A stretch of 64,000 bases of DNA from contig NZ_JALKCG010000005.1 in the NCBI RefSeq assembly GCF_023016525.1, positions 1 to 64,000 of the forward strand, read 5' to 3'. The first letter of the stretch is position 1. Every line of letters begins with the position of its first letter. Of the stretch, positions 1-64,000 are shown one piece after another. A program made the position numbers and the translations under genes. Under the pieces are notes generated by a model, which had not been told where the DNA came from, did no database searches, and saw only the letters and a program-made list of their open reading frames with translations. This stretch comes from Ancylobacter koreensis. GTDB lineage: Bacteria > Pseudomonadota > Alphaproteobacteria > Rhizobiales > Xanthobacteraceae.

Positions 1-76
1 CCGCCGAGACGCCCCGCTCCTTGATCAGCCGAACCGCTTCAACCTTGAACTCCCGCGAAAACTTCCGTCGCTGCAT
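1..76 (-). CDS. IS3-family transposase OrfA, N-terminal part (cut by window edge)
   Basis: The reverse strand reads ATG followed by MQRRKFSREFKVEAVRLIKE, which is the conserved start of the IS3-family OrfA helix-turn-helix protein; about 25 residues are inside the window. A strong ribosome site (GGAGG) lies 8 bases before the ATG. OrfA binds the element's ends, and in this family is normally fused by frameshift to the OrfB catalytic domain, which would lie outside the window to the left. Seen: the start and its ribosome site. Known: the family pattern. Whether the element is complete cannot be judged here. Confidence 0.85.
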   Translation of the reverse strand, partial: MQRRKFSREFKVEAVRLIKERGVSA

Positions 77-129
77 CTGCCACCTCCGGCTTCATGAAAC
101 ACCCAATCTCGGTGTCCACGAAACCGGCA
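1..129 (-). mobile_element. End of an IS3-type insertion sequence
   Basis: The sequence between the transposase start and about position 129 holds a non-coding leader containing GGTTTCGTGGACACC on the minus strand, which resembles the terminal inverted repeats of IS3-group elements. These usually begin with TG, so the boundary is placed at the CA near position 128-129. The exact edge is inferred; neither the other end nor a target duplication is visible. Confidence 0.5.
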
Positions 130-134
130 GAAGG

Positions 135-275
135 CCTCATCTTCTATCCCAGTCCCTCGAGAGCACCGGCATCGGGCTGGCCGTTCTGAGTGATCCGGAC
201 TCGATCGCGTATTACGGGGGCTACTGGAACTATCTCGGCATGGAGTTCGGGCGGCCGACGCTGATGATTGTAAGG
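135..275 (+). pseudogene. Remnant of an M24-peptidase/creatinase-type gene
   Basis: One forward frame from about 141 to 272 encodes roughly 44 residues, including GIGLAVLSDPDSIAYYGGYW and GMEFGRPTLMIV, which look like the N-terminal creatinase domain of Xaa-Pro dipeptidase-like M24 proteins. The similarity starts right after the IS end and stops near 275, after which the frame becomes Pro/Gly-rich and unrelated. No start codon belonging to the fragment and no metal-binding catalytic domain are present. It is read as debris left by the insertion and a deletion. The family call rests on pattern memory, not a search. Confidence 0.5.
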
Positions 276-427
276 CCGTTTCCCCCGAACGGCTCCACGG
301 GGGACCGGCCGGCGGGCCGACCCGGCTGCGGCTTCCGCTCCCGCCCGTCCCCTGTGGCGACGGTAGCCCCCATTTTCAGCGTCCATGCCCGATACCTCTC
401 GTTGCTCCGGCCCTGAGAGACGCGTCG
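276..427. other. Non-coding stretch between gene remnant and glycan gene
   Basis: No credible gene is seen. The stretch follows the pseudogene and ends at the stop codon of the minus-strand glycan gene. Confidence 0.4.
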
Positions 428-2869
428 CTAGAGGGATGGGTTAGGATCGAGGCCCACCCCCTGGACGATCGCCTTCATGCGGGCGATGCCGCCGTCGAAG
501 CTGTGGTGCTCACGCATGCGCTGCAGCCCGCCAAGGGAAAGCTGTTGCCAAAGCTCCTCGTCCCGGTAGGCCCGAACCACGAGCTTGGCGAATTCGCCGG
601 GATCATCGGCGACAAGAATGCCGCCCTCCTCGTCGAGCTTCATCCCCTCGGCTGCCGCTGACGTGCAGATACAGGGAACGCCGTGGCATAAACTTGAGAT
701 AACCTTGCCTTTCGAGCCGGCACCATACCGCAATGGCGCGACGGTCAGTCGAAGACCTTCGAACGCCTCCTGAAGATCCGCGACATGACCCACGGGAACA
801 AGTCCCGGATCGCTCCGTCGCCGCAGTTCGTCGGGCATGTCCGCGCCCATCAGATGGAATTGCACATCCGGCAGTTCGCGCCGAACGAGGGGCCATACTG
901 AATCCAGAAAATACCCGACAGCGTCGAGATTGGGCAGATGCCTGTAGCCGCCGATGAAACCAATATGGCGTCGCGCCGCGAAATCCCGCCGCCGGCCGGG
1001 AATGTCCCGGACAAGCCGAACCTCGTGGACGGTTGCGCCGGGCACTTCGTCTTCGAGGAGCTTCAACTCCTCATTCGAGACAACGATAGCCGCATCGGCA
1101 AGCCGGATCAGGTCCAGCTCCCTTTCGCGCGTGCGAAGGGCTGCGTCGATCTTGACGCGATTGCCTTCGAGATGACCCTCCCGTTGCTCCCTGAGAAAAT
1201 GAAGGTCCACCGTGTTGAATATAATCTTGGAGTTGCGACTGCGCGCGCGGATGACTTCAAGAAACTGTCCACCATGATACACTCGCGACAGAAAAGCGAG
1301 TTCGAACTGACTTATATTTGATCGTATGAACTCATATATACTTGGCGCCAAGGTATCATCTACGACAGTGACGCCCGTGTTCTCAAACTGCTCCTTGGCC
1401 GCCCGCGCCATCTCATCGAGCGCGGTGGATTGAAAATGGGTCGTTGCCGCAAAGTAGACATGGTATCCCATCCGCTGGAAGATGCGGACGAAATTGATCG
1501 CGTCGAGCGATCCGGAATCGCGGTCCGGCGTCGGGTAGGCGCTGTCGATGACAAGAACGCACCGGCTGCCCTCGGGCACCAGCTTCCCCGTGCGGGGACG
1601 ATCGGACGGATCGGCGGAGGTCTCCGATGAACCGCCAGCGCTGGAAAAGGTTGGGAAGGGCGGATGCTCGGGAGGCTGACGATAGGCCTTCGGCAGCGCC
1701 AAATAGGCGTCGCCTTCCATCCATTGCCGGAACGGCGATCTGGGGACGCCCTTGCTGATGACCCAGGACCGGAAGATGCCGCGCGGCTTGCCGTCGGCGT
1801 GGAACAGCAGACGGCGCAAACCGCCGGTCGGCTTGCCGTTGCGCCGAAAAAACAACCGTCCGAGAACCGAGCGCCGGTCAACGGCCGCCGGGCCGGGTGA
1901 GTGCTCCAACACCCTCAGGCGCTGTTGAGTGGTGCGCAACTCCTCCAGAATGCCGTCGAATATGAACTGCTGCTGCGCCGCGAAGTTGGCCAGAAGCTGG
2001 GCGTCATCGAGAGGAGGCGGTTGCGTGCCCGCACCCGCCTCCTCCTCGCGATACCACCGCAGAACCTCGATCAGCCCGGATGCGCGCACGAGCAAGGGGG
2101 CGTGCAGCAGGCTCGGCAGCAGGTTTGGCAGCTTGATCGACGGCGCAATGACCTCGTCGTAATGGCGCCGGGCGTCGTCGATATGGGCGACGAACTCGCA
2201 GGGAATGTTGAGCGATTCCGAGATGTCGCGCCACTTGAAGGGCAGGTCGATCGTGTCGGCGCGCCAATAGGCGAACGGCCTGCGATAGGCCGCCGCGACC
2301 AGGCAGGCGTGCATGGCCGAGCCCAATACAAAATCGGCCGAGAAAATGGCGTCGATGACATCGGTCAGCGCCTTCTCGTTGTTCTCGACATTTGGCCGCA
2401 CAACAAGGTCGCAGCCAGAAGCGGCAAGAAGAGCCTGATCGTCTCGCTTGTCGTGGAAATGGGGCACACAGATGGACTTGCCCGCCAGCCAGTCCAGCTT
2501 CCGCGGGCGGTAGAGCGCCGGCATAAGAAAGGCCGGATCCCCCTGCGGCACGAAGGCGCCAAGTGCCAGTTCGGCAGCGCTGAGCGGCCCTCGCACCGCT
2601 TGAACCTCGACGGCAGGCCAGTTCTCGCGCGAAAGCCCTCCAGCTTCGCGGACGCCGCATCCCCAGAAAACCACGGGATGATCGGACTGCGCCCGCAGCG
2701 GGACGAACATGTCGTCCATCACGCTGCCTACAATGTGGACGCCTGAAACACCGGCGCGATAGCCGAAGAAGAGACGCGATACGAGATATTCCGACAGGAA
2801 GTCACCGAAATTCTGCGTATCTTCGCCCTTCAGCCAATAAAGAACGTTGGATCTATTCGAGAATTTCAT
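428..2869 (-). CDS. Two-domain polysaccharide pyruvyl transferase-like / glycosyltransferase protein
   Basis: An 813-residue protein with two recognisable halves. Residues about 10-270 (motifs NFGDFLSEYL, VRGPLSA, VLGSAMHACLVAAAYRRPFA) look like the polysaccharide pyruvyl transferase fold. Residues about 430-800 (HIGFIGGYRHLPNLDAVGYF, HLMGADMP, GAGSKGKVISSLCHGVPCI) look like a GT4/GT1-type glycosyltransferase C-terminal half. Between them lie arginine-rich repeats of the form R-x-GKP-x-G. A role in assembling a surface polysaccharide is inferred. It stands alone, next to the IS end, and its codon use looks less GC-biased than the neighbouring operons. The ATG is the first in frame. Acceptor and sugar donor are unknown. 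Confidence 0.7.
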   Translation of the reverse strand: MKFSNRSNVLYWLKGEDTQNFGDFLSEYLVSRLFFGYRAGVSGVHIVGSVMDDMFVPLRAQSDHPVVFWGCGVREAGGLSRENWPAVEVQAVRGPLSAAELALGAFVPQGDPAFLMPALYRPRKLDWLAGKSICVPHFHDKRDDQALLAASGCDLVVRPNVENNEKALTDVIDAIFSADFVLGSAMHACLVAAAYRRPFAYWRADTIDLPFKWRDISESLNIPCEFVAHIDDARRHYDEVIAPSIKLPNLLPSLLHAPLLVRASGLIEVLRWYREEEAGAGTQPPPLDDAQLLANFAAQQQFIFDGILEELRTTQQRLRVLEHSPGPAAVDRRSVLGRLFFRRNGKPTGGLRRLLFHADGKPRGIFRSWVISKGVPRSPFRQWMEGDAYLALPKAYRQPPEHPPFPTFSSAGGSSETSADPSDRPRTGKLVPEGSRCVLVIDSAYPTPDRDSGSLDAINFVRIFQRMGYHVYFAATTHFQSTALDEMARAAKEQFENTGVTVVDDTLAPSIYEFIRSNISQFELAFLSRVYHGGQFLEVIRARSRNSKIIFNTVDLHFLREQREGHLEGNRVKIDAALRTRERELDLIRLADAAIVVSNEELKLLEDEVPGATVHEVRLVRDIPGRRRDFAARRHIGFIGGYRHLPNLDAVGYFLDSVWPLVRRELPDVQFHLMGADMPDELRRRSDPGLVPVGHVADLQEAFEGLRLTVAPLRYGAGSKGKVISSLCHGVPCICTSAAAEGMKLDEEGGILVADDPGEFAKLVVRAYRDEELWQQLSLGGLQRMREHHSFDGGIARMKAIVQGVGLDPNPSL

Positions 2870-3110
2870 ATCGGCGCAGCCACGGGGTTTGCAAACGCAC
2901 AGCCAACCGCAGCGTTCTTAGCCTAGAAATTGTATGTCGATAAGTTCTATTGGCTCATCTTCCGACGCCCTCAGGGAGCTCGCATCCCTTCGCGCGATTG
3001 GCCCCGCGGGTGCCCCGCCGCCCGGGTCGGCGGAAGCGCGCGGCTTCAATCCGTCCCGGGAGCAAGGCATTGGCGCGGATGCCCTGCCCGGATCATCGTC
3101 CCTCTACCGC

Positions 3111-3935
3111 CTACTGGAACTTGGCGCGTAGCCGGTCGGTCAGCAGCTCCATCACCAGCACGATGGCGAAGATGGCGAGGATGATGGCGGAGGCGTTGCG
3201 GTACTGAAACAGGTCGAAGGCGACCTTCAGCTCCTGCCCGATGCCGCCCGCGCCGACGAGGCCGAGCACCACGGAGGAGCGCACCGCCTTCTCCAGCGCA
3301 AAGAGCGAGGAGTTGATCAGCGTCGGCATCACGTCCGGCAGGATCGCCCCGCACAGCACCGTCACGCGGTTGGCGCCGATGGCGTGCAGTGCCTCCTGCG
3401 GCTTCATGTCGGCCTCCTCCATCGCCTCGGCGAAGAAGCGCCCGCAGAAGCCGATCGTGTCGACCACGATGGTCATGGTGCCCGCCACCGCCCCCAGCCC
3501 TAGCGTGGAGACGAAGAGCAGCGCCCAGACGAGATCGGGCACGGTGCGGAACAGCGAGACCAGCGCGCGCGGAAGCTGGCGGAACACGCCGAGCGGGGAG
3601 ATGCCGCGCGCCGCCAGCCAGCCCACCGGCAGGCTGAGGATCACGCCGAACACCGTGCCGACCAGCGCGATCTGCAGCGTCTCGACGATGCGCCAGCCCA
3701 TGCGCTGAAGAAAGCCCGGATCGGTGTTGGGCGGCAGCATGCGCCCGACCAGCTCGGCCATGCGCGGCGCGCCGGCGGCGAGCTTCTCGGGCGCCGGCGC
3801 CACCTGCCCGACCGAGGCGAGGAACACCGCGCCGAACACCACCAGCAGCGTGAAGGACACCGGCGAGATCGACGGCAGGCGCGGCGGAAGCCCGGCGCTA
3901 CGCATCGAAGCGCTGTGCACGGAAGCGCTACGCAT
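3111..3935 (-). CDS. phnE: Phosphonate ABC transporter permease
   Basis: A 274-residue inner-membrane permease of the PhnE type, with an N-terminal membrane segment near residues 25-45 and later segments around the conserved LFRTVPDLVWALLFV and GLVGAGGIGQELKVAF regions. The EAA-type loop (EALHAIGANRVTVLCGAILP) contacts the ATPase. The start is set at the ATG that overlaps the phnC stop by 8 bases (ATGCGTAG), because upstream in-frame ATGs lie inside phnC. It is the last gene of the phnD-phnC-phnE operon; no clear terminator is seen downstream. Confidence 0.93.
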   Translation of the reverse strand: MRSASVHSASMRSAGLPPRLPSISPVSFTLLVVFGAVFLASVGQVAPAPEKLAAGAPRMAELVGRMLPPNTDPGFLQRMGWRIVETLQIALVGTVFGVILSLPVGWLAARGISPLGVFRQLPRALVSLFRTVPDLVWALLFVSTLGLGAVAGTMTIVVDTIGFCGRFFAEAMEEADMKPQEALHAIGANRVTVLCGAILPDVMPTLINSSLFALEKAVRSSVVLGLVGAGGIGQELKVAFDLFQYRNASAIILAIFAIVLVMELLTDRLRAKFQ

Positions 3936-4797
3936 GGAGCAGCCCTCCCGCGTTCGCGCCCTGCGCCGCCGGAATGTCCGGGGCGCCCTCATCGGCAAAG
4001 GCGCCGTGGGTGAACACCTCGTCCATGTCGCGCGCCCTCACCTGCGCCGTCGGCAGGTCGAAATGCACCTGGCCCGCCCGGAGCGCGATCACCCGGTCGG
4101 AATAGTCGAGCGCGTGCTTCATGTCGTGCGTGGTGTAGACCAGCGTGATGCCGTGCTCGCGCGCGAGATCGGAGAAGATGGTCATGATCTCGCGGCCCAC
4201 GGCGGGATCGAGGCTGGCGGCCGGCTCGTCGGCGATCATCAGCTTGGGCCGGCGGATCAGCGCGCGGGCGATGGCGACGCGCTGTGCCTGCCCGCCGGAA
4301 AGCTGGTCGGCACGGGCACCGGCGCGCTCGGCAAGGCGCACCTCGGCCAGCGCCTGCATCGCCTCCTCGCGCCATTCGCGGCGGGCGATGGCGTGGTGGA
4401 AGGCGCGCCAGCTTCCCGGCAGGCCGAGCTTGCCCTGCACCACATTGGTGAGCACCGACTGGCGCCCGACGAGGCCGTGGTTCTGGAACACGAAGCCGAT
4501 CTGCCGGCGCAGCCGCCGGAGCTGGGCCGGGCTCGGCGCGGTGGAGAAGCTCTCGCCCAGCGTCATGATCTCGCCGCCGGTCGAGGGCAGCAGGCCGATC
4601 AGGCATTTCAGCAGGGTCGACTTGCCCGCCCCGTTGGAGCCGATGAGCGCCACGCGCTGGTCGGCGCTTATGTCGAGATGGACCCCGGCGAACACCGCCT
4701 GCCCGTTGGGATAGGTCTTGGAGAGCCCGCGCGTGCGGATCACCTGGGCGGGGATCACCTGGGCAGGGATCGGCTGCACCATGCCGGCCGGCTGCAT
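3928..4797 (-). CDS. phnC: Phosphonate ABC transporter ATP-binding protein
   Basis: A 289-residue ABC ATPase energising phosphonate uptake. Visible: Walker A GSNGAGKS (residues 53-60), QNHGLV Q-loop, signature [15 protein letters not shown], Walker [14 protein letters not shown], and switch histidine in TTHDMKHA. The start is the ATG preceded by CGGAGA 6 bases upstream; a longer frame exists but lacks a ribosome site. The N-terminus carries a small tandem repeat ([10 protein letters not shown]). It is separated from phnD by 91 bases that contain a strong hairpin, and overlaps phnE. Confidence 0.94.
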
Positions 4798-4842
4798 GTC
4801 GGTCTCCGGGAAAGGGATGAGAGGGAGCCGCTGAAAGAACGA

Positions 4843-4879
4843 TGCCGCGCCGGACGGGGCGGACCCGTCCGGCGCGGCA
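4843..4879 (-). terminator. Strong intergenic hairpin between phnD and phnC
   Basis: Two perfect 16-base arms (left TGCCGCGCCGGACGGG) flank a 5-base loop immediately after the phnD stop. There is no T-run, so it is more likely an mRNA 3'-end stabiliser or partial attenuator, giving more binding protein than ATPase or permease, than a full terminator. Confidence 0.7.
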
Positions 4880-4888
4880 GTGCCGGGA

Positions 4889-5746
4889 TCACTCGACGAA
4901 GCTGGTGAAGCTCTCGATGCCGATGGTGCGGTACATCGAGCGGACATAGTCGTAGTCGCTGTCCTTGATGTCGGTGATGAAGATGCCGCCCTTGAACTTC
5001 TGGTTGTCCTCGCCCTTGAGCACGGCGCTCATCAGCTCGTTGCCATGCTTGAGGAAGGCGTCACGCACCTTCACGAACACGTCCTCGGGGATGTCCTTGC
5101 GGGCGACGAGGATGTCGTTCGGCAGGTCGCGGCCGCGCGCCACCACCGCGAAGGCAGCGTTGGGGAACGCCTTGCGGATGGAGTTGAGGTGGCCGTAGTT
5201 CAGGCCGATGGCGGCGATGTCGCCGCGGATCAGGGCTTCCGCCGCGACGTTGCGGGAGATGATCACGCCCTCATAGTCCTTGCCGTACAGGATGCCGAAA
5301 TCGGTGAGCACCTGCGCGGGCCCGAGATGCTGCGAGGTCGAGCCGACCGAGCCGAAGGCGACCTTCTTGCCCTTGAGGTCCTCGACCGTGCGGATCGGGC
5401 CGTTGGCGAGCACGGCGATCTGCGCGAAATAGTCCGGGCGCTGCCAGGCCACGACGATGCGCGGATTGCTCAGCTCCTTCATGACGACATATTCCGCCGG
5501 GCCGGTGAGCACCAGCTCGACATGGCCGGAATTCATCGCCTCGACGGCGGCGGTGCGCGAGCTCACCGGGATCAGCTCGATGTCGAGCCCGGTGAGCTTC
5601 TCCAGTTCCTTCTGGAAGCCGCCGAACTCCTGCTGGAGCGCTTCCAGCCCCTCAATGTCCGTCACCGCGAAGCGGACAGGCTCGGCCACCGCGGTGAAAG
5701 CCGTCGCCAGCGTGATGGCGAGGGCGGAAACAAGCGTGCGAAACAT
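4889..5746 (-). CDS. phnD: Phosphonate ABC transporter substrate-binding protein
   Basis: A 285-residue periplasmic binding protein. Residues 1-21 form a signal peptide ending in AVA. The body matches the PhnD/SsuA-like family: RFAVTDIEGLEALQQEFGGF, the VELVLTGPAEYVVM segment, the KGKKVAFGSVGSTSQHLGP loop typical of the phosphonate pocket, and the RGRDLPNDILVAR region. The start is an ATG with AAAGGA 7 bases upstream. It is first in a phnDCE operon transcribed away from phnM, with two PhnF-type operator copies just upstream. Confidence 0.94.
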   Translation of the reverse strand: MFRTLVSALAITLATAFTAVAEPVRFAVTDIEGLEALQQEFGGFQKELEKLTGLDIELIPVSSRTAAVEAMNSGHVELVLTGPAEYVVMKELSNPRIVVAWQRPDYFAQIAVLANGPIRTVEDLKGKKVAFGSVGSTSQHLGPAQVLTDFGILYGKDYEGVIISRNVAAEALIRGDIAAIGLNYGHLNSIRKAFPNAAFAVVARGRDLPNDILVARKDIPEDVFVKVRDAFLKHGNELMSAVLKGEDNQKFKGGIFITDIKDSDYDYVRSMYRTIGIESFTSFVE

Positions 5747-5759
5747 TTTCTGTCCTTTG

Positions 5760-5771
5760 CTGTATAGACAG
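5760..5771. promoter_or_regulatory. PhnF-type operator, copy 1
   Basis: The sequence CTGTATAGACAG is a near-perfect inverted repeat 13 bases upstream of the phnD start. It closely resembles the TGGTATAGACCA operator described for the HutC-family regulator PhnF of Mycobacterium smegmatis. A phnF-like gene lies in the divergent operon. Confidence 0.75.
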
Positions 5772-5791
5772 GAACTTCGATGCCTGATTAT

Positions 5792-5803
5792 CTGTATAGA
5801 CAG
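5792..5803. promoter_or_regulatory. PhnF-type operator, copy 2
   Basis: A second identical CTGTATAGACAG starts 32 bases after the first, about three helical turns, so both sites face the same side of the DNA in the phnD/phnM intergenic region. This arrangement suits one dimer repressing each divergent promoter, or cooperative binding. Confidence 0.75.
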
Positions 5804-5852
5804 CAGATGACGGGTTCGTGACACTGTGACGGCAGGGCAGCGGGTGAAGGCG

Positions 5853-7049
5853 ATGGGTTCGGTAATGAACGGCTGGCGGATCGAGAACGGGCGGACGCTT
5901 ACGGAGCGCGGCTGGAGCGAGGCGTCGCTGCATGTCGCCGGCGAAGCGCTGGCCGAGGACGACGCAGGCGCGCCGCGCCGCATCGACGCCTCCGGCCTGC
6001 TCGTCCTGCCCGGCATGGTCGACGTGCATGGCGACGCCTTCGAACGCCATCTCATGCCTCGCCCCGGCGTGCGCTTCGACACCACGCTGGCGCTGCGCGA
6101 CACCGACCGGCAGCTCGTCGCCAACGGCATCACCACCGCCTTCCACGGCGTCACCGTCTCCTGGGAGCCGGGTCTGCGCTCGGTGGAGGCGGCGCGCGCC
6201 TTCGTCGCCGCGCTGATGGCGCGGCGCGGTTCGCTGAGCTGCGACACCCGCCTGCACCTGCGCTGGGAGACCTTCGCGCTCGACGCCGCCGCCGAGGTGG
6301 CGGAATGGCTGAAGCTCTCCCCCGCGCCCATCCTCGCGCTCAACGACCACACCACCGGCTCGGTGCTGAAGGGCACCATTGCCCGCAAAATCGGCCAGAT
6401 GGCCGAGCGCGCCGGCATCGGCCGCGAGGACTACATGGCGCTGCTCGACCGCGTGTGGGGCCGGCGGGACGACGTGCCGGCCGCCATCGCCGCGCTGGCG
6501 CGGGCCGCGCGCGACAACGGCAACGTGCTGCTCGCCCATGACGAAAGCTCCCCGCAGGAGCGGGAGCATTTCCGCGCGCTCGGCGCCGTCGCCTCGGAAT
6601 TCCCGATGACGCAGGAAACCGCTGAGGCCGCCCGCCTCGCCGGCGAGGACATCATCCTAGGCGCCCCCAATGTGGTGCGCGGCGGCAGCCATAACGGCGC
6701 GCTCGACGCCGCGCAGGCGATCCGCGAGGGCCGCTGCACCGTGCTGACCAGCGATTACCACTACCCCTCGCCGCTCTACGCCGCCTTCAAGCTGGCGGCG
6801 GGCGACATGGAGGCGCTCGCCACCTATTGGCCGCTGGTCTCGCGCAACCCGGCCCGCGTCGCCCGCCTCTCCGATCGCGGCACGCTCGCCCCCGGCCGGC
6901 GCGCCGACCTCCTCCTCGTCGACGCCTCGGACATGGCGCATCCGGAAGTGGTGGCGACCATGGTGGCGGGCCGAATCGTCTATGCTCGGCGCGCGCTCGA
7001 CCATCGGGCGACGTCGGTAAATCCGGCGCTCGCGAGCGCGGCGGAGTGA
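5853..7049 (+). CDS. phnM: Alpha-D-ribose 1-methylphosphonate 5-triphosphate diphosphatase
   Basis: About 398 residues of the PhnM amidohydrolase family, which in the C-P lyase pathway removes pyrophosphate from ribose methylphosphonate triphosphate. The metal-site region VDVHGDAFERHLMPRPGV, ALNDHTTGS, LLAHDESS and LTSDYHYPS motifs are present, followed by the C-terminal amidohydrolase strand GRRADLLLVDASD. The start is uncertain: a GTG lies 27 bases upstream and another ATG 12 bases downstream. It is followed 4 bases later by phnF. No phnG-L genes are in the window, so it sits apart from the C-P lyase core. Confidence 0.88.
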   Translation: MGSVMNGWRIENGRTLTERGWSEASLHVAGEALAEDDAGAPRRIDASGLLVLPGMVDVHGDAFERHLMPRPGVRFDTTLALRDTDRQLVANGITTAFHGVTVSWEPGLRSVEAARAFVAALMARRGSLSCDTRLHLRWETFALDAAAEVAEWLKLSPAPILALNDHTTGSVLKGTIARKIGQMAERAGIGREDYMALLDRVWGRRDDVPAAIAALARAARDNGNVLLAHDESSPQEREHFRALGAVASEFPMTQETAEAARLAGEDIILGAPNVVRGGSHNGALDAAQAIREGRCTVLTSDYHYPSPLYAAFKLAAGDMEALATYWPLVSRNPARVARLSDRGTLAPGRRADLLLVDASDMAHPEVVATMVAGRIVYARRALDHRATSVNPALASAAE

Positions 7050-7053
7050 GGGC

Positions 7054-7830
7054 GTGAACAGGAGCGTGCGGTCCCAGCCCGCCCGGCAGGGCGACGTCAG
7101 CGGCTTCGACGGGCTGGTGTTCCGCCCGCGCAGCGACACGCCGATCTGGCAGCAGATCTACGACTACATATTGTCGCTGATCGACAGCGGCTGGCTGCAG
7201 CCCGGCAGCCAGCTTCCCGGCGAGGTGCATCTCGCCGAAAAGCTCGGTGTCACCCGCATCACGCTGCGCCGCGCGCTCCAGCAGCTCCAGCAGGAGGGGC
7301 ATCTCACCTCGCGCAAGGGCGTCGGCGTCTTCGTGCGCGCCCTGCCCTCGGCGCTGGTGGTGCGCGACGGCAGCCGCTTCGCCGAGAGCCTGCGCGCCGA
7401 CGGCAAGAGCGTCACCACCCGCACGACGTTTCTTGAGGCCGAATTCGCCGACGCGGCGGCGGCCGAGCACCTGCGCCTGCCGCCCGGCGCGCCGGTGATC
7501 CGCCTGCGCCGCGTGCGCGCCGCCGACGGCCAGCCGATCCACATTTCCACCAAGGTCTTCCCCGCCGCTCTGCTGCCGGACTTCGAGACCGTCTATTCCC
7601 GCCGCCAGTCGGTGACGGACGTGTTCATCGCGCACGGAATCCAGAAATACCGGCGGCTGGAGACCCGCATCAGCGGCGGCTTCGCCACTCCCGACGAGGC
7701 CAGCCTGCTGGCGCTCACACCCGGCACGCCGGTGTTCCGCACCAGCTCGATCAACACCGATGCGAACGGCAACCGCCTCGAATGGGGCCTCGGTTGCTGG
7801 CTGCTGACCTCGGTCGACTTCGTGTTCTGA
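7054..7830 (+). CDS. phnF: GntR/HutC-family regulator of phosphonate genes
   Basis: A 258-residue regulator: residues about 30-95 are a GntR winged helix (PIWQQIYDYI, LPGEVHLAEKLGVTRITLRR), and residues about 110-255 are a UTRA effector domain (APVIRLRRVRAADGQPIHIS). It starts with GTG 4 bases after phnM, so the two are co-transcribed. Its likely targets are the paired CTGTATAGACAG sites before phnD/phnM. Family membership is clear; the PhnF assignment comes from context and the operator likeness. Confidence 0.85.
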   Translation: MNRSVRSQPARQGDVSGFDGLVFRPRSDTPIWQQIYDYILSLIDSGWLQPGSQLPGEVHLAEKLGVTRITLRRALQQLQQEGHLTSRKGVGVFVRALPSALVVRDGSRFAESLRADGKSVTTRTTFLEAEFADAAAAEHLRLPPGAPVIRLRRVRAADGQPIHISTKVFPAALLPDFETVYSRRQSVTDVFIAHGIQKYRRLETRISGGFATPDEASLLALTPGTPVFRTSSINTDANGNRLEWGLGCWLLTSVDFVF

Positions 7831-7843
7831 CGAGCGGGGACGC

Positions 7844-8623
7844 TTAGCCCACAGGCGGCGCCACCACCAGCTCGATGCCCGCCCCGGTGATCCACTGGCG
7901 GTCGCCCGGCTCCGGCTCGCGGTCGGTCACCAGCACGTCGATGGCCCCCGGCGCGCAGATGCCGACGGCGGCGCGGCGGCCGAACTTGGAATGGTCGGCC
8001 ACCACCAGCGACTGGCTCGCCGCCTCGATCATGGCGCGGGCGATGCGCGCCTCGTCGAGGTCGAAATCCATGAAGGCGCCCTCCTCGTCCATTCCGGCGA
8101 CGGAGAGGATGGCGAGGTCGGCGCGGAACTGGCGGATGAAGGCCAGCGCTTCCGGCCCCACCGCCGCCGCGAGGTCGGCGCGCAACTCGCCCCCCGCCAT
8201 GTAGACGCGGTTGCCCTCGCGCCCGACGAGGTGGCGGGCGATCTCCAGCGAATTGGTGACGACGGTCAGGTCGCGCCGCTGAGTCAGCGCCTCGGCCACA
8301 TAGGCGGTGGTCGAGCCGGTATCGATGAGCAGCACCTGCCCGTCACGCACCCGCGCCGCCACCGCCGCGCCGAGCGCCCGCTTGGCGGCGGCGTTCACCC
8401 GCATGCGGCGGTCGAACGGCGCCTCGCTCCCCGGCCCGGCCCAGGCGACGCCGCCATGGGCGCGGGTCAGCACCCCGCCGTCGACAAGGGCGCGCACGTG
8501 GCGGCGCACCGTCTCGTCGGAGACGCCCAGCTTCTCGGCGAGCACGCTGATGCGGCTGAACCCGTCCTCGCGCACCGCCTCGATGATCGCCGCCTGCCAG
8601 CGCGTTGGGTGCGGAACGTTCAT
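7844..8623 (-). CDS. DeoR-family transcriptional regulator
   Basis: A 259-residue protein with an N-terminal DeoR helix-turn-helix (ISVLAEKLGVSDETVRRHVRALVDGG, residues about 24-50) and a C-terminal sugar-phosphate-sensing DeoRC domain (LLIDTGSTTAYVAEAL, VVTNSLEIARHLVG, VVADHSKFGRRA). The family senses small phosphorylated ligands. It is transcribed away from the betaine-type transporter operon, with an inverted repeat between them that could be its operator. The presence of two kinase-like genes in that operon makes a phosphorylated ligand plausible. It is convergent with phnF, 13 bases apart. Confidence 0.9.
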   Translation of the reverse strand: MNVPHPTRWQAAIIEAVREDGFSRISVLAEKLGVSDETVRRHVRALVDGGVLTRAHGGVAWAGPGSEAPFDRRMRVNAAAKRALGAAVAARVRDGQVLLIDTGSTTAYVAEALTQRRDLTVVTNSLEIARHLVGREGNRVYMAGGELRADLAAAVGPEALAFIRQFRADLAILSVAGMDEEGAFMDFDLDEARIARAMIEAASQSLVVADHSKFGRRAAVGICAPGAIDVLVTDREPEPGDRQWITGAGIELVVAPPVG

Positions 8624-8666
8624 TCACATGCCTCCGATGTGGGCATGTTGTGGGGGTGGCGCGATG

Positions 8667-8699
8667 AAATCAACAAATTTGAGGTTCTGATGTTGATTT
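8667..8699. promoter_or_regulatory. Inverted repeat, candidate DeoR operator
   Basis: Two perfect 9-base arms, AAATCAACA and TGTTGATTT, are separated by 15 bases in an unusually AT-rich patch between the divergent deoR-like gene and proX. Placement 44 bases from the regulator start and about 100 from proX suits control of both. Confidence 0.6.
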
Positions 8700-8802
8700 T
8701 CGTTGGAATGGCATTGATCCTGCAGCGTGACGGCCGTCGCAGAAACAGGCGTCAGGAAACCGGCGCCCAACAGGCCGCACCTTCCAGCTCGGGAGTTCCC
8801 TC

Positions 8803-9771
8803 ATGGTTTCTCTGTTCCGACGCCGATCCGTTTCACGCCTCGCTGCCGCGAGCCTCGTCGCCCTCGGCCTCGCCGCCGGCACCGCGCAGGCCAAGGTGGA
8901 ATCCAACGACCCGATCAAGATCACACTGCACGACTGGACGGGCGAGCTTATCAGCGCCCGCATCATCGGCGAGGTGCTCAAGAAGGCGGGCTACAATGTC
9001 GATTACGTGCAGGCCGACTATCTCGCCCAGTTCGCCGGGCTGAAGACCGGCGACCTGCATCTCGCCCCGGAGATCTGGGCCACCACCGGGCAGGAGGCGC
9101 TCGACGAGGGCGTGAAGTCCGGCAAGGTCGAGAATCTCGGCGAGACCGGCATGATGGCGATCGAGGAATGGTGGTTCCCCGATTACATGAAGGAAAAGTG
9201 CCCCGGCCTGCCGGACTGGCAGGCGCTCAAGAAGTGCGCCGCCGAATTCTCCGCCCCCGAGACCGCGCCGAAGGGCCGCTATCTCGGCGGCCCCGTCACC
9301 TGGGGCGGCTTCGACGAGGAGCGGGTGAAGGCGCTCGACCTCGATTTCGAGGTGGTGCACGCGGGCACCGACGCGGCGCTGTTCGCCGAACTGCAGAGCG
9401 CCTATGACCGCAAGGCGCCCATCGTGCTGTGGATCTACGCGCCGCACTGGGCGCCGATCAAGTACAAGGGCGAGTTCGTCAATTTCCCGCGCTACGAGCC
9501 GGCCTGCTACACCGATCCCGCCTGGGGCTCCAACAAGGAGGCCACCCATGATTGCGGCAAGCCGCGCGGCCCGATCTGGAAGGCCGCCTGGGCGGGGCTG
9601 AAGGACAAGTGGCCGGGCGCCTATTCGACCATCAAGGACGTCAAGATCGACAATAACGAGATGGGCGCCCTCGTCGCCCGCGTCGATCTCGACGGCGAGA
9701 AGGTCGAGGCGGTGGTCGACGACTGGATCGCCAAGAACGAGGCGCGCTGGAAGGGCTGGCTGCCGAAGTAG
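8803..9771 (+). CDS. proX: Glycine-betaine/quaternary-amine-type substrate-binding protein
   Basis: A 322-residue periplasmic protein of the OpuAC/ProX family. The signal peptide covers residues 1-30, ending in AQA. Aromatic residues typical of a quaternary-amine box are frequent (EIWATTGQEA, EEWWFPDYM, VLWIYAPHWAP), and paired cysteines occur at KCPG/KKCA and ACYTDP/HDCGK. An ATG with an upstream GGGAG-like site begins the operon. The substrate is inferred: glycine betaine, choline, carnitine or a relative. It is followed by a hairpin before the ATPase gene. Confidence 0.88.
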   Translation: MVSLFRRRSVSRLAAASLVALGLAAGTAQAKVESNDPIKITLHDWTGELISARIIGEVLKKAGYNVDYVQADYLAQFAGLKTGDLHLAPEIWATTGQEALDEGVKSGKVENLGETGMMAIEEWWFPDYMKEKCPGLPDWQALKKCAAEFSAPETAPKGRYLGGPVTWGGFDEERVKALDLDFEVVHAGTDAALFAELQSAYDRKAPIVLWIYAPHWAPIKYKGEFVNFPRYEPACYTDPAWGSNKEATHDCGKPRGPIWKAAWAGLKDKWPGAYSTIKDVKIDNNEMGALVARVDLDGEKVEAVVDDWIAKNEARWKGWLPK

Positions 9772-9800
9772 CCCGGCCGGACTGACCGCTCTCCCGCTTC

Positions 9801-9828
9801 GACGGCCGGCGCCCCGGTGCCGGCCGTC
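9801..9828 (+). terminator. Hairpin between binding-protein and ATPase genes
   Basis: Perfect 10-base arms, GACGGCCGGC and GCCGGCCGTC, with an 8-base loop lie 30 bases after the binding-protein stop. There is no T-run, so it is read as an mRNA stabiliser or attenuator in mid-operon. Confidence 0.6.
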
Positions 9829-9851
9829 CTCTCCCGCCTCACTCACGGAGC

Positions 9852-10907
9852 ATGCCCGTGCCGTCGTCCGCGGACGCCCCCGTCCTCGCCTGCCGTCACG
9901 TCTCGAAGCTGTACGGCCACGGCGCCGCGCGCTTCCTCGACGGGCGCGCCGCCCCGGAGGAAATGGCCGCTGCCGGCGTCATCCCCGCCGTCATCGACGT
10001 CAATCTCGCCATCGGCCGGGGCGAGACCTTCGTCATCATGGGCCTGTCCGGCTCGGGCAAGTCGACGCTGGTGCGCTGCCTCGCCGGGCTGATCGAGCCG
10101 ACCGGCGGCGAGGTGCTGTTCGAGGGCCGCGACCTGTTCGCCCTGCCCGAGCGCGAGCTGATCCAGCTGCGCCGCCACAGGATGGGCATGGTGTTCCAGC
10201 ATTTCGCGCTGCTGCCCCACCTCACCGTGCTCGGCAACGTCGCCTTTCCGCTCGACGTGCAGGGCATGCCGAAGGCGCAGCGCGAGGCGCGCGCCCGCGA
10301 GATGATCGAGCTGGTCGGCCTCAAGGGCCGCGAGGCCTATTTCCCGCGCGAATTGTCCGGCGGCCAGCAGCAGCGCGTCGGCATCGCCCGCTCGCTCGCC
10401 GCCGACCCGGAGCTGTGGTTCCTCGACGAGCCGTTCTCGGCGCTCGATCCGCTGATCCGCCGCGAGATGCAGGACGAGCTGAAGCGCCTGCAAGCCATCC
10501 TCAACAAGACCATCGTCTTCATCACCCATGATTTCGACGAGGCGGTGCGCCTCGCTGACCGCATCGCCATCATGAAGGACGGACGGCTGGTGCAGGTGGG
10601 CACCGCCGAGGAGCTGATCCTCCATCCCGCCAGCGACTATGTGCGCGCCTTCACCCGCGACGCGCCGCGCGCCAAGATCCTCACCGCCCGCGCCATATTG
10701 CGCACGCCCGGCCCGGACGAGGCCGGCATCGCCGGCATGGTGCCCGCCTCGACGCCCATCGCCGGCTTCGCCCAGCAGGTGGAGGCCACCGACAAGCCCT
10801 TCGCCGTGGTGGAGGACGGGCGCATCCTCGGCGTCATCGACCGCCGCGCCATGATGGACGTGCTGGTGGGGCGCGACCTTGCCGGTCCGGCGGAGCCCGG
10901 CCCATGA
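9852..10907 (+). CDS. proV: Glycine-betaine/proline-type ABC transporter ATPase
   Basis: A 351-residue ATPase of the ProV/OpuAA type. It has Walker A GLSGSGKS (64-71), Q-loop VFQHFALLPH, signature LSGGQQQRVGIARSL, Walker B LWFLDEPFSALDP and switch ITHDFDEA. The long N-terminal segment before Walker A is typical of ProV. A reduced CBS-like tail lies at residues about 285-345. The start has GGAG 5 bases upstream. It overlaps the permease gene by ATGA, indicating translational coupling. Confidence 0.92.
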   Translation: MPVPSSADAPVLACRHVSKLYGHGAARFLDGRAAPEEMAAAGVIPAVIDVNLAIGRGETFVIMGLSGSGKSTLVRCLAGLIEPTGGEVLFEGRDLFALPERELIQLRRHRMGMVFQHFALLPHLTVLGNVAFPLDVQGMPKAQREARAREMIELVGLKGREAYFPRELSGGQQQRVGIARSLAADPELWFLDEPFSALDPLIRREMQDELKRLQAILNKTIVFITHDFDEAVRLADRIAIMKDGRLVQVGTAEELILHPASDYVRAFTRDAPRAKILTARAILRTPGPDEAGIAGMVPASTPIAGFAQQVEATDKPFAVVEDGRILGVIDRRAMMDVLVGRDLAGPAEPGP

Positions 10908-12904
10908 GCGCCCCGGCGCTGGAGGCGGCCCCGCCGCTGGCGCGCCCGCGCGCCGCCGCGCTGCTGTGGCCGGTGGTCGGGGCGATCACGGCGCTCCTCG
11001 TCCTGCTCCCCACCTCCGCCCTGCCGGGCTGGATGTGGAAGCTGCCCCCCTCGTGGAAGCTGCCGCTGGCGGGAGAGGTTTCGGCCTTCGTGAAGTGGCT
11101 GGTGGACAGTGCGGCCCTCGGCCCGCTCGCCTTCATCGACCTCACCCGCGCCATCGCCTGGGTGCTGGACTGGCCGCTGGCGCTCGCCCGCGCGCTGCTG
11201 GTCGCCGGCTTCACCACCGGGCAGGGCTCGCAGGCGGTGCAGTGGTTCCCGCCGCTGCCCTGGTTCGCCGTGGTCTTCCTCGCCGTGGCGCTCGCCGCGC
11301 GGGTGGGCGGGTGGCGGCTCGCCCTGCTGATGGGCGCGGGGCTCGGCTACCTCCTCGTCTTCGGCCAATGGGCGAGCGCCATGGTCACGCTCGCCTCCGT
11401 CCTCGTCGCGGCACCGCTGGCAGTGGCGGGCGGGCTGATGGTGGGCATCGCCTGCCACCGCTCGCCGCGCGCGGAGAAGGCGATCACCCCGCTGCTCGAC
11501 CTCGCCCAGACCGTGCCGGTCTTTGCCTATCTGGTGCCGATCCTCGTGCTGTTCGGCTTCGGACCGGTGTCGGCGATGATCGCCACTATCCTCTACGCGC
11601 TGCCGCCCATGGTGCGCATCGCCGCCGCCGCCTTCCGCGCCGTGCCGGAGGAGGTGGTGGCGCTCGCCCGCATGAGCGGCTGCACGCGCCGGCAGTTCAC
11701 CTGGAAAGTGCTGGTGCCCACCGCCAGGCCCGCTTTGATGCTCGGCGTCAATCAGGTGATCCTGCTCACCCTCAACATGGTCATCATCGCCTCGATGATC
11801 GGCGCCGGCGGGCTGGGGTACGACGTGCTCACCGCGCTGCGCCGGCTCGCCATCGGCGCGGGTATCGAGGCGGGGCTCGCCATCACCGTGCTCGCCATAC
11901 TGCTCGACCGGCTGGCGCAGGCGATGGCGCGCGCCAGCGAGCGCGGCCGCCACCACGGCGCGCGCGCGCCCCGCCGCTATTGGCTCCCCGTGCTCGCCGT
12001 CAGTGCCGCGTTGTGGCTCGCCGCTTTCCTCGCCCCGCCGCTGGCGACTTTCCCGGACAGCCTCCAGCTCTCCACCGCCGCGTGGTGGGACGAGTGGGTG
12101 CGCTGGATCAACATCACCTTCTTCGACACGCTCGACGCCTTCAAGAACGCGGTGCTGCTGAACCTGCTGGTGCCGGTGAAGCGCTTCATGCTGGCGCTGC
12201 CCTGGCCGTGGGTCGCCCTCGTCGCAGCATTCGCCGGCTGGCGCGCGGGCGGGGCGGGGCTGGCGCTCGGCGCGCTGGCGGGAGTGCTGTTCATCGTCTT
12301 CGTCGGGCTGTGGGAATATGCGGCGCTGACGCTCTATCTGTGCGGCGTCTCGGTGCTGGTGGCGGTGACGCTCGGCGTGCCCATCGGCATCTTTGCTTCC
12401 GGCCGCGAGCGCCTGTGGCGGGCGGTGGAGGTGGCCATCGACACCCTCCAGACCCTGCCCTCCTTCGTCTACCTCATCCCCATCGTCATGCTGTTCCGCG
12501 TGGGCGACTTCACCGCGATGATCGCCATCGTGCTCTACGCCATCGCCCCGGCGATCCGCTACACCGCGCACGGGCTGCGCGGCGTGCCGGCGCCTCTGGT
12601 GGAAGCGGGCATCGCCAATGGCTGCACGCGCACGCAGCTCCTCACCCGCATCAAGCTGCCGCTCGCCCTGCCGGACATGCTGCTCGGCGTGAACCAGACC
12701 ATCATGCTGGCGCTCTCCATGCTCGTCATCACCGCGCTGGTCGGCACGCGCGACCTCGGCCAGGAGGTCTATTCGGCGCTCGCCAAGGCCGATGTCGGGC
12801 GCGGCGTGGTGGCCGGCCTCTGCGTCGCCATCATCGCCATGGTCGCCGACCGGCTGATCTCGGCCGCCGCGCTGCGCCTCAAGCGGAGGCTCGGCCTGTC
12901 ATGA
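10904..12904 (+). CDS. proW: Tandem-fused betaine-type ABC transporter permease
   Basis: A 666-residue inner-membrane protein, about twice the usual ProW permease length. It contains two full ProW-like permease domains, each with its own EAA coupling loop: RMSGCTRRQFTWKVLVPTAR near residue 262 and AGIANGCTRTQLLTRIKLPL near residue 570. The repeated flanking motifs are QTVPVFAYLVPI/QTLPSFVYLIPI and GVNQVILLTLNM/GVNQTIMLALSM. One chain therefore probably supplies both halves of the translocation pore. It overlaps proV and the next gene by ATGA. Confidence 0.92.
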   Translation: MSAPALEAAPPLARPRAAALLWPVVGAITALLVLLPTSALPGWMWKLPPSWKLPLAGEVSAFVKWLVDSAALGPLAFIDLTRAIAWVLDWPLALARALLVAGFTTGQGSQAVQWFPPLPWFAVVFLAVALAARVGGWRLALLMGAGLGYLLVFGQWASAMVTLASVLVAAPLAVAGGLMVGIACHRSPRAEKAITPLLDLAQTVPVFAYLVPILVLFGFGPVSAMIATILYALPPMVRIAAAAFRAVPEEVVALARMSGCTRRQFTWKVLVPTARPALMLGVNQVILLTLNMVIIASMIGAGGLGYDVLTALRRLAIGAGIEAGLAITVLAILLDRLAQAMARASERGRHHGARAPRRYWLPVLAVSAALWLAAFLAPPLATFPDSLQLSTAAWWDEWVRWINITFFDTLDAFKNAVLLNLLVPVKRFMLALPWPWVALVAAFAGWRAGGAGLALGALAGVLFIVFVGLWEYAALTLYLCGVSVLVAVTLGVPIGIFASGRERLWRAVEVAIDTLQTLPSFVYLIPIVMLFRVGDFTAMIAIVLYAIAPAIRYTAHGLRGVPAPLVEAGIANGCTRTQLLTRIKLPLALPDMLLGVNQTIMLALSMLVITALVGTRDLGQEVYSALAKADVGRGVVAGLCVAIIAMVADRLISAAALRLKRRLGLS

Positions 12905-13776
12905 GCGATGCGTCGACGCTCGACAAGGTGCGCGGCCTCGCCTTCTGGCAGGGCAAGGTCGATCCCGTGCCGCTGACCGGGGGCATCACCAACACCAACT
13001 TCCTCGTGGAGGACGCCGGCAGGCGCTATGTCGTGCGCGTCGGCGAAGATATCCCCGAGCACGGCATCTCCCGCGCCGCCGAGCTGGCGGCCAGCCGCGC
13101 CGCCCATGCCGCCGGGGTGTCGCCCGCCGTGCTTCACGCCGAGCCGGGCATCCTCGTGCTCGACCATATCGACGGCCGCACCTTCGCGGCGGCGGACGTG
13201 CGCGCCGATCTCGACCGCGCGGTGGCGCTGGTGAAGCGGGCGCATGAGGGCGTGCAGCTTCATCTGCGCGGCGGGGCGCCGGCCTTCTGGGTGTTCCATG
13301 TGGTGCGCGACTATGCGCACCGGCTCGACGCCGCCGGCTTCCGCCTCAAGGCCGAGCTGCCGCGCCTCTTGGCGATCTCCGAAAAGCTGCGCCGCGCCGT
13401 CGGGCCGGTCGATCTCGTCTTCGGCCATAACGACCTGCTGCCGGGCAATTTCCTCGACGACGGCAAGAGGCTCTGGCTGATCGACTGGGACTATTGCGGC
13501 TTCAACTCGCCGCTGTTCGACCTCGGCGGCCTCGCCTCCAACAACGGCTTCAGCGAGGCGCAGACCGAGCGGGCGCTGACGCTCTATTTCGGCGCCCCGC
13601 CGGACGCCGCGCTCACCCGTTCCTTCCGCGCCATGCTCGCCGCCTCGCTGCTGCGCGAGGCGATGTGGAGCATGGTCTCGGAACTCCATTCGAGCATCGA
13701 CTTCGACTACCGCGCCTACACCGAGGACAACCTCGCCCGCTTCGAGGCCGCGCTCGCGGCCCTCGACGGGCCATGA
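12901..13776 (+). CDS. Choline-kinase-like phosphotransferase (APH fold), first copy
   Basis: A 291-residue APH/choline-kinase-fold protein. It has the glycine loop LTGGITNTNF, the Brenner catalytic motif HNDLLPGN (H176-N183, catalytic Asp178) and a metal-binding IDWDYCG (Asp195) with FDLGGLASN. LicA-type choline or ethanolamine kinases share this order. Start ATG overlaps the permease stop. Given its neighbours, phosphorylation of the imported amine or an intermediate is inferred; the substrate is not known. It resembles the second kinase gene later in the same operon. Confidence 0.82.
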   Translation: MSDASTLDKVRGLAFWQGKVDPVPLTGGITNTNFLVEDAGRRYVVRVGEDIPEHGISRAAELAASRAAHAAGVSPAVLHAEPGILVLDHIDGRTFAAADVRADLDRAVALVKRAHEGVQLHLRGGAPAFWVFHVVRDYAHRLDAAGFRLKAELPRLLAISEKLRRAVGPVDLVFGHNDLLPGNFLDDGKRLWLIDWDYCGFNSPLFDLGGLASNNGFSEAQTERALTLYFGAPPDAALTRSFRAMLAASLLREAMWSMVSELHSSIDFDYRAYTEDNLARFEAALAALDGP

Positions 13777-13823
13777 GCCCCGTTCTGAACCCGCTTGCCC
13801 GCGTGCAACGAAATGGACCGCCG

Positions 13824-16274
13824 ATGAGTGCCCCAGACCTTCCCTCCTCCGCCCGCGTCGTCGTCATCGGCGGCGGCATCGTCGGCTGTTCCACCGCCTA
13901 TCACCTCGGCAAGATGGGCTGGACCGACGTCATCCTGCTGGAGCGCAACAAGCTCACCTCCGGGTCGACCTGGCACGCCGCCGGCCTCGTCGGGCAGCTC
14001 CGCACCAGCGCCAACATCACCCAGTTGCTGGGCGAATCCGTCGCGCTCTACAAGCGGCTGGAAGCCGAGACGGGCCTCGCCACCGGCTGGAAGATGAATG
14101 GCGGCCTGCGCCTCGCCTGCAACGCCGACCGCTGGACCGAGGTGAAGCGGCAGGCCACCACCGCCAAGAGCTTCGGCCTCGACATGCAGCTCCTCACCCC
14201 GAAGGAGGCGCAGGAGCTCTGGCCGCTGATGACGGTGGACGACGTGGTGGGCGCCGCCTTCCTGCCGACCGACGGTCAGGCCAACCCCTCCGACATCACG
14301 CAGGCGCTCGCCAAGGGCGCGCGCATGGCCGGCGTCACCCTGATGGAGGAGATCGGCGTCGAGGCCATCGAGGTCGAGCTCGGCAAGGTGAAGGCGGTCG
14401 TCACCACGCAGGGGCGCATCGCCTGCGAGAAGGTCGTGATCTGCGCCGGCATGTGGTCGCGGGCGCTCGGCAAGCTGGCCGGCGTCAACATCCCGCTCGT
14501 CGCCGTGCAGCACCAGTACATGGTGACCGAGCCCATCGAGGGCGTGCCGCGCAACCTGCCGACCCTGCGCGACCCCGACCGCCTGACCTACTACAAGGAG
14601 GAGGTCGGCGGGTTGGTGGCCGGCGGCTATGAGCCCAACCCCATCCCCTGGGCGCAGAAGGGCATTCCCGACGGCTTCCACTTCTCGCTGCTGCAGGAGA
14701 ACTGGGAGCACTTCGAACCGCTGATGAACCTCATGCTCGGCCGCGTGCCGGCGCTGGAGACGGCGGGCGTGCGCCAGCTCATCAACGGGCCGGAGAGCTT
14801 CACGCCGGACGGCAACTTCATCCTCGGCGAGGCGCCGGAGGTGAAGGGCGTCTTCGTCGGCGCCGGCTTCAACGCCTTCGGCATCGCCTCGGGCGGCGGC
14901 GCCGGCATGGCGCTCGCCGAATGGGTGGCGCGGGGCGAACCGCCCTACGATCTCTGGCCGGTCGACATACGCCGCTTCGGCGCCAATCACCGCGACGAGG
15001 GCTGGGTGCGCACGCGCACGCTGGAAGCCTATGCCAAGCACTACACCATGGCCTGGCCCGCCGAGGAGCATGCGAGCGGACGCCCCCTGCGCCGCTCGCC
15101 GCTCTACGACCGGCTGAAGGCGGAGGGCGCGGTGTTCGGCGAGAAGCTCGGCTGGGAGCGCGCCAACTGGTTCGCCGGCGAGGGTGACGAGCCGCGCGAC
15201 CTTTATTCCTTCGAGCGGCCGAACTGGTTCACGGCGGTGGGGCGCGAGCACGCGGCCTGCCGCGAGCGGGCGGTGCTGTTCGACCAGACCTCCTTCGCCA
15301 AGTTCGAGATGGTCGGCCCGGATGCGGAGGCCGCGCTGTCGTGGATCTGCGCCAACGACGTCGACAAGCCGCCGGGAACGCTGATCTACACCCAGCTGCT
15401 CAACGCCAAGGGCGGCATCGAGTGCGACCTCACCGTCGCGCGGCTGGCGGCCGACCGCTACTACATCGTCACCGGCACGGGCTTCGCCACGCACGACTTC
15501 GACTGGATCGCCCGCAACATCCCCGAAGGGCTCGACGCGAAGCTGATCGACGTCACCTCGGCCGGCGCCACGCTCTCGCTGTTCGGGCCGAAGGCGCGCG
15601 ACATCCTCGCCGCGCTGACGGACGACGACATCTCCAACGAGGGCTTCCCCTTCGGCCGGGTGAAGCGCATCGGCGTCGCCGGAGCGCCGGTGACGGCGCT
15701 GCGCGTCACCTATGTCGGCGAACTCGGCTGGGAGCTGCACCTGCCGGTCGAATTCGCCGCCACGGTGTTCGACGCGCTCGTCGAGGCCGGCCGGCCGCAT
15801 GGCCTCGCGCTGGCCGGCTACCGCGCCATCGAGACGCTGCGGCTGGAGAAGGGCTACCGCGCCTGGGGCGCCGAGATCGGGCCGGACCATTCCCCGCTCG
15901 TCGCCGGCCTCGGCTGGGCGGTGAAGCTGAAGTCCAACCGCAACTTCCTCGGCCGCGAGGCGCTGGAGGCGCAGCGCGCCAGGCCGCTGCCGCGCCTGCT
16001 CGCCGGCTTCACGGTGGACGATCCGGGCATCGTGCTGCTCGGCCGCGAAACCATCTACCGCAACGGGCGGCGCGCCGGCTGGCTGTCCTCCGGCGGCTTC
16101 GGCTACACGCTCGGCAAGCCGGTCGGCTACGGCTATGTCCGCGACCCCGACGGCGTGAACGCCGACTACGTGCTCTCCGGCAGCTACGAGCTGGAGGTGG
16201 CGGGCGTGCGCGTGCCGGCCAGCGTCTCCCTCGCCCCCTTCTACGATCCCAAGATGACCAAGGTGAAAGCGTGA
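13824..16274 (+). CDS. Dimethylglycine/sarcosine dehydrogenase-type FAD + aminomethyltransferase protein
   Basis: An 816-residue protein. Residues 1-400 are a DAO-type FAD domain with GGGIVG (16-21) and STWHAAG, whose His51 corresponds to the covalent flavin histidine of dimethylglycine and sarcosine dehydrogenases. Residues about 450-810 are a GcvT-like aminomethyltransferase half (GPKARDILAALTDDDISN, VTYVGELGWELHLP, GYRAIETLRLEKGYRAWGAE) that would pass the methyl carbon to tetrahydrofolate. It demethylates an N-methyl amino acid in the cytoplasm; the substrate is inferred from context. The ATG is chosen over a longer frame that overlaps the kinase gene. Confidence 0.88.
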   Translation: MSAPDLPSSARVVVIGGGIVGCSTAYHLGKMGWTDVILLERNKLTSGSTWHAAGLVGQLRTSANITQLLGESVALYKRLEAETGLATGWKMNGGLRLACNADRWTEVKRQATTAKSFGLDMQLLTPKEAQELWPLMTVDDVVGAAFLPTDGQANPSDITQALAKGARMAGVTLMEEIGVEAIEVELGKVKAVVTTQGRIACEKVVICAGMWSRALGKLAGVNIPLVAVQHQYMVTEPIEGVPRNLPTLRDPDRLTYYKEEVGGLVAGGYEPNPIPWAQKGIPDGFHFSLLQENWEHFEPLMNLMLGRVPALETAGVRQLINGPESFTPDGNFILGEAPEVKGVFVGAGFNAFGIASGGGAGMALAEWVARGEPPYDLWPVDIRRFGANHRDEGWVRTRTLEAYAKHYTMAWPAEEHASGRPLRRSPLYDRLKAEGAVFGEKLGWERANWFAGEGDEPRDLYSFERPNWFTAVGREHAACRERAVLFDQTSFAKFEMVGPDAEAALSWICANDVDKPPGTLIYTQLLNAKGGIECDLTVARLAADRYYIVTGTGFATHDFDWIARNIPEGLDAKLIDVTSAGATLSLFGPKARDILAALTDDDISNEGFPFGRVKRIGVAGAPVTALRVTYVGELGWELHLPVEFAATVFDALVEAGRPHGLALAGYRAIETLRLEKGYRAWGAEIGPDHSPLVAGLGWAVKLKSNRNFLGREALEAQRARPLPRLLAGFTVDDPGIVLLGRETIYRNGRRAGWLSSGGFGYTLGKPVGYGYVRDPDGVNADYVLSGSYELEVAGVRVPASVSLAPFYDPKMTKVKA

Positions 16275-17494
16275 GCACGTCGGCGCAAATCGTCATCATC
16301 GGCGGCGGGGCAGTCGGCACCGGCGTCGCCCTCCAGCTCGCGGAAGCGGGCTTCAAGGACATTCTGCTGCTGGAGCGGGAATCCTCGCTCTGCGCCGTCA
16401 CCAGCCCGCAGGCCGCCGGCCTCGTCGGTCAGGTGCGCTCCTCGCTGGAGCGCACCAAGCTCGCCATGTGGTCGGTCGCCACCTTCGCCCGGCTGGAGCG
16501 CGAATCCGAGATGAAGCCGAGCTGGCGGCAGACCGGCAGCCTGCGCCTCGCCCAGACCGAGGCGCGCGTCGCCGAGTTCCGCCACATGATGGCGGTGGCG
16601 AAGGAGGCGGGGCTGGAGGTGGAGCTGCTCGACGCCCCCGCCGCGGCGAAGCTCTGGCCACATCTCGACTTCGCGGCGGCCAAGGCCATCCTGTTCTGCC
16701 CCACCGACGGCTATCTCCAGCCCGCCGATCTCGTCGCCTCCTATCAGCACGAGGCGCGCAAGCTCGGCGTGCGCTTCAAGACCAGCGCCGGCGTTTCCGG
16801 CATCCGGCTGGAGAACGGCCGCGTTGCCGGGGTCGTCACGCAGGAGGGCGAGGAGATCGCCTGCGCGATGGCGATCAACGCCGCCGGCGCGCATGGCTAC
16901 CATGTCGGGCGCCTCGTCGGGCTGGATCTGCCGGTCATCCCGGTGCGCCACCACTACATGATCACCACCTCCACCGACTGGATCCGCCCGGACATGCCGG
17001 TGCTGCGCATGCCGGACGGCACGCTCTACGCACGCGCCGACGTCAATGCGCTGCTGATCGGCGGCTGGGAGCCGGAGGCGATGTCGCTCGACCCGCGCAG
17101 CTACGGGCTCGGCGACCGGCTGCCCGCCATCGCCGAGGACTGGCCGGTGCTGGCCAATTTCATGGAGGAGTTCCGCCCCTTCGGCGGGCCGCTGTGCGAC
17201 CAGCCGATCCGTCACGTCTTCACCGGCTGGCCGACCTTCACGCCGGACGGGCGCTTCATCATCGGCGAGAGCAAGCAGGTGCCCGGCTTCGTCTGCGCCG
17301 CCGGCTGCAACGCCCATGGCGTCTCGGGATCTGCCGGCATCGGTCGCCACGTGGTCGAGGCGCTGACGGAGAAGGACCCCTCGCCCTATGTGAAAAGCCT
17401 GTCGCCGGAACGCTTTGCCGGCGGCTTCGACTGGGACGAGGCGCGGCGCAGGGCGCAGCATATCCTCGAAACCTATTACCATATCGGCCATTGA
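16271..17494 (+). CDS. FAD-dependent amine oxidoreductase (DAO family)
   Basis: A 407-residue DAO-family oxidase, similar in layout to sarcosine oxidase beta or the FAD half of dimethylglycine dehydrogenase. It has GGGAVG at residues 11-16, GQVRSSLERTKLAMWSV, INAAGAHGYHVGRLVGLDLP and FTPDGRFIIGESKQVPGF. Unlike the preceding gene it lacks the folate domain and has Gln in place of the flavin-linking His (SPQAAG). The start is GTG overlapping the previous stop (GTGA). It may act on a different N-methyl group of the same compound. Confidence 0.82.
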   Translation: MSTSAQIVIIGGGAVGTGVALQLAEAGFKDILLLERESSLCAVTSPQAAGLVGQVRSSLERTKLAMWSVATFARLERESEMKPSWRQTGSLRLAQTEARVAEFRHMMAVAKEAGLEVELLDAPAAAKLWPHLDFAAAKAILFCPTDGYLQPADLVASYQHEARKLGVRFKTSAGVSGIRLENGRVAGVVTQEGEEIACAMAINAAGAHGYHVGRLVGLDLPVIPVRHHYMITTSTDWIRPDMPVLRMPDGTLYARADVNALLIGGWEPEAMSLDPRSYGLGDRLPAIAEDWPVLANFMEEFRPFGGPLCDQPIRHVFTGWPTFTPDGRFIIGESKQVPGFVCAAGCNAHGVSGSAGIGRHVVEALTEKDPSPYVKSLSPERFAGGFDWDEARRRAQHILETYYHIGH

Positions 17495-17505
17495 GGGAGG
17501 TGGGG

Positions 17506-18426
17506 GTGAGCGAGCAAAAGGCCCGGGAGGCGCTCGCCGCCCTCCCCTTCTTCGCCGGGCGCGACGTGTCCGGCGCCACGCTGACCCGCCTCGGCGGGCT
17601 CACCAACCTCGTCTACCGGGTCGGGCTCGGGGACGAGGTGTACTGCCTGCGCCTGCCCGGCGCGGGGACCGAGGCCTATATCGACCGCAAGGTGGAGGCG
17701 ATCAACGCCCGCGCCGCCGCCGCCGCCGGCGTCTCGCCCCCGGTGCTGGCGACCGACGAAGGCGGGTTGATGCTTTCCGCCTTCATCGAGGGCGCCACCA
17801 CGCTGAGCCCGGAAGGCTTCCGGTCCATCCCCGGTGCGGTCGCGCGGGCGGGCGCGACGCTGCGGCGCCTGCACGACAGCGGCGAGAGCTTCGCCTTCCG
17901 CTTCGAGCTGTTCGCCATGATCGACGAGTATCTCGCCGTGCTGGCGAAGCTCGGCGCGCAGCTTCCCGAGGGCTATCACGACGTGGTGGCCGAGGCCGGC
18001 GCGGTGCGCGAGGCGCTCGCCGCCCATCCGCTCCCCTTAGCTCCCTGCCATTGCGACCCGCTGTGCGAGAACTTCATCGACACCGGCGCGCGCATGTGGA
18101 TCGTCGACTGGGAATATTCGGGGATGAACGACCCGATGTGGGACCTCGGCGACGTCTCGGTCGAGGGCGGCTTCGACGCCGCGCAGGACGAGGAACTGCT
18201 CGCCGCCTATTTCGGCGGGCCGGCCGGCGCGGCGGATCGTGGACGCATGGTGCTCTACAAGGCGATGTGCGACCTGCTGTGGACGCTGTGGGGCCTGATC
18301 CAGCATGCCAACGGCAACCCGGTCGACGATTTCTGGGCCTATGCGGTCAACCGCTTCGAGCGCTGCAAGCGGCTGATGGCCGAACCCGACTTCGCCCGCC
18401 ATCTCGACGCCGTGCGCCGGGGCTGA
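17506..18426 (+). CDS. Choline-kinase-like phosphotransferase (APH fold), second copy
   Basis: A 306-residue APH-fold kinase with GGLTNLVYRV near the N-terminus, catalytic motif HCDPLCEN and metal motif VDWEYSGMNDPMWDLGDVS. The GTG start follows an excellent ribosome site (GAGGGAGG) 12 bases after the preceding stop. It closes the operon. The LicA/choline-kinase likeness is clear. Why the operon carries two kinases is not explained by known betaine catabolism, which does not use phosphorylated intermediates. Confidence 0.82.
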   Translation: MSEQKAREALAALPFFAGRDVSGATLTRLGGLTNLVYRVGLGDEVYCLRLPGAGTEAYIDRKVEAINARAAAAAGVSPPVLATDEGGLMLSAFIEGATTLSPEGFRSIPGAVARAGATLRRLHDSGESFAFRFELFAMIDEYLAVLAKLGAQLPEGYHDVVAEAGAVREALAAHPLPLAPCHCDPLCENFIDTGARMWIVDWEYSGMNDPMWDLGDVSVEGGFDAAQDEELLAAYFGGPAGAADRGRMVLYKAMCDLLWTLWGLIQHANGNPVDDFWAYAVNRFERCKRLMAEPDFARHLDAVRRG

Positions 18427-18530
18427 GACGCGCCCCGCCATCCGGGACGGCGGCCATCGTCGCCAGAAAGCCGGCAATGTCGGGCGGTTCACGGCGGCTT
18501 GCGTCTTTTTACATGACTGCACGGCCAAAT

Positions 18531-18545
18531 TGTTGACAGTTGGCA
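18531..18545 (+). promoter_or_regulatory. Shared operator/promoter motif, copy A
   Basis: Contains the exact 12-mer TGTTGACAGTTG, here followed by GCA, giving an imperfect TGACA-GT-TGGCA dyad. It lies 41 bases before the dehalogenase start. The same 12-mer occurs upstream of three other transcription units. It includes TTGACA, so it may double as a -35 element. Confidence 0.6.
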
Positions 18546-18586
18546 CAAATCGGAGGAAACATCCGGCATCAGAAGAGGAGGCGCCC

Positions 18587-19516
18587 ATGGCCGTCGTAGA
18601 AGCCGTTCCCGAGCTCGTTTCGTCCACCCGGCTGATGGAGGGCTTCACCTTCCAGCGCATCGAGACGCGCGGCGCCGAGATCAATGTCGCCACCGCCGGC
18701 GAAGGCCCGCCGCTGCTCCTCATCCACGGCAACCCGCTCACGCTGGTGAGCTGGCACAAGGTCGCCCCCTCGCTGGCGCGCGACTTCTCCGTGGTCGCCA
18801 TCGACATGCGCGGCTATGGCGACAGCTCCAAGCCCTATGGCGGCGAGGACCATTCGGGCTACTCGTTCCGCTCCATCGGCGAGGACGCCTTCGACGTGAT
18901 GGACGCGCTCGGCCACAAGACTTTCGCGGTCGCCGGCCATGACCGCGGCGCCCGCGTCGGCTTCCGCATGGCGCTGGACCAGCCCGAGCGCGTCACCCGC
19001 TACGCCGCGCTCGACATCGTGCCGACCCACCATGTGCTCAACAACATCACGCTGGGCTGGGCGCGCGAGAGCTACCACTGGTTCTTCATGGCCCAGAAGG
19101 CGCCCTTCCCCGAGAAGCTGCTCTGCGCCGATCTCGACTATTACATGCGCTACAAGCTCAACAAGAAGGGCGTCGGCCTCGAAATCTTCACCCCCGAGGC
19201 GATCGAGGAATATATCCGCTGCGCCACGCCCGAGCAGATCCACGCCGTCTGCGAGGATTACCGTGCGACCATCACCGTCGATCTCGACATGGACACGGCG
19301 GAATACGGCAAGCGCAAGATCACCTGCCCGACGATGGTCATCTGGGGCACCAACAGCCATTGCGGCCGCCACTTCAAGCCGGTCGAGGCGTGGTCGGAAT
19401 GGGCGGACGACCTCGTCGGCCTGCCGGTGCCGACCGGCCATTACCCGGCCGAGCACCGCCCGGACCTCGTCTATGCGGCCTTCTATCGCTTCTTCCGCGG
19501 TGAGCCCGTGACATGA
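18587..19516 (+). CDS. Fluoroacetate/haloacetate dehalogenase-like alpha/beta hydrolase
   Basis: A 309-residue alpha/beta hydrolase. All residues known in fluoroacetate dehalogenase (RPA1163) have counterparts at an almost constant offset: nucleophile Asp119 and Arg120, Arg123 (HDRGARVG), acid Asp143 (ALDIVP), halide-pocket His164-Trp165 (ESYHWFF), Tyr225 (EDYRA) and base His285 (TGHYPAEH). The family hydrolyses alpha-halo or similar short carboxylates. ATG with AGAGGAGG upstream. Translationally coupled (ATGA) to a rhodanese gene. The physiological substrate is unknown; a non-halogenated ester or acid cannot be excluded. Confidence 0.85.
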   Translation: MAVVEAVPELVSSTRLMEGFTFQRIETRGAEINVATAGEGPPLLLIHGNPLTLVSWHKVAPSLARDFSVVAIDMRGYGDSSKPYGGEDHSGYSFRSIGEDAFDVMDALGHKTFAVAGHDRGARVGFRMALDQPERVTRYAALDIVPTHHVLNNITLGWARESYHWFFMAQKAPFPEKLLCADLDYYMRYKLNKKGVGLEIFTPEAIEEYIRCATPEQIHAVCEDYRATITVDLDMDTAEYGKRKITCPTMVIWGTNSHCGRHFKPVEAWSEWADDLVGLPVPTGHYPAEHRPDLVYAAFYRFFRGEPVT

Positions 19517-21102
19517 CCATTGCCCGCGTGACGGCGGAGGCGGCCCGGCGCCGCCTCTTTGCCGGCGGCGAAATCGCGTTCCTGGATGTGCGGGAGGCCG
19601 CCGCCTTTGGCGACGGCCATCCGCTTTTTGCGATTCCGTGCGCCTATGGCCGGCTCGAACTGTCGGCAGTTGCCCTCGTCCCGCGCCGCGATTGCCCGCT
19701 CCTGCTGGTCGACGACGATGACGGCCTGTCCGAGCGCGCGGCCGAGCGCCTCGCCGCCTGCGGCTACACCGACATCACGGTGGTGATCGGCGGCGTGCCG
19801 GCCTGGAAGGCGACCGGCTACGGCATCTTCGCCGGCGTCAACGTGCCGAGCAAGACACTGGGCGAGTTGCTCGAACACGCGCACCATCCCGGCACCATCG
19901 ACGCCCCGACCTTCGACCAGTGGCGGCGCGAGGGGCGCGAGCACCTGTTCTTCGACGCCCGCCCGCCGGGCGAATACGCCAAGATGCGTATCGAAGGCGC
20001 GCGCTGCGTGCCCAATGGCGAGCTGGCCCATCGCCTCGCCGCCGTCGCGCCGGACGAAACGACGCCCATCGTCATCACCTGCGCCGGCCGCACGCGCGGC
20101 ATTGTCGGCGCGCTGGGGCTGCGGGCGCTGGGCGTGCGCAACCCGGTCTATGCGCTGGAGAACGGCACGCAGGGCTGGGCGCTGGCCGGCTTGCCCCTTG
20201 ATCGCGGGGCCAAGCCCGATCCGTTCCCCGAGCTCGACGCGGCGGCGAAGGCCGCCAGCCGGGATCGCGCCGAGCGCCTCATCGCCCGTACCGGCCTCGC
20301 CCGCACCGACATTGCCGGCGCCGGCGCCCTGCTGGCGCAGGCGGAGCGCACGCCGTTCCTGTTCGACCTGCGCAGCGCACCCGAGCGCGCGGCGCGGCCG
20401 GCACCGGGCGCGGTTCCCGCGCTGGCCGGCCAGCTCATCCAGGCCACCGACCAGTATGTCGGCGTGCGCCATGCCCGGCTCGTGCTGATGGACGATACCG
20501 GCCTGCGCGCGGCGCTCGCCGGCCTGTTCCTGCGCGCGCTGGGCTTCGAGGTGCATGTGCTGGCGCTCGACGAGGAGCCCGACGTGGCGCCCCCGGCCCC
20601 GCCCGCCACCGGGCTGAAGCTGCCGGCTGCGCCGCCGTCGGTCGATCCGCGCGCCGGCTGGGCCCGCGCCTGCCACGGCCTGCCGCTGTTCGACCTGCGC
20701 TCCTCCACCGAATGGGAGGTGCGCCGGCTCGCCGGTGCGCGCTGGATGCTGCGCGTCGACCTGCCCGGCCCGCTGCCGGCCGGCACCAAGCGCGTGCTGC
20801 TGCAGGGCGAGGAGGGCGTCGTCGCCGGTGCCGCCGCCGATCTCGCCACGCGCGGCATCGCCGCCGAATGGCTGACGCCGGATCTTGAGGCCTGCGCGGC
20901 GGCGGGCTGGCCGGTGGAGACCACGCGCCGGCCGCTCAGCCGCGACCGCGCGCTCGACCGGGTGTGGTTCGTCCACGATCGGCACGACGGCAATGCCGAA
21001 GCCTCGCGCCGCTATCTCGCCTGGGAGACCGGGCTGATCGCCCAGCTCGACGCCGAGGAGCGCGCCACCTTCGGCACGGTACCCATCGACGCCCTCGCCT
21101 GA
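19513..21102 (+). CDS. Four-domain rhodanese-like sulfurtransferase
   Basis: A 529-residue cytoplasmic-looking protein made of four rhodanese-like repeats (starting near residues 5, 128, 260 and 375; motifs IAFLDVREAAAF, HLFFDARPPGEYA, PFLFDLRSAPE, LPLFDLRSSTEWE). Only the second has the active-site loop CAGRTRG, with Cys190; the others lack the cysteine. It could transfer sulfane sulfur or act as a scaffold. Its stop is followed by a clean terminator, so it ends a two-gene operon with the dehalogenase-like gene. That pairing is unusual and its purpose is unknown. Confidence 0.85.
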   Translation: MTIARVTAEAARRRLFAGGEIAFLDVREAAAFGDGHPLFAIPCAYGRLELSAVALVPRRDCPLLLVDDDDGLSERAAERLAACGYTDITVVIGGVPAWKATGYGIFAGVNVPSKTLGELLEHAHHPGTIDAPTFDQWRREGREHLFFDARPPGEYAKMRIEGARCVPNGELAHRLAAVAPDETTPIVITCAGRTRGIVGALGLRALGVRNPVYALENGTQGWALAGLPLDRGAKPDPFPELDAAAKAASRDRAERLIARTGLARTDIAGAGALLAQAERTPFLFDLRSAPERAARPAPGAVPALAGQLIQATDQYVGVRHARLVLMDDTGLRAALAGLFLRALGFEVHVLALDEEPDVAPPAPPATGLKLPAAPPSVDPRAGWARACHGLPLFDLRSSTEWEVRRLAGARWMLRVDLPGPLPAGTKRVLLQGEEGVVAGAAADLATRGIAAEWLTPDLEACAAAGWPVETTRRPLSRDRALDRVWFVHDRHDGNAEASRRYLAWETGLIAQLDAEERATFGTVPIDALA

Positions 21103-21124
21103 CGGCCGATCCGGACCTCTCGAC

Positions 21125-21157
21125 GCCCCTTCCGCCACCGGCGGGAGGGGCTTTTTT
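21125..21157 (+). terminator. Rho-independent terminator
   Basis: A 12-base stem (GCCCCTTCCGCC with GGCGGGAGGGGC, one G-T pair) with a 3-base loop is followed by six T. It ends the hydrolase-rhodanese operon. Confidence 0.9.
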
Positions 21158-21227
21158 GTGCCTGGTGCCGGCCGGCGAGCCGCGCGCGCCGACCGGATAC
21201 CGGGTGGGCTCGACCATCCCCGCAAAG

Positions 21228-21255
21228 AAAAAAGGGGCGGGTGTGAACCCGCCCC
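21228..21255 (-). terminator. Rho-independent terminator of the tct operon
   Basis: On the minus strand a 9-base stem (GGGGCGGGT and ACCCGCCCC) with loop GTGA is followed by a T-run, visible as A-rich sequence at 21228-21233 on the plus strand. It lies 44 bases past the tctA stop. Confidence 0.88.
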
Positions 21256-21298
21256 CCGTTGGGGAGTGATCGTCGGCGGCAGGCGCCGCCGGGGCGCC

Positions 21299-22873
21299 TC
21301 AGCCCTTGCTGGGCGTGGTGTGGGCGGCATTGGCGGCCGCCTCGTCGCGCAGGCGCTCCATCGCCAGCGCCTCGGCCGCCTCGGCCCGGTTCTGCTTGCG
21401 CTTGCCCCAGGCGGTCATCGCCAGCGAGGCGAACATCACCGCGAAGATGGCCATCGCCGCCGGCCGCTCCAGTATGTACATCGGGTTGCCGCCGGAGAGC
21501 TGGTAGGAGCGCAGGAACTCCGTCTCCAGCATGCGCCCGAGCAGGATGCCGACCACCACCGCCGAGACCGGATATTCGTAGCGGTTCAGCGCGTAGCCGA
21601 GCAGCGCGAAGACGAACAGCGTGATCGGGCCGGCCGCCTCGCCCGTCACCGCATAGGTGCCGAGCGTGGCGATGACGAGGATCGCCGGCAGCACGTAGCG
21701 TGTACGCACCTTCATGATGTTGGAGGCGACGTAGATGAAGCCGATGCCCACCGCCAGCAGCACGATGGCCTGGACGATGTTGTTGAGGATGATGGCGTAC
21801 ACCATCGGCTTCTGCGTCTCGATGAAGCTCGGGCCCGGCACGATGTTGTGCATCATGAAGGCGGCGATCAGGATCGCCGTCGCGCCGCCGCCGGGGATGC
21901 CGAGCGCCAGCATGGTGGCCATGGAGCCGCCCTCGCCGCTCGCCACCGCCGATTCGGCGGCGATGACGCCCTTGGGGTTGCCCTTGCCGAAGGTCGCGCT
22001 GTCCTTGGCGGTGCGCTTGGTCTCGGCATAGGCGATCAGGTTGCCGATGGACGAGCCGACGCCCGGCACGGCACCGATGATGATGCCGATAATCGAGCCG
22101 CGCAGCAGCACGCCGGGATACTTCATCGTGCCCCAGCAACCCTTGAGGATCTTGCGCAGGCTGACCTCGCGCGAGCCCTCGGCCTCGATGATGTAGTCAC
22201 GGGTGGCGAGGCTGAGCAACTGGCTCGCCGCCAGCAGGCCGATCATGGCGGGGATCGGCGCGATGCCGTCGAGCAGCACCGGCAGGCCCAGCGTGCCGCG
22301 GGTGAAGCCGGCGGTGTTCATGCCGACCGTGCCGAGCAGGATGCCGAAGGCCGCCGCGAGCAGTCCACGGCTGATGTAGGTGGAGCCGAGCGAGCCCAGC
22401 AGCATCATGCCCCAGATCGCCACCGCGAACATTTCCACTGGACCGATGCGAAGCACGATGTCGGCCAGCGGCTCGATGACGAGCAGCAGCAGCAGATAGC
22501 CGGCAATGCCGCACAGGGTGGAGGCGAACAGCGCGTAGCCCAGCGCCTCGTTATGCTCGCCCTTCTGCGACATGGCGTAGCCGTCGAAGGTCGTCGCGAA
22601 GGAGGATGGCGATCCCGGTATGTTCATCAGGATCGCCGGCACCGACCCGCCGAACCCCGCACCGGTATAGACCGAGGTGAGGAAGACGATGGCCGAGAAG
22701 AAATCCATGTAGAGCGACATCGGCAGCACGATGGCCATGGCCATGGTGATGGAGATGCCGGGAATGGCGCTGAAGACGAGGCCGACGATCAGGCCGGGGA
22801 CGATCCATCCCCAGGACCCGACCGAGGTGAACATGATGCCCAGCGCATCGTTGAAGGCGGTAATGTCGATCAT
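21299..22873 (-). CDS. tctA: Tripartite tricarboxylate transporter large membrane subunit
   Basis: A 524-residue integral membrane protein of the TctA family with about a dozen hydrophobic segments. Conserved parts are LVFSAIPGISITMAMAIVLP near residue 35, GFGGSVPAILMNIPGSPSS near 75, and the inverted second half around GAVPGVGSSIGNLIAY and ALGIPGGGATAILIAAFMMH. It moves di- or tricarboxylates with the ion gradient, fed by the binding protein TctC. The order tctC-tctB-tctA and the 10-base gap after tctB indicate one operon, ending at a terminator. Confidence 0.94.
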   Translation of the reverse strand: MIDITAFNDALGIMFTSVGSWGWIVPGLIVGLVFSAIPGISITMAMAIVLPMSLYMDFFSAIVFLTSVYTGAGFGGSVPAILMNIPGSPSSFATTFDGYAMSQKGEHNEALGYALFASTLCGIAGYLLLLLVIEPLADIVLRIGPVEMFAVAIWGMMLLGSLGSTYISRGLLAAAFGILLGTVGMNTAGFTRGTLGLPVLLDGIAPIPAMIGLLAASQLLSLATRDYIIEAEGSREVSLRKILKGCWGTMKYPGVLLRGSIIGIIIGAVPGVGSSIGNLIAYAETKRTAKDSATFGKGNPKGVIAAESAVASGEGGSMATMLALGIPGGGATAILIAAFMMHNIVPGPSFIETQKPMVYAIILNNIVQAIVLLAVGIGFIYVASNIMKVRTRYVLPAILVIATLGTYAVTGEAAGPITLFVFALLGYALNRYEYPVSAVVVGILLGRMLETEFLRSYQLSGGNPMYILERPAAMAIFAVMFASLAMTAWGKRKQNRAEAAEALAMERLRDEAAANAAHTTPSKG

Positions 22874-22883
22874 CGGGCGCGCC

Positions 22884-23396
22884 TCACAGCAGGGTGGTGG
22901 GCATGGGATAGGAGATCAGGGCGCGGAACCCGTAGATCGTGACCAGGGTGACGGCGAGCGAGAACACCAGCAGATGCACCGGCCGCCGCTCGCCGCAGAT
23001 GGCCATCGCCGCCGCCGCAAACAGGAAAATAGCGATATCGAAGCCGATGACGTCGAGCAGGAAGACCATCAGGCCAAGCGACACGCCCAGCGCCACCATG
23101 CGGATGATGTCCGAGTGCCCCGTGGAGACCTCGATGGCGAAGGGGTCCTTCTCGCCGCCCGCCCTGGGCGCCGCGACGGCGTCGACCTTGCGGAAGCACT
23201 GGGGAAGGATGAACAGGTACATGGCCAGCGCGAAGATCGCCACCGGCTGCACCAGCAGCAGATTGTTCACGCTGAGCGACACGCTCCGCGCGTCAAAGAG
23301 GTACCAGAAGACCGCGCCGGCGATCAGCGTGATGAGTGCCAGATGGCCGTAGTCGATGACGTAGGTTTGCCGACCGATACGCATCATCAGCTCCAT
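22884..23396 (-). CDS. tctB: Tripartite tricarboxylate transporter small membrane subunit
   Basis: About 170 residues with four hydrophobic segments (LALITLIAGAVFWYLF, LLVQPVAIFALAMYLFIL, MVALGVSLGLMVFLLDVIGF, IAIFLFAAAAMAI), as in TctB small subunits. The start is uncertain: two closely following ATGs (codons 4 and 5) are preceded by GGAG inside the first codons, so translation may begin there. It lies between the binding protein and the large subunit genes. Confidence 0.9.
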   Translation of the reverse strand: MELMMRIGRQTYVIDYGHLALITLIAGAVFWYLFDARSVSLSVNNLLLVQPVAIFALAMYLFILPQCFRKVDAVAAPRAGGEKDPFAIEVSTGHSDIIRMVALGVSLGLMVFLLDVIGFDIAIFLFAAAAMAICGERRPVHLLVFSLAVTLVTIYGFRALISYPMPTTLL

Positions 23397-23418
23397 GAGA
23401 CGGGGGAGTGAGAATGAA

Positions 23419-23446
23419 GGCGGGCCGGCGACACGCGCGGCCCGCC
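23419..23446 (-). terminator. Hairpin between tctC and tctB
   Basis: Perfect 9-base arms GGCGGGCCG and CGGCCCGCC with a 10-base loop lie just after the tctC stop. There is no T-run. As in the other transporter operons here, it could protect or separate the binding-protein message. Confidence 0.6.
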
Positions 23447-23460
23447 CCCGTCGGTGCGGC

Positions 23461-24456
23461 CTACTTCAGCAGGTCGACGTACTTGGCCATCTTGGCGGCG
23501 TTGTCGAGATACGCCTTGTCGGACGCCTCAGGGCCGTACCAGGTGGTCGCGAGCTCCTGGAGCTTAAGGGCCTCGATGGCCGCCGGGTTCTTGCTCGCGC
23601 GCTCGATGGCGCCGACGAGGAACTTGTAGATTTCCGGCTGCTCGTTCTTGAGCTTGGTGGTCACGGCCCAGCCGCGCTGCGAGCCTTCCACGAAGTCCGG
23701 CTTCAGGCCGCTCGCGCCGATCAGGGGCGCGTCGGGATACCATTCCACCTTCTCGGCCGCGAACATGGCGAGCGGGCGGATCTTGGTCTTCAGCGGCAGG
23801 AAGCCCTCGCCGCCGACGAAGCCGACATCGACCTGGGCGCCGGCGGTCGCGTTGCGGGCCGGACCGCCGCCGTCATAGGTCACGATGCGCAGCTTGGTGG
23901 GATCGATATCGGCCGCCTGGAAGGCCAGCACCATGTTGGCGTAGTCGGCCGAGGCCGGCTGCACGCCGATGCTGAGGCTGGACGGGTCCTTCTTCAGCTT
24001 CTCGATCACTTCGGCGAAGGTCTTGACCGGGCCGTTGGAGGAGGTCGCCGCCAGCGTGTAGTCACGCGACGGCAGGTTGATCATCGAGAAGTCCTCGACC
24101 TTGTACGGCGCGTTCTGCAGCAGCACGGTCAGCGGGATATAGGGCGCTGCCGAGGTGCACAGGATGGAATAGCCGTCGGCCGGCTGGTTCAGCGCGTAGG
24201 AATTGCCGAGCTGCGTGCCCGCGCCGGGCTTGTTCACGATCACCAGCGGCTGCCCCACCTCCTTTTCGAGGAAGGTCAAGAAGGCGCGCGACAGGCGGTC
24301 ATTGTAGCCGCCGGTGGCGAACGGCACGATGACGTTGATCGGGCGCGTCGGATAGTTCGCGGCGCGCAGGATCGACGGCATCGCGACAAGCCCGCTGGCC
24401 GCCGCGAGGCCGCCCGCGGTGATTTTGAAGGCGTCTCTGCGTGTGAAATCTGTCAT
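23461..24456 (-). CDS. tctC: Tripartite tricarboxylate transporter binding protein (Bug/TctC family)
   Basis: A 331-residue periplasmic receptor. The N-terminus MTDFTRRDAFKITAGG plus a hydrophobic stretch looks like a twin-arginine export signal, cleaved near LRAA. The mature part shows the Bug signature YPTRPINVIVPFATGG, then KPGAGTQLG and VDVGFVGGEG. Such proteins bind a carboxylate between two lobes. The ATG has GGGAGGAA upstream. The ligand may be tartrate- or citrate-like, inferred from the neighbouring catabolic genes. The promoter carries the shared TGTTGACAGTTG motif. Confidence 0.93.
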   Translation of the reverse strand: MTDFTRRDAFKITAGGLAAASGLVAMPSILRAANYPTRPINVIVPFATGGYNDRLSRAFLTFLEKEVGQPLVIVNKPGAGTQLGNSYALNQPADGYSILCTSAAPYIPLTVLLQNAPYKVEDFSMINLPSRDYTLAATSSNGPVKTFAEVIEKLKKDPSSLSIGVQPASADYANMVLAFQAADIDPTKLRIVTYDGGGPARNATAGAQVDVGFVGGEGFLPLKTKIRPLAMFAAEKVEWYPDAPLIGASGLKPDFVEGSQRGWAVTTKLKNEQPEIYKFLVGAIERASKNPAAIEALKLQELATTWYGPEASDKAYLDNAAKMAKYVDLLK

Positions 24457-24550
24457 GTTTTCCTCCCGCCGTTCCATCTCGATCGGTCGGCCGGACGCAT
24501 TGCGTTCTCGGCCACGTGGACTAGGCAGGACGAGACTGTATCCCCGCCCG

Positions 24551-24563
24551 TCAACTGTCAACA
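24551..24563 (-). promoter_or_regulatory. Shared operator/promoter motif, copy B
   Basis: On the minus strand this reads TGTTGACAGTTGA, the exact shared 12-mer, about 95 bases upstream of tctC. The second dyad half is degenerate (TGACG). Confidence 0.6.
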
Positions 24564-24700
24564 CATTTGCTGAGAGCCGGAAGCGAATTCCCCGGCCGTA
24601 CCGGGTCAAGCCGGCGGGATCATTGCCTTTTCCGCCAATATTTTCCCCGCTCCCAAGGCCGCCGCAGGGGTCGCGAAAGCCGTCCGCATCGCGCACGATC

Positions 24701-24715
24701 TGTTGACAGTTGTCA
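24701..24715 (+). promoter_or_regulatory. Shared operator/promoter motif, copy C (best dyad)
   Basis: TGTTGACAGTTGTCA contains a perfect TGACA-GT-TGTCA dyad. It lies upstream of the AbrB-type operon, about 140 bases from copy B, which serves the divergent tctC operon. Confidence 0.65.
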
Positions 24716-24787
24716 TTGATGCTGTCTCAATCCGGCCGGGTTCCGCCGGCGGTGCGCCGCTGTGAGACGGGCCGTCGGGAGGTTGTC

Positions 24788-24901
24788 ATGTTCGTCCACC
24801 GCGTCGCCAGCCGGGCCCTGCCCGCCTCATCTCCAGCACGCGCGCGGGTCCGCGCGGGCGCAGGGATAGGGCGCGCGCCCGCGGAGGCGGCGGCGGTCTG
24901 A
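24788..24901 (+). CDS. Possible 37-residue leader peptide
   Basis: An ATG with the strong ribosome site GGGAGG 5 bases upstream opens a 37-residue frame (MFVHRVASRALPASSPAR then Ala/Arg-rich) whose TGA overlaps the ATG of the next gene as TGATG. No homology is recognised. It may exist only to couple translation of the membrane-protein gene, or be spurious; high GC favours chance frames. Confidence 0.35.
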   Translation: MFVHRVASRALPASSPARARVRAGAGIGRAPAEAAAV

Positions 24902-26007
24902 TGGCGGAGATTCCGAAGGATTCCGGCGAATCGAGCCTGCTCGCCTCGCCCCGACTGCGCTGGTGGCTGCGCTTCCTCGTCACCTACGCCATCGGCGCGG
25001 CCGCCGGCTACGCCGCCTCGCTCGCGCATATCCCCCTGCCCTGGATGCTGGGGCCGCTCTTCGTCTGCGGCCTGCTCAACGTGTCCGGCGTGCCGCTGCA
25101 GGCCGGCCCACATCTGCGCGAGATCGGGCAGGTGGTGGTCGGCCTCGCCATCGGCATGCGCTTCACGCCGCATCTGCTGCTCGTCTCGCTCGAACTGCTG
25201 CCGGCCATGCTGGTGGCGACGCTCTACATCATCCTCGCCACCTTCATCGGCGCGCTCATCATGCGCCCGCTGGCCCGCATCGACCCGACCACCGCCTTCT
25301 TCGCCACAGCCGCCGGCGGCATGGCCGACATGGCGGTGGTGGCGGCGGCGCGCGGGGGCGACACCAACGCGGTCTCCATCGTCCACGCCCTGCGCGTGAC
25401 GACGGTGGTGTCCATCGTGCCCTTCATGGTGTTCGCCTTCGGCGAGCCGGGCAATGTGAACACGGCCGACCCCGCGACCTCGCACGATCTTCTGCTGCTC
25501 GCGCTCGGGCTGGTCGTCGCCTATCTCGGGGCGCAGGCGCTGCGCCCGACCGTCATCCCCAATCCCTGGCTGCTCGGCTCGCTGCTGCCGAGCGCGGCGC
25601 TCGGCGCCTCGGGCCTGCTCAACGTCGCGGTGCCCGGCATCCTCATCGTCGCCGCGCAGATCATGATCGGCGTCTGGCTGAGCATGCGGTTCCGGCGCGA
25701 GCTGTTCGTGCGCCTGCCGCGTGTCGCCGCCTCGGGCCTGCTGGTGGGCGTGCTGCTCATCTTCGCCGCGCTCGCCGGGGCCGAGGTGCTGGCGCTGGCC
25801 ACCGGCCTGCCGCTGACCACGAGCTTCCTCGCCCTCGCGCCGGCCGCCATCACCGAGATGGTGCTGACCGCCAAGGCCATGCATGCCGACGCCGAGCTGG
25901 TGACGGCCTTCCACATCGTCCGCATCGCGGTGATCTCGTCGACCATCCTCATCGTCTTCCGGGTCTACCGCTTCGTCTTGAGGAGTCATTATGGATCTGG
26001 GGTTTGA
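24901..26007 (+). CDS. AbrB-family membrane protein
   Basis: A 368-residue integral membrane protein with about ten hydrophobic segments and internal duplication typical of the AbrB family (older name: ammonia monooxygenase regulator). The two halves share HIPLPWMLGPLFVCGLLNVSG / NPWLLGSLLPSAALGASGLL and ATAAGGMADMAVVAAARG / ALAPAAITEMVLTAKAMH. The biochemical role of the family is not established; uptake or export of an organic acid is inferred from context. It starts within TGATG and overlaps the SDR gene by 17 bases, heading an operon of at least four genes. Confidence 0.82.
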   Translation: MAEIPKDSGESSLLASPRLRWWLRFLVTYAIGAAAGYAASLAHIPLPWMLGPLFVCGLLNVSGVPLQAGPHLREIGQVVVGLAIGMRFTPHLLLVSLELLPAMLVATLYIILATFIGALIMRPLARIDPTTAFFATAAGGMADMAVVAAARGGDTNAVSIVHALRVTTVVSIVPFMVFAFGEPGNVNTADPATSHDLLLLALGLVVAYLGAQALRPTVIPNPWLLGSLLPSAALGASGLLNVAVPGILIVAAQIMIGVWLSMRFRRELFVRLPRVAASGLLVGVLLIFAALAGAEVLALATGLPLTTSFLALAPAAITEMVLTAKAMHADAELVTAFHIVRIAVISSTILIVFRVYRFVLRSHYGSGV

Positions 26008-26785
26008 CGGTCGCCGGGCCGTCATCGTCGGCGGCAGCTACGGCATCGGCGAGGCGACGGCGGAGATCCTGCTGCGCGAGGGCGCGCAGGTGATCATCGC
26101 CTCGCGCAGCCGCGACAATCTGGAGGCCGCTGCCCGGCGTCTGGAAGCCGCGACCGGCCGCGCGCCGGACATCTTCGTAGCCGATGTGGTGGACGACCCC
26201 AACGCCGCCGAGGCGCTGGCGGCACAGGCCGCGACCCGCTGGGGCGCGCTCGACGTGCTGGTCAGCGCGGTGGGCGGCAGCGTGCGCGCCGACTTCGCCA
26301 CGCTCGCGGACGAGGACTGGCTCGCCAGCTACCGCTTCAACGTGCTCTCGACCGTGCGCACCGTGCGCGCGGGCACCGCGCTCCTGGCGAAGGGCGAAGC
26401 GCCTGCCGTCGTCACGCTGGGCGCCGCCGCCGCCAAGATGCCCTATGCGCATCAGGTCATGACCAATGTCCACAAGGCCGGCCTGCTCGGCCTCGTGAAG
26501 ACGCTGGCGCTGGAACTCGGCGAGCTCGGCATTCGCATCAACAGTGTCGGCCCCGGCCGCACCAAGACCGCGCTCTGGACCAACCGCGCCACCCGCATGG
26601 CGGCGGAGCGCGGCGTACCGGTGGAGGAGATCTACGCGGAATTCTCGCACGAGATTCCACTCAAGCGTTTCGCCGAGCCGCAGGAGATCGCCGTCATGGT
26701 CGCCTGGCTCGCCAGCCCCCTCGCCAGCTACATCACCGGCCAGGCCATCAATGTCGACGGCGGCATCGCGCGCGGCCTCGTTTAA
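25991..26785 (+). CDS. Short-chain dehydrogenase/reductase with atypical active site
   Basis: A 264-residue SDR fold. It has the NAD(P) loop GGSYGIG (14-20), Asn117 of FNVLS, Lys162 and the C-terminal ITGQAINVDGG. By alignment to YxxxK, however, the catalytic Tyr position is Thr158 (TNVHK) and the Ser position is Ala145 (LGAAAA). The standard Ser-Tyr-Lys relay is therefore missing although the cofactor fold is intact. ATG with AGGAG upstream, overlapping the previous gene. It may catalyse another chemistry or use substrate-assisted proton transfer; a non-catalytic role is possible. Confidence 0.85.
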   Translation: MDLGFDGRRAVIVGGSYGIGEATAEILLREGAQVIIASRSRDNLEAAARRLEAATGRAPDIFVADVVDDPNAAEALAAQAATRWGALDVLVSAVGGSVRADFATLADEDWLASYRFNVLSTVRTVRAGTALLAKGEAPAVVTLGAAAAKMPYAHQVMTNVHKAGLLGLVKTLALELGELGIRINSVGPGRTKTALWTNRATRMAAERGVPVEEIYAEFSHEIPLKRFAEPQEIAVMVAWLASPLASYITGQAINVDGGIARGLV

Positions 26786-26796
26786 AGGAGAACAGA

Positions 26797-28164
26797 ATGT
26801 CCCAAAAAGACGTCACCAAGCAGCTCGCCGCCTGGATCGTGAAGACCGGGCTCGACGACATCCCCGCTTCCGTCCGCGACGAGGGCGTGCGCACCTTCTT
26901 CAACTGGCTGGGCTGCGCCGTCGGCGGCGCGCGCCATGAGACGGTGGATTGCGCGCTGGCCGGCATCTCGCCCTTCGCCGGCAGGCCGCAGGCCACCGTG
27001 ATCGGGCGCGGCGAGCGCCTCGACGTGCCGAACGCGGCGCTGATCAACGGCATCTCCTCGCATGTGCTCGACTATGACGACACGCATCTGAAGACCATCA
27101 TCCACCCCGCCGGCCCGGTCGCCTCGGCGCTGCTGGCGACGGCGGAATACATGCCGGTCTCCGGCGCCGACTTCCTCAACGCGCTGATCGTCGGCGTCGA
27201 GGTCGAATGCCGTATCGGCAACAGCGTCTATCCCGAGCATTACGACCGCGGCTGGCACATCACCGGCACGACCGGCGTGTTCGGCGCCGCCGCCGCCGTC
27301 GGCCGCCTGCTCAAGCTCGACGAGACGCAGATGACCTGGGCGCTCGGCATCGCCGCGACGCAGGCCTCGGGCCTGCGCGAGATGTTCGGCACCATGTGCA
27401 AGAGCCTGCATCCCGGCGCCGCCGCCCGCAACGGCGCGCTCGCCGCCTTCCTCGCCAAGGCCGGCTTCGACAGCTCGCTGCAGGCCATCGAGGCGCCGCG
27501 CGGCTTCGCCAACGTGCTCTCCACCAAGCAGGACTACAACGAGATCCTTGGCGGTCTGGGCGAGACCTGGGAAGCCGGGCTCAATTCCTACAAGCCCTTC
27601 GCTTGCGGCATCGTCATCCACCCCACCATCGACGGCTGCCAGCAGCTTCGCGAGGAGCTGGGCGCCGAGGTCGGGAAGATCGCCGCCGTGCGCCTGCGCA
27701 CCCACCCCCTCGTGCTGGAGCTGACCGGCAAACGCACGCCGAAGACCGGGCTGGAGACCAAGTTCAGCGTCTTCCACGCCGCCGCCTGCGCCCTGCTGCG
27801 CGGCGACGGTTCGCCCACCGCCTTCACCGACGAGGCCGCCAACGCGCCCGAGATCATCGCCCTGCGCGACAAGGTGGATGCGACCTCGGACACCTCGATC
27901 CACGAGGCCTCCGTGGTGATCGAGGTCGAATTCGAGGACGGCCGCACGATCGAGAAGACCATCGAGCGCGCCATCGGCAGCCACGACAAGCCGCTGAGCA
28001 ACGCGCATCTGGAGCGCAAGTTCGCCCACCAGTCCGGCCTCGTGGTCGGCGACGAGGTGACGAAGCAGTTGATGGCGCTGGCCTGGCGCCTGCCGGAGCT
28101 GGCGGACGCCGGCGAGGTCGCCCGCGCCTCGGTGCCGGCGAACCTGCGCAACGCGGCGGAGTGA
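26797..28164 (+). CDS. MmgE/PrpD-family protein, copy 1
   Basis: A 455-residue member of the MmgE/PrpD family, which includes 2-methylcitrate dehydratase and epimerases or hydro-lyases acting on polycarboxylates. Family marks are FFNWLGCAVGGARHETVD, INGISSHVLDYDDTH (active-site DYDDTH), GVEVECRIGNSV and KPFACGIVIHPTIDGC. It begins 11 bases after the SDR with AAGGAGA upstream. A second family member occurs about 6.6 kb downstream beside tartrate dehydrogenase. The actual substrate is not evident. Confidence 0.9.
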   Translation: MSQKDVTKQLAAWIVKTGLDDIPASVRDEGVRTFFNWLGCAVGGARHETVDCALAGISPFAGRPQATVIGRGERLDVPNAALINGISSHVLDYDDTHLKTIIHPAGPVASALLATAEYMPVSGADFLNALIVGVEVECRIGNSVYPEHYDRGWHITGTTGVFGAAAAVGRLLKLDETQMTWALGIAATQASGLREMFGTMCKSLHPGAAARNGALAAFLAKAGFDSSLQAIEAPRGFANVLSTKQDYNEILGGLGETWEAGLNSYKPFACGIVIHPTIDGCQQLREELGAEVGKIAAVRLRTHPLVLELTGKRTPKTGLETKFSVFHAAACALLRGDGSPTAFTDEAANAPEIIALRDKVDATSDTSIHEASVVIEVEFEDGRTIEKTIERAIGSHDKPLSNAHLERKFAHQSGLVVGDEVTKQLMALAWRLPELADAGEVARASVPANLRNAAE

Positions 28165-28174
28165 GGGGAGCACC

Positions 28175-29269
28175 ATGACCCACGCCCCCCTGCGCATCGG
28201 CGTCCTCAACGGCGACGATATCGGCCACGAGATCGTGCCCGCCTCCCACGCCATCGCCGATGCGGCGGCGCGGGCGAGCGGCCTCGCCATCGACTGGCGG
28301 CCCATGCCGCTCGGCCGCAAGGCGCTGGACGAGCTCGGCCACACCATGCCGCCCGGCACGCTGGAGACGCTCGGCACGCTCGACGGCTTCATCCTCGGGC
28401 CGATCGGCCACATGGCCTATCCCAAGGTGCCGGAGGCGATCAATCCGCACCCGATCCTGCGCAAGAGCTTCGACCTGTTCGCCAATGTGCGTCCCACCCG
28501 CTCCTATCCAGGGCTGGGCTGCCTCTATGACGACATCGACCTTGTCATCGTGCGCGAGAACAATGAGGGCTTCCAGCCGGACCGCAACGTGGTTGCCGGC
28601 TCGGGCGAGTTCCGCCCGACGCACGACACCACCATCTCGGTGCGCGTCATCACCCGCGAGGGCAGCCGCAAGGTCGCCCGCGCGGCGCTGGAGATCGCCC
28701 GCGCGCGCAAGAAGCGGCTGACCGTCGTGCACAAGAACACGGTGTTCAAGCTCGGCTGCGGCATGTTCGTGGAGGAGTGCTACGAGGCGGGGAAGGAATT
28801 CCCCGACGTCGCCATCGAGGAGGTGATCGTCGACACCTTCGCGATGAAGCTGGTGCGCGAGCCCCAGCGCTTCGACGTCGTCGTCACCACCAACATGTTC
28901 GGCGACATTCTCACCGACGAGGCGGCGGGTCTGGTCGGCGGGCTCGGCATGGCGCCGGGCCTGTGCATCGGACGCGGCGAGATCGCCATGGCGCAGGCGA
29001 CGCACGGCTCGGCGCCCGACATCGCCGGCAAGGGCATCGCCAATCCCTATGCGATGATCGAATCCACCCGCATGCTCATCGAGTGGCTCGGCCGCCGCCG
29101 GAGCATCCCCGCCGCCGCGCGCGCCTCGGAACTGATGAAGGCCGGCATCGAGGCGGCGCTGGCCGATCCGGCCACCCGCACGCCGGACATTCTCGGCACC
29201 GGCACGCAGGGCGACATGGTGGAAGGCATTCTGGCGGCGATGCGCGAGCGCGCGCCGGTGGCGGCCTGA
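28175..29269 (+). CDS. Isocitrate/isopropylmalate dehydrogenase-family enzyme
   Basis: A 364-residue beta-decarboxylating dehydrogenase-type enzyme. It has RPTRSYPG near residue 107, VRENNEGF (126-133), catalytic-type Lys in HKNTVFK, metal Asp in NMFGDILTDE, and HGSAPDIAGKGIANP. At the catalytic tyrosine position (Tyr137 in the tartrate dehydrogenase encoded nearby) it has Gln134. Ordinary family substrates are 2-hydroxyacids with a 3-carboxylate. It follows the MmgE/PrpD gene by 10 bases with GGGGAG upstream. The substrate is unknown. Confidence 0.88.
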   Translation: MTHAPLRIGVLNGDDIGHEIVPASHAIADAAARASGLAIDWRPMPLGRKALDELGHTMPPGTLETLGTLDGFILGPIGHMAYPKVPEAINPHPILRKSFDLFANVRPTRSYPGLGCLYDDIDLVIVRENNEGFQPDRNVVAGSGEFRPTHDTTISVRVITREGSRKVARAALEIARARKKRLTVVHKNTVFKLGCGMFVEECYEAGKEFPDVAIEEVIVDTFAMKLVREPQRFDVVVTTNMFGDILTDEAAGLVGGLGMAPGLCIGRGEIAMAQATHGSAPDIAGKGIANPYAMIESTRMLIEWLGRRRSIPAAARASELMKAGIEAALADPATRTPDILGTGTQGDMVEGILAAMRERAPVAA

Positions 29270-29401
29270 ACGCCCGCGAGGGCGGAACTGCGAGGGGCGG
29301 CGGGCCTGGCGCCGGCGCCCCTCTGGTATTTCGAAGACAAAATGCCGCATCCATCCTTCTACCGGGCGCGACGCGCAGAAATTAAGAGCCTTTCGATTCC
29401 T

Positions 29402-29415
29402 GATTGTCTACAATC
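29402..29415. promoter_or_regulatory. Palindrome before GntR gene, likely autoregulatory operator
   Basis: GATTGT-CT-ACAATC has perfect 6-base arms around a 2-base spacer, ending 5 bases before the regulator's ATG. The TTGTNNACAA form is typical of FCD-type GntR operators. Confidence 0.65.
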
Positions 29416-29420
29416 GACGG

Positions 29421-30125
29421 ATGAGCATGGGCAGCGATTCAAACCATTTGGCCGACCTCTCCGTGGTGAAGAGCGTCTCGCTCACCAGCGCGCTCGAAAA
29501 GGAGCTGGAGCGGCTCATCCTCACGGGCGAGCTTGAGCCGGGCGAGCGGATCAACGAAATTCACCTCTCGAACCGCTTCGGCACCAGTCGCGGCCCGATC
29601 CGCGAGGCGACGCGCAGCCTGGAGGCCAAGGGCCTCGTCGAGGTGGTGCGCAATCGCGGCGTCTTCGTGCGCCGCCTGTCGGTGGAAGATGCCGTCGAAA
29701 TCTACGACGTGCGCGCCGCGCTGTTCGGCCAGGCCGGGCGCCTGCTGGCCGAGCGAATGACCGACGGGTTGCTCGGACAGCTCACCCGCATGGTCGACGA
29801 GATGGACGCCGTTGCCGAGCGCGGCAGCTTCGACGACTACTACCCGCTCAATCTCAGCTTCCACAATCTCATTGTCGGCTCGTGTGGCAACCGCACGTTG
29901 CAGGCGGAATATCACCGCTTCGTCAACAAGCTTCACCTGTTCCGCGCCCGCGCGCTGGTGCAGGGCGGCGGGCTCGCCGTGTCGAACCGCGAGCATCGCG
30001 CCATGCTGGAGGCGCTGGCCTCCGGCGACGGCGACCGGGCGCAGATGACGCATTGGCGCCACGTCGCCCTCGCCAAGCGCCGCCTCATCGCCGCCGTCGA
30101 CGGCGCGGCGTCCCGTATCGACTGA
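29421..30125 (+). CDS. GntR-family regulator with FCD domain, copy 1
   Basis: A 234-residue regulator. It has a GntR winged helix (residues about 20-85: LEPGERINEIHLSNRFGTSRGPIREATRS) and an all-helical FCD effector domain with the metal/ligand histidines of SFHNLIVG, NREHRAML and HWRHVALAK. Such proteins sense organic acids. It is last in the AbrB operon direction but has its own palindrome just before the ATG, suggesting autoregulation. A second ATG two codons later is an alternative start. It may control the nearby units together with the second GntR gene. Confidence 0.92.
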   Translation: MSMGSDSNHLADLSVVKSVSLTSALEKELERLILTGELEPGERINEIHLSNRFGTSRGPIREATRSLEAKGLVEVVRNRGVFVRRLSVEDAVEIYDVRAALFGQAGRLLAERMTDGLLGQLTRMVDEMDAVAERGSFDDYYPLNLSFHNLIVGSCGNRTLQAEYHRFVNKLHLFRARALVQGGGLAVSNREHRAMLEALASGDGDRAQMTHWRHVALAKRRLIAAVDGAASRID

Positions 30126-30158
30126 CTTTTCGTCACCGGCTGGAGCCGAGGCGAAGAC

Positions 30159-30188
30159 GTGGATCCCCGGGTCAAGCCCGGGGATGAC
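30159..30188. repeat. REP-like palindrome
   Basis: ATCCCCGGG-TCAAG-CCCGGGGAT inside GTGGATCC...GGGGATGACG. The same element recurs near 53398, so it is a dispersed intergenic repeat between convergent genes. Confidence 0.8.
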
Positions 30189-30233
30189 GTCGTTTCGTGG
30201 GTCAGCTTGAGCCCGAGCCAGACGGGTTGCCCC

Positions 30234-31265
30234 TCACGCCGCCGCGCGCGCCTCGTTCTTGCGCGAGGCCACCCGCGCGGCGAGGCGCACGGCGGACTGG
30301 AAGGCGCCGATATCGGCGATGCCCTTGCCCACGATGTCGAATGCGGTGCCGTGCGCGGGGGTCGTGAACACGATCTCCAGCCCCGCGGTGATGGTCACGC
30401 CCTTGTTGAAGCCCTTTAGCTTCGTCGCGATCTGCCCCTGGTCGTGATACATGGCCAGCACGCTGTCGAAGGCGCCGCTGAAGGCCTTGATATAGACCGT
30501 GTCCGAGGGGAACGGGCCGGTGCAGTCGATGCCTTCCTTCGCCATCGCCTCGACGGCCGGGCGGATGAAGTCGATCTCTTCCGTGCCGAACATCCCGCCC
30601 TCGCCGGCATGCGGGTTGAGCGCGGCAACCGCGATACGCGGCTTGTCGATGCCGGCCTTGCGCATGGTGTCGTCGGCGAGGCGCAGCGCCCGGCAGATGG
30701 AATCGAAGGTGACCTGATCGAGCGCGGTGCGCAGCGAGACATGCGAGGTCACGCGCGTCATCCACTGACCTTCCAGCACGTTCATCTCGCTGAACGGGCC
30801 CTTGTGGTCGAGCAGATGGGCGAACATCTTGTGCTCGTCCGGGAAGCGCCAGCCGCCGTTGAACATGGCCTGCTTGTTGAGCGGGGCAAAGCACACGCCC
30901 TCGACCTCGCCGGCCTTGGCGAAGTCGATGGCGCGGGCCAGCGTGTCGCCGGTCAGCCGGCCGGAATCAGGGTTGGCGACGCCGAGCTCGAAGGCGGCCG
31001 GGTCGATATTGCCGAGGTCGACCACCGGGATTTCCGGCGCGCTCCAGTCCACCGCCTTGGGCGAGGGATAAAGCTTGGTGTTCAGCGTCACGCCGGCATG
31101 GCGCGCGCCCATCTCCAGCACGCGGATATCGCCCACCACCACGAGGCGCGCCACGTCACGCAGGCTGCCTTCGGCCAGCAGGCGGGCGGTCTGCTCGGGG
31201 CCGATGCCGGTGCAGTCGCCGGGCACCAGGGCGAGGACCGGGAGGGAGGAGGAAGTGCGCGTCAT
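30234..31265 (-). CDS. pdxA2: PdxA-family 4-phospho-hydroxyacid dehydrogenase
   Basis: A 343-residue PdxA-family NAD-dependent oxidative decarboxylase. Metal histidines by family position are His175 (SHVSL), His219 (NPHAGEGGMFG) and His274 (YHDQGQ), and the KQAMFNGGW and TTPAHGTAFDI segments are present. PdxA makes pyridoxal precursors, while PdxA2 relatives act on 4-phospho-threonate or erythronate in catabolic operons. The position downstream of a GntR gene in an acid-catabolic region favours the catabolic kind. No DUF1537 kinase, its usual partner, is in the window. It is the second gene of a GntR-pdxA operon. Confidence 0.88.
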   Translation of the reverse strand: MTRTSSSLPVLALVPGDCTGIGPEQTARLLAEGSLRDVARLVVVGDIRVLEMGARHAGVTLNTKLYPSPKAVDWSAPEIPVVDLGNIDPAAFELGVANPDSGRLTGDTLARAIDFAKAGEVEGVCFAPLNKQAMFNGGWRFPDEHKMFAHLLDHKGPFSEMNVLEGQWMTRVTSHVSLRTALDQVTFDSICRALRLADDTMRKAGIDKPRIAVAALNPHAGEGGMFGTEEIDFIRPAVEAMAKEGIDCTGPFPSDTVYIKAFSGAFDSVLAMYHDQGQIATKLKGFNKGVTITAGLEIVFTTPAHGTAFDIVGKGIADIGAFQSAVRLAARVASRKNEARAAA

Positions 31266-31281
31266 GGAATCACCTGTCTGA

Positions 31282-32037
31282 CTATCTGTCGTTGGATGGC
31301 CGGTCTTTCGACCGGGTGTTGCGCGGATCGAGCGGACCGGGCCGCCCCTCCGTCGCGCTGTCGTCTTCGAGCGTGCGCAGGAAGCGCGCCTTGCCGGCGA
31401 GGATGTGCCGCTCCAGCAGCCGCGCCGCGCCGGTGCCGTCGCTCTGCCGCAGGGCGTCGAGAATGGCCTTGTGTTCGTCGTTCGAGGTGCGCATCGAGCC
31501 CGGCAGCACGAGGCCGCGCCGGCGGAAAAGGTGCAGCTCCGCCTCCAGCAGCGGGTAGAGCTCGATCAGCTTGGCGTTGTCGGAGGCGACCACCACGTGC
31601 CGATGGAACTCGTTGTTGAGCTGGTAGAAGGTGGCGATGTCCGGCGCCTCGATGGCCGCGTCCATGCGGGCGATCAGCTCTTCGAGGTCGCGCAGCTGCA
31701 CCGTGGTGACGATGGCGGCGGCCAACCGCCCGGCGGTGCCGAACAGGCCGGCGCGGATGTCGTAGAGGTCGAGCGCCTCCTTGGTGCTGACCTCGCGCAC
31801 GAAGAAGCCGCGGTTGAGCTCGCTGCGCAGCAGGCCGATCTGTTCGAGCGCCCGGCAGGCCTCGCGCACCGGGCCCCGGCTGATGCCGAGCCGCAGCGCC
31901 AGCGTGCTCTCATTGATGCGGGTGCCGCTGGTGAGTTCGCCCGTGCCGATCATGCGCTCGATCTCGCGCTGGATCACCGGCACGAAGGATGCGGTGCGCG
32001 GGGTGCGGACGGAATTGGCTGGCGAGCGGCGGAGCAT
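31282..32037 (-). CDS. GntR-family regulator with FCD domain, copy 2
   Basis: A 251-residue FCD-type GntR protein. The winged helix is at residues about 15-80 (REIERMIGTGELTSGTRINE, LGISRGPVREACRALEQ), and the FCD domain carries NEFHRHVVV, SNDEHKAIL and LLERHILAG histidines. It shares layout with the other GntR gene 1.2 kb away. It is transcribed with pdxA (16-base gap) and away from tartrate dehydrogenase. A weaker copy of the shared motif lies 29 bases upstream, so it is the better candidate for the regulator of the TGTTGACAGTTG sites. Confidence 0.92.
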   Translation of the reverse strand: MLRRSPANSVRTPRTASFVPVIQREIERMIGTGELTSGTRINESTLALRLGISRGPVREACRALEQIGLLRSELNRGFFVREVSTKEALDLYDIRAGLFGTAGRLAAAIVTTVQLRDLEELIARMDAAIEAPDIATFYQLNNEFHRHVVVASDNAKLIELYPLLEAELHLFRRRGLVLPGSMRTSNDEHKAILDALRQSDGTGAARLLERHILAGKARFLRTLEDDSATEGRPGPLDPRNTRSKDRPSNDR

Positions 32038-32065
32038 GCGGCAATCTGGCCCGTTGAATCGAAAA

Positions 32066-32079
32066 TTGTCAACACTGAT
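32066..32079 (-). promoter_or_regulatory. Weak copy of shared motif (E)
   Basis: The minus strand contains TGTTGACAATTTTC, matching the first eight bases of the shared motif, just upstream of the GntR/pdxA operon. It may be an operator or simply a -35-like element. Confidence 0.4.
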
Positions 32080-32255
32080 GACGATTATGACGACAACGAT
32101 GCCCTATTTGCCACGCGACATTCATTCCGTTGGGGCAACGCGTCTGCTGCGTTGCAACGAGATAAAATCCTCACAAATTCAGTAGGCATAACGACAGGGT
32201 GAGACTAAGTCGGAGCCGCCCGGGGAGGTTTTCAAAGCGCTGTTTTTCTGAAAAG

Positions 32256-32269
32256 TGTTGACAGTTGTC
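32256..32269 (+). promoter_or_regulatory. Shared operator/promoter motif, copy D
   Basis: TGTTGACAGTTGTC, 71 bases before the tartrate dehydrogenase start, with nearly the full TGACA-GT-TGTCA dyad. The rest of the 302-base divergent intergenic region is AT-rich but holds no gene. Confidence 0.62.
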
Positions 32270-32339
32270 GGTTCGTTGAACACTGTCCTCCCCGGCTTAA
32301 TGTGCCGGTGCCGGCTGCCAGCGATATTCAGGAGTTCCC

Positions 32340-33419
32340 ATGACGACTTATTCCATTGCGGTCATTCCCGGAGACGGGATCGGCAACGAGGTGGTGCCGG
32401 AGGCGCAGCGCGTTCTGGAGGCGGCCAGCCGCATTGGCGGCTTCTCCTTCGACTGGACCCATTACGACTGGAGCTGCGAGCGCTTCGCCAAGACCGGCGC
32501 CATGATGCCGGCCGACGGCCTTGCCCAGATCCGCGACAAGGACGCCATCTTCCTCGGCGCCGTCGGCTTTCCCGGCGTGCCGGACCACGTGTCGCTCTGG
32601 GGCCTGCTGATCCCGATCCGTCGCGGCTTCCACCAGTATGTGAACCTGCGCCCGGTGAAGCTGCTCGCCGGCGTCGAGAGCCCGCTCAAGGGCCGCGAGC
32701 CCGGCTCCATCGACTTCTATGTCGTGCGCGAGAACAACGAGGGCGAATATTCCTCCATCGGCGGCCGGCTCTATGACGGGCTCGACGACGAGCTGGTAAT
32801 GCAGCAGTCGATCTTCACCCGCCGCGGCTGCGACCGGGTGATGCGCTACGCCTTCGAGCTGGCCAAGGGCCGCAAGCAGCACGTCACCTCCGCCACCAAG
32901 TCGAACGGCATCAGCCACACCATGCCGTACTGGGACGAGCGCTTCGCGGCGATCTCCAAGGAGTATCCCGGCTTCACCACCGACCAGTACCATATCGACA
33001 TCCTGACCGCGCATTTCGTGCGCAACCCGGACTGGTTCGACGTCATCGTCGCCTCCAACCTGTTCGGCGACATCCTCTCCGATCTCGGCCCGGCAGTGGT
33101 CGGCTCCATCGGCATCGCGCCCGGCGGCAACATCAACCCGGAGAAGGACTATCCCTCCATGTTCGAGCCGGTGCACGGCTCGGCGCCGGACATCGCCGGC
33201 AAGGGCGTGGCCAATCCCATCGGCCAGATCTGGTCGGGCGCGATGATGCTGCGCCATCTGGGCGAAGAAGCCGCCGCCGGCGCCATCGAGAAGGCCATCG
33301 AGGACGTGCTCGCCCGCCGCGACAGCCTCACCCGCGACCTCGGCGGCACCGCCGGCACCCGCGAACTCACCGATGCCATCATCGGCGCCCTGCCCTCCTC
33401 CGCCGCGAACGCCGCCTGA
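32340..33419 (+). CDS. ttuC: Tartrate dehydrogenase / D-malate dehydrogenase-type enzyme
   Basis: A 359-residue enzyme of the tartrate dehydrogenase/decarboxylase (TtuC/DmlA) branch of beta-decarboxylating dehydrogenases. Visible are the ENNEGEYSSIGGR motif with catalytic Tyr137, Lys187 (SATKSNG), the metal loop NLFGDILSD, and HGSAPDIAGKGVANPIGQIW. It oxidises tartrate, D-malate or related 2-hydroxyacids with NAD. It starts the second promoter unit, followed 31 bases later by an MmgE/PrpD gene, and has an AGGAG site upstream. Confidence 0.92.
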   Translation: MTTYSIAVIPGDGIGNEVVPEAQRVLEAASRIGGFSFDWTHYDWSCERFAKTGAMMPADGLAQIRDKDAIFLGAVGFPGVPDHVSLWGLLIPIRRGFHQYVNLRPVKLLAGVESPLKGREPGSIDFYVVRENNEGEYSSIGGRLYDGLDDELVMQQSIFTRRGCDRVMRYAFELAKGRKQHVTSATKSNGISHTMPYWDERFAAISKEYPGFTTDQYHIDILTAHFVRNPDWFDVIVASNLFGDILSDLGPAVVGSIGIAPGGNINPEKDYPSMFEPVHGSAPDIAGKGVANPIGQIWSGAMMLRHLGEEAAAGAIEKAIEDVLARRDSLTRDLGGTAGTRELTDAIIGALPSSAANAA

Positions 33420-33450
33420 GCGCGTCGAACGACAGAACAGGAAACGCACC

Positions 33451-34878
33451 ATGACGCTGCACCAGACCAATCCCGCCCAGGCCCAGCCGATCGTCGAAGG
33501 CCTGACCCAGGACGTCGCCGAGTTCGTGGTCGGCACCACCTATGCCGACCTGCCGGCGGACGTAATCGAACTCGGCAAGAAGTCGATCCTCGACGGCATC
33601 GGCCTCGCCCTCTCCGGCTCGGTCGCCAAGAGCGGCGAGTACATCCAGGCCTATCTCGACGGGCTCGGCATCAAGGAAGGCCCGGCGACCGTCATCGGCA
33701 CCTCGCTGAAGGTGCCGCCCCGCTTCGCCGCCTTCGCCAACGGCGTCGGCATCCATGCGGACGACTATGACGACACCCAGCTCGCCGTCGCCAAGGACCG
33801 CGTCTACGGCCTGCTGACCCATCCCACCGCCCCGGCGCTGCCGGCGGCGCTGGCGGTCGCCGAGGCCGGCGGGCGCTCGGGCCAGGACATGATGCTGGCC
33901 TATCATCTCGGCGTCGAGGTGGAGTGCAAGATCGCCGAGGCGATCAACCCGCGCCACTACCAGCACGGCTTCCATGCCACCGCGACCTGCGGCACCTACG
34001 CTGCTGCCGCCGCCGCCGGCAAGATCAAGGGGCTGAGCGTCGAGCAGATGGTGCGCGCCTTCGGCTGCGCGGGCAGCCAGTCGGCCGGCCTGCGCGAGAA
34101 CTTCGGCACCATGATGAAGCCGTTCCACGCCGGCCGCTCCTCGGAGAGCGGCGTGGTGGCGGCCGACTTCGCGGAACTCGGCTGGACCACCACCGACAAG
34201 ATCCTGGAAGCTCCGCGCGGCTTCTTCCAGGCGGCGGGCGGCGGCTTCGACGCCGACGCCATCGTCGGCAAGCTGGGCGCGCCTTGGACCTTCGCCTCCC
34301 CCGGCGTCTCCATCAAGCCGCATCCGTCGGGCTCGCTCACCCATCCCGGCATGACGAAGATGCTGGAGCTGATCCGCACCCACGGCATCAAGGCCGAGGA
34401 TGTGGAGCGCGTCGATGTCGGCACCAACCAGAACATGCCGAACGCGCTGATCCACCACCGCCCGAAGAACGAGCTCCAGGCCAAGTTCTCCATGGAGTTC
34501 TGCATGGCGATCCTGCTGCTCGACGGGCGCGGCAGCCTGCCGGAATTCACCGACGAGACGGTGGAGCGCGAGGACGTCAAGGCGATGATCGAGCGGGTGA
34601 ACTTCCACGTCCACCCGGAGGCCGAGGCCGCCGGCTACGACAAGATGACCACCATCATCGACATCCACATGAAGGACGGGCGCACCATTTCCGGCCGCTC
34701 GGACTTCGGCAAGGGCAGCCCGGCCAACCCGATGACCTATGACGAGGCGGCCGACAAGTTCCGCGGCTGCGCCGAGTTCGCCAAGTGGGACAAGGCCAAG
34801 ACGGAGGCGATCATCGAGACCGTCCGCCGTCTGGAAGCCGTCCGGGACATCCGCGAGCTCACCGCGCTCTGCGCCTGA
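33451..34878 (+). CDS. MmgE/PrpD-family protein, copy 2
   Basis: A 475-residue MmgE/PrpD protein. Family marks are KKSILDGIGLALSGS, GVGIHADDYDDTQ (active-site DYDDT), LGVEVECKIAEAINPRHY and PGVSIKPHPSGSLTHPG. It differs clearly from the first copy (different active-site flank, longer insert after DYDDTQ), so it is an old paralog, not a recent duplication. It is paired with tartrate dehydrogenase and ends at a strong terminator. It may be a dehydratase or epimerase for a hydroxy-polycarboxylate. Confidence 0.9.
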   Translation: MTLHQTNPAQAQPIVEGLTQDVAEFVVGTTYADLPADVIELGKKSILDGIGLALSGSVAKSGEYIQAYLDGLGIKEGPATVIGTSLKVPPRFAAFANGVGIHADDYDDTQLAVAKDRVYGLLTHPTAPALPAALAVAEAGGRSGQDMMLAYHLGVEVECKIAEAINPRHYQHGFHATATCGTYAAAAAAGKIKGLSVEQMVRAFGCAGSQSAGLRENFGTMMKPFHAGRSSESGVVAADFAELGWTTTDKILEAPRGFFQAAGGGFDADAIVGKLGAPWTFASPGVSIKPHPSGSLTHPGMTKMLELIRTHGIKAEDVERVDVGTNQNMPNALIHHRPKNELQAKFSMEFCMAILLLDGRGSLPEFTDETVEREDVKAMIERVNFHVHPEAEAAGYDKMTTIIDIHMKDGRTISGRSDFGKGSPANPMTYDEAADKFRGCAEFAKWDKAKTEAIIETVRRLEAVRDIRELTALCA

Positions 34879-34898
34879 CGGCAGCCGGTCCGATGAGG

Positions 34899-34929
34899 GG
34901 GCGTCCCGCGCGAGCGGGGCGCCCTTTTT
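34899..34929 (+). terminator. Rho-independent terminator
   Basis: An 11-base stem (GGGCGTCCCGC and GCGGGGCGCCC, one wobble pair), loop GCGA, followed by five T. It closes the tartrate dehydrogenase operon. Confidence 0.88.
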
Positions 34930-34937
34930 CGTTGCCT

Positions 34938-35816
34938 TCAGCCGGCCGCTTCCAGCTTATCCTGCGTCTTCGTGTCGAAATCGCTCGCGTCGTGGCGTTC
35001 GCGCAGCTGCTCGGCGAGCGGGCCGTTCATGCGGTTGACGCTGCGCCCGCGCCTGACCGCCGGGCGTTCGAGGATGGCGTCGGCCCAGCGCAGCACATGG
35101 GTGTATTCGTGGGTCGAGAGGAACTCGGCGGATGCGCCGTAGTGCCAGCCCTTGGCGAGCCCGCCATACCAGGGAAACACCGCCATGTCGGCGATGGTGT
35201 AATCCTCGCCGGCGAGATACGCGCTCTCGGCAAGGCGTCGGTCGAGCACGTCGAGCTGGCGCTTGGTCTCCATCGCGAAGCGGTCGATGGCGTATTCGAT
35301 CTTGGTCGGCGCATAGGCGAAGAAATGGCCGAAGCCGCCGCCGAGATAAGGCGCGCTGCCCATTTGCCAGAACAGCCAGGACAGGCACTCGGCCCGCCCG
35401 GCCGGATCGGTCGGCAGGAAGGCGCCGAACTTCTCCGCGAGATAGAGCAGGATGGCGCCGGATTCGAACACGCGGATCGGCGTCGAACCGGAGCGGTCGA
35501 GCAGGGCCGGAATCTTCGAGTTGGGGTTGATCCCGACGAAGCCGGAGCCGAACTGGTCGCCCTCGCCGATCCTGATCAGCCAGGCGTCGTACTCTGCGCC
35601 CGCATGGCCGAGCGCCAGCAGTTCCTCCAGCAGGATCGTCACCTTCTGGCCGTTCGGCGTGCCGAGCGAATAGAGCTGGAGCGGGTGCTTGCCGACCGGC
35701 AGCTCCTTCTCATGGGTCGCGCCGGCAATGGGCCGGTTGATGTTGGCGAAGGTGCCGCCATTCGCCTTGTTCCAGGTCCACACCTTGGGCGGCGTGTAGT
35801 CGGACGTCTCGGACAT
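34938..35816 (-). CDS. yghU: Glutathione-dependent disulfide-bond oxidoreductase (YghU-like GST)
   Basis: A 292-residue nu-class glutathione transferase-like protein, the length of E. coli YghU. Marks are WTWNKANGGTFANINRPIAGATHEKELPVGKHPLQLYSLGTPNG, GINPNSKIPALLD and the C-terminal helical domain YLAGEDYTIADMAVFPW. These proteins use glutathione to reduce disulfides or peroxides rather than conjugate. The ATG is chosen over an upstream TTG. It is a single gene, convergent with the preceding operon. Confidence 0.93.
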   Translation of the reverse strand: MSETSDYTPPKVWTWNKANGGTFANINRPIAGATHEKELPVGKHPLQLYSLGTPNGQKVTILLEELLALGHAGAEYDAWLIRIGEGDQFGSGFVGINPNSKIPALLDRSGSTPIRVFESGAILLYLAEKFGAFLPTDPAGRAECLSWLFWQMGSAPYLGGGFGHFFAYAPTKIEYAIDRFAMETKRQLDVLDRRLAESAYLAGEDYTIADMAVFPWYGGLAKGWHYGASAEFLSTHEYTHVLRWADAILERPAVRRGRSVNRMNGPLAEQLRERHDASDFDTKTQDKLEAAG

Positions 35817-35990
35817 CGGGGAAAACTCCACATGCTGGGCGGCGCGCGCCAAGGGCGCACCGCGAATCCTGTCAGTTCAGGAGCGACTTTACGCGGCTCG
35901 CGGCGGCGGTCGACCGCCGCGCCATCACTTACCGGCGACGTGACCCAGGGTGAGCGCGCCGCAGCCGGTTGCGCGCGGCACCGGCTTTGC

Positions 35991-36044
35991 CTAGAGCCCT
36001 TTCCGTTCGGATGGAACCATCCGAACGACAAGAAAGTGCTCTAG
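35991..36044. repeat. TAGAGC-type intergenic palindrome, element 1
   Basis: A 54-base imperfect palindrome bounded by CTAG. The inner arms GTTCGGATGG and CCATCCGAAC are perfect, with outer arms CTAGAGC and GCTCTAG. Similar elements are common between genes in Hyphomicrobiales genomes. The rest of the 289-base gap before the CLC gene holds nothing recognisable. Confidence 0.8.
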
Positions 36045-36054
36045 ATTCAATAAA

Positions 36055-36108
36055 CTGGAGCATTTCCTCTTCGATCAGATGATTCCATCTGATCGGGAAA
36101 TGCTCTAG
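36055..36108. repeat. TAGAGC-type intergenic palindrome, element 2
   Basis: A second 54-base palindrome, 10 bases after the first, with the same outer pattern (CTGGAGCATTTCC, GGAAATGCTCTAG) but a different inner arm (GATCAGATG, CATCTGATC). Two related but non-identical members therefore sit in tandem. Confidence 0.8.
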
Positions 36109-36141
36109 TCAGGTCTCGATGAGGCGCGAGACGGGCGGCAC

Positions 36142-37905
36142 ATGACAGGCGATACCGGCCCCGATTCCGTCCCGCAGGGCCTGCGCCAGCTCGTGCGCGC
36201 GAGCGAGCTCGGCATCGTCGCGTTGGCGGGCATCGTCGGCGTGCTGGCGGGGCTCGTCGTCATCGCGATGAACGCGGCGCTGCAGGCGCTGCACGTCCTG
36301 GTCTTCCGCATTCCCGACGCCGCGCATCTCTCCATCACCCACGGTATCGCCCCCGTGCTGCTGCTGGCGGGGCCGGTGCTGGGCGGGCTCGCCTTCGGCC
36401 TTTGCGCGCGCTCCTTCCTGCGCACCGCCGCCAGCCCGCCCGTAGACCCGATCGAGGCCAATGCGCTGCATGGCGGGCGCATGTCGCTGCGCGACAGCCT
36501 CATCGTGGCGGCGCAGACGCTGTTCTCCAGCGGCGTCGGCGCCTCGGTGGGGCTGGAAGCCGGCTACACCCAGGCCTCCGCCGGCCTCGCCTCGTGGATC
36601 GGCCGGCGTTTCCGCGTGCGGCGGGCGGACCTGCGCCTGCTGGTCGGCTGCGGGGCGGGAGCCGCCATCGGTACCGCCTTCGACGCGCCGCTGATGGGCG
36701 CCTTCTACGGCTTCGAGCTGGTGCTCGGCACCTATGCCATCCCCGCCTTCGTGCCGATGATGACGGCGACCTTCACCGCCGCCCTCACCCGCGAGCTTTT
36801 GGTGCCGCAGACGCACCCGCCGCTGCCCGCCTTCGCCACGCCCGGGCTTGTCGACCTGCCGGCGGTGCTGCTGCTGGGCTTCCTGTGCGCGCTGGTCGGC
36901 ATCGCGGTGATGCGCGGGGCGACGCTGGTGGAGGCGGGCTTCCGCCGCTCCGCGCTGCCGGCCTATCTGCGCCCCGCCATCGGCGGCCTCATCGTCGGCG
37001 CCATGGCGCTGTGGAACCCGGCCGTGCTCTCGGCCGGGCACGGGGCGGTCTATCACTATCTCGCCGCCGACGGCACGCTGGCACTGGCGGCGCTGCTGCT
37101 GGTGGCGAAGGTCACGGCCTCCTCTGTTTCCATCGGCTCGGGCTTTCGCGGCGGCCTGTTCTTCGCCTCGCTGCTGATGGGCGTGATGGCCGGGCGGGTC
37201 TACGCCGCCGGGCTGGAACTCGTGCTGCCCGGCCTCGTGCCCGCGCACGCCGCCTATGCGCTGATCGGCATGAGCGCGCTGGCGGTCGCCGTGGTCGGCG
37301 GGCCGATGACGATGACGCTGCTGGCGCTGGAGATGACCGGCGACCTCGCGCTGACGCTGGCGGTGCTGGCGGCGGCGGGCACCGCCTCGCTGGCGACGCG
37401 CCGGCTGTTCGGCTTCTCCTTCGCCACCTGGCGCTTCCACCTGCGCGGCGAGAACATACGCGGCGCCCACGATATCGGCTGGCTGCGCGAGATCACCGTC
37501 GGGACGCTGATGCGCCACGAGGTGCCGTTGCTCGACGTCGACACGCCGATCAACGAGGCCCGCCGGCGCTACCCGCCGGGCGCCGCGCCCTATCTCGTCG
37601 CCACCGAGGCCGGGCGCTATGCCGGCATGGTGGCGCCGGCCACGCTCTATGAGAGCGGCGACACGCCGGACGCCGCGCCGGCGACGCTGCGCCCGCTGCT
37701 GCGCTTCGCCCGCACCAGCCTCGCCCCGACCGCGACGATCCGCGAGGCGCTGGATCTGTTCGAACAGGCGGAGGCCGATGCGCTGGCGGTGACCGCGCCG
37801 GACGGGCGGGTGATCGGCCTCCTGAGCGAGGCGCATGCCGTGCGCCGCTACAGCGACGAGATGGGCCGGCGGCTGAGCGAACTGACCGGGGAGCGGCTGG
37901 ACTGA
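36142..37905 (+). CDS. CLC-family chloride channel/transporter with CBS domains
   Basis: A 587-residue membrane protein. Residues about 20-430 form the CLC core with FSSGVGASVGLEAGYTQ, where Glu139 matches the gating glutamate, and the GSGFRGGLFFASLLMG pore segment. Residues about 455-580 are two CBS-like repeats for regulation. The selectivity loop has GLEAG rather than the common G(K/R)EGP, so ion preference may differ from classic CLC exchangers. It stands alone after the two palindromic elements; the ATG follows a weak ribosome site. Confidence 0.9.
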   Translation: MTGDTGPDSVPQGLRQLVRASELGIVALAGIVGVLAGLVVIAMNAALQALHVLVFRIPDAAHLSITHGIAPVLLLAGPVLGGLAFGLCARSFLRTAASPPVDPIEANALHGGRMSLRDSLIVAAQTLFSSGVGASVGLEAGYTQASAGLASWIGRRFRVRRADLRLLVGCGAGAAIGTAFDAPLMGAFYGFELVLGTYAIPAFVPMMTATFTAALTRELLVPQTHPPLPAFATPGLVDLPAVLLLGFLCALVGIAVMRGATLVEAGFRRSALPAYLRPAIGGLIVGAMALWNPAVLSAGHGAVYHYLAADGTLALAALLLVAKVTASSVSIGSGFRGGLFFASLLMGVMAGRVYAAGLELVLPGLVPAHAAYALIGMSALAVAVVGGPMTMTLLALEMTGDLALTLAVLAAAGTASLATRRLFGFSFATWRFHLRGENIRGAHDIGWLREITVGTLMRHEVPLLDVDTPINEARRRYPPGAAPYLVATEAGRYAGMVAPATLYESGDTPDAAPATLRPLLRFARTSLAPTATIREALDLFEQAEADALAVTAPDGRVIGLLSEAHAVRRYSDEMGRRLSELTGERLD

Positions 37906-37920
37906 GGTTCGCCCGCCGCG

Positions 37921-39342
37921 TCACACTCCACGCCGCGCCTGTGCGTAAAAACTCTCGGCCATTTCGGTGTCGTTCAGCGTGAAGCGATGGTCGCTCGCCG
38001 GCTGGGCGCGCTGCTCGCAGTCGAGCCGCGGGCAGATGCGGCAGCCGACGCCGATCGGCACGGTCTGCGAGGGATCGGACAGGTCCATGCCGTCGGAATA
38101 GACCATCTGCGGGGCGTGCGAGATGTGGCAGCCCAGCCCGATGGAGAGGTGCCGGCGCGGCGCGTTGTGCCGGTGCCCGCCCTTGGTGATCGACTTGGCG
38201 ATGCAGAAATAGCGCTGGCCCTCCGGCATCTGGCTGAGCTGCACGTTGATGCGCTCGGGATGGAAGAAGGCGGCGTAGACGTTCCAGCGCGGGCAGGCGC
38301 CGGAATGGCGGGAGATGTGGATGCCCGACAGCGAGAAGCGCTTGGAGATGTTACCGGCGATGTCGGTGCGCACGAGATGCAGCGGGATGCCGGAGCGGCC
38401 GGGCCGCTGCAGCGTGGTCATGCGGTGGCAGACCTGCTCGAAGCTGGTGCGGAAGCGGCGCTGGATGCGCTCGATGTCGTAGCGCGTCTCCTGGCAGGCG
38501 GCGAGGAAGGGCTCGTAGGGCATGATGAGCGCCGCCGCGAAATAGCTCGCCAGCGCGTTGCGCGTGACCACCGGCGCGTCGGCCGCGAGGTTGCCGGCCT
38601 CGATCAGTTCGTCGATCTGGCGCGAGGCCGCGAGCAGGCCGAGCTGGTGCGCGACCACGAACAGCGCCGATTCCGGCGGCAGCACCTCGGCGGTGATCAG
38701 CTCATGCGCGCCCGCATCGTAGCGCCGGGCGATGCCGGCCGGCAGCGAGGCGGAGCGCCAGTTCAGCCCGAACACGTTGGCGAGATAGGTCTTGAGCCCG
38801 TATTCGAAGGAATCCGAGGCGAAATCGATGTCGCGGCGGATGCGCTCGGCCGCCGCCTCCAGCGTCGCGAAATAATTCGCGTTCTCCTGGATGAAGTCGG
38901 ACACCGCGTCGGTGGCGGGGTGGGCGGCGCCCTCCTCGTCGAGCGGGCCGGGCGTGCCGGTGCGGTGCGCGTCGCGCAGCGAGCGGAACTGGTCGAACAG
39001 CCGCACCACCGCGCGCCCGACCGCCGGGTTCGAGGTGGCGAGGTCGCGAATGTCCTGATTGGTCAGCGCGTTCTCGGCGAACAGGTCGTCGCTGAACAGC
39101 TCCATCAGGTCGCCGACGAGGCGGGATTCGTCGTTCTCCACCAGCTCGCCCGGTTCGATGCCGAAATAGCCGGCCAGCTTCATCAGCAGCGGCACGGTGA
39201 TGCGCCGGCGATTGTGCTCGATGAGGTTGAGATAGCTCGCGGAAATGCCGAGCGCGGTGGCGAGGTCCGCCTGCGAGACGCGCTTCGCCCGGCGCAGCCG
39301 CTGCACCCGGTTTCCGATCCGCGGCTCGGTGGTGGCGAGCAT
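37921..39342 (-). CDS. ScfR/RamB-type regulator of the glyoxylate shunt
   Basis: A 473-residue regulator: XRE helix-turn-helix at residues 10-65 (LRRAKRVSQADLATALGISASYLNLIEHNRR), an IrrE/ImmA-like middle domain, and the C-terminal DUF2083 short-chain fatty acyl domain with GACPRWNVYAAFFHPERI and CRICPRLDCEQRA. RamB of Corynebacterium belongs to this family and controls aceA and aceB. Here it is divergent from the isocitrate lyase and malate synthase cluster, which supports that role. Confidence 0.9.
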   Translation of the reverse strand: MLATTEPRIGNRVQRLRRAKRVSQADLATALGISASYLNLIEHNRRRITVPLLMKLAGYFGIEPGELVENDESRLVGDLMELFSDDLFAENALTNQDIRDLATSNPAVGRAVVRLFDQFRSLRDAHRTGTPGPLDEEGAAHPATDAVSDFIQENANYFATLEAAAERIRRDIDFASDSFEYGLKTYLANVFGLNWRSASLPAGIARRYDAGAHELITAEVLPPESALFVVAHQLGLLAASRQIDELIEAGNLAADAPVVTRNALASYFAAALIMPYEPFLAACQETRYDIERIQRRFRTSFEQVCHRMTTLQRPGRSGIPLHLVRTDIAGNISKRFSLSGIHISRHSGACPRWNVYAAFFHPERINVQLSQMPEGQRYFCIAKSITKGGHRHNAPRRHLSIGLGCHISHAPQMVYSDGMDLSDPSQTVPIGVGCRICPRLDCEQRAQPASDHRFTLNDTEMAESFYAQARRGV

Positions 39343-39361
39343 CGCCCGCTCCTTTGCTCGG

Positions 39362-39460
39362 TTTACAAAAACTGCCGGTAAAATTTACAAGCCTTATCAG
39401 CTTAACACACTCAAATCATTATATTTATTGCCTTTCCGTGTCGAGTGTTAAATCTTTACA
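39362..39460. promoter_or_regulatory. TTTACA-repeat control region before aceA
   Basis: Three same-orientation TTTACA(A/T) repeats at 39362, 39385 and 39455 lie in AT-rich DNA between the divergent regulator and the shunt genes. They are candidate binding sites for the neighbouring regulator; one may also serve as a -35 box. Confidence 0.45.
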
Positions 39461-39484
39461 TCACACCCAACGGGAGGAATTGAC

Positions 39485-39724
39485 ATGAACCGCATCCCGC
39501 AGGACGGCCAGCCCCAGGGCGCCGAGGAATTCGTCACCATCGTCGGCGGCGACGCCGAGGAGATCGGCCGGGCGTTCCGCTCGCAGGGCCTCGCCGAGCA
39601 GGACTTCACCATCGTCCACCGCATCGGCCGCCACCGCTTCGCGCTGGCGCCGGGGCAGGACCCGGGCGCGCTGTTCGACGGGCGCGAACTGGTGGCCGCC
39701 ACCTACACCCGCCGGGCCCGCTGA
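39485..39724 (+). CDS. Small conserved protein upstream of isocitrate lyase
   Basis: A 79-residue, probably soluble protein (MNRIPQDGQPQGAEEFVTIV..., then FRSQGLAEQDFTIVHRIGRHRF) with an excellent ribosome site GGGAGGAAT. No domain is recognised. It is first in the transcript leading to aceA, 132 bases before it, so it is probably co-regulated with the glyoxylate shunt. I do not know its function. Confidence 0.75.
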   Translation: MNRIPQDGQPQGAEEFVTIVGGDAEEIGRAFRSQGLAEQDFTIVHRIGRHRFALAPGQDPGALFDGRELVAATYTRRAR

Positions 39725-39856
39725 CCATGGCCGCCCGGCCGCGCTTCCGACCGATCCGCCGCGAGGACGCGCGCGGCGGGTCGGCTGGCGCGGGCGCCGA
39801 AACCTCCACGGCACCCGCGCCCTTCTCCACCCCTTCCGACACCGCAGGAAAAAGCC

Positions 39857-41155
39857 ATGCTCGACCAGCGCCGCACCACCGCCCCCGACAGCTTCCCCGT
39901 CCCCAACTGGGCGCCGGAACGCTGGCAGGGCATCCGCCGCACCTACACGCCCGCTGACGTCGCGCGCCTCTCCGGCTCGCTGCGCGTCGAGCACACGCTG
40001 GCGCAGAACGGCGCCCGCCGCCTGTGGGAGCTCCTGCAGTCGCAGGACTACGTTCCCACCATGGGCACCTACACCGGCATCCAGGCGGTGCAGCAGGTGA
40101 AGGCGGGACTGGAGGCGATCTACCTCTCCGGCTGGCAGGTCGCCGCCGACGGCAATTCGTCGGGCGACATGTACCCCGACCAGAGCCTCTACCCGGTCGA
40201 CAGCGTCCCCGCCGTGGTCCGCCGCATCAACAAGGCGCTCACCCGCGCCGACCAGATCCAGACCATGGAGCGCGCCGACGGCGTGAGCGCGCCGCAGCTC
40301 GACTATTTCGTGCCGATCATCGCCGACGCCGAGGCCGGCTTCGGCGGCCAGCTCAACGCCTATGAGCTCACGAAGGCGCTCATCGAGGCCGGCGCAGCGG
40401 CGGTGCATTTCGAGGACCAGCTGGCGTCGGAGAAGAAGTGCGGGCATCTCGGCGGCAAGGTGCTCGTCCCCACCCGCCAGTTCATCCGCACCCTGAACGC
40501 GGCCCGCCTCGCCGCCGACGTCGCCGGCGTGCCGACCGTGCTGATGGCGCGCACCGACGCGGAATCGGCGCGGCTGATCACCTCGGACATCGACGAGATC
40601 GACCGGCCCTTCATCACCGGCGACCGCACGGAGGAAGGCTTCTACCGCTACAACGGCGGCTTCGAAGCCGGCATTGCCCGCGCCATCGCCTACGCCCCCT
40701 ATGCCGACCTCCTGTGGTGCGAGACCTCGACGCCGAGCCTCGACGACGCCCGCCGCTTCGCCGAGGGCGTGCACCGCGCCCATCCCGGCAAGATGCTGGC
40801 CTACAACTGCTCGCCCTCGTTCAACTGGGCCAAGCACATGGACAAGGCGCAGATGAAGCACTTCCAGCGCGAGCTGGGCGCCATGGGCTACCGCTACCAG
40901 TTCATCACGCTGGCGGGCTTCCACAACCAGTGCTTCACCACCTTCGAACTGGCGCGCCGCTACCGCGAGGACGGCATGGCCGCCTATTCGGAGCTGCAGC
41001 AGGCCGAGTTCGCGGCGGAGAGCCGGGGCTTCACCGCCACGCGCCACCAGCGAGAGGTGGGCACGTCCTACTTCGACGCCATCGCCACCGTGCTCAGCGA
41101 GGGCGCCAGCGCCACCACGGCGATGAAGGACTCCACCGAGACGGCCCAGTTCTGA
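39857..41155 (+). CDS. aceA: Isocitrate lyase
   Basis: A 432-residue isocitrate lyase, splitting isocitrate to glyoxylate and succinate for growth on C2 compounds. The KKCGH signature is at residues 193-197 with catalytic Cys195, and the metal-site segments [24 protein letters not shown] and YNCSPSFNW are present. Length matches the short bacterial class. It is followed 309 bases later by malate synthase G, giving the complete shunt in one locus beside its probable regulator. Confidence 0.97.
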
Positions 41156-41184
41156 GGACGCTCAGGGACGAGATTTCCAGCCTC

Positions 41185-41270
41185 GTCATCCCGGGGCGGC
41201 GCACGGCGCGCCCGCGCAGCGGTCTGGGGAGGCCCTGCGCGGGTCCGGCGAAGGCCGGGCGCTCCGGGAT
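41185..41270. repeat. Degenerate REP-like element between aceA and glcB
   Basis: The ends GTCATCCCGGGGC and GCTCCGGGATGG face each other around GC-rich inner repeats, as in dispersed palindromic elements seen elsewhere in the window. It may separate expression of the two shunt genes. Downstream, at 41405-41412, TTGCAAAG (CTTTGCAA on the other strand) resembles the core of known RamB sites. Confidence 0.5.
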
Positions 41271-41464
41271 GGCCCTCTTTTTCTGCCGACCAGCCATGTC
41301 GCAACGCAAACGCTGGGTAAGGCGTTGAAAGCGCATAGGCGCCCCTTGCCTGCCGCATAACTCCGACTATGTGCGATGTTGCGCCGCACCCGCACTTTTG
41401 TTTATTGCAAAGCACAGCTGTGCCGGTCGCGCGCCGGCCTTCCGCTCGCTCGAAGGGACCCGTC

Positions 41465-43642
41465 ATGAACTACACCGACGTCGCCGGCCTGAAGGTGGAC
41501 ACCGCGCTTGTCGACTTCATCGACAATGAAGCCATCCCCGGCACCGGGGTGGATGCCGCGGCCTTCTGGAGCAGCTTCGCGGGCATCGTGCGGGAATTCG
41601 CCCCGCGCAACGCCGAGCTGCTGAAGCGCCGCGACGAGTTGCAGGCGCAGATCGACGCCTGGCACCGCGCCCACCGCAACAAGCCGGTCGATCCCGCCGC
41701 CTACGAGGTGTTCCTCGCCGAGATCGGCTACCTGCTGCCCGAGCCCGAGCCCTTCGAAGTCGTCACCGAGAAGGTGGACGAGGAGCTCGCTGCCATTCCC
41801 GGCCCGCAACTCGTGGTGCCGGTCACCAATGCCCGCTACGCCCTGAACGCCGCCAATGCCCGCTGGGGCAGCCTCTACGACGCGCTCTACGGCACCGACG
41901 CGCTGCCCGAGGACAACGGCGCCTCGCGTTCCAACGGCTTCAACGCGGTGCGCGCCCAGCGCGTGATCGAGCGCGCCCGCGCCTTCCTCGACGAGAGCGT
42001 GCCGCTCGCCGCCGGCAGCCATGCCGAGGCCGTCGCCTACCGCGTGGCGGAGGGCAAGCTGGCGGTCGAACTCGCCTCCGGCACCGTGAGCGGCCTGAAG
42101 GACCCAGCGCAGTTCGCCGGTTTCGACGGCGAGGCGAAGGCGCCCGCCTCCGTCCTGCTGGTCAATCACGGCCTGCACATCGACATTGTGATCGACCGCG
42201 CCCACCGCATCGGCAAGACCGACCTGGCCGGCGTCGCCGACATCGTGATCGAGGCGGCGGTGACCACCATCGTCGATTGCGAGGACAGCGTCGCGGCAGT
42301 CGATGCCGAGGACAAGGTTCTCGTCTACCGCAACTGGCTCGGCCTGATGAAGGGGACGCTCAGCGCCAGCTTCGCCAAGGGCCGCGAGACGGTCGAGCGC
42401 AGCCTCGCCGCCGACCGCCACTACACCGCCGCCGACGGCAGCGACCTGACCCTGCACGGGCGCAGCCTGATGCTGGTGCGCAATGTCGGCCAGCACATGC
42501 TGACCGACGCGGTGCTCGACGCCAGCGGCAACGAGATTCCCGAAAGCGTGCTCGACGCCGCCGTGACCACGCTGATCGCCCTGCACGACCTCAAGGGCAC
42601 CGGCCGCCTGCGCAACAGCCGCGCCGGCTCGGTCTACATCGTGAAGCCGAAGATGCACGGGCCGGAGGAGGTCGCCTTCGCGGTCGACCTGTTCGCCCGC
42701 GTCGAGAAACTCCTCGGCCTCGACCACAACACGCTGAAGATCGGCATCATGGATGAGGAGCGCCGCACCAGCGCCAACCTCGCCGCTTCGATCCGCGCCG
42801 CCCGCGAGCGCGTCGTGTTCATCAACACCGGCTTCCTCGACCGCACCGGCGACGAGATCCACACCTCGATGGAGGCGGGCCCGATGGTGCGCAAGGCCGA
42901 GATGCGCGCGCAGCCCTGGATCAAGGCCTACGAGGACCGCAACGTCGACGCCGGCCTTGCCGCCCATCTCGATGGTCACGGCCAGATCGGCAAGGGCATG
43001 TGGGCGATGCCCGACCGCATGGCCGACATGCTGGAGCAGAAGGTTGCCCATCCGCTGGCCGGCGCCAACACCGCCTGGGTGCCCTCGCCGACCGCCGCGA
43101 CGCTGCACGCGCTGCACTACCACAAGGTCGACGTGTTCAAGCGCCAGGCCGAGCTGCGCGCGCGCACGCCCGCCTCGAAGCGCGACCTGCTGACCATTCC
43201 GGTGGTCGACCGCGGCAACTGGGAGCCGGCGGCGGTGCAGGAGGAACTGGACAACAACATCCAGGGCATCCTCGGCTATGTCGTGCGCTGGGTCGACCAG
43301 GGGGTCGGCTGCTCCAAGGTGCCGGACATCCACAATGTCGGACTGATGGAAGACCGCGCCACGCTGCGCATCTCCTCGCAGCACGTCGCCAACTGGCTGC
43401 TGCACGGCGTCGTGACGCCCGCGCAGGTCGAGGAGACGCTGCGCCGCATGGCGAAGGTCGTCGACGGGCAGAATGCCGGCGATCCCGACTACGTGCCGAT
43501 GGCGCCGGCCTATGACGGCTTCGCCTTCCGCGCCGCCCGCGACCTCATCTTCGAGGGCCGCGCGCAGGCCAATGGCTACACCGAGTTTGTGCTCACCCGC
43601 CGCCGCCGCGAGGCCAAGCAGGCGCAGGCCGCCGCCGCCTGA
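41465..43642 (+). CDS. glcB: Malate synthase G
   Basis: A 725-residue malate synthase of the G type, the usual length for the monomeric form, condensing glyoxylate with acetyl-CoA. Key regions are [54 protein letters not shown] with the catalytic-site Asp/Glu cluster, and GAGTGM-like [14 protein letters not shown]. The ATG is chosen over a longer frame with no ribosome site. It completes the glyoxylate shunt with aceA. Confidence 0.96.
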
Positions 43643-43686
43643 TCCACCGTTCGAGGAAGCGCCAGAAAGGCGAAACGCCAACGAGC

Positions 43687-43722
43687 AAGGCCGTTCCGGT
43701 TCCGCCGGGGCGGCCTTTCCGT
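43687..43722. terminator. Hairpin between convergent genes
   Basis: AAGGCCG and CGGCCTT arms around a GC-rich inner stem, with short T- and A-runs on both sides, lie between malate synthase and the convergent nitroreductase. A bidirectional terminator is plausible. Confidence 0.5.
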
Positions 43723-43738
43723 TTCCGGGGCGGCGCGT

Positions 43739-44347
43739 TCAACCCGGCGGCGCCCAGCGCGTGGTCAGCGCGGCGAGGTCCGGGCGCGGGCGCTCGCCCG
43801 GCTCCTCGGCGGCCGTACCCACATGGACGATGCCGGCCACCCGCTCGCCCTCGCCAAGACCGAGGATGCGGCGCGCCTCCCCATGCGTCGCCGCCCAGCC
43901 GGTCACCCAGATCGCGTGGAAGCCCATCGCCTTCGCACCCGTGAGCAGGTTCATGCACACCGCGCCGGCGGAAAGCTCCTGCTCGAAATCGGGGATCATC
44001 GTGCCCGGCGCCGGCCGGCTGACCACCACCACCGCCAGCGGCGCGGGGAACAGGCGCGACATGATGCCGGCGAACTTCTCACGCTTGTCCGGTGCCATCT
44101 GCGGGTTGCCGGCGCGGTAGGCGTCGGCCAGCAGTGCGCCCACCCGCCCCCGCGCCTCGCCCTCGATGAGGATGAAGCGCCACGGCACCAGCATCGCATG
44201 GTCCGGCACGCGGGCGGCGATGGCGAGCAGGCGCGCGGTCTCGTCCGCGTCCGGTCCCGGCGCGCCGAGCGCCGCCGCCGACACCGAACGGCGGCTCTCC
44301 AGCGCGGCGAGCATGTCGGGCGAGGCGGGACGTCGGACGTGGTTCAT
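43739..44347 (-). CDS. Nitroreductase-family protein
   Basis: A 202-residue FMN-dependent nitroreductase-type protein, similar to the small YdjA group. It has ESRRSVSA with the conserved Arg-Arg-Ser FMN-phosphate contact, ARVPDHAMLVPWRFILIEG, LSAGAVCMNLLTGAKAMGFHAIWVTGW and LGLGEGERVAGIVHVG. It would reduce nitro or quinone compounds with NAD(P)H; the natural substrate is unknown. Single gene, ATG first in frame. Confidence 0.9.
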   Translation of the reverse strand: MNHVRRPASPDMLAALESRRSVSAAALGAPGPDADETARLLAIAARVPDHAMLVPWRFILIEGEARGRVGALLADAYRAGNPQMAPDKREKFAGIMSRLFPAPLAVVVVSRPAPGTMIPDFEQELSAGAVCMNLLTGAKAMGFHAIWVTGWAATHGEARRILGLGEGERVAGIVHVGTAAEEPGERPRPDLAALTTRWAPPG

Positions 44348-44586
44348 GGGGGCGAAGCCTTTCTGTTTCGCCCCGCTATCCCATATCGGTCGGAAGCGCG
44401 CGACCGAAACCTGTCCGCGCGATGTCGCTCGTGTCCCTCATGGCGCACACGGCGCACATTAATGTCCCTGACCGCCCAGCGGCAGGGGGCGACTCCCGGC
44501 CTGTTTTGGTCGACAATATCCCATCGGCCGGCGACGCGGCCGAGCCATAACCGGCGCCGGCCAGCGGCGCCCCCAAGGAGCACAGA

Positions 44587-44907
44587 ATGAGCATCAACGG
44601 CGAAATCCCGGTGCGCGACAACCGCGCCGCCGACCGTTTCGAGATCGAGAAGGACGGGCAGATCGCCTTCGCGCAGTACGTGCTGGCGCCCGATCACATC
44701 ATCTTCACCCACACCGAGGTGCCGGCCGAGCTCGGCGGGCGCGGCCTTGCGACGCGGCTCGTGGAAGCGGGCCTTGCCAGCGCGCGCAAGAACGGGCTGT
44801 CCGTCATCCCGCGCTGCTCGGTGTTCGGCCGCTATGTGATGAAGCACCCCGAGACCCACGACCTGCTGGCGCCGGAAATCCGCGCCACCCTCGGCCTGCC
44901 GGCCTGA
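44587..44907 (+). CDS. Small GNAT-like N-acetyltransferase (NATD1-type)
   Basis: A 106-residue protein matching the minimal Gcn5-related fold: FTHTEVPAELGGRGLATRLVEAGLASARKNGLSVIPRCSVFGRYVMKHPE, with the acetyl-CoA loop GGRGLATRL. AAGGAG lies 6 bases before the ATG. The targets of this small group are unknown. The 239-base gap upstream holds no recognisable gene. Confidence 0.9.
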   Translation: MSINGEIPVRDNRAADRFEIEKDGQIAFAQYVLAPDHIIFTHTEVPAELGGRGLATRLVEAGLASARKNGLSVIPRCSVFGRYVMKHPETHDLLAPEIRATLGLPA

Positions 44908-45009
44908 CCGGTCGTGGGGGCGGGGCGCGGCTGCGTCCCGCCATCCACAGGAGGGGGAATTCCCGCCGCTCCATACCGTTCGTTAACGCTGTGCTCCTAA
45001 CCATGGAGC

Positions 45010-47784
45010 ATGGCCGAGACGGCGCGTGGCGCGCCCTCGGCGCGAGACCAAGCGGCAAAGGTTCTGGCGTCCATGCGTAACCCGGCGCGTCCCTCCGATT
45101 CCAACGCGGACAAGGCATCCGAGACGACGGACGGCGCCCCGCGCCGCATCTTCTCGCGCGCCAACCCGCAGACCACCTACGCCCCGCCCGCGCCGAAGAA
45201 GCCCGCGCCCGCCACGCCGGCGGCGAGGAGCTCGGTACCGAAGGTGGCGCGGCCCGCGAGCGCGCCGGCCGCGCCGGGCCCGCAGGACGTGATCCCGAGC
45301 TGGCTGCAGCCCTTCAGCATGCCGCCCAACACCCGCTTCACCCGTACGCCGGACTACCTGCTGCGCCAGCCGCCCGCCGCCGTGCCGGCCGAGCCGGAAG
45401 CACCGGCGGCCACCGCCGCCATCGAGGCGGCATTCGCCCCGCCGCGCCCCTCGCAGACGCCCGTGCTGCGCGTGCCCCCGCGCAAGCCCCCGCTCGGCGC
45501 GGTGCCGAAGGCGCTGATCGCCGCCCATGCCCGCCGCGCGCTCACCGCCCAGCCGACGCCGGCCGATCTCCCCGTCGAGACGACCGAAGCGCCGCCGGAG
45601 CCCGAATTCACGCCGGAGCCGGCACCGGCTCCTGTCGAGGCCCACGTACCCGAGCCGGCGCCCGAGCCGGCCTCCGCACCCGCGCGCGGGTTCCCCACCG
45701 TCGCCGGCTGGTCGCTCGACGACAGGCTTGTCGCGGCCAACGACGCCGCACGGCCCGAAGGCTTCCTCGCCTCCGAGGAGGAAGATTACCGTGCCGCCGG
45801 CTATGTCTTCGACGAGGAAGCCGACGACAGCGAGGAAGACGCCTTCGAGGAGGATTTCGAGGCCTATGGAGAGGAGGACGGCGCGCCGGCCTTCGACGAG
45901 GCGTTCGAAGCCGAAGACGAGGAGGACGACGAGGATTTCGCCTTCGCCGCACCGCAGGAAGAGACCTTCGCATCCGAAGCCGCGGCTTTCCCGGCGCCCG
46001 CCCCGGCCGCGCCCGTCGTCACCCTGAGCGGCTTCGACAGCTACAGCGCGACGCCACTCGACGTCTCCTTCTCCTGGCCGAGCTTCGGCATGGTGCCGGT
46101 CTCCGTCGAGCCCGCCCGCGCCCCCGCGCCGGTGATCGCGGCTCCCGCCCCGGCCCCCGTGGCTGCCGCGCCGGCTCCGCGCCCGGCACCTGTTGCCGTC
46201 CCGCCGGCCGCCCCGGTGGCCGCCCGTCCGGCCCCCGCTCCCGCACCGCGCCCGGTGCGCGAGGAGGCGGCCGAATATGAGCTGCCGCCGCTCGAACTGC
46301 TGACCGAACCGCCGCAGAACGAGCCGGATTACGAGCTCTCCGAGGAATTCCTCGACCGCAACTCGGTGAAGCTGCAGCAGGTGCTGCACGACTTCGGTGT
46401 GCGCGGCGAGATCATCGACGCCAACCCCGGCCCCGTCGTGACGCTGTACGAGCTGGAGCCGGCGCCCGGCATCAAGTCGAGCCGCGTCATCGGCCTTTCC
46501 GCCGACATCGCCCGCTCGATGAGCGCGATCTCCGCCCGCGTCGCGGTGGTGGAAGGGCGCAACGTCATCGGCATCGAACTGCCCAACCAGCGCCGCGAGA
46601 CGGTGTGGCTGCGCGAAATGCTGGCGAGCCACGAGTTCGAGGCTGCCAAGGCCAAGCTAGGCATCGGGCTCGGCAAGACCATCGGTGGCGAGCCGGTCAT
46701 CGTCGATCTTGCCCGCATGCCGCATCTGCTGGTCGCCGGCACCACCGGCTCGGGCAAGTCGGTCGCCATCAACACGATGATCCTGAGCCTGCTCTACCGG
46801 CACCGGCCGGACCAGTGCCGGCTCATCATGATCGACCCGAAGATGCTGGAGCTTTCGGTCTATGAGGGCATCCCGCACCTGCTGACACCGGTCGTCACCG
46901 ACCCGAAGAAGGCCATCGTCGCCCTGAAATGGGCGGTGCGGGAGATGGAAGACCGCTACCGCAAGATGAGCCGCCTCGGTGTGCGCAACATCGACGGCTT
47001 CAACGCCCGCATGGCGGAAGCCGCCGCCAAGGGCGAGATCATCACCCGCACGGTGCAGAAGGGCTTCGACAAGGAGACCGGCGAGATGCTGGAGGAGGAG
47101 GAGATCATGGATCTCGCTCCCCTGCCCTACATCGTCATCGTGGTCGACGAGATGGCCGACCTGATGATGGTCGCCGGCAAGGACATCGAAGGCGCCATCC
47201 AGCGACTCGCCCAGATGGCGCGCGCCGCCGGCATCCACCTCATCATGGCGACGCAGCGCCCGAGCGTCGACGTCATCACCGGCACCATCAAGGCCAACTT
47301 CCCGACCCGCATCTCCTTCCAGGTGACGAGCAAGATCGATTCGCGGACCATCCTCGGAGAGATGGGCGCCGAGCAGCTCCTCGGGCAGGGCGACATGCTC
47401 TACATGGCGGGCGGCGGGCGCATCTCGCGCGTGCACGGCCCCTTCGTCTCCGATCAGGAGGTCGAGCGCGTCGTGGAGCATCTCAAATGCCAGGCGCGGC
47501 CGGAGTATCTCGACGAGGTGACGGCCGAGGACGAGGAGGAGCCGGCCGCCGAGGACGGCGCGGTGTTCGACAAGTCCGCCATGGGCTCCGAGGACGCCGG
47601 CGATCTCTACGATCAGGCGGTGGCGGTGGTGATGCGCGACAAGAAGGCGTCCACCTCCTACATCCAGCGCCGGCTGCAGATCGGCTACAACCGCGCCGCC
47701 TCCATCATGGAGCGTATGGAGAACGAGGGCATCGTCGGCCCGGCCAACCATGCCGGCAAGCGCGAGATACTCTCCAGCCGGTAG
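45010..47784 (+). CDS. ftsK: FtsK/SpoIIIE-type DNA translocase without membrane domain
   Basis: A 924-residue protein. Residues 1-420 are Pro/Ala/Glu-rich with an acidic stretch (about 255-325) and no membrane segments. Residues about 430-850 are the FtsK alpha/beta motor with Walker A GTTGSGKS (577-584), Walker [15 protein letters not shown] and the [15 protein letters not shown] region. The C-terminal gamma domain ([21 protein letters not shown]) should recognise KOPS-like sequences and activate XerD. The usual four-helix membrane anchor is absent, so it is probably cytosolic or recruited by the N-terminal linker; a second, full-length FtsK may exist elsewhere. Confidence 0.92.
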
Positions 47785-47800
47785 GCCGCGCATGCGCGCC

Positions 47801-47822
47801 GCCGGGCGGTCTCCCGCCCGGC
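47801..47822. terminator. Hairpin between convergent genes
   Basis: Perfect 9-base arms GCCGGGCGG and CCGCCCGGC with loop TCTC, just after ftsK and ending 2 bases from the stop of the convergent small gene. There is no clear T-run. Confidence 0.5.
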
Positions 47823-47823
47823 A

Positions 47824-48048
47824 TCACGGGCCGATCACCGACCAGAGCGACAGCCCCGCCGCCATCAGGAGCGCGGCGCCGGCGAGCATCAGCGCCGCAC
47901 GCCAGTTGCGCCGGCGCCCGCCCGGCCAGGGCGTGCGCGACGAGCCCGTATGGGTGGCGTCGGCGCGCGCACCGCCGGTCTCAGCGTTCCGGAAGCGGCC
48001 CGGCACCCGCTCCGCGCTTTCCTCATGCGAACGATCCGCGGTCGGCAT
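47824..48048 (-). CDS. Small tail-anchored membrane protein
   Basis: A 74-residue protein with a hydrophilic, Arg/Glu-rich first half and one hydrophobic segment at residues about 50-71 (AALMLAGAALLMAAGLSLWS), ending four residues later. The ATG has GGAGAG 6 bases upstream; a longer frame is less likely. No family is recognised. It is convergent with ftsK. Confidence 0.65.
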   Translation of the reverse strand: MPTADRSHEESAERVPGRFRNAETGGARADATHTGSSRTPWPGGRRRNWRAALMLAGAALLMAAGLSLWSVIGP

Positions 48049-48315
48049 CGGCTCTCCTCGTCCGTTGACGGCTCCGGCAGGCAAAGATGCACCGCGCCCT
48101 CGTCCGGCCCGGCGACATCGGCTCTCTCAGGTATGACAATCCGCAGGCGATCAGGTTCCCGGCGAAGTGGAAGACTCCGACGCCGACGCGTCCGGCATCG
48201 TACGAATTCCAGGAAAGTTGGATCCAATCCGCTGCGGCAGGTCCGGTTTACCCCTTTCCGTCCGACGGCACGGTGATTAGGTATGCGCCAACTCCCAGCC
48301 CCGAAAGGTTCGGCC

Positions 48316-49776
48316 ATGCAGCATTCCGTGTCCTATCCCGACGTCCTGCTCCTCATCGACGGTCAGTGGCGCGGGGGCACCGGCCAGGACGGCGCGCCGG
48401 CCAGCCAGCCCGTGATCAACCCGGCGACCGAGGAGGTTCTCGGCACGGTGGCCCACGCCAGCCGGGGCGATCTCGACGCGGCGCTGGCCGCCGCCGAGAA
48501 GGGCTTCGCCGTGTGGCGCCACACCGCCGCCCACGAGCGCTACAAGATCATGCGCAAGGCGGCCGAGATTCTGCGCGAGCGCCACGAGGCGATCTCGACG
48601 ATCATGACCCTGGAGCAGGGCAAGCCGCTGCCGGAAGCCCGTATGGAGACGCTCGCCTCCGCCGACATCATCGACTGGTTCGCCGAGGAAGGCCGCCGGC
48701 AATATGGCCGGCTGATCCCCGCACGCGCCGCCGGCGTGCAGCAGATCGTCCATCGCGAGCCGGTCGGCGTCGTTGCCGCCTTCACCCCGTGGAACTTCCC
48801 GATCAATCAGGCGGTGCGCAAGGTTTCCGCCGCCCTCGCCGCCGGCTGCGCGGTGATCCTCAAGGGGCCGGAGGAGACGCCGGCGAGCTGCGCCGAGCTG
48901 GTGCGTGCCTATGTCGACGCGGGTGTGCCGGCGGGCGTGGTGAACCTCGTCTTCGGCGTGCCATCCGAGATTTCGCAGTACCTGATCCCGCACCCGACCG
49001 TGAAGAAGATCTCCTTCACCGGCTCGACGGTGGTCGGCAAGCAGCTCGCCGCACTGGCCGGCGCGCATATGAAGCGCGTCACCATGGAGCTCGGCGGCCA
49101 TGCCCCGGCGGTGGTGTTCGAGGACGCCGACGTCGAGGTGGCGGTGAAGCTGCTCTCCGGCGCCAAGTTCCGCAATGCCGGGCAGGTCTGCGTCTCGCCG
49201 ACCCGCTTCCTCGTGCATGAGGACATCTATTCCCGCTTCGTCGACGGCTTCGTCGAGGCCGTGCAGCACGTGAAGGTCGGCAACGGTCTGGAAGACGGCG
49301 TGCGGATGGGCCCGCTGGCCAATCCGCGCCGCGTCGAGGCGATGGAGGCGCTGACCGCCGACGCGGTGTCGAAGGGCGCGACGCTTCGCACCGGCGGCTC
49401 GCGCATCGGCAACAAGGGCTATTTCTTCCAGCCGACCGTGCTGACCGACCTGCCGGCCGACGCCCGCATCCTCAATGAGGAACCCTTCGGCCCTATCGTG
49501 CCGATCATGCCGTTCTCCTCGACGGAGGCGGTGATCGCGGAGGCGAACCGCCTGCCCTACGGCCTCGCCGCCTATGCCTACACCACCTCTTCCGCCCGTG
49601 CCGACGAGTTCGCCCGCCGGGTGGAGAGCGGCATGGTGTCGATCAACCATCACGGCCTCGCTTTGCCCGAAGTGCCGTTCGGCGGCATCAAGGATTCCGG
49701 CTATGGCTCGGAGGGCGGCACCGAGGCGATGGAAGCCTATGTGAACACCAAGTTCGTGACCCAGCTCGGCGTCTGA
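48316..49776 (+). CDS. gabD: NAD(P)-dependent aldehyde dehydrogenase (succinate-semialdehyde type)
   Basis: A 486-residue aldehyde dehydrogenase. It has [12 protein letters not shown], the cofactor loop [13 protein letters not shown], general base Glu258 (MELGGHAP), nucleophile Cys292 (NAGQVC) and [10 protein letters not shown]. The Arg/Ser pattern and length fit the GabD/succinate-semialdehyde branch, but related aldehydes are possible. It is monocistronic, with a 231-base upstream region in which I recognise no regulator site. Confidence 0.88.
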
Positions 49777-49956
49777 GCGGGGACCGCACAACCTTTCGAG
49801 GGTCGCGCCCCGGCGCGATCCTCCCTCCGGCCCGGCGCCTCCGGGCAGCCCGGACAACGGCACGCCGGTTCCGAGGCCATAGGCAGCGCACGGCTCGGCT
49901 TCGCCAGCGGAATCGGCTAAAGCCTGCCGCTCCCGCTTCTCCTGCCCGGCCGTTCC

Positions 49957-50799
49957 ATGGAACCCAGCGTCTTCCTCGCCGTCATCGCCGCCGCTGCGAT
50001 GCATGCCGGCTGGAACGCGGTACTGAAGATCCGGCTCGACCCGTTCCTCGCCGTAGTGCTGGTCAATGCCGCCTGCGGCGTCATCGCGCTGCCGGCCGCG
50101 CTCTATTTCGGCCTGCCCGAGCCCCATGTCTGGCCGTGGATCCTCGCCTCGATCCTCATCCACCTTGTCTATTACCTGACCCTCAGCGGCGCCTACCGGC
50201 GCGCCGACATGGGGCTTGTCTACCCGCTGGCGCGCGGCAGTGCGCCCCTGCTCACCACCATATTGTCGGTGACGCTGGTCGGCGAAAGCGTCGACCTGCA
50301 GGGCTTCCTCGGCGTGGCGCTGCTGGCCTTCGGCATCCTTACCATCGCGTGGCGGCGCGCCGGCCTCGCCGCCATCGACCGCACGGCGCTACGCCTCGCG
50401 CTGATGTGCGGCCTCTCCATCACCGCCTACACGCTGGTGGACGGCCTCGGCGCGCGTGCCGCCAGCAGCCCGCACCTCTATTCCGCCTGGCTGTTTGTGA
50501 TGGACAGCGTGCTCATCACCGCCGTCGGCCTCGCCTGGAAGGGGCCGCGTGCGCTGGCGCCGACGCTCTCCTTCATCGGGCCGGGCCTTGCCGGCGGGGC
50601 GATGTCGCTCGCCGCCTATTCGATCTCGATCTGGGCGATGACCAAGGCGCCCATCGGCCTCGTGGCGGCGGTGCGCGAATCCAGCGTGCTGTTCGGGGCG
50701 GTGATCGCCGTCGTGGTGCTGCACGAGCCGCTGCGCCGCGAGCGCATCCTCGCCGCCGGCCTGATCGTCGCCGGACTGGCGCTGATCAAGCTGCATTGA
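49957..50799 (+). CDS. EamA/DMT-family permease
   Basis: A 280-residue membrane protein with ten hydrophobic segments in two EamA repeats (AAAAMHAGWNAVLKI..., YPLARGSAPLLTTILSVTLVGE; and the second half VDGLGARAAS..., MTKAPIGLVAAVRESSVLFGAVIAVVVLHEPL). Members of the drug/metabolite transporter superfamily export or import small metabolites. The substrate cannot be told. The 180-base gap upstream shows no other gene. Confidence 0.88.
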   Translation: MEPSVFLAVIAAAAMHAGWNAVLKIRLDPFLAVVLVNAACGVIALPAALYFGLPEPHVWPWILASILIHLVYYLTLSGAYRRADMGLVYPLARGSAPLLTTILSVTLVGESVDLQGFLGVALLAFGILTIAWRRAGLAAIDRTALRLALMCGLSITAYTLVDGLGARAASSPHLYSAWLFVMDSVLITAVGLAWKGPRALAPTLSFIGPGLAGGAMSLAAYSISIWAMTKAPIGLVAAVRESSVLFGAVIAVVVLHEPLRRERILAAGLIVAGLALIKLH

Positions 50800-50843
50800 G
50801 GGCGCATGTCGCCCTCCCCGCCCTCCTGTGCTCCATTGCGCCG

Positions 50844-52166
50844 ATGAACGAGACACCTGCCCTGCCGATTCGCCCCTCCGTACCGGTGGAGGCCTTCGCC
50901 GGCCCGCTCACCGTGGTGGGAAAAGGCGCGCCCGTGGTGATGGTGCTGGGCGGCGCGGGCACCGGCAAGACGACCTTCCTGCACACGCTGCGCAAGCATG
51001 GCGGCAGCCGGCAGGCTTTCCTCGCCCCGACCGGCGTCGCCGCGCTGCAGCTCGGCGGGCAGACCATCCATTCCTTCTTCGGCCTGCCGCCGCGCCTCGT
51101 CGATCCCGATCAGGTCAAGCCGCGCTCGCCGAAGCGCACGCTGATGAAGAAGCTGGAGCGCCTCGTCATCGACGAGATTTCCATGGTGCGGGCGGATGTG
51201 CTCGACGCGGTGGACCGCTCGCTGCGGATCGCGCGCGGCACTCCCGAGCCGTTCGGCGGTGTGCAGGTGGTGCTGGTTGGCGATTTTCTCCAGCTCCCCC
51301 CGGTGGTGCCGAGCGCCGAGCGCGAGATCCTCGGCCATCTCGGCTATGAGGGCCCCTTCGCCTTCGACGCCCGCGTGCTGCGCGAGGTGGAGCCGGCGCG
51401 GCTGCCCTTCCTGCAGGTGCACCGGCAGACCGACACCTATTTCGTCGAGCAGCTCGCCGAACTGCGCATGGGCCGCTACGTCCACGAGGCGGTCGCCGCC
51501 ATCAACGAGGCCTCGTTCCGCGAGCACCGGCCCGGCCGCACGCCGGTGGTGCTGGCGCCCACCAATATGCGCGTCGACGCCTATAACCGGCGCGGCATGG
51601 ACCTGCTCCACGACGAGGGCCGGCTCTACGAAGGCAAGAGCGAGGGCGAGTTCGACCTCGCCAACGACCGGCTTCCGGTGCCGGAGACGCTGGCGCTGAA
51701 GGTCGGCGCGCGGGTGATGACGGTTCGTAATGACCCCGAGAAGCAATGGGTCAACGGCTCGGTCGGCACCGTCACCGGCCTCGCGCCGGACCGCGCCTAT
51801 GTGCGGCTGGACGGCGCCGGCATCGTCGAGATCGAGCGCACGAGCTGGGAGCGCATCCGCTACGACTGGGACGAGGCGACCGGCAAGGTGGAGGCCAAGG
51901 TGGTCGGCACCTACAGCCAGCTTCCCCTCGTGCCCGCCTGGGCAGTGACGGTGCACAAGGCGCAGGGCCTGACGCTGGAGGATGTGCGCATCGACTTCGA
52001 CAGCGGCGCCTTCGCCGCCGGCCAGGCCTATGTCGCGCTCTCGCGCGCCCGCTCGCTGGAGGGGCTGTCGCTGGCCCGCCCGCTGCGCACCTCCGACATC
52101 CGCATCGACCGGCGCGTCGCCGCCTTCACCGCCGCCTTCGAGGCCGCAGCGGCACTCCCCGCGTGA
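50844..52166 (+). CDS. Pif1/RecD-like DNA helicase
   Basis: A 440-residue superfamily-1 helicase. It has Walker A GGAGTGKT (36-43), APTGVAALQLGGQTIHSFFGL, Walker B VIDEISMV, VGDFLQLPPV, and C-terminal motifs TVHKAQGLTLEDVRIDF and GQAYVALSRARSLEGL. The order matches bacterial Pif1-like 5'-3' helicases. A role in unwinding stalled forks or G-quadruplexes is inferred from the family. Start ATG 45 bases after the transporter gene. Confidence 0.93.
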   Translation: MNETPALPIRPSVPVEAFAGPLTVVGKGAPVVMVLGGAGTGKTTFLHTLRKHGGSRQAFLAPTGVAALQLGGQTIHSFFGLPPRLVDPDQVKPRSPKRTLMKKLERLVIDEISMVRADVLDAVDRSLRIARGTPEPFGGVQVVLVGDFLQLPPVVPSAEREILGHLGYEGPFAFDARVLREVEPARLPFLQVHRQTDTYFVEQLAELRMGRYVHEAVAAINEASFREHRPGRTPVVLAPTNMRVDAYNRRGMDLLHDEGRLYEGKSEGEFDLANDRLPVPETLALKVGARVMTVRNDPEKQWVNGSVGTVTGLAPDRAYVRLDGAGIVEIERTSWERIRYDWDEATGKVEAKVVGTYSQLPLVPAWAVTVHKAQGLTLEDVRIDFDSGAFAAGQAYVALSRARSLEGLSLARPLRTSDIRIDRRVAAFTAAFEAAAALPA

Positions 52167-52184
52167 GTCCCTTCAGGCGAAGGC

Positions 52185-52212
52185 TTTACAAATTCCATAT
52201 TGTCGATAGATT
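52185..52212 (+). promoter_or_regulatory. Probable sigma-70 promoter
   Basis: TTTACA and TAGATT are separated by 16 bases in an AT-rich gap, 24 bases before the small membrane gene that precedes the Rrf2 regulator. Confidence 0.5.
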
Positions 52213-52235
52213 ACCCTCTCATGAGAGAGGCACCC

Positions 52236-52337
52236 ATGGCTCAGGCTGGCATTCGCCGTTACCGCGACAAGCTGCTGTTCGCCCTGGCCTATGGCGCGGT
52301 GATCGGCGCGATCCTGTTCGCACATCCGTTCGGCTGA
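52236..52337 (+). CDS. 33-residue single-pass membrane peptide
   Basis: ATG with GAGAGAGG 5 bases upstream opens a 33-residue frame: basic N-terminus MAQAGIRRYRDK, then one hydrophobic helix LLFALAYGAVIGAILFA and a short tail HPFG. The basic-then-hydrophobic layout, own promoter and good ribosome site support a real small protein, but no family is recognised. It lies 142 bases before the Rrf2 gene, which may be on the same transcript. Confidence 0.6.
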   Translation: MAQAGIRRYRDKLLFALAYGAVIGAILFAHPFG

Positions 52338-52479
52338 ACCGCGAGCACGGCGCTGTCAGTGGCGCCCAGCCGGCGCGCCGAATTTCGGCTTCTGGCAGAA
52401 GTCCGACTGTTCTACCATCTATGTGGTGTGCTGCGAGCGGGGGATTCGCTCCTGCCGCGCGGCTGGAAGATATGCGGAC

Positions 52480-52929
52480 ATGCTGACCAACAAGGGCAAG
52501 TACGGCCTCAAGGCGATGGTTTTTCTCGCCAGGCTTGATCCCGGATCGAGCGCGATGGGCCAGGAGATCGCCACGGCCAACAACATCCCGAAGAAGTTCC
52601 TCGACGCGATCCTGCTCGAACTGCGCAATGCCGGGATGCTTCGCTCGAAGAAGGGGCCGGGCGGGGGTTACGCGCTGGCGCGCGCCCCGCGCGATATCCG
52701 TATCGGCCACATCATCCGCACGCTCGACGGACCGCTGGCGCCGATCAACTGCGCCAGCAAGAGTGCCTACGTGCCGTGCCAGGACTGCGAAGACCTCGCG
52801 ACATGCTCGGTGCGCATCACCATGAGCAAGGTGCGCGACGCCATGTCGGACATCCTCGACCGCATGTCGCTGCAGGACATGATCCTGTTCGCCGAAACCC
52901 CCGACGCCGACCTCATGTACAACATATGA
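52480..52929 (+). CDS. Rrf2-family regulator with Fe-S cysteines
   Basis: A 149-residue Rrf2-type regulator: winged helix with [13 protein letters not shown] and [41 protein letters not shown]. Cysteines Cys91, Cys100, Cys103 and Cys109 (PCQDC and TC motifs) suggest an iron-sulfur cluster, as in IscR or NsrR, so it would sense iron, redox state or nitric oxide. Its stop overlaps the start of methylglyoxal synthase (ATGA), an unusual partner. Confidence 0.9.
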
Positions 52930-53324
52930 GCATCGGCGCGTCCCGCCCTGGTCTGCTCGGCCTCGTCGCCCATGACAGCAAGAAGGACGAGATGGTCGCC
53001 TGGGCCTTGGCCCATCGCGACGTACTCTCCCGCTTCGCCATCGTCGCCACCGGCACGACCGGCGGGCGCATTCTCGACGCCTGCCCGGAACTGCGTCTGA
53101 CCCGGCTGAAGAGCGGGCCGCTCGGCGGCGACCAGCAGATCGGCGCGCTGATCGCCGAGGGGCAGGTGCGTGCGCTGGTGTTCTTCGTCGACCCGCTCAC
53201 CGCCCAGCCGCACGATGTCGATGTGAAGGCGCTGATGCGCGTCGCGCTGGTCTACGACATCCCGCTGGCGCTGAACCCCGCCTCCGCCGAGATGGTGATC
53301 GCCGCGCTGGCGGTGGAGGGCTAG
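52926..53324 (+). CDS. mgsA: Methylglyoxal synthase
   Basis: A 132-residue methylglyoxal synthase converting dihydroxyacetone phosphate to methylglyoxal and phosphate. The family motifs [38 protein letters not shown] and [22 protein letters not shown] are all present. It is about 20 residues shorter than E. coli MgsA, at the C-terminus. Coupling to an Fe-S Rrf2 regulator suggests redox- or iron-linked control, which is inference. Confidence 0.95.
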
Positions 53325-53346
53325 CGCCTTTCGCACCCACACCGTC

Positions 53347-53420
53347 ATGGCCGGGCTTGACCCGGCCATCCACGCCTTGTGCGCTGAAAAGTCGTGGATC
53401 CCCGGGTCAAGCCCGGGGAT
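53347..53420. repeat. Inverted pair of REP-like palindromes
   Basis: ATGGCCGGG-CTTGA-CCCGGCCAT at 53347-53369 and ATCCCCGGG-TCAAG-CCCGGGGAT at 53398-53420 lie in opposite orientation 28 bases apart, like a BIME pair. The second is identical in its core to the element near 30163. They sit between convergent mgsA and the acyl-CoA dehydrogenase gene. Confidence 0.8.
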
Positions 53421-53435
53421 GACGGCAGTAAGTCC

Positions 53436-54677
53436 TCAGAAGAACGCCTGGTGCCCCGTGATGGCGCGACCGAGGATCAGCGCGTGAATGTCGTGCGTGC
53501 CCTCATAGGTGTTCACCGTCTCAAGGTTCACCATGTGGCGCATGACGGGGAACTCGGCGGAGATGCCGTTGCCGCCGTGCATGTCGCGGGCCTGCCGGGC
53601 GATGTCGAGGGCCTTGCCGCAATTGTTGCGCTTGAGCAGCGAGATGGTCTCCACCGGCAGCGCGCCCTCGTCGAAGAGCCGGCCGGCGCGCAGCGCGATC
53701 TGCAGGCCGAGCGCGATCTCGGTCGCCATGTCGGCGAGCTTCTTCTGGATGAGCTGGGTCGCCGCCAGCGGGCGGCCGAACTGCTTGCGGTCGAGCGTGT
53801 ACTGGCGGGCGCTGGCATAGCAGGCCTCCGCCGCGCCGATCACGCCCCAGCCGATGCCGAAGCGGGCGCGGTTGAGGCAGCCGAACGGACCCTTGAGACC
53901 TGAAACGCCGGGCAGCAGGCTCTCTTCCGGCACCTCGACGCCATCGAGCACGATCTCGCCGGTGATCGAGGCGCGCAGCGACAGCTTGTGGCCGATCTTC
54001 GGCGTCGAGAAGCCCTTGGCGCCGCGTTCCACGAGGAAGCCGCGAATCTCATCGTCATGCGCGGCGGACTTCGCCCACACCACCGCCACGTCCGCGATGG
54101 GCGAGTTGGTGATCCACATCTTGGCGCCGGTCAGGCGGTAGCCGCCGTCGATCTTCTCGGCGCGCGTGCGCATGCCGGCGGGGTCGGAGCCGGCGTCCGG
54201 CTCCGTGAGGCCGAAGCAGCCGATGAGTTCGCCCGTCGCCAGCTTCGGCAGGAATTTGCGCTTCTGCGCCTCGCTGCCATAGGCATTGATGGGGTGCATG
54301 ACGAGCGAGGACTGCACGCTCATCGCCGAGCGATAGCCCGAATCCACCCGCTCCACCTCGCGGGCGACGAGGCCGTAGCAGACATAGCCGAGCCCTGCCC
54401 CGCCATATTCCTCGGGAATGGTGGGGCCGAGCAGGCCGAGTTCGCCCATCTCGGTCATGATCTCGCGGTCGAACCGCTCCTCCATGAAGGCGGAGGTGAC
54501 GCGCGGCAGCAGCTTTTCCTGTGCATAGTCGCGCGCGGTGTCGCGCACCAGCCGTTCCTCCTCCGAGAGCTGCCCGTCGAAGTCGAACGGATCGGCCCAG
54601 TCGAAGGCCGCGCGGCGGCCGGACGAAGCGGGGGAAGCGGAAGCGGCGGCAGGGGCGGAGGACGGCGCGGCACTCAT
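53436..54677 (-). CDS. gcdH: Glutaryl-CoA dehydrogenase
   Basis: A 413-residue acyl-CoA dehydrogenase of the glutaryl-CoA type, in the cytoplasm on the lysine/tryptophan/benzoate degradation route, giving crotonyl-CoA and CO2. It has FAD-site [49 protein letters not shown], and catalytic Glu392 in [20 protein letters not shown]. An Ala/Ser/Pro-rich 20-residue N-terminus precedes the core. Single gene; the 281-base gap upstream before dppA holds no recognised gene. Confidence 0.93.
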
Positions 54678-54958
54678 GGAACGACTCTCCCGAAGGGTCC
54701 GGCGGCAGAGGAGCGGAGTGGAACGCCGGCTCCCTGCTCTTACAACTTCGCACGGCGGCTTGCACCTCGCCGACGGTTCCCCGCCACCGTCGCCACGAGG
54801 TATCCCTTAGGTCATGCGACTTTCGTCGGGGCCGGGGGTGTGATTGCGCAACGTGGAGACACGTGTTTGAGTTGCCGCATTGGGCGGCGGTGATGAAGAA
54901 CAGGGCATCCGGGAACAACGGATCGCGAACCATGCCGACCTTCATGAGGGGAACTACA

Positions 54959-56560
54959 ATGCCGGTCATCTCTACCAAAGCGGCCATCGCGGCCGCCCTG
55001 CTCACGGCGTTCGCGGCGGCTCCCGCCTATGCCGCGAAGACGCTGGTCTACTGCTCGGAGGGCAGCCCCGAGAACTTCACGCCGGCGCTGAATACCACGG
55101 GCACCAGCTTCGACGCCGCCCGCCCGGTCTACAACCAGCTCGTCGAGTTCGAGCGCGGCACCACCAAGGTGGTGCCCGGCCTCGCCGAGAGCTGGACGGT
55201 GAGCGACGACGGCAAGGAGCTGACCTTCAAGCTGCGCAAGGGCGTCAAGTTTCATTCGGGCGTCAACGGCTTCACGCCCAGCCGCGACTTCAACGCCGAC
55301 GACGTGATCTTCACCTTCGACCGCATGTGGAAGCCGGAGAACCCGTACCACAAGGTCACCGGCGGCGCGTATGACTACTTCAACGACATGGGCATGCCCG
55401 ACCTGCTCGCCTCCATCGACAAGGTCGACGACTACACGGTGAAGTTCGTGCTGAAGGAGCCGAACGCGCCGATGCTCGCCAACCTCGCGATGGATTTCGC
55501 CACCATCCACTCGAAGGAATATGCCGACTTCCTGCTGAAGAAGGGCACGCCCGAGCAGTTCGACCAGATCCCGGTCGGCACCGGCCCGTTCTCGTTTGTG
55601 AACTACCAGAAGGACGCGGTGATCCGCTACAAGGCCTTCCCGGCCTATTTCGAGGGCCCGGCCAAGATCGACAACCTCGTCTACGCCATCACGCCCGACC
55701 CGACCGCGCGCTACGCCAAGCTGAAGAAGGGCGAATGCCATGTGATGATCGCGCCGAACCCGGCCGACATCGCCGGCATGAAGACCGACCCCGCCGTCAA
55801 CCTGCTCTCGCAGCCCGGTCTGAACATCGCCTACTGGGCGTTCAACGTCGAGAAGCCGCCCTTCGACAAGAAGGAGGTCCGCCAGGCCTTCAACATGGCG
55901 ATCGACAAGGCCGCGATCATCAAGGACGTCTATCAGGGCGCCGGTCAGGGGGCGATCAACCCGATCCCGCCGACCATCTGGTCCTACAACAAGGACGTGA
56001 AGGACTACGCCTACGACCCGGAGAAGGCCAAGAAGATGCTGGCCGACGCGGGCGTGAAGACGCCGCTCGACATCGACCTGTGGTGGATGCCGGTGCAGCG
56101 CCCCTACAACCCGAACGCCAAGCGCATCGCCGAGATGATGCAGGCCGACCTCGCCAAGATTGGCGTCAACGCCAAGCTGGTGTCCTATGAGTGGGGCGAG
56201 TACCGCAAGCGGATGCAGGAAGGCGAACACACCACCGGCCAGCTCGGCTGGACCGGCGACAATGGCGATCCCGACAACTTCTTCTTCCTGCTCGGCTGCC
56301 CGGCCGCCCGCAAGGGCGGGCAGAACCTCGCCAAGTGGTGCAACAAGGAGTTCGACGACCTGATCACCAAGGCGCGCACGATCTCCGACCTCTCCGAGCG
56401 CACCAAGCTCTACGAGCAGGCGCAGGTCATCTTCAAGGAAGAGGCGCCCTGGTTCACCATCGCGCACTCGGTCGTCTATGAGCCGACCCGCAAGGAAGTG
56501 GTCGACTACAAGGTCAGCCCGTTCGGCCGCCACGAGTTCTACGGCGTCGAACTGAAGTGA
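54959..56560 (+). CDS. dppA: Dipeptide-type ABC transporter binding protein
   Basis: A 533-residue periplasmic binding protein of the DppA/OppA family (SBP family 5). The signal peptide (residues 1-25) ends AYA. Family marks are GTSFDAARPVYNQLVEFERG, RKGVKFHS, NADDVIFTFDRM, PVGTGPFSFVNYQKD and AYWAFNVEKPPFDKKEVRQA. The ATG has TGAGGGGA upstream. It heads dppABCDF; the ligand could be dipeptides, haem precursors or other small compounds. Confidence 0.93.
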   Translation: MPVISTKAAIAAALLTAFAAAPAYAAKTLVYCSEGSPENFTPALNTTGTSFDAARPVYNQLVEFERGTTKVVPGLAESWTVSDDGKELTFKLRKGVKFHSGVNGFTPSRDFNADDVIFTFDRMWKPENPYHKVTGGAYDYFNDMGMPDLLASIDKVDDYTVKFVLKEPNAPMLANLAMDFATIHSKEYADFLLKKGTPEQFDQIPVGTGPFSFVNYQKDAVIRYKAFPAYFEGPAKIDNLVYAITPDPTARYAKLKKGECHVMIAPNPADIAGMKTDPAVNLLSQPGLNIAYWAFNVEKPPFDKKEVRQAFNMAIDKAAIIKDVYQGAGQGAINPIPPTIWSYNKDVKDYAYDPEKAKKMLADAGVKTPLDIDLWWMPVQRPYNPNAKRIAEMMQADLAKIGVNAKLVSYEWGEYRKRMQEGEHTTGQLGWTGDNGDPDNFFFLLGCPAARKGGQNLAKWCNKEFDDLITKARTISDLSERTKLYEQAQVIFKEEAPWFTIAHSVVYEPTRKEVVDYKVSPFGRHEFYGVELK

Positions 56561-56599
56561 TCGGCCACGGCCGGGGTCCCGTATCCCGGCTCGATCGTC

Positions 56600-56700
56600 G
56601 TCCCGGACGCGGCTTGCCGCGCTCCGGGACCGCCACCCGCTAAGCCGCATCGCCGTCCCGCGATCCCGGACCAACGCCCTGCGGTGTCCGGGATGACGGC
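56600..56700 (+). repeat. Two hairpins between dppA and dppB
   Basis: GTCCCGGA...TCCGGGAC with an inner CGCGG/CCGCG stem at 56600-56630, then ATCCCGGA...TCCGGGAT with outer GCCGTC/GACGGC at 56652-56700. They resemble REP palindromes and separate the binding-protein gene from the membrane genes by 183 bases, as in the other transporter operons. Confidence 0.7.
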
Positions 56701-56743
56701 TGCTTTGCAGGGGTAAGGCACGGCCCATGGGTACGCCCTACAC

Positions 56744-57754
56744 ATGCTGAAACTGATTTTCCGCCGCGTCGCGCTCACGCTGCCCACCTTCGTGGCGCTG
56801 ATGTTCGTCACCTTCGTCGCCGTGCGCATGGTGCCGGGCGACCCCATCGAGGCGCGCACCGGCGAGCGCGGCATCGCCCCCGAGCGCCTTGCGGCGCTGC
56901 GCCACGATCTCGGCCTCGACCAGCCGGTGTGGAAGCAGTTCCTCGACTACGCCTATGGCCTGCTGCACGGCGATTTCGGCGTCTCCATCGTCACCAAGAC
57001 GCCGGTGCTGCACGAATTCCTCATCCTGTTCCCGGCGACGCTGGAGCTCGCCCTCTGCGCGCTCGTCTTCGCTATCGTGCTCGGCATTCCCGCCGGCGTG
57101 CTGGCGGCGGTGAAGCGCGGCTCCGTGCTCGACCATTCGGTGATGACGGTGGCCCTCGCCGGCTATTCCATGCCGATCTTCTGGTGGGGCCTGCTGCTCA
57201 TCATGTTCGTGTCGGAGTATCTCGGCCTCACGCCGGTCTCCGGCCGCATGGATCTGATCAACTACTATTTCGAGCCGGTGACCGGCTTCATGCTGATCGA
57301 CAGCCTGCTGTCCGGCCAGGAAGGCGCCTTCGGGGCGGCGGTCGCCCATCTCATCCTGCCCTCCATCGTGCTCGGCACCATCCCGCTCGCGGTGATCGCG
57401 CGCATGACGCGCTCCTCCATGCTGGAGGTGCTGGGCGAGGACTATGTGCGCACCGCCCGCGCCAAGGGCCTGTCGCCGCTGCGCGTGGTCGGCCTGCACG
57501 CGCTGCGCAATGCGCTGATCCCCGTCGTCACCGTGGTCGGGCTGCAGACCGGCACGCTGCTCGCCGGCGCGGTGCTGACCGAGACCATCTTCGCCTGGCC
57601 GGGGGTGGGAAAATGGCTGATCGAATCCATTTCCCGCCGCGACTATCCCGCGCTGCAGGGCGGCATCATGCTGATCTCGGCCATCGTCATCCTCGTCAAT
57701 CTCATCGTCGATATGCTCTATGTCGCGATCAATCCGAGGATCCGGCATGGCTGA
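56744..57754 (+). CDS. dppB: Dipeptide-type ABC transporter permease B
   Basis: A 336-residue inner-membrane permease. It starts with the family leader MLKLIFRRVALTLPTFVALMF, then RMVPGDPIEARTG, GILAAVK-like GVLAAVKRGSVLDHSVM, EAA loop EDYVRTARAKGLSPLRVVGLHALRNALIPV and GAVLTETIFAWPGVGKWL. Pairs with DppC. Overlaps dppC by 8 bases. Confidence 0.95.
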   Translation: MLKLIFRRVALTLPTFVALMFVTFVAVRMVPGDPIEARTGERGIAPERLAALRHDLGLDQPVWKQFLDYAYGLLHGDFGVSIVTKTPVLHEFLILFPATLELALCALVFAIVLGIPAGVLAAVKRGSVLDHSVMTVALAGYSMPIFWWGLLLIMFVSEYLGLTPVSGRMDLINYYFEPVTGFMLIDSLLSGQEGAFGAAVAHLILPSIVLGTIPLAVIARMTRSSMLEVLGEDYVRTARAKGLSPLRVVGLHALRNALIPVVTVVGLQTGTLLAGAVLTETIFAWPGVGKWLIESISRRDYPALQGGIMLISAIVILVNLIVDMLYVAINPRIRHG

Positions 57755-58726
57755 GGAGAACGCCATCGACGATCCCATCCCGGCCGGCCCGGAGCGCCTG
57801 GTGCTGAGCGATTCCGGCCTCAGCCTGAGCGCCGTCACCGTGGCACAGGCCGAGCCGGTGGGCGAGGAACCCTCCCCGCTGCGCGCCTTCTGGTCCGCCT
57901 TCAGCGAGAACCGCGGCGCCGTGCTCGGCCTCGCGATCGTCGTCTTCATCGCGCTGCTGGCGGTCTTCGCGCCGTGGGTCGCGCCGCATTCGCCGACCGA
58001 GCAGTTCCGCCAGAGCGTGCTGCTGCCGCCGGTCTGGGCGGGCGGCAACTGGAGCTTTCCGTTCGGCACCGACGCAGTGGGCCGCGACGTGCTTTCCCGC
58101 CTGATCTACGGCGCGCGCATCTCGCTCGGCATCGGCCTCTCAGTGATGGTGGTCTCGGTGGCGGTCGGCATCGTGCTCGGCCTCGCGGCGGCCTTCCTGC
58201 GCGGTGCGGTCGAAGTGGTGGTGATGCGCATCATGGACGTGGTGGTGGCGATCCCGAGCCTCGTGCTCGCCATCCTCGTCGTGGCGGTGCTCGGCCCCAG
58301 CCTCGTCAACACCATCGTCGCGGTGACGGTGGTCTACCTGCCGCGCTATGTGCGCCTCGTGCGTGCCGCCGCCATCGCGGAGCTGTCGAAGGAATATGTC
58401 GTCGCCGCGCAGGTGGCCGGCGTCGGCAAGCTGCGGCTGATGTTCGTCACCGTGTTGCCGAACTGCCTCGCCCCGCTCATCGTGCAGGCGGCGCTCGGCA
58501 TCTCCGACGCCATACTGGAGGCGGCGGCGCTGGGCTTCCTCGGCCTCGGCGCGCAGCCGCCCACGCCCGAATGGGGCGCCATGCTGGCCGATGCCCGCGA
58601 ATTCATTCGCTCGGCGCCGTGGATCGTCACCCTGCCGGGCCTCGCCATCCTCGTCACCGTGGTCGCGATCAACCTCATGGGCGACGGCCTGCGCGACGCC
58701 CTCGACCCGAAGCTGAGGAGGAGCTG

Positions 58727-58727
<1 letters not shown>
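57747..58727 (+). CDS. dppC: Dipeptide-type ABC transporter permease C
   Basis: A 326-residue permease with a 50-residue cytoplasmic N-terminus, then FSENRGAVLGLAIVVFIALLAVFAPWVAPH, the GTDAVGRDVLSRLIYGARISLGIGL motif and EAA loop KEYVVAAQVAGVGKLRLMFVTVLPN. The start is the ATG inside the end of dppB. The next gene begins in TGATG, so translation is coupled. Confidence 0.95.
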
Positions 58728-59712
<985 letters not shown>

Positions 59713-59716
<4 letters not shown>

Positions 59717-60738
59717 ACACGCCCGTCCCGCACGATCACGCCAACCATCCCGACCTGCCGCATGTCGCGCCCGCCGGCGCGGCGGTGATGGAGGCGGTCG
59801 ACCTCGCGCAGAGCTACGAGGTTTCGCGCGGCCTGTTCGCGCCCTCCGCCACGGTGAAGGCGGTCGCCGGCATCAGCTTCCGCCTCGCGCCGCGCTCGAC
59901 GCTCGCCATCGTCGGCGAATCCGGCTCCGGCAAGTCGACGCTGGCGCGCATGCTCACCATGATCGAGCGGCCGGGCGCCGGCTCGCTGCGGCTCGACGAG
60001 GTGGATGTCGCGGAGGCGGATGCGCGCACGCTGCGCCGCTATCGCGGCGAGGTGCAGATGGTGTTCCAGAACCCCTATGGCTCGCTCAATCCGCGCCAGA
60101 CGGTGGGCAGCGCCATCGAGGAGCCGCTGCTGGTCAACACGACGCTCTCCGCCGCCGAACGGCGTGCCCGCGCGCTCGATATGATGGCGCGTGTCGGGCT
60201 GCGGCCGGAACATCACGGGCGCTACCCCCATATGTTCTCCGGCGGCCAGCGACAGCGCATCGCCATTGCCCGCGCGCTGGTGCTGCGGCCGAAGATCCTC
60301 GTGCTGGACGAGCCGGTCTCGGCGCTCGACGTGTCCGTGCGCGCGCAGGTGCTGAACCTGCTGGTCGAGCTTCAGGAACAGCTCGGCGTCGCCTATGTGT
60401 TCGTCAGCCACGATCTCGGCGTGGTGCGGCACATGGCCGATGAGGTGCTGGTGATGTATCTCGGCCGCGCCGTCGAGCACGGCCCGCGCGACGCGGTGTT
60501 CGACGCCCCGCGCCACCCCTATACGCGCGCGCTGCTCTCGGCGACGCCGGTCGCCGACCCCGAGGCGAAGAAGGAGCGCATCGTGCTGGAGGGCGAGCTG
60601 CCCTCGCCCTTCAACCCGCCCAAGGGCTGCCCCTTCAACCCGCGCTGCCCGCTGGTTCAGGAACGCTGCCGGGTCGAGATGCCCCCGCTGGAGAAGAAGG
60701 GCGGCCAGCTCGTCGCCTGCTGGGTGGCGGAAGGCTGA
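59713..60738 (+). CDS. dppF: Dipeptide-type ABC transporter ATPase F
   Basis: A 341-residue ATPase, partner of DppD. Walker A GESGSGKS (68-75), QNPYGSLNPRQTVG, signature FSGGQRQRIAIARAL, Walker B ILVLDEPVSALDVS, switch VSHDLGVV, and the C-terminal cysteine motif GCPFNPRCPLVQERCR. Last gene of the operon, convergent with tonB 27 bases away. Confidence 0.95.
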
Positions 60739-60765
60739 CCGCGTCCGCCGCCGCCGCGGAACCGC

Positions 60766-61635
60766 TCACCTCTGGCTGAACAGGACCGGGACGGTGAAGG
60801 CGATGGTCCCTCCTGCCACTTCGGGCGGCGGAGGCGGGACCGGGGAGGCGCGGCGCACCATGGCGACGGCCTCCTCGTCGAAGCTCGCATTGCCGGAGGA
60901 GCCCGCCAGCCGCGCCGAGAGCACCTGCCCGGAGCGGTTGATGGTGAAGGCGACGCGTGCCTTGCCCTGCCCGCTCTCGCCGCCGGGATAGCGCTTGTGG
61001 CGGTTGAGATGCGCCATCAGCCGCGAGCGCCAATTGGCCGGTGCCCGGCTGCTGGAGGTCGCCGCCCCCGCGCTCGGCGCGGCGATGCGGTCCGAGCGCG
61101 CGGCGTTGAGCGAGGGCGCGGCGGTGGTCTGCGGCGCCGGCGGCTTGTCGCTCTTCTCGCGCTCCTTCGGCTTGGGCTTCGGCTTCGGGCGCTCCTTGGG
61201 CGGATCGGGCTTCTTCTCCGGCGGAGTCAGTTCGGAGGCGAGTGGCGGCGGCGGCGGCAGCGGCACCTCGATGTCCGGCGCGGGAGATTCGGCGACCTCG
61301 GGGATCGGCTCCTGCTCGGGCAGCGGCTCCGGCGGCGGGGCGTCCTCGTCCTTGGCCAGCGGATCGGGCGGCACCTCCTCCTCGATCTTTTCCGGCGCCT
61401 CGACCATCTCCGGGCCCGGAGGCAGCTCCACCGGCTCGGCTTCAGGGGCGACCGGCATCTCGGCCAGCTCGATCATGATCGCCGCCGGCTCCTCCGCCGC
61501 CACGATGGGCGGCTCGGTGAGCATGTAGGCGAGCGCGCCGCCATGCACGGCGAGCACGAGGCCGCCGCACAGCACCCAGCCCGCGCCTTCGCGCAGCCTT
61601 TGCCCCCGGCCGGGCCTGAGCAGCAGGAGGCTCAT
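60766..61635 (-). CDS. tonB: TonB-type energy transducer
   Basis: A 289-residue TonB. One membrane helix at residues about 17-38 (GAGWVLCGGLVLAVHGGALAYM), a long periplasmic Pro/Glu then Pro/Lys linker (about 60-165), and the C-terminal TonB domain (about 195-289: WRSRLMAHLNRHKRYPGGES, GKARVAFTINRSGQVLSARL). It carries proton-motive energy to outer-membrane receptors. It overlaps exbD by ATGA. No receptor gene is in the window. Confidence 0.93.
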   Translation of the reverse strand: MSLLLLRPGRGQRLREGAGWVLCGGLVLAVHGGALAYMLTEPPIVAAEEPAAIMIELAEMPVAPEAEPVELPPGPEMVEAPEKIEEEVPPDPLAKDEDAPPPEPLPEQEPIPEVAESPAPDIEVPLPPPPPLASELTPPEKKPDPPKERPKPKPKPKEREKSDKPPAPQTTAAPSLNAARSDRIAAPSAGAATSSSRAPANWRSRLMAHLNRHKRYPGGESGQGKARVAFTINRSGQVLSARLAGSSGNASFDEEAVAMVRRASPVPPPPPEVAGGTIAFTVPVLFSQR

Positions 61636-62192
61636 GGGGCCGACGTTCCCGGAGCGGGTGCCGCGGGACCGGGGACGGCGGCCGGAGCCGCTGCGGGGGC
61701 CGCAGCAGCGCCGGGGACGGCGGCGCCGGGAGCGGCAGTGCCCGGAACCGCGCCGGGCGCAGCGGCCGGCTGGCCGGCCATCTCCAGCCCGACCAGCGCG
61801 ATCTTGAGATAGCCGGCGGCGCGCAAGAGGTTCATCACCTCCATCAGCGCGCCATAGTCGACGCTCTTGTCGGCGCGCAAGAAAATGCGGGTGTCGCGCT
61901 TGGTCTCGGTCTGGCGGTCGAGCGTGAGGCCCAGCGCCTCGCGCGCGACGTCCTCATTGCCGAGCGCGAGGCCAAGATCACTCTTCACGGTGAGATAGAC
62001 CGGCTTGTCGGGGCGCGGCTGCACGGCAGCGTTGGAGGCCGGCAGGTCCACCGCCACGTCCACCGTCGAAAGCGGCGCCGCGACCATGAAGATGATGAGC
62101 AGCACGAGGATCACGTCGATGAACGGCGTGACGTTGATCTCGTGGTTCTCGACGAGATCGTCGCTGTCGGAGCTCTGGAGCTTGGCAGCCAT
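61632..62192 (-). CDS. exbD: ExbD proton-channel subunit with Ala/Pro tail
   Basis: A 186-residue ExbD with short cytoplasmic start, membrane helix at about residues 22-42 ([22 protein letters not shown], with the proton-carrying Asp in FIDV) and periplasmic domain to about residue 138. It then carries a roughly 45-residue Ala/Pro/Gly tail of PGTAAPGAA-type repeats, absent from ordinary ExbD (about 140 residues). Between exbB and tonB. Confidence 0.93.
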
Positions 62193-62198
62193 GGGCGC

Positions 62199-63320
<1,122 letters not shown>

Positions 63321-63355
63321 GGCGGCTTTCCGAGTTTCGGTCGGCCACGCCCGTG

Positions 63356-63373
63356 CCACTCACGCGTGAGTGG
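63356..63373. promoter_or_regulatory. Perfect 18-base palindrome upstream of exbB
   Basis: CCACTCACGCGTGAGTGG is a perfect palindrome 36 bases before the exbB ATG. It is a candidate operator or transcript-leader element; no known binding protein is recognised. Confidence 0.5.
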
Positions 63374-63461
63374 ACGCAATCGTCGGCCGCCCCGTCAGTC
63401 ACCGGCTTCCATAAACCCTGCGATACGCGCTCGACAATACGAAAAAGCCTGAATTCGCAAA

Positions 63462-63478
63462 TGTAGAACGCTTCAAAA
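63462..63478. promoter_or_regulatory. Irr-type iron-control box (ICE-like)
   Basis: TGTAGAA-CGC-TTCAAAA matches the interrupted palindrome TTTAGAA-N3-TTCTAAA, recalled as the Irr box of Rhizobiales, at 12 of 14 positions. It lies in AT-rich DNA upstream of exbB, where iron control is expected. The match is by eye. Confidence 0.55.
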
Positions 63479-63537
63479 CAACGAATACGTTCGCGAAGTC
63501 TAGTTTATCATCGTTCCAGACAGGTAACTATTGTGGA

Positions 63538-64000
63538 CTAAGCGCCGATCACCTTGCCCGGGTTGAGCGTGCCGGCGGGATCAAGTGCCTGCTTGAGCCG
63601 GTGCATCAGGTCCAGAGCGACGGGATCTGCGTAATGCGCCAGCTCCTCGCGCTTGAGGATGCCAATGCCGTGCTCGGCCGCGATGGAGCCATCCATGTCG
63701 GTCACGATGTCGTGCACGATCCGGTTGAAGGTCTCCCACATGGCGATGAAGGCGGCCTTCTCCATGCCGACCGGCTGGCTCAGGTTGAAATGGATGTTGC
63801 CGTCGCCGACATGACCGAAGGGGCATGGCCGCAGCCCCGGCAGCGCCGCCGTCACCGCCCCCAGCGCCCGCTCCAGGAATTCCGGCACGCGCGAGACCGG
63901 CACCGAGACGTCGTGCTTGATCGAGCCGCCCTCGTGCTTCTGCGCCTCCGACATGTCCTCGCGCAGCCGCCACATATTGGCGGCCTGCGCCTCGGAGGTC
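63538..64000 (-). CDS. FAD-linked oxidase (D-lactate/D-2-hydroxyacid dehydrogenase type), C-terminal part
   Basis: The last 153 residues of an FAD-binding oxidase; the gene continues beyond the window. Visible are AQAANMWRLREDMSEAQK, KHDVSVPVSRVPEFLERA, FGHVGDGNIHFNLSQP (the conserved metal/substrate HVGDGNIH), EHGIGILKREEL and the end MHRLKQALDPAGTLNPGKV. This C-terminal domain is shared by D-2-hydroxyglutarate, D-lactate and glycolate oxidase (GlcD) subunits; which one cannot be told from this part. Confidence 0.88.
   Translation of the reverse strand, partial: TSEAQAANMWRLREDMSEAQKHEGGSIKHDVSVPVSRVPEFLERALGAVTAALPGLRPCPFGHVGDGNIHFNLSQPVGMEKAAFIAMWETFNRIVHDIVTDMDGSIAAEHGIGILKREELAHYADPVALDLMHRLKQALDPAGTLNPGKVIGA

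Follow-up and report, generated by a model that had tools for sequence, protein, structure and literature searches.

The 64,000-nucleotide stretch of Ancylobacter koreensis DNA analysed here (the window) raises the question of why neighbouring operons of carboxylate enzymes carry the same 12-mer, TGTTGACAGTTG, in their promoters and which protein reads it. The original prediction was of a single regulon for uptake and degradation of a carboxylate under FCD-type GntR control, and this is supported by the co-occurrence of motif and cluster, by the recurrence of sites at the same promoters and by their occurrence in other families and orders. Judged from sequence, the 12-mer is probably the Ancylobacter operator of one or more FadR/FCD-type GntR repressors that govern this regulon and are released by an inducer.

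Genes of the cluster

The cluster is composed of the following genes:
18587–19516, plus strand: alpha/beta hydrolase of the fluoroacetate dehalogenase family
19513–21102, plus strand: multidomain rhodanese-like protein
21299–22873, minus strand: tctA, large membrane subunit of a tripartite tricarboxylate transporter
22884–23396, minus strand: tctB
23461–24456, minus strand: tctC, substrate-binding protein
24901–26007, plus strand: AbrB-type membrane protein
25991–26785, plus strand: short-chain dehydrogenase (sdr)
26797–28164, plus strand: prpD1, MmgE/PrpD family
28175–29269, plus strand: idh, isocitrate/isopropylmalate-type beta-decarboxylating dehydrogenase
29421–30125, plus strand: GntR1, FCD-type GntR regulator
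30234–31265, minus strand: PdxA-like dehydrogenase
31282–32037, minus strand: GntR2, FCD-type GntR regulator
32340–33419, plus strand: tartrate dehydrogenase, above the TIGR02089 cut-off
33373–34878, plus strand: prpD2, MmgE/PrpD family, start codon uncertain

The substrate of the pathway is probably a hydroxylated di- or tricarboxylate. The gene product of 32340–33419 scores 553.7 bits against TIGR02089 (tartrate dehydrogenase, cut-off 470.4), and idh scores 208.1 bits, below that cut-off. Scored against the equivalogs for the 2-methylcitrate dehydratase PrpD, prpD2 falls far below the cut-offs (44.1 bits against 950 and 24.6 against 575), as does prpD1 (47.1 against 950, 31 against 575 and 25.8 against 458). 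The nearest solved structures to both are IDS-epimerase and cis-aconitate decarboxylases. The hydrolase exhibits near full-length homology with the fluoroacetate dehalogenases (261 bits with 9c9f, 252 with 3r3u and 281 with Alr0039, 3qyj), and the alignment predicts a catalytic Asp, an Arg pair, the halide-site His-Trp-Tyr and a His. Its stretches GHDRGAR, YHW, EDYRA and GH align with 3r3u and are presumably the catalytic and halide-site residues of a fluoroacetate dehalogenase; GHDRGAR, HW, EDYRA and GH appear to be common to the family. Unlike those enzymes, the hydrolase sits within a polycarboxylate cluster, and its likeness to them is one of sequence.

Copies of the 12-mer

Six sites of one class, all predicted operators, are found in the window:
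18531–18542, plus strand: operator of the dehalogenase-rhodanese operon, exact 12-mer holding TTGACA (−35-like), 0–1 mismatch in 18/18 loci
24552–24563, minus strand: operator of the tctCBA operon, exact 12-mer, exact in 17/17 loci
24701–24712, plus strand: operator of the abrB-sdr-prpD1-idh operon, exact 12-mer, 0–2 mismatches in 17/17 loci
29403–29415, plus strand: operator of gntR1 itself, ATTGTCTACAATC, TGT[CT][TA]ACAAT in 18/18
32063–32074, minus strand: operator of the gntR2-pdxA operon, TGTTGACAATTT, 2 mismatches, TGTTGACA(A/G)T in 18/18 gntR2 promoters (19 rows, one mis-mapped row left out)
32256–32267, plus strand: operator of the tartrate dehydrogenase-prpD2 operon, exact 12-mer, 0–2 mismatches in 18/18 loci

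The four exact copies lie upstream of the operons originally named for them. The plus-strand positions given at first (18531, 24701 and 32256) stand, and the minus-strand one is moved from 24551 to 24552. A weaker copy had also been placed before the gntR2-pdxA operon, where it is found with its two mismatches. The gntR1 site was absent from the original prediction; its 12-bp frame stops 4 nt short of the ATG. A chance origin of the four copies had been judged very unlikely, and 100 dinucleotide shuffles of the window returned no copy of TGTTGACAGTTG.

The whole-genome scan (4.06 Mb) identified five exact copies, four of them within 14 kb, and no additional copy at one mismatch, so the 12-mer is not common at unrelated promoters: one of the five lies elsewhere. 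This fifth copy (C16:59553) precedes, at a distance of about 70 nt, the ATG of an alpha/beta hydrolase that looks secreted. Within the 30 genomes searched, four have a match to this hydrolase including its own, and the other three (36–48% identical) all lack the cluster. Orthologue conservation offers no check of the C16 site, since none of the other cluster-bearing genomes has a match to the hydrolase. A 13-base operator pattern occurs at 11 places in the genome, namely the six window promoters, C16, the promoter of a GntR1 paralogue, where the site is conserved in eight of the nine genomes compared, and three TGTCGACA sites. The TGTCGACA matches are inside or overlap open reading frames, as does the G013 match. 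A two-mismatch match at 19661 falls within the rhodanese gene and was rejected as a promoter site.

Conservation within the genus

The scan of related genomes found the 12-mer and the orthologous cluster together in 17 of 30 genomes of the Ancylobacter group and neither in the remaining 13. The 12-mer is likewise present in every genome with a GntR1 orthologue (17/17) and absent from every genome without one (13/13), a co-occurrence that concerns the whole cluster and not a single regulator. Its probability is 1/C(30,17) = 8e-9 if the genomes are taken as independent, and they are related. Nearly all copies of the 12-mer in the genus lie inside the cluster (47/48), as do 73 of the 76 matches to a relaxed 14-mer, one of the 73 being within a rhodanese gene. 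The sites are found at the same promoters wherever those promoters are present in the fetched cluster copies, and the same site precedes orthologous operons in several genomes, outside the genus as well.

Shape of the predicted operator

The dyad TGACA-GT-TGTCA, first proposed as the operator, did not hold: it is complete at 24701 and C16 only, its right arm is not conserved across genomes, position 13 varies, and its symmetry score is 3.54 against 4.61 for a centre at TGT|TG|ACA. Comparison redraws the predicted operator as a FadR/FCD-type GntR palindrome, AnTGT-TG-ACAnT, with a conserved outer C. Usually the two central bases are TG and the right flank GTTG; the outer C is position 14. Pairs 1/8, 2/7 and 3/6 are symmetrical at 0.99 and pair −1/10 at 0.66, with the best centre at 4.5; the G at position 9 and the outer C break the symmetry, and pooled information is mostly below 0.5 bit beyond positions −1 to 14. 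Operators of the FadR subfamily have the consensus GT-N2/3-AC, with 2-nt spacing in several groups and an extra half-site 7–12 nt from the centre, according to the parts of Suvorova et al. 2015 (PMC4494728) drawn on here. Both the pooled profile and the symmetry centre agree with this consensus, and the window sites have the GT-N2/3-AC core palindrome with AT-rich flanks. Computation establishes the sites themselves, how well they are conserved, that they go with the cluster, and the palindrome.

Sites outside the genus

Beyond the genus, operator-like sites are present in six related clusters, from Neorhizobium, Phyllobacterium, Rhizobium, Pacificitalea and one genome of another family. In five of the six, at most one of 100 shuffles reaches the site count; R. 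jaguaris has a single site, a number reached in 15 of 100 shuffles. The core pattern served to select these sites, which leaves their flanks alone as independent evidence. The rhizobial sites are longer palindromes, and some outside sites precede genes for which the window has no homologue. In Pacificitalea, which belongs to another order, two adjoining plasmid stretches (28.7–76.0 kb) hold three sites, including an exact 12-mer before a tctC-tctB-tctA-tartrate dehydrogenase-pdxA operon. A homologous Variovorax cluster, flanked by a LysR gene and with no GntR1/GntR2 match nearby, has no site. The exact 12-mer occurs once each in 3 of 31 genomes outside the genus, a count from the 12-mer scan alone irrespective of cluster presence. 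An order-wide scan matched the 14-mer in 118 of 297 genomes, mostly once or twice each; of the genomes with at least three matches, G122 alone was picked as a cluster, by coordinates, among the matches listed, and this threshold would miss clusters with one or two sites.

Which regulator reads the site

Both GntR1 and GntR2 score above the Pfam gathering thresholds for an N-terminal winged helix (GntR) and a C-terminal FCD domain. The two are 41% identical and have a recognition helix in common, residues N144, H148, H192 and H214 of GntR1, which we take to be metal ligands of the FCD domain, are identical in GntR2, and the promoters of both genes carry a site. As both regulators occur in all 17 cluster genomes, co-occurrence inside the genus does not separate them, and the recognition helix does not discriminate either, since paralogues with somewhat different sites have the same helix. 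The comparison leans slightly towards GntR1, or both GntR1 and GntR2, as the predicted reader.

That GntR1 alone reads all sites, GntR2 being a target with a different operator or role, has somewhat less than an even chance. Such a reading fits Pacificitalea, where the sole GntR1/GntR2 relative in the stretches with three sites, the exact 12-mer among them, is a GntR1 orthologue (61% identical to GntR1, 40% to GntR2) located directly after idh, although the plasmid as a whole has three GntR2-like places. Against it, GntR2 shares the recognition helix SRGP(I/V)REA and the wing NRG with GntR1, is found in all 17 cluster genomes and is preceded by the conserved TGTTGACA(A/G)T, and the clusters of Neorhizobium, Rhizobium BG4 and G122 each encode two close GntR1/GntR2 relatives.

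Promoter architecture and proposed mechanism

A perfect −35 hexamer, TTGACA, lies inside the site at five of the six window promoters. At a 17-bp spacing, position 31 (the last base of the −10) is T in 100% of distinct sequences for tctC, 94% for abrB, 94% for the tartrate dehydrogenase and 78% for gntR2; no −10 is conserved at this spacing in the dehalogenase promoter. The −10 elements are weak, and a sigma-70 scan found no promoter. The hexamer within the site and the conserved T in four promoters together point to repression by covering of the −35 box as the likeliest mechanism.

A dimer of GntR1 and/or GntR2 would bind the six window promoters and probably the unlinked C16 hydrolase gene, excluding RNA polymerase at the five with TTGACA; the site just before the gntR1 start codon would allow autorepression. 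A carboxylate inducer, either the substrate or a pathway intermediate, would bind the FCD domain and release the regulator, turning on together the genes for the transporter, the PrpD-type (de)hydratase/isomerase, the beta-decarboxylating dehydrogenase, the SDR, and the PdxA-like and dehalogenase-like enzymes. Binding, repression, the −35 role and inducer release are what we infer from these features.

Activation in place of repression at some of these promoters is rather unlikely, since the site overlies the putative −35 hexamer, as repressor sites typically do, whereas a class II activator usually lies upstream of a poor −35. The precedent for it is Corynebacterium glutamicum, where GntR1 and GntR2, of the same class, repress several genes and activate ptsG in the portion of the report used here (PMC2230225).

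That the 12-mer has no operator function and is simply a strong −35 element plus a promoter extension is very unlikely. The perfect TTGACA and the T at −10 are what such an element would have, but the bases flanking TTGACA are conserved on both sides, the gntR1 sites have TGTTTACA, TGTCTACA or TGTCAACA in its place, the remainder of the 4-Mb genome has a single further copy, the 13 genus genomes without the cluster have none, and the palindromes of rhizobia are longer. On these grounds it was rejected as sole explanation. If the copies were functionless relics of promoter duplication, the position of four of the five exact copies within 14 kb would be accounted for, yet this is hardly credible: outside the site the promoters soon cease to resemble one another, each individual site has persisted in 17 genomes, and other families have sites with different flanks.

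Comparison with known systems

The repressor operator proposed here most resembles those of FadR/FCD regulons with 2-nt spacing, a set whose named groups include PrpR and MdcY; the AT-rich palindrome, the GT-NN-AC core and an additional half-site 7–12 nt from the centre are common to both, as far as the consulted part of that survey describes them (PMC4494728). The likeness drawn here is one of operator form; in the window the core TGTTGACA seems to serve as the −35 too, and symmetry is broken by the right flank GTTG. In C. glutamicum, two FCD-type paralogues act on one operator set of catabolic genes and are released by substrate, as the window pair, possibly equivalent proteins, may do, although with gluconate as inducer and with sites, TNGTNNNACNA, of 3-nt rather than 2-nt spacing, in the excerpt at hand (PMC2230225).

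Among solved structures, 7xp0 comes closest to GntR1 in sequence (89 bits). We take 7xp0 and 7xp1 to be PmiR of Pseudomonas aeruginosa, which controls propionate/methylcitrate genes and reportedly senses 2-methylisocitrate. Compared with the PmiR system, neither prpB nor prpC was seen among the window genes scanned, and neither PrpD of the window passes as a 2-methylcitrate dehydratase.

Significance

The type of switch is known, and this particular circuit is newly mapped: a literature search, mostly of titles and the opening of abstracts, returned nothing on this regulon, and the sequence-word matches listed were all unrelated. A bolder and unlikely reading is of a −35 operator shared by two FCD paralogues (three in some genomes) that sense different acids of one pathway, with positions 9–12 (GTTG, ATT, CT) setting the share of each. 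The compound degraded would be a substituted hydroxy-polycarboxylate, possibly halogenated, and the pathway an undescribed one; PrpD-family, PdxA-like and dehalogenase-like enzymes would combine in it with a beta-decarboxylating dehydrogenase, and chromosomes as well as megaplasmids would have carried it through the Alphaproteobacteria.

With the repressor reading, carboxylate enzymes whose cluster had no assignment become a single regulon open to test. It has six mapped operators and two candidate regulators, and related forms of it occur in Ancylobacter, in rhizobia and in Pacificitalea. A pair of paralogous regulators acting at the same class of operator would provide a clean system for the divergence of FCD specificity, and the regulon could help to name the pathway and the activities of its PrpD-, PdxA- and dehalogenase-family members.

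Copies of the 12-mer and the genes behind them

The original prediction placed four copies of the 12-mer TGTTGACAGTTG, a candidate operator of a carboxylate regulon, in promoters of the window; all four were confirmed as exact matches, and the 12-mer occurs in 0 of 100 dinucleotide shuffles of the window. The operons with an upstream site are listed below with the conservation of each site in the genus, where mismatches are counted to TGTTGACAGTTG and genome G020 supplies more than one fragment or copy.

Operons and genes of the window with an upstream site, and conservation of the site
18531, plus: dehalogenase-like alpha/beta hydrolase and rhodanese protein; 13 of 18 exact, 5 with one mismatch
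24552, minus: tctCBA; tctC promoter 17 of 17 exact
24701, plus: AbrB-type membrane protein, short-chain dehydrogenase (SDR), PrpD1 and isocitrate/isopropylmalate-type dehydrogenase (idh); 5 of 17 exact, 11 with one mismatch, 1 with two
32256, plus: tartrate dehydrogenase and PrpD2; 12 of 18 exact, 5 with one mismatch, 1 with two
gntR2 promoter (gene 31282-32037, minus): GntR2 and PdxA-like protein; TGTTGACA(A/G)T in 18 of 18
gntR1 promoter (gene 29421-30125, plus): GntR1; TGT[CT][TA]ACAAT in 18 of 18, 4-6 nt upstream of the mapped start

A 19th gntR2 row (G020c) was dropped, being a fragment in which the gntR2 match is another GntR. The region between idh and gntR1 (29269-29421) holds an extra tartrate dehydrogenase paralogue (46-48%) in 14 of 17 genomes, which is absent from the window genome, G010 and G002. 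Four cluster copies (L075, L079, L080, L081) are without PrpD1, and a third FCD-type GntR gene and a PrpD gene diverge from the dehalogenase gene in G006, G009 and a G020 fragment (L082).

The tartrate dehydrogenase of the window passes the TIGR02089 cut-off, and neither PrpD1 nor PrpD2 passes for a 2-methylcitrate dehydratase assignment. The closest solved structure for both PrpD proteins is IDS-epimerase, with cis-aconitate decarboxylases also matching. The dehalogenase-like protein exhibits nearly full-length similarity to fluoroacetate dehalogenases (261 bits to 9c9f and 252 bits to 3r3u) and scores 281 bits to Alr0039; the GHDRGAR, YHW and EDYRA stretches of 3r3u align within it. Terminator-like hairpins at 21125 and 21257 are located between the two convergent operons, but the region shows no excess of such matches, with 4 against a shuffle mean of 5.4. 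Outside the regulon, positions 37921-39342 (minus) encode a short-chain fatty acyl-CoA regulator (ScfRs, IrrE-like, HTH).

The whole 4.06-Mb genome contains five exact copies of TGTTGACAGTTG and zero extra copies at one mismatch. The fifth (C16:59553; L005 1501-1512) is approximately 70 nt upstream of the ATG of a hydrolase, which is possibly an unlinked regulon member of this species. The N terminus of this protein resembles a secretion signal as judged by eye, its alpha/beta-hydrolase matches in Pfam are all sub-threshold, and NCBIfam provided no match. The hydrolase is present in few relatives, and the 12-mer at C16 is followed by TCATT, as at 24701.

Shape of the site

In a site profile with every promoter given equal weight, TGT at positions 1-3, ACA at 6-8 and T at 10 hardly vary, position 14 is C in 93%, and A or T occupies position -1 in 97%. 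The dyad centre proposed originally, TGACA-GT-TGTCA, did not hold: symmetry over the six promoters is 4.61 at a TGT-TG-ACA centre versus 3.54 at the proposed one, with 4.56 versus 3.69 for the four structural promoters and 4.90 versus 3.72 for the external sites described below. Redrawn in this way, the site matches the FadR-subfamily consensus in its GT-N2-AC form. PMC4494728 describes weaker additional half-sites 7-12 nt from the centre of FadR-subfamily sites, and an extra half-site of this kind could explain the outer C at position 14.

The redrawn pattern WNTGTYKACANTY matches 11 places in the genome, including all six window promoters, the C16 site and, at C11:253631, the promoter of a gene for a GntR1 paralogue. 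The other three matches carry TGTCGACA and are in or overlap open reading frames. The C11 paralogue (48%; L122 7634) adjoins TctC, TctA, PrpD and SDR genes, and 8 of the 9 genomes compared keep its site, ATTAAATTGTTGACACT, upstream of it; in G022 the paralogue gene differs and is perhaps of another type. A conserved site at a paralogue with such neighbours suggests a sister regulon that uses the TGTTGACA core with another flank.

Distribution within the genus

The 12-mer is present in 17 of 30 genus genomes, with named members including A. polymorphus, moscoviensis, rudongensis, aquaticus, vacuolatus, dichloromethanicus and mangrovi. The same 17, and no others, carry a GntR1 orthologue at 87% identity or more; this co-occurrence calls for caution, as it links the 12-mer to the cluster as a whole and the genomes share ancestry. 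In the other 13, the best GntR1 match among the matches listed has at most 52% identity, with G016 and G017 given by E-values only (1.5e-23 and 3.8e-21). The cluster or its contig fragments hold 47 of the 48 genus copies of the 12-mer, and 73 of 76 copies of a relaxed 14-mer, one of the 73 being inside a rhodanese gene. The three outliers are C16, a G022 site upstream of a further FCD regulator with tctA/tctC-like neighbours, and a match within an open frame of G013, a genome without the cluster. The G022 site (L120 9836; G022:C1:1882835) reads TGTTGACAGTTTTC, and the regulator has 41% identity to GntR2, with TctA/TctC-like genes flanking. One exact 12-mer each was found in 3 of 31 relatives outside the genus.

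Related clusters outside the genus

Forty plasmid records matched idh at E 1e-60 or better, and the six of them with 64-77% identity were all analysed. Sites of the form TGT[TC][GTA]ACA(A/G)T were counted in the plasmid clusters and in genome G122.

Sites in related clusters
Neorhizobium: 4
Phyllobacterium: 5
Rhizobium BG4: 2
R. jaguaris: 1
Pacificitalea, first stretch: 2
G122: 4

At most 1 of 100 shuffles reached the observed count in five of the six external clusters; the single R. jaguaris site is not significant (15 of 100). Most external sites are upstream of operons with homologues of window genes or a GntR gene, and some are not, among them the sites at an ABC transporter operon described below. 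The rhizobial sites approach GTAAATTGTTGACAATTTAC. The second Pacificitalea stretch contains the exact TGTTGACAGTTG (L134 6342-6353), approximately 150 nt upstream of a tctC-tctB-tctA-tartrate dehydrogenase-pdxA operon; 5 of 200 shuffles match at up to one mismatch. Apart from this 12-mer, external sites were picked by the core pattern and therefore only their flanks are independent. A Variovorax stretch with a LysR gene and no GntR1 or GntR2 match contains no site. In Neorhizobium (L128 6477) and Phyllobacterium (L130 6506), a copy of the motif additionally lies upstream of an ABC transporter operon, annotated afuCAB in Neorhizobium, and this transporter is possibly a second uptake system of the regulon.

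Regulator and mechanism

GntR1 and GntR2 are 41% identical and have in common an SRGP(I/V)REA helix and an NRG wing. The best solved relative of GntR1 is 7xp0, which we take to be PmiR, a 2-methylisocitrate sensor. The Pacificitalea stretches, which cover 28.7-76.0 kb of the plasmid, contain a single GntR1/GntR2 relative, a GntR1 orthologue (61%) directly after idh; a search of the whole plasmid gave three GntR2-like places. Two close relatives each are found in Neorhizobium, Rhizobium BG4 and G122; in Phyllobacterium and R. jaguaris there is one, plus one or two remote relatives (22-28%). Because the Pacificitalea stretches hold the GntR1 orthologue only and some clusters elsewhere hold two close relatives, we lean towards the sites being read by GntR1 alone or by both paralogues. 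Two FCD paralogues acting on one operator set have a precedent in C. glutamicum (PMC2230225). The shared helix and wing are the putative contacting parts, judged by eye from the FadR contacts in PMC4494728.

The TTGACA inside the site equals a consensus -35. With a spacer of 17 bp, the putative -10 hexamer ends in T in 100% (tctC), 94% (abrB), 94% (tartrate dehydrogenase) and 78% (gntR2) of distinct sequences, the dehalogenase promoter shows no such conservation, and the -10 hexamers are otherwise weak. A consensus scan found no sigma-70 promoter. A literature search, mostly of titles and abstract openings, found no paper on this regulon. The best reading, which we infer, is that the regulator would repress by covering the -35, and that a carboxylate inducer would relieve this repression. 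The regulon is real and conserved, with a redrawn operator and a putative switch of a known kind.
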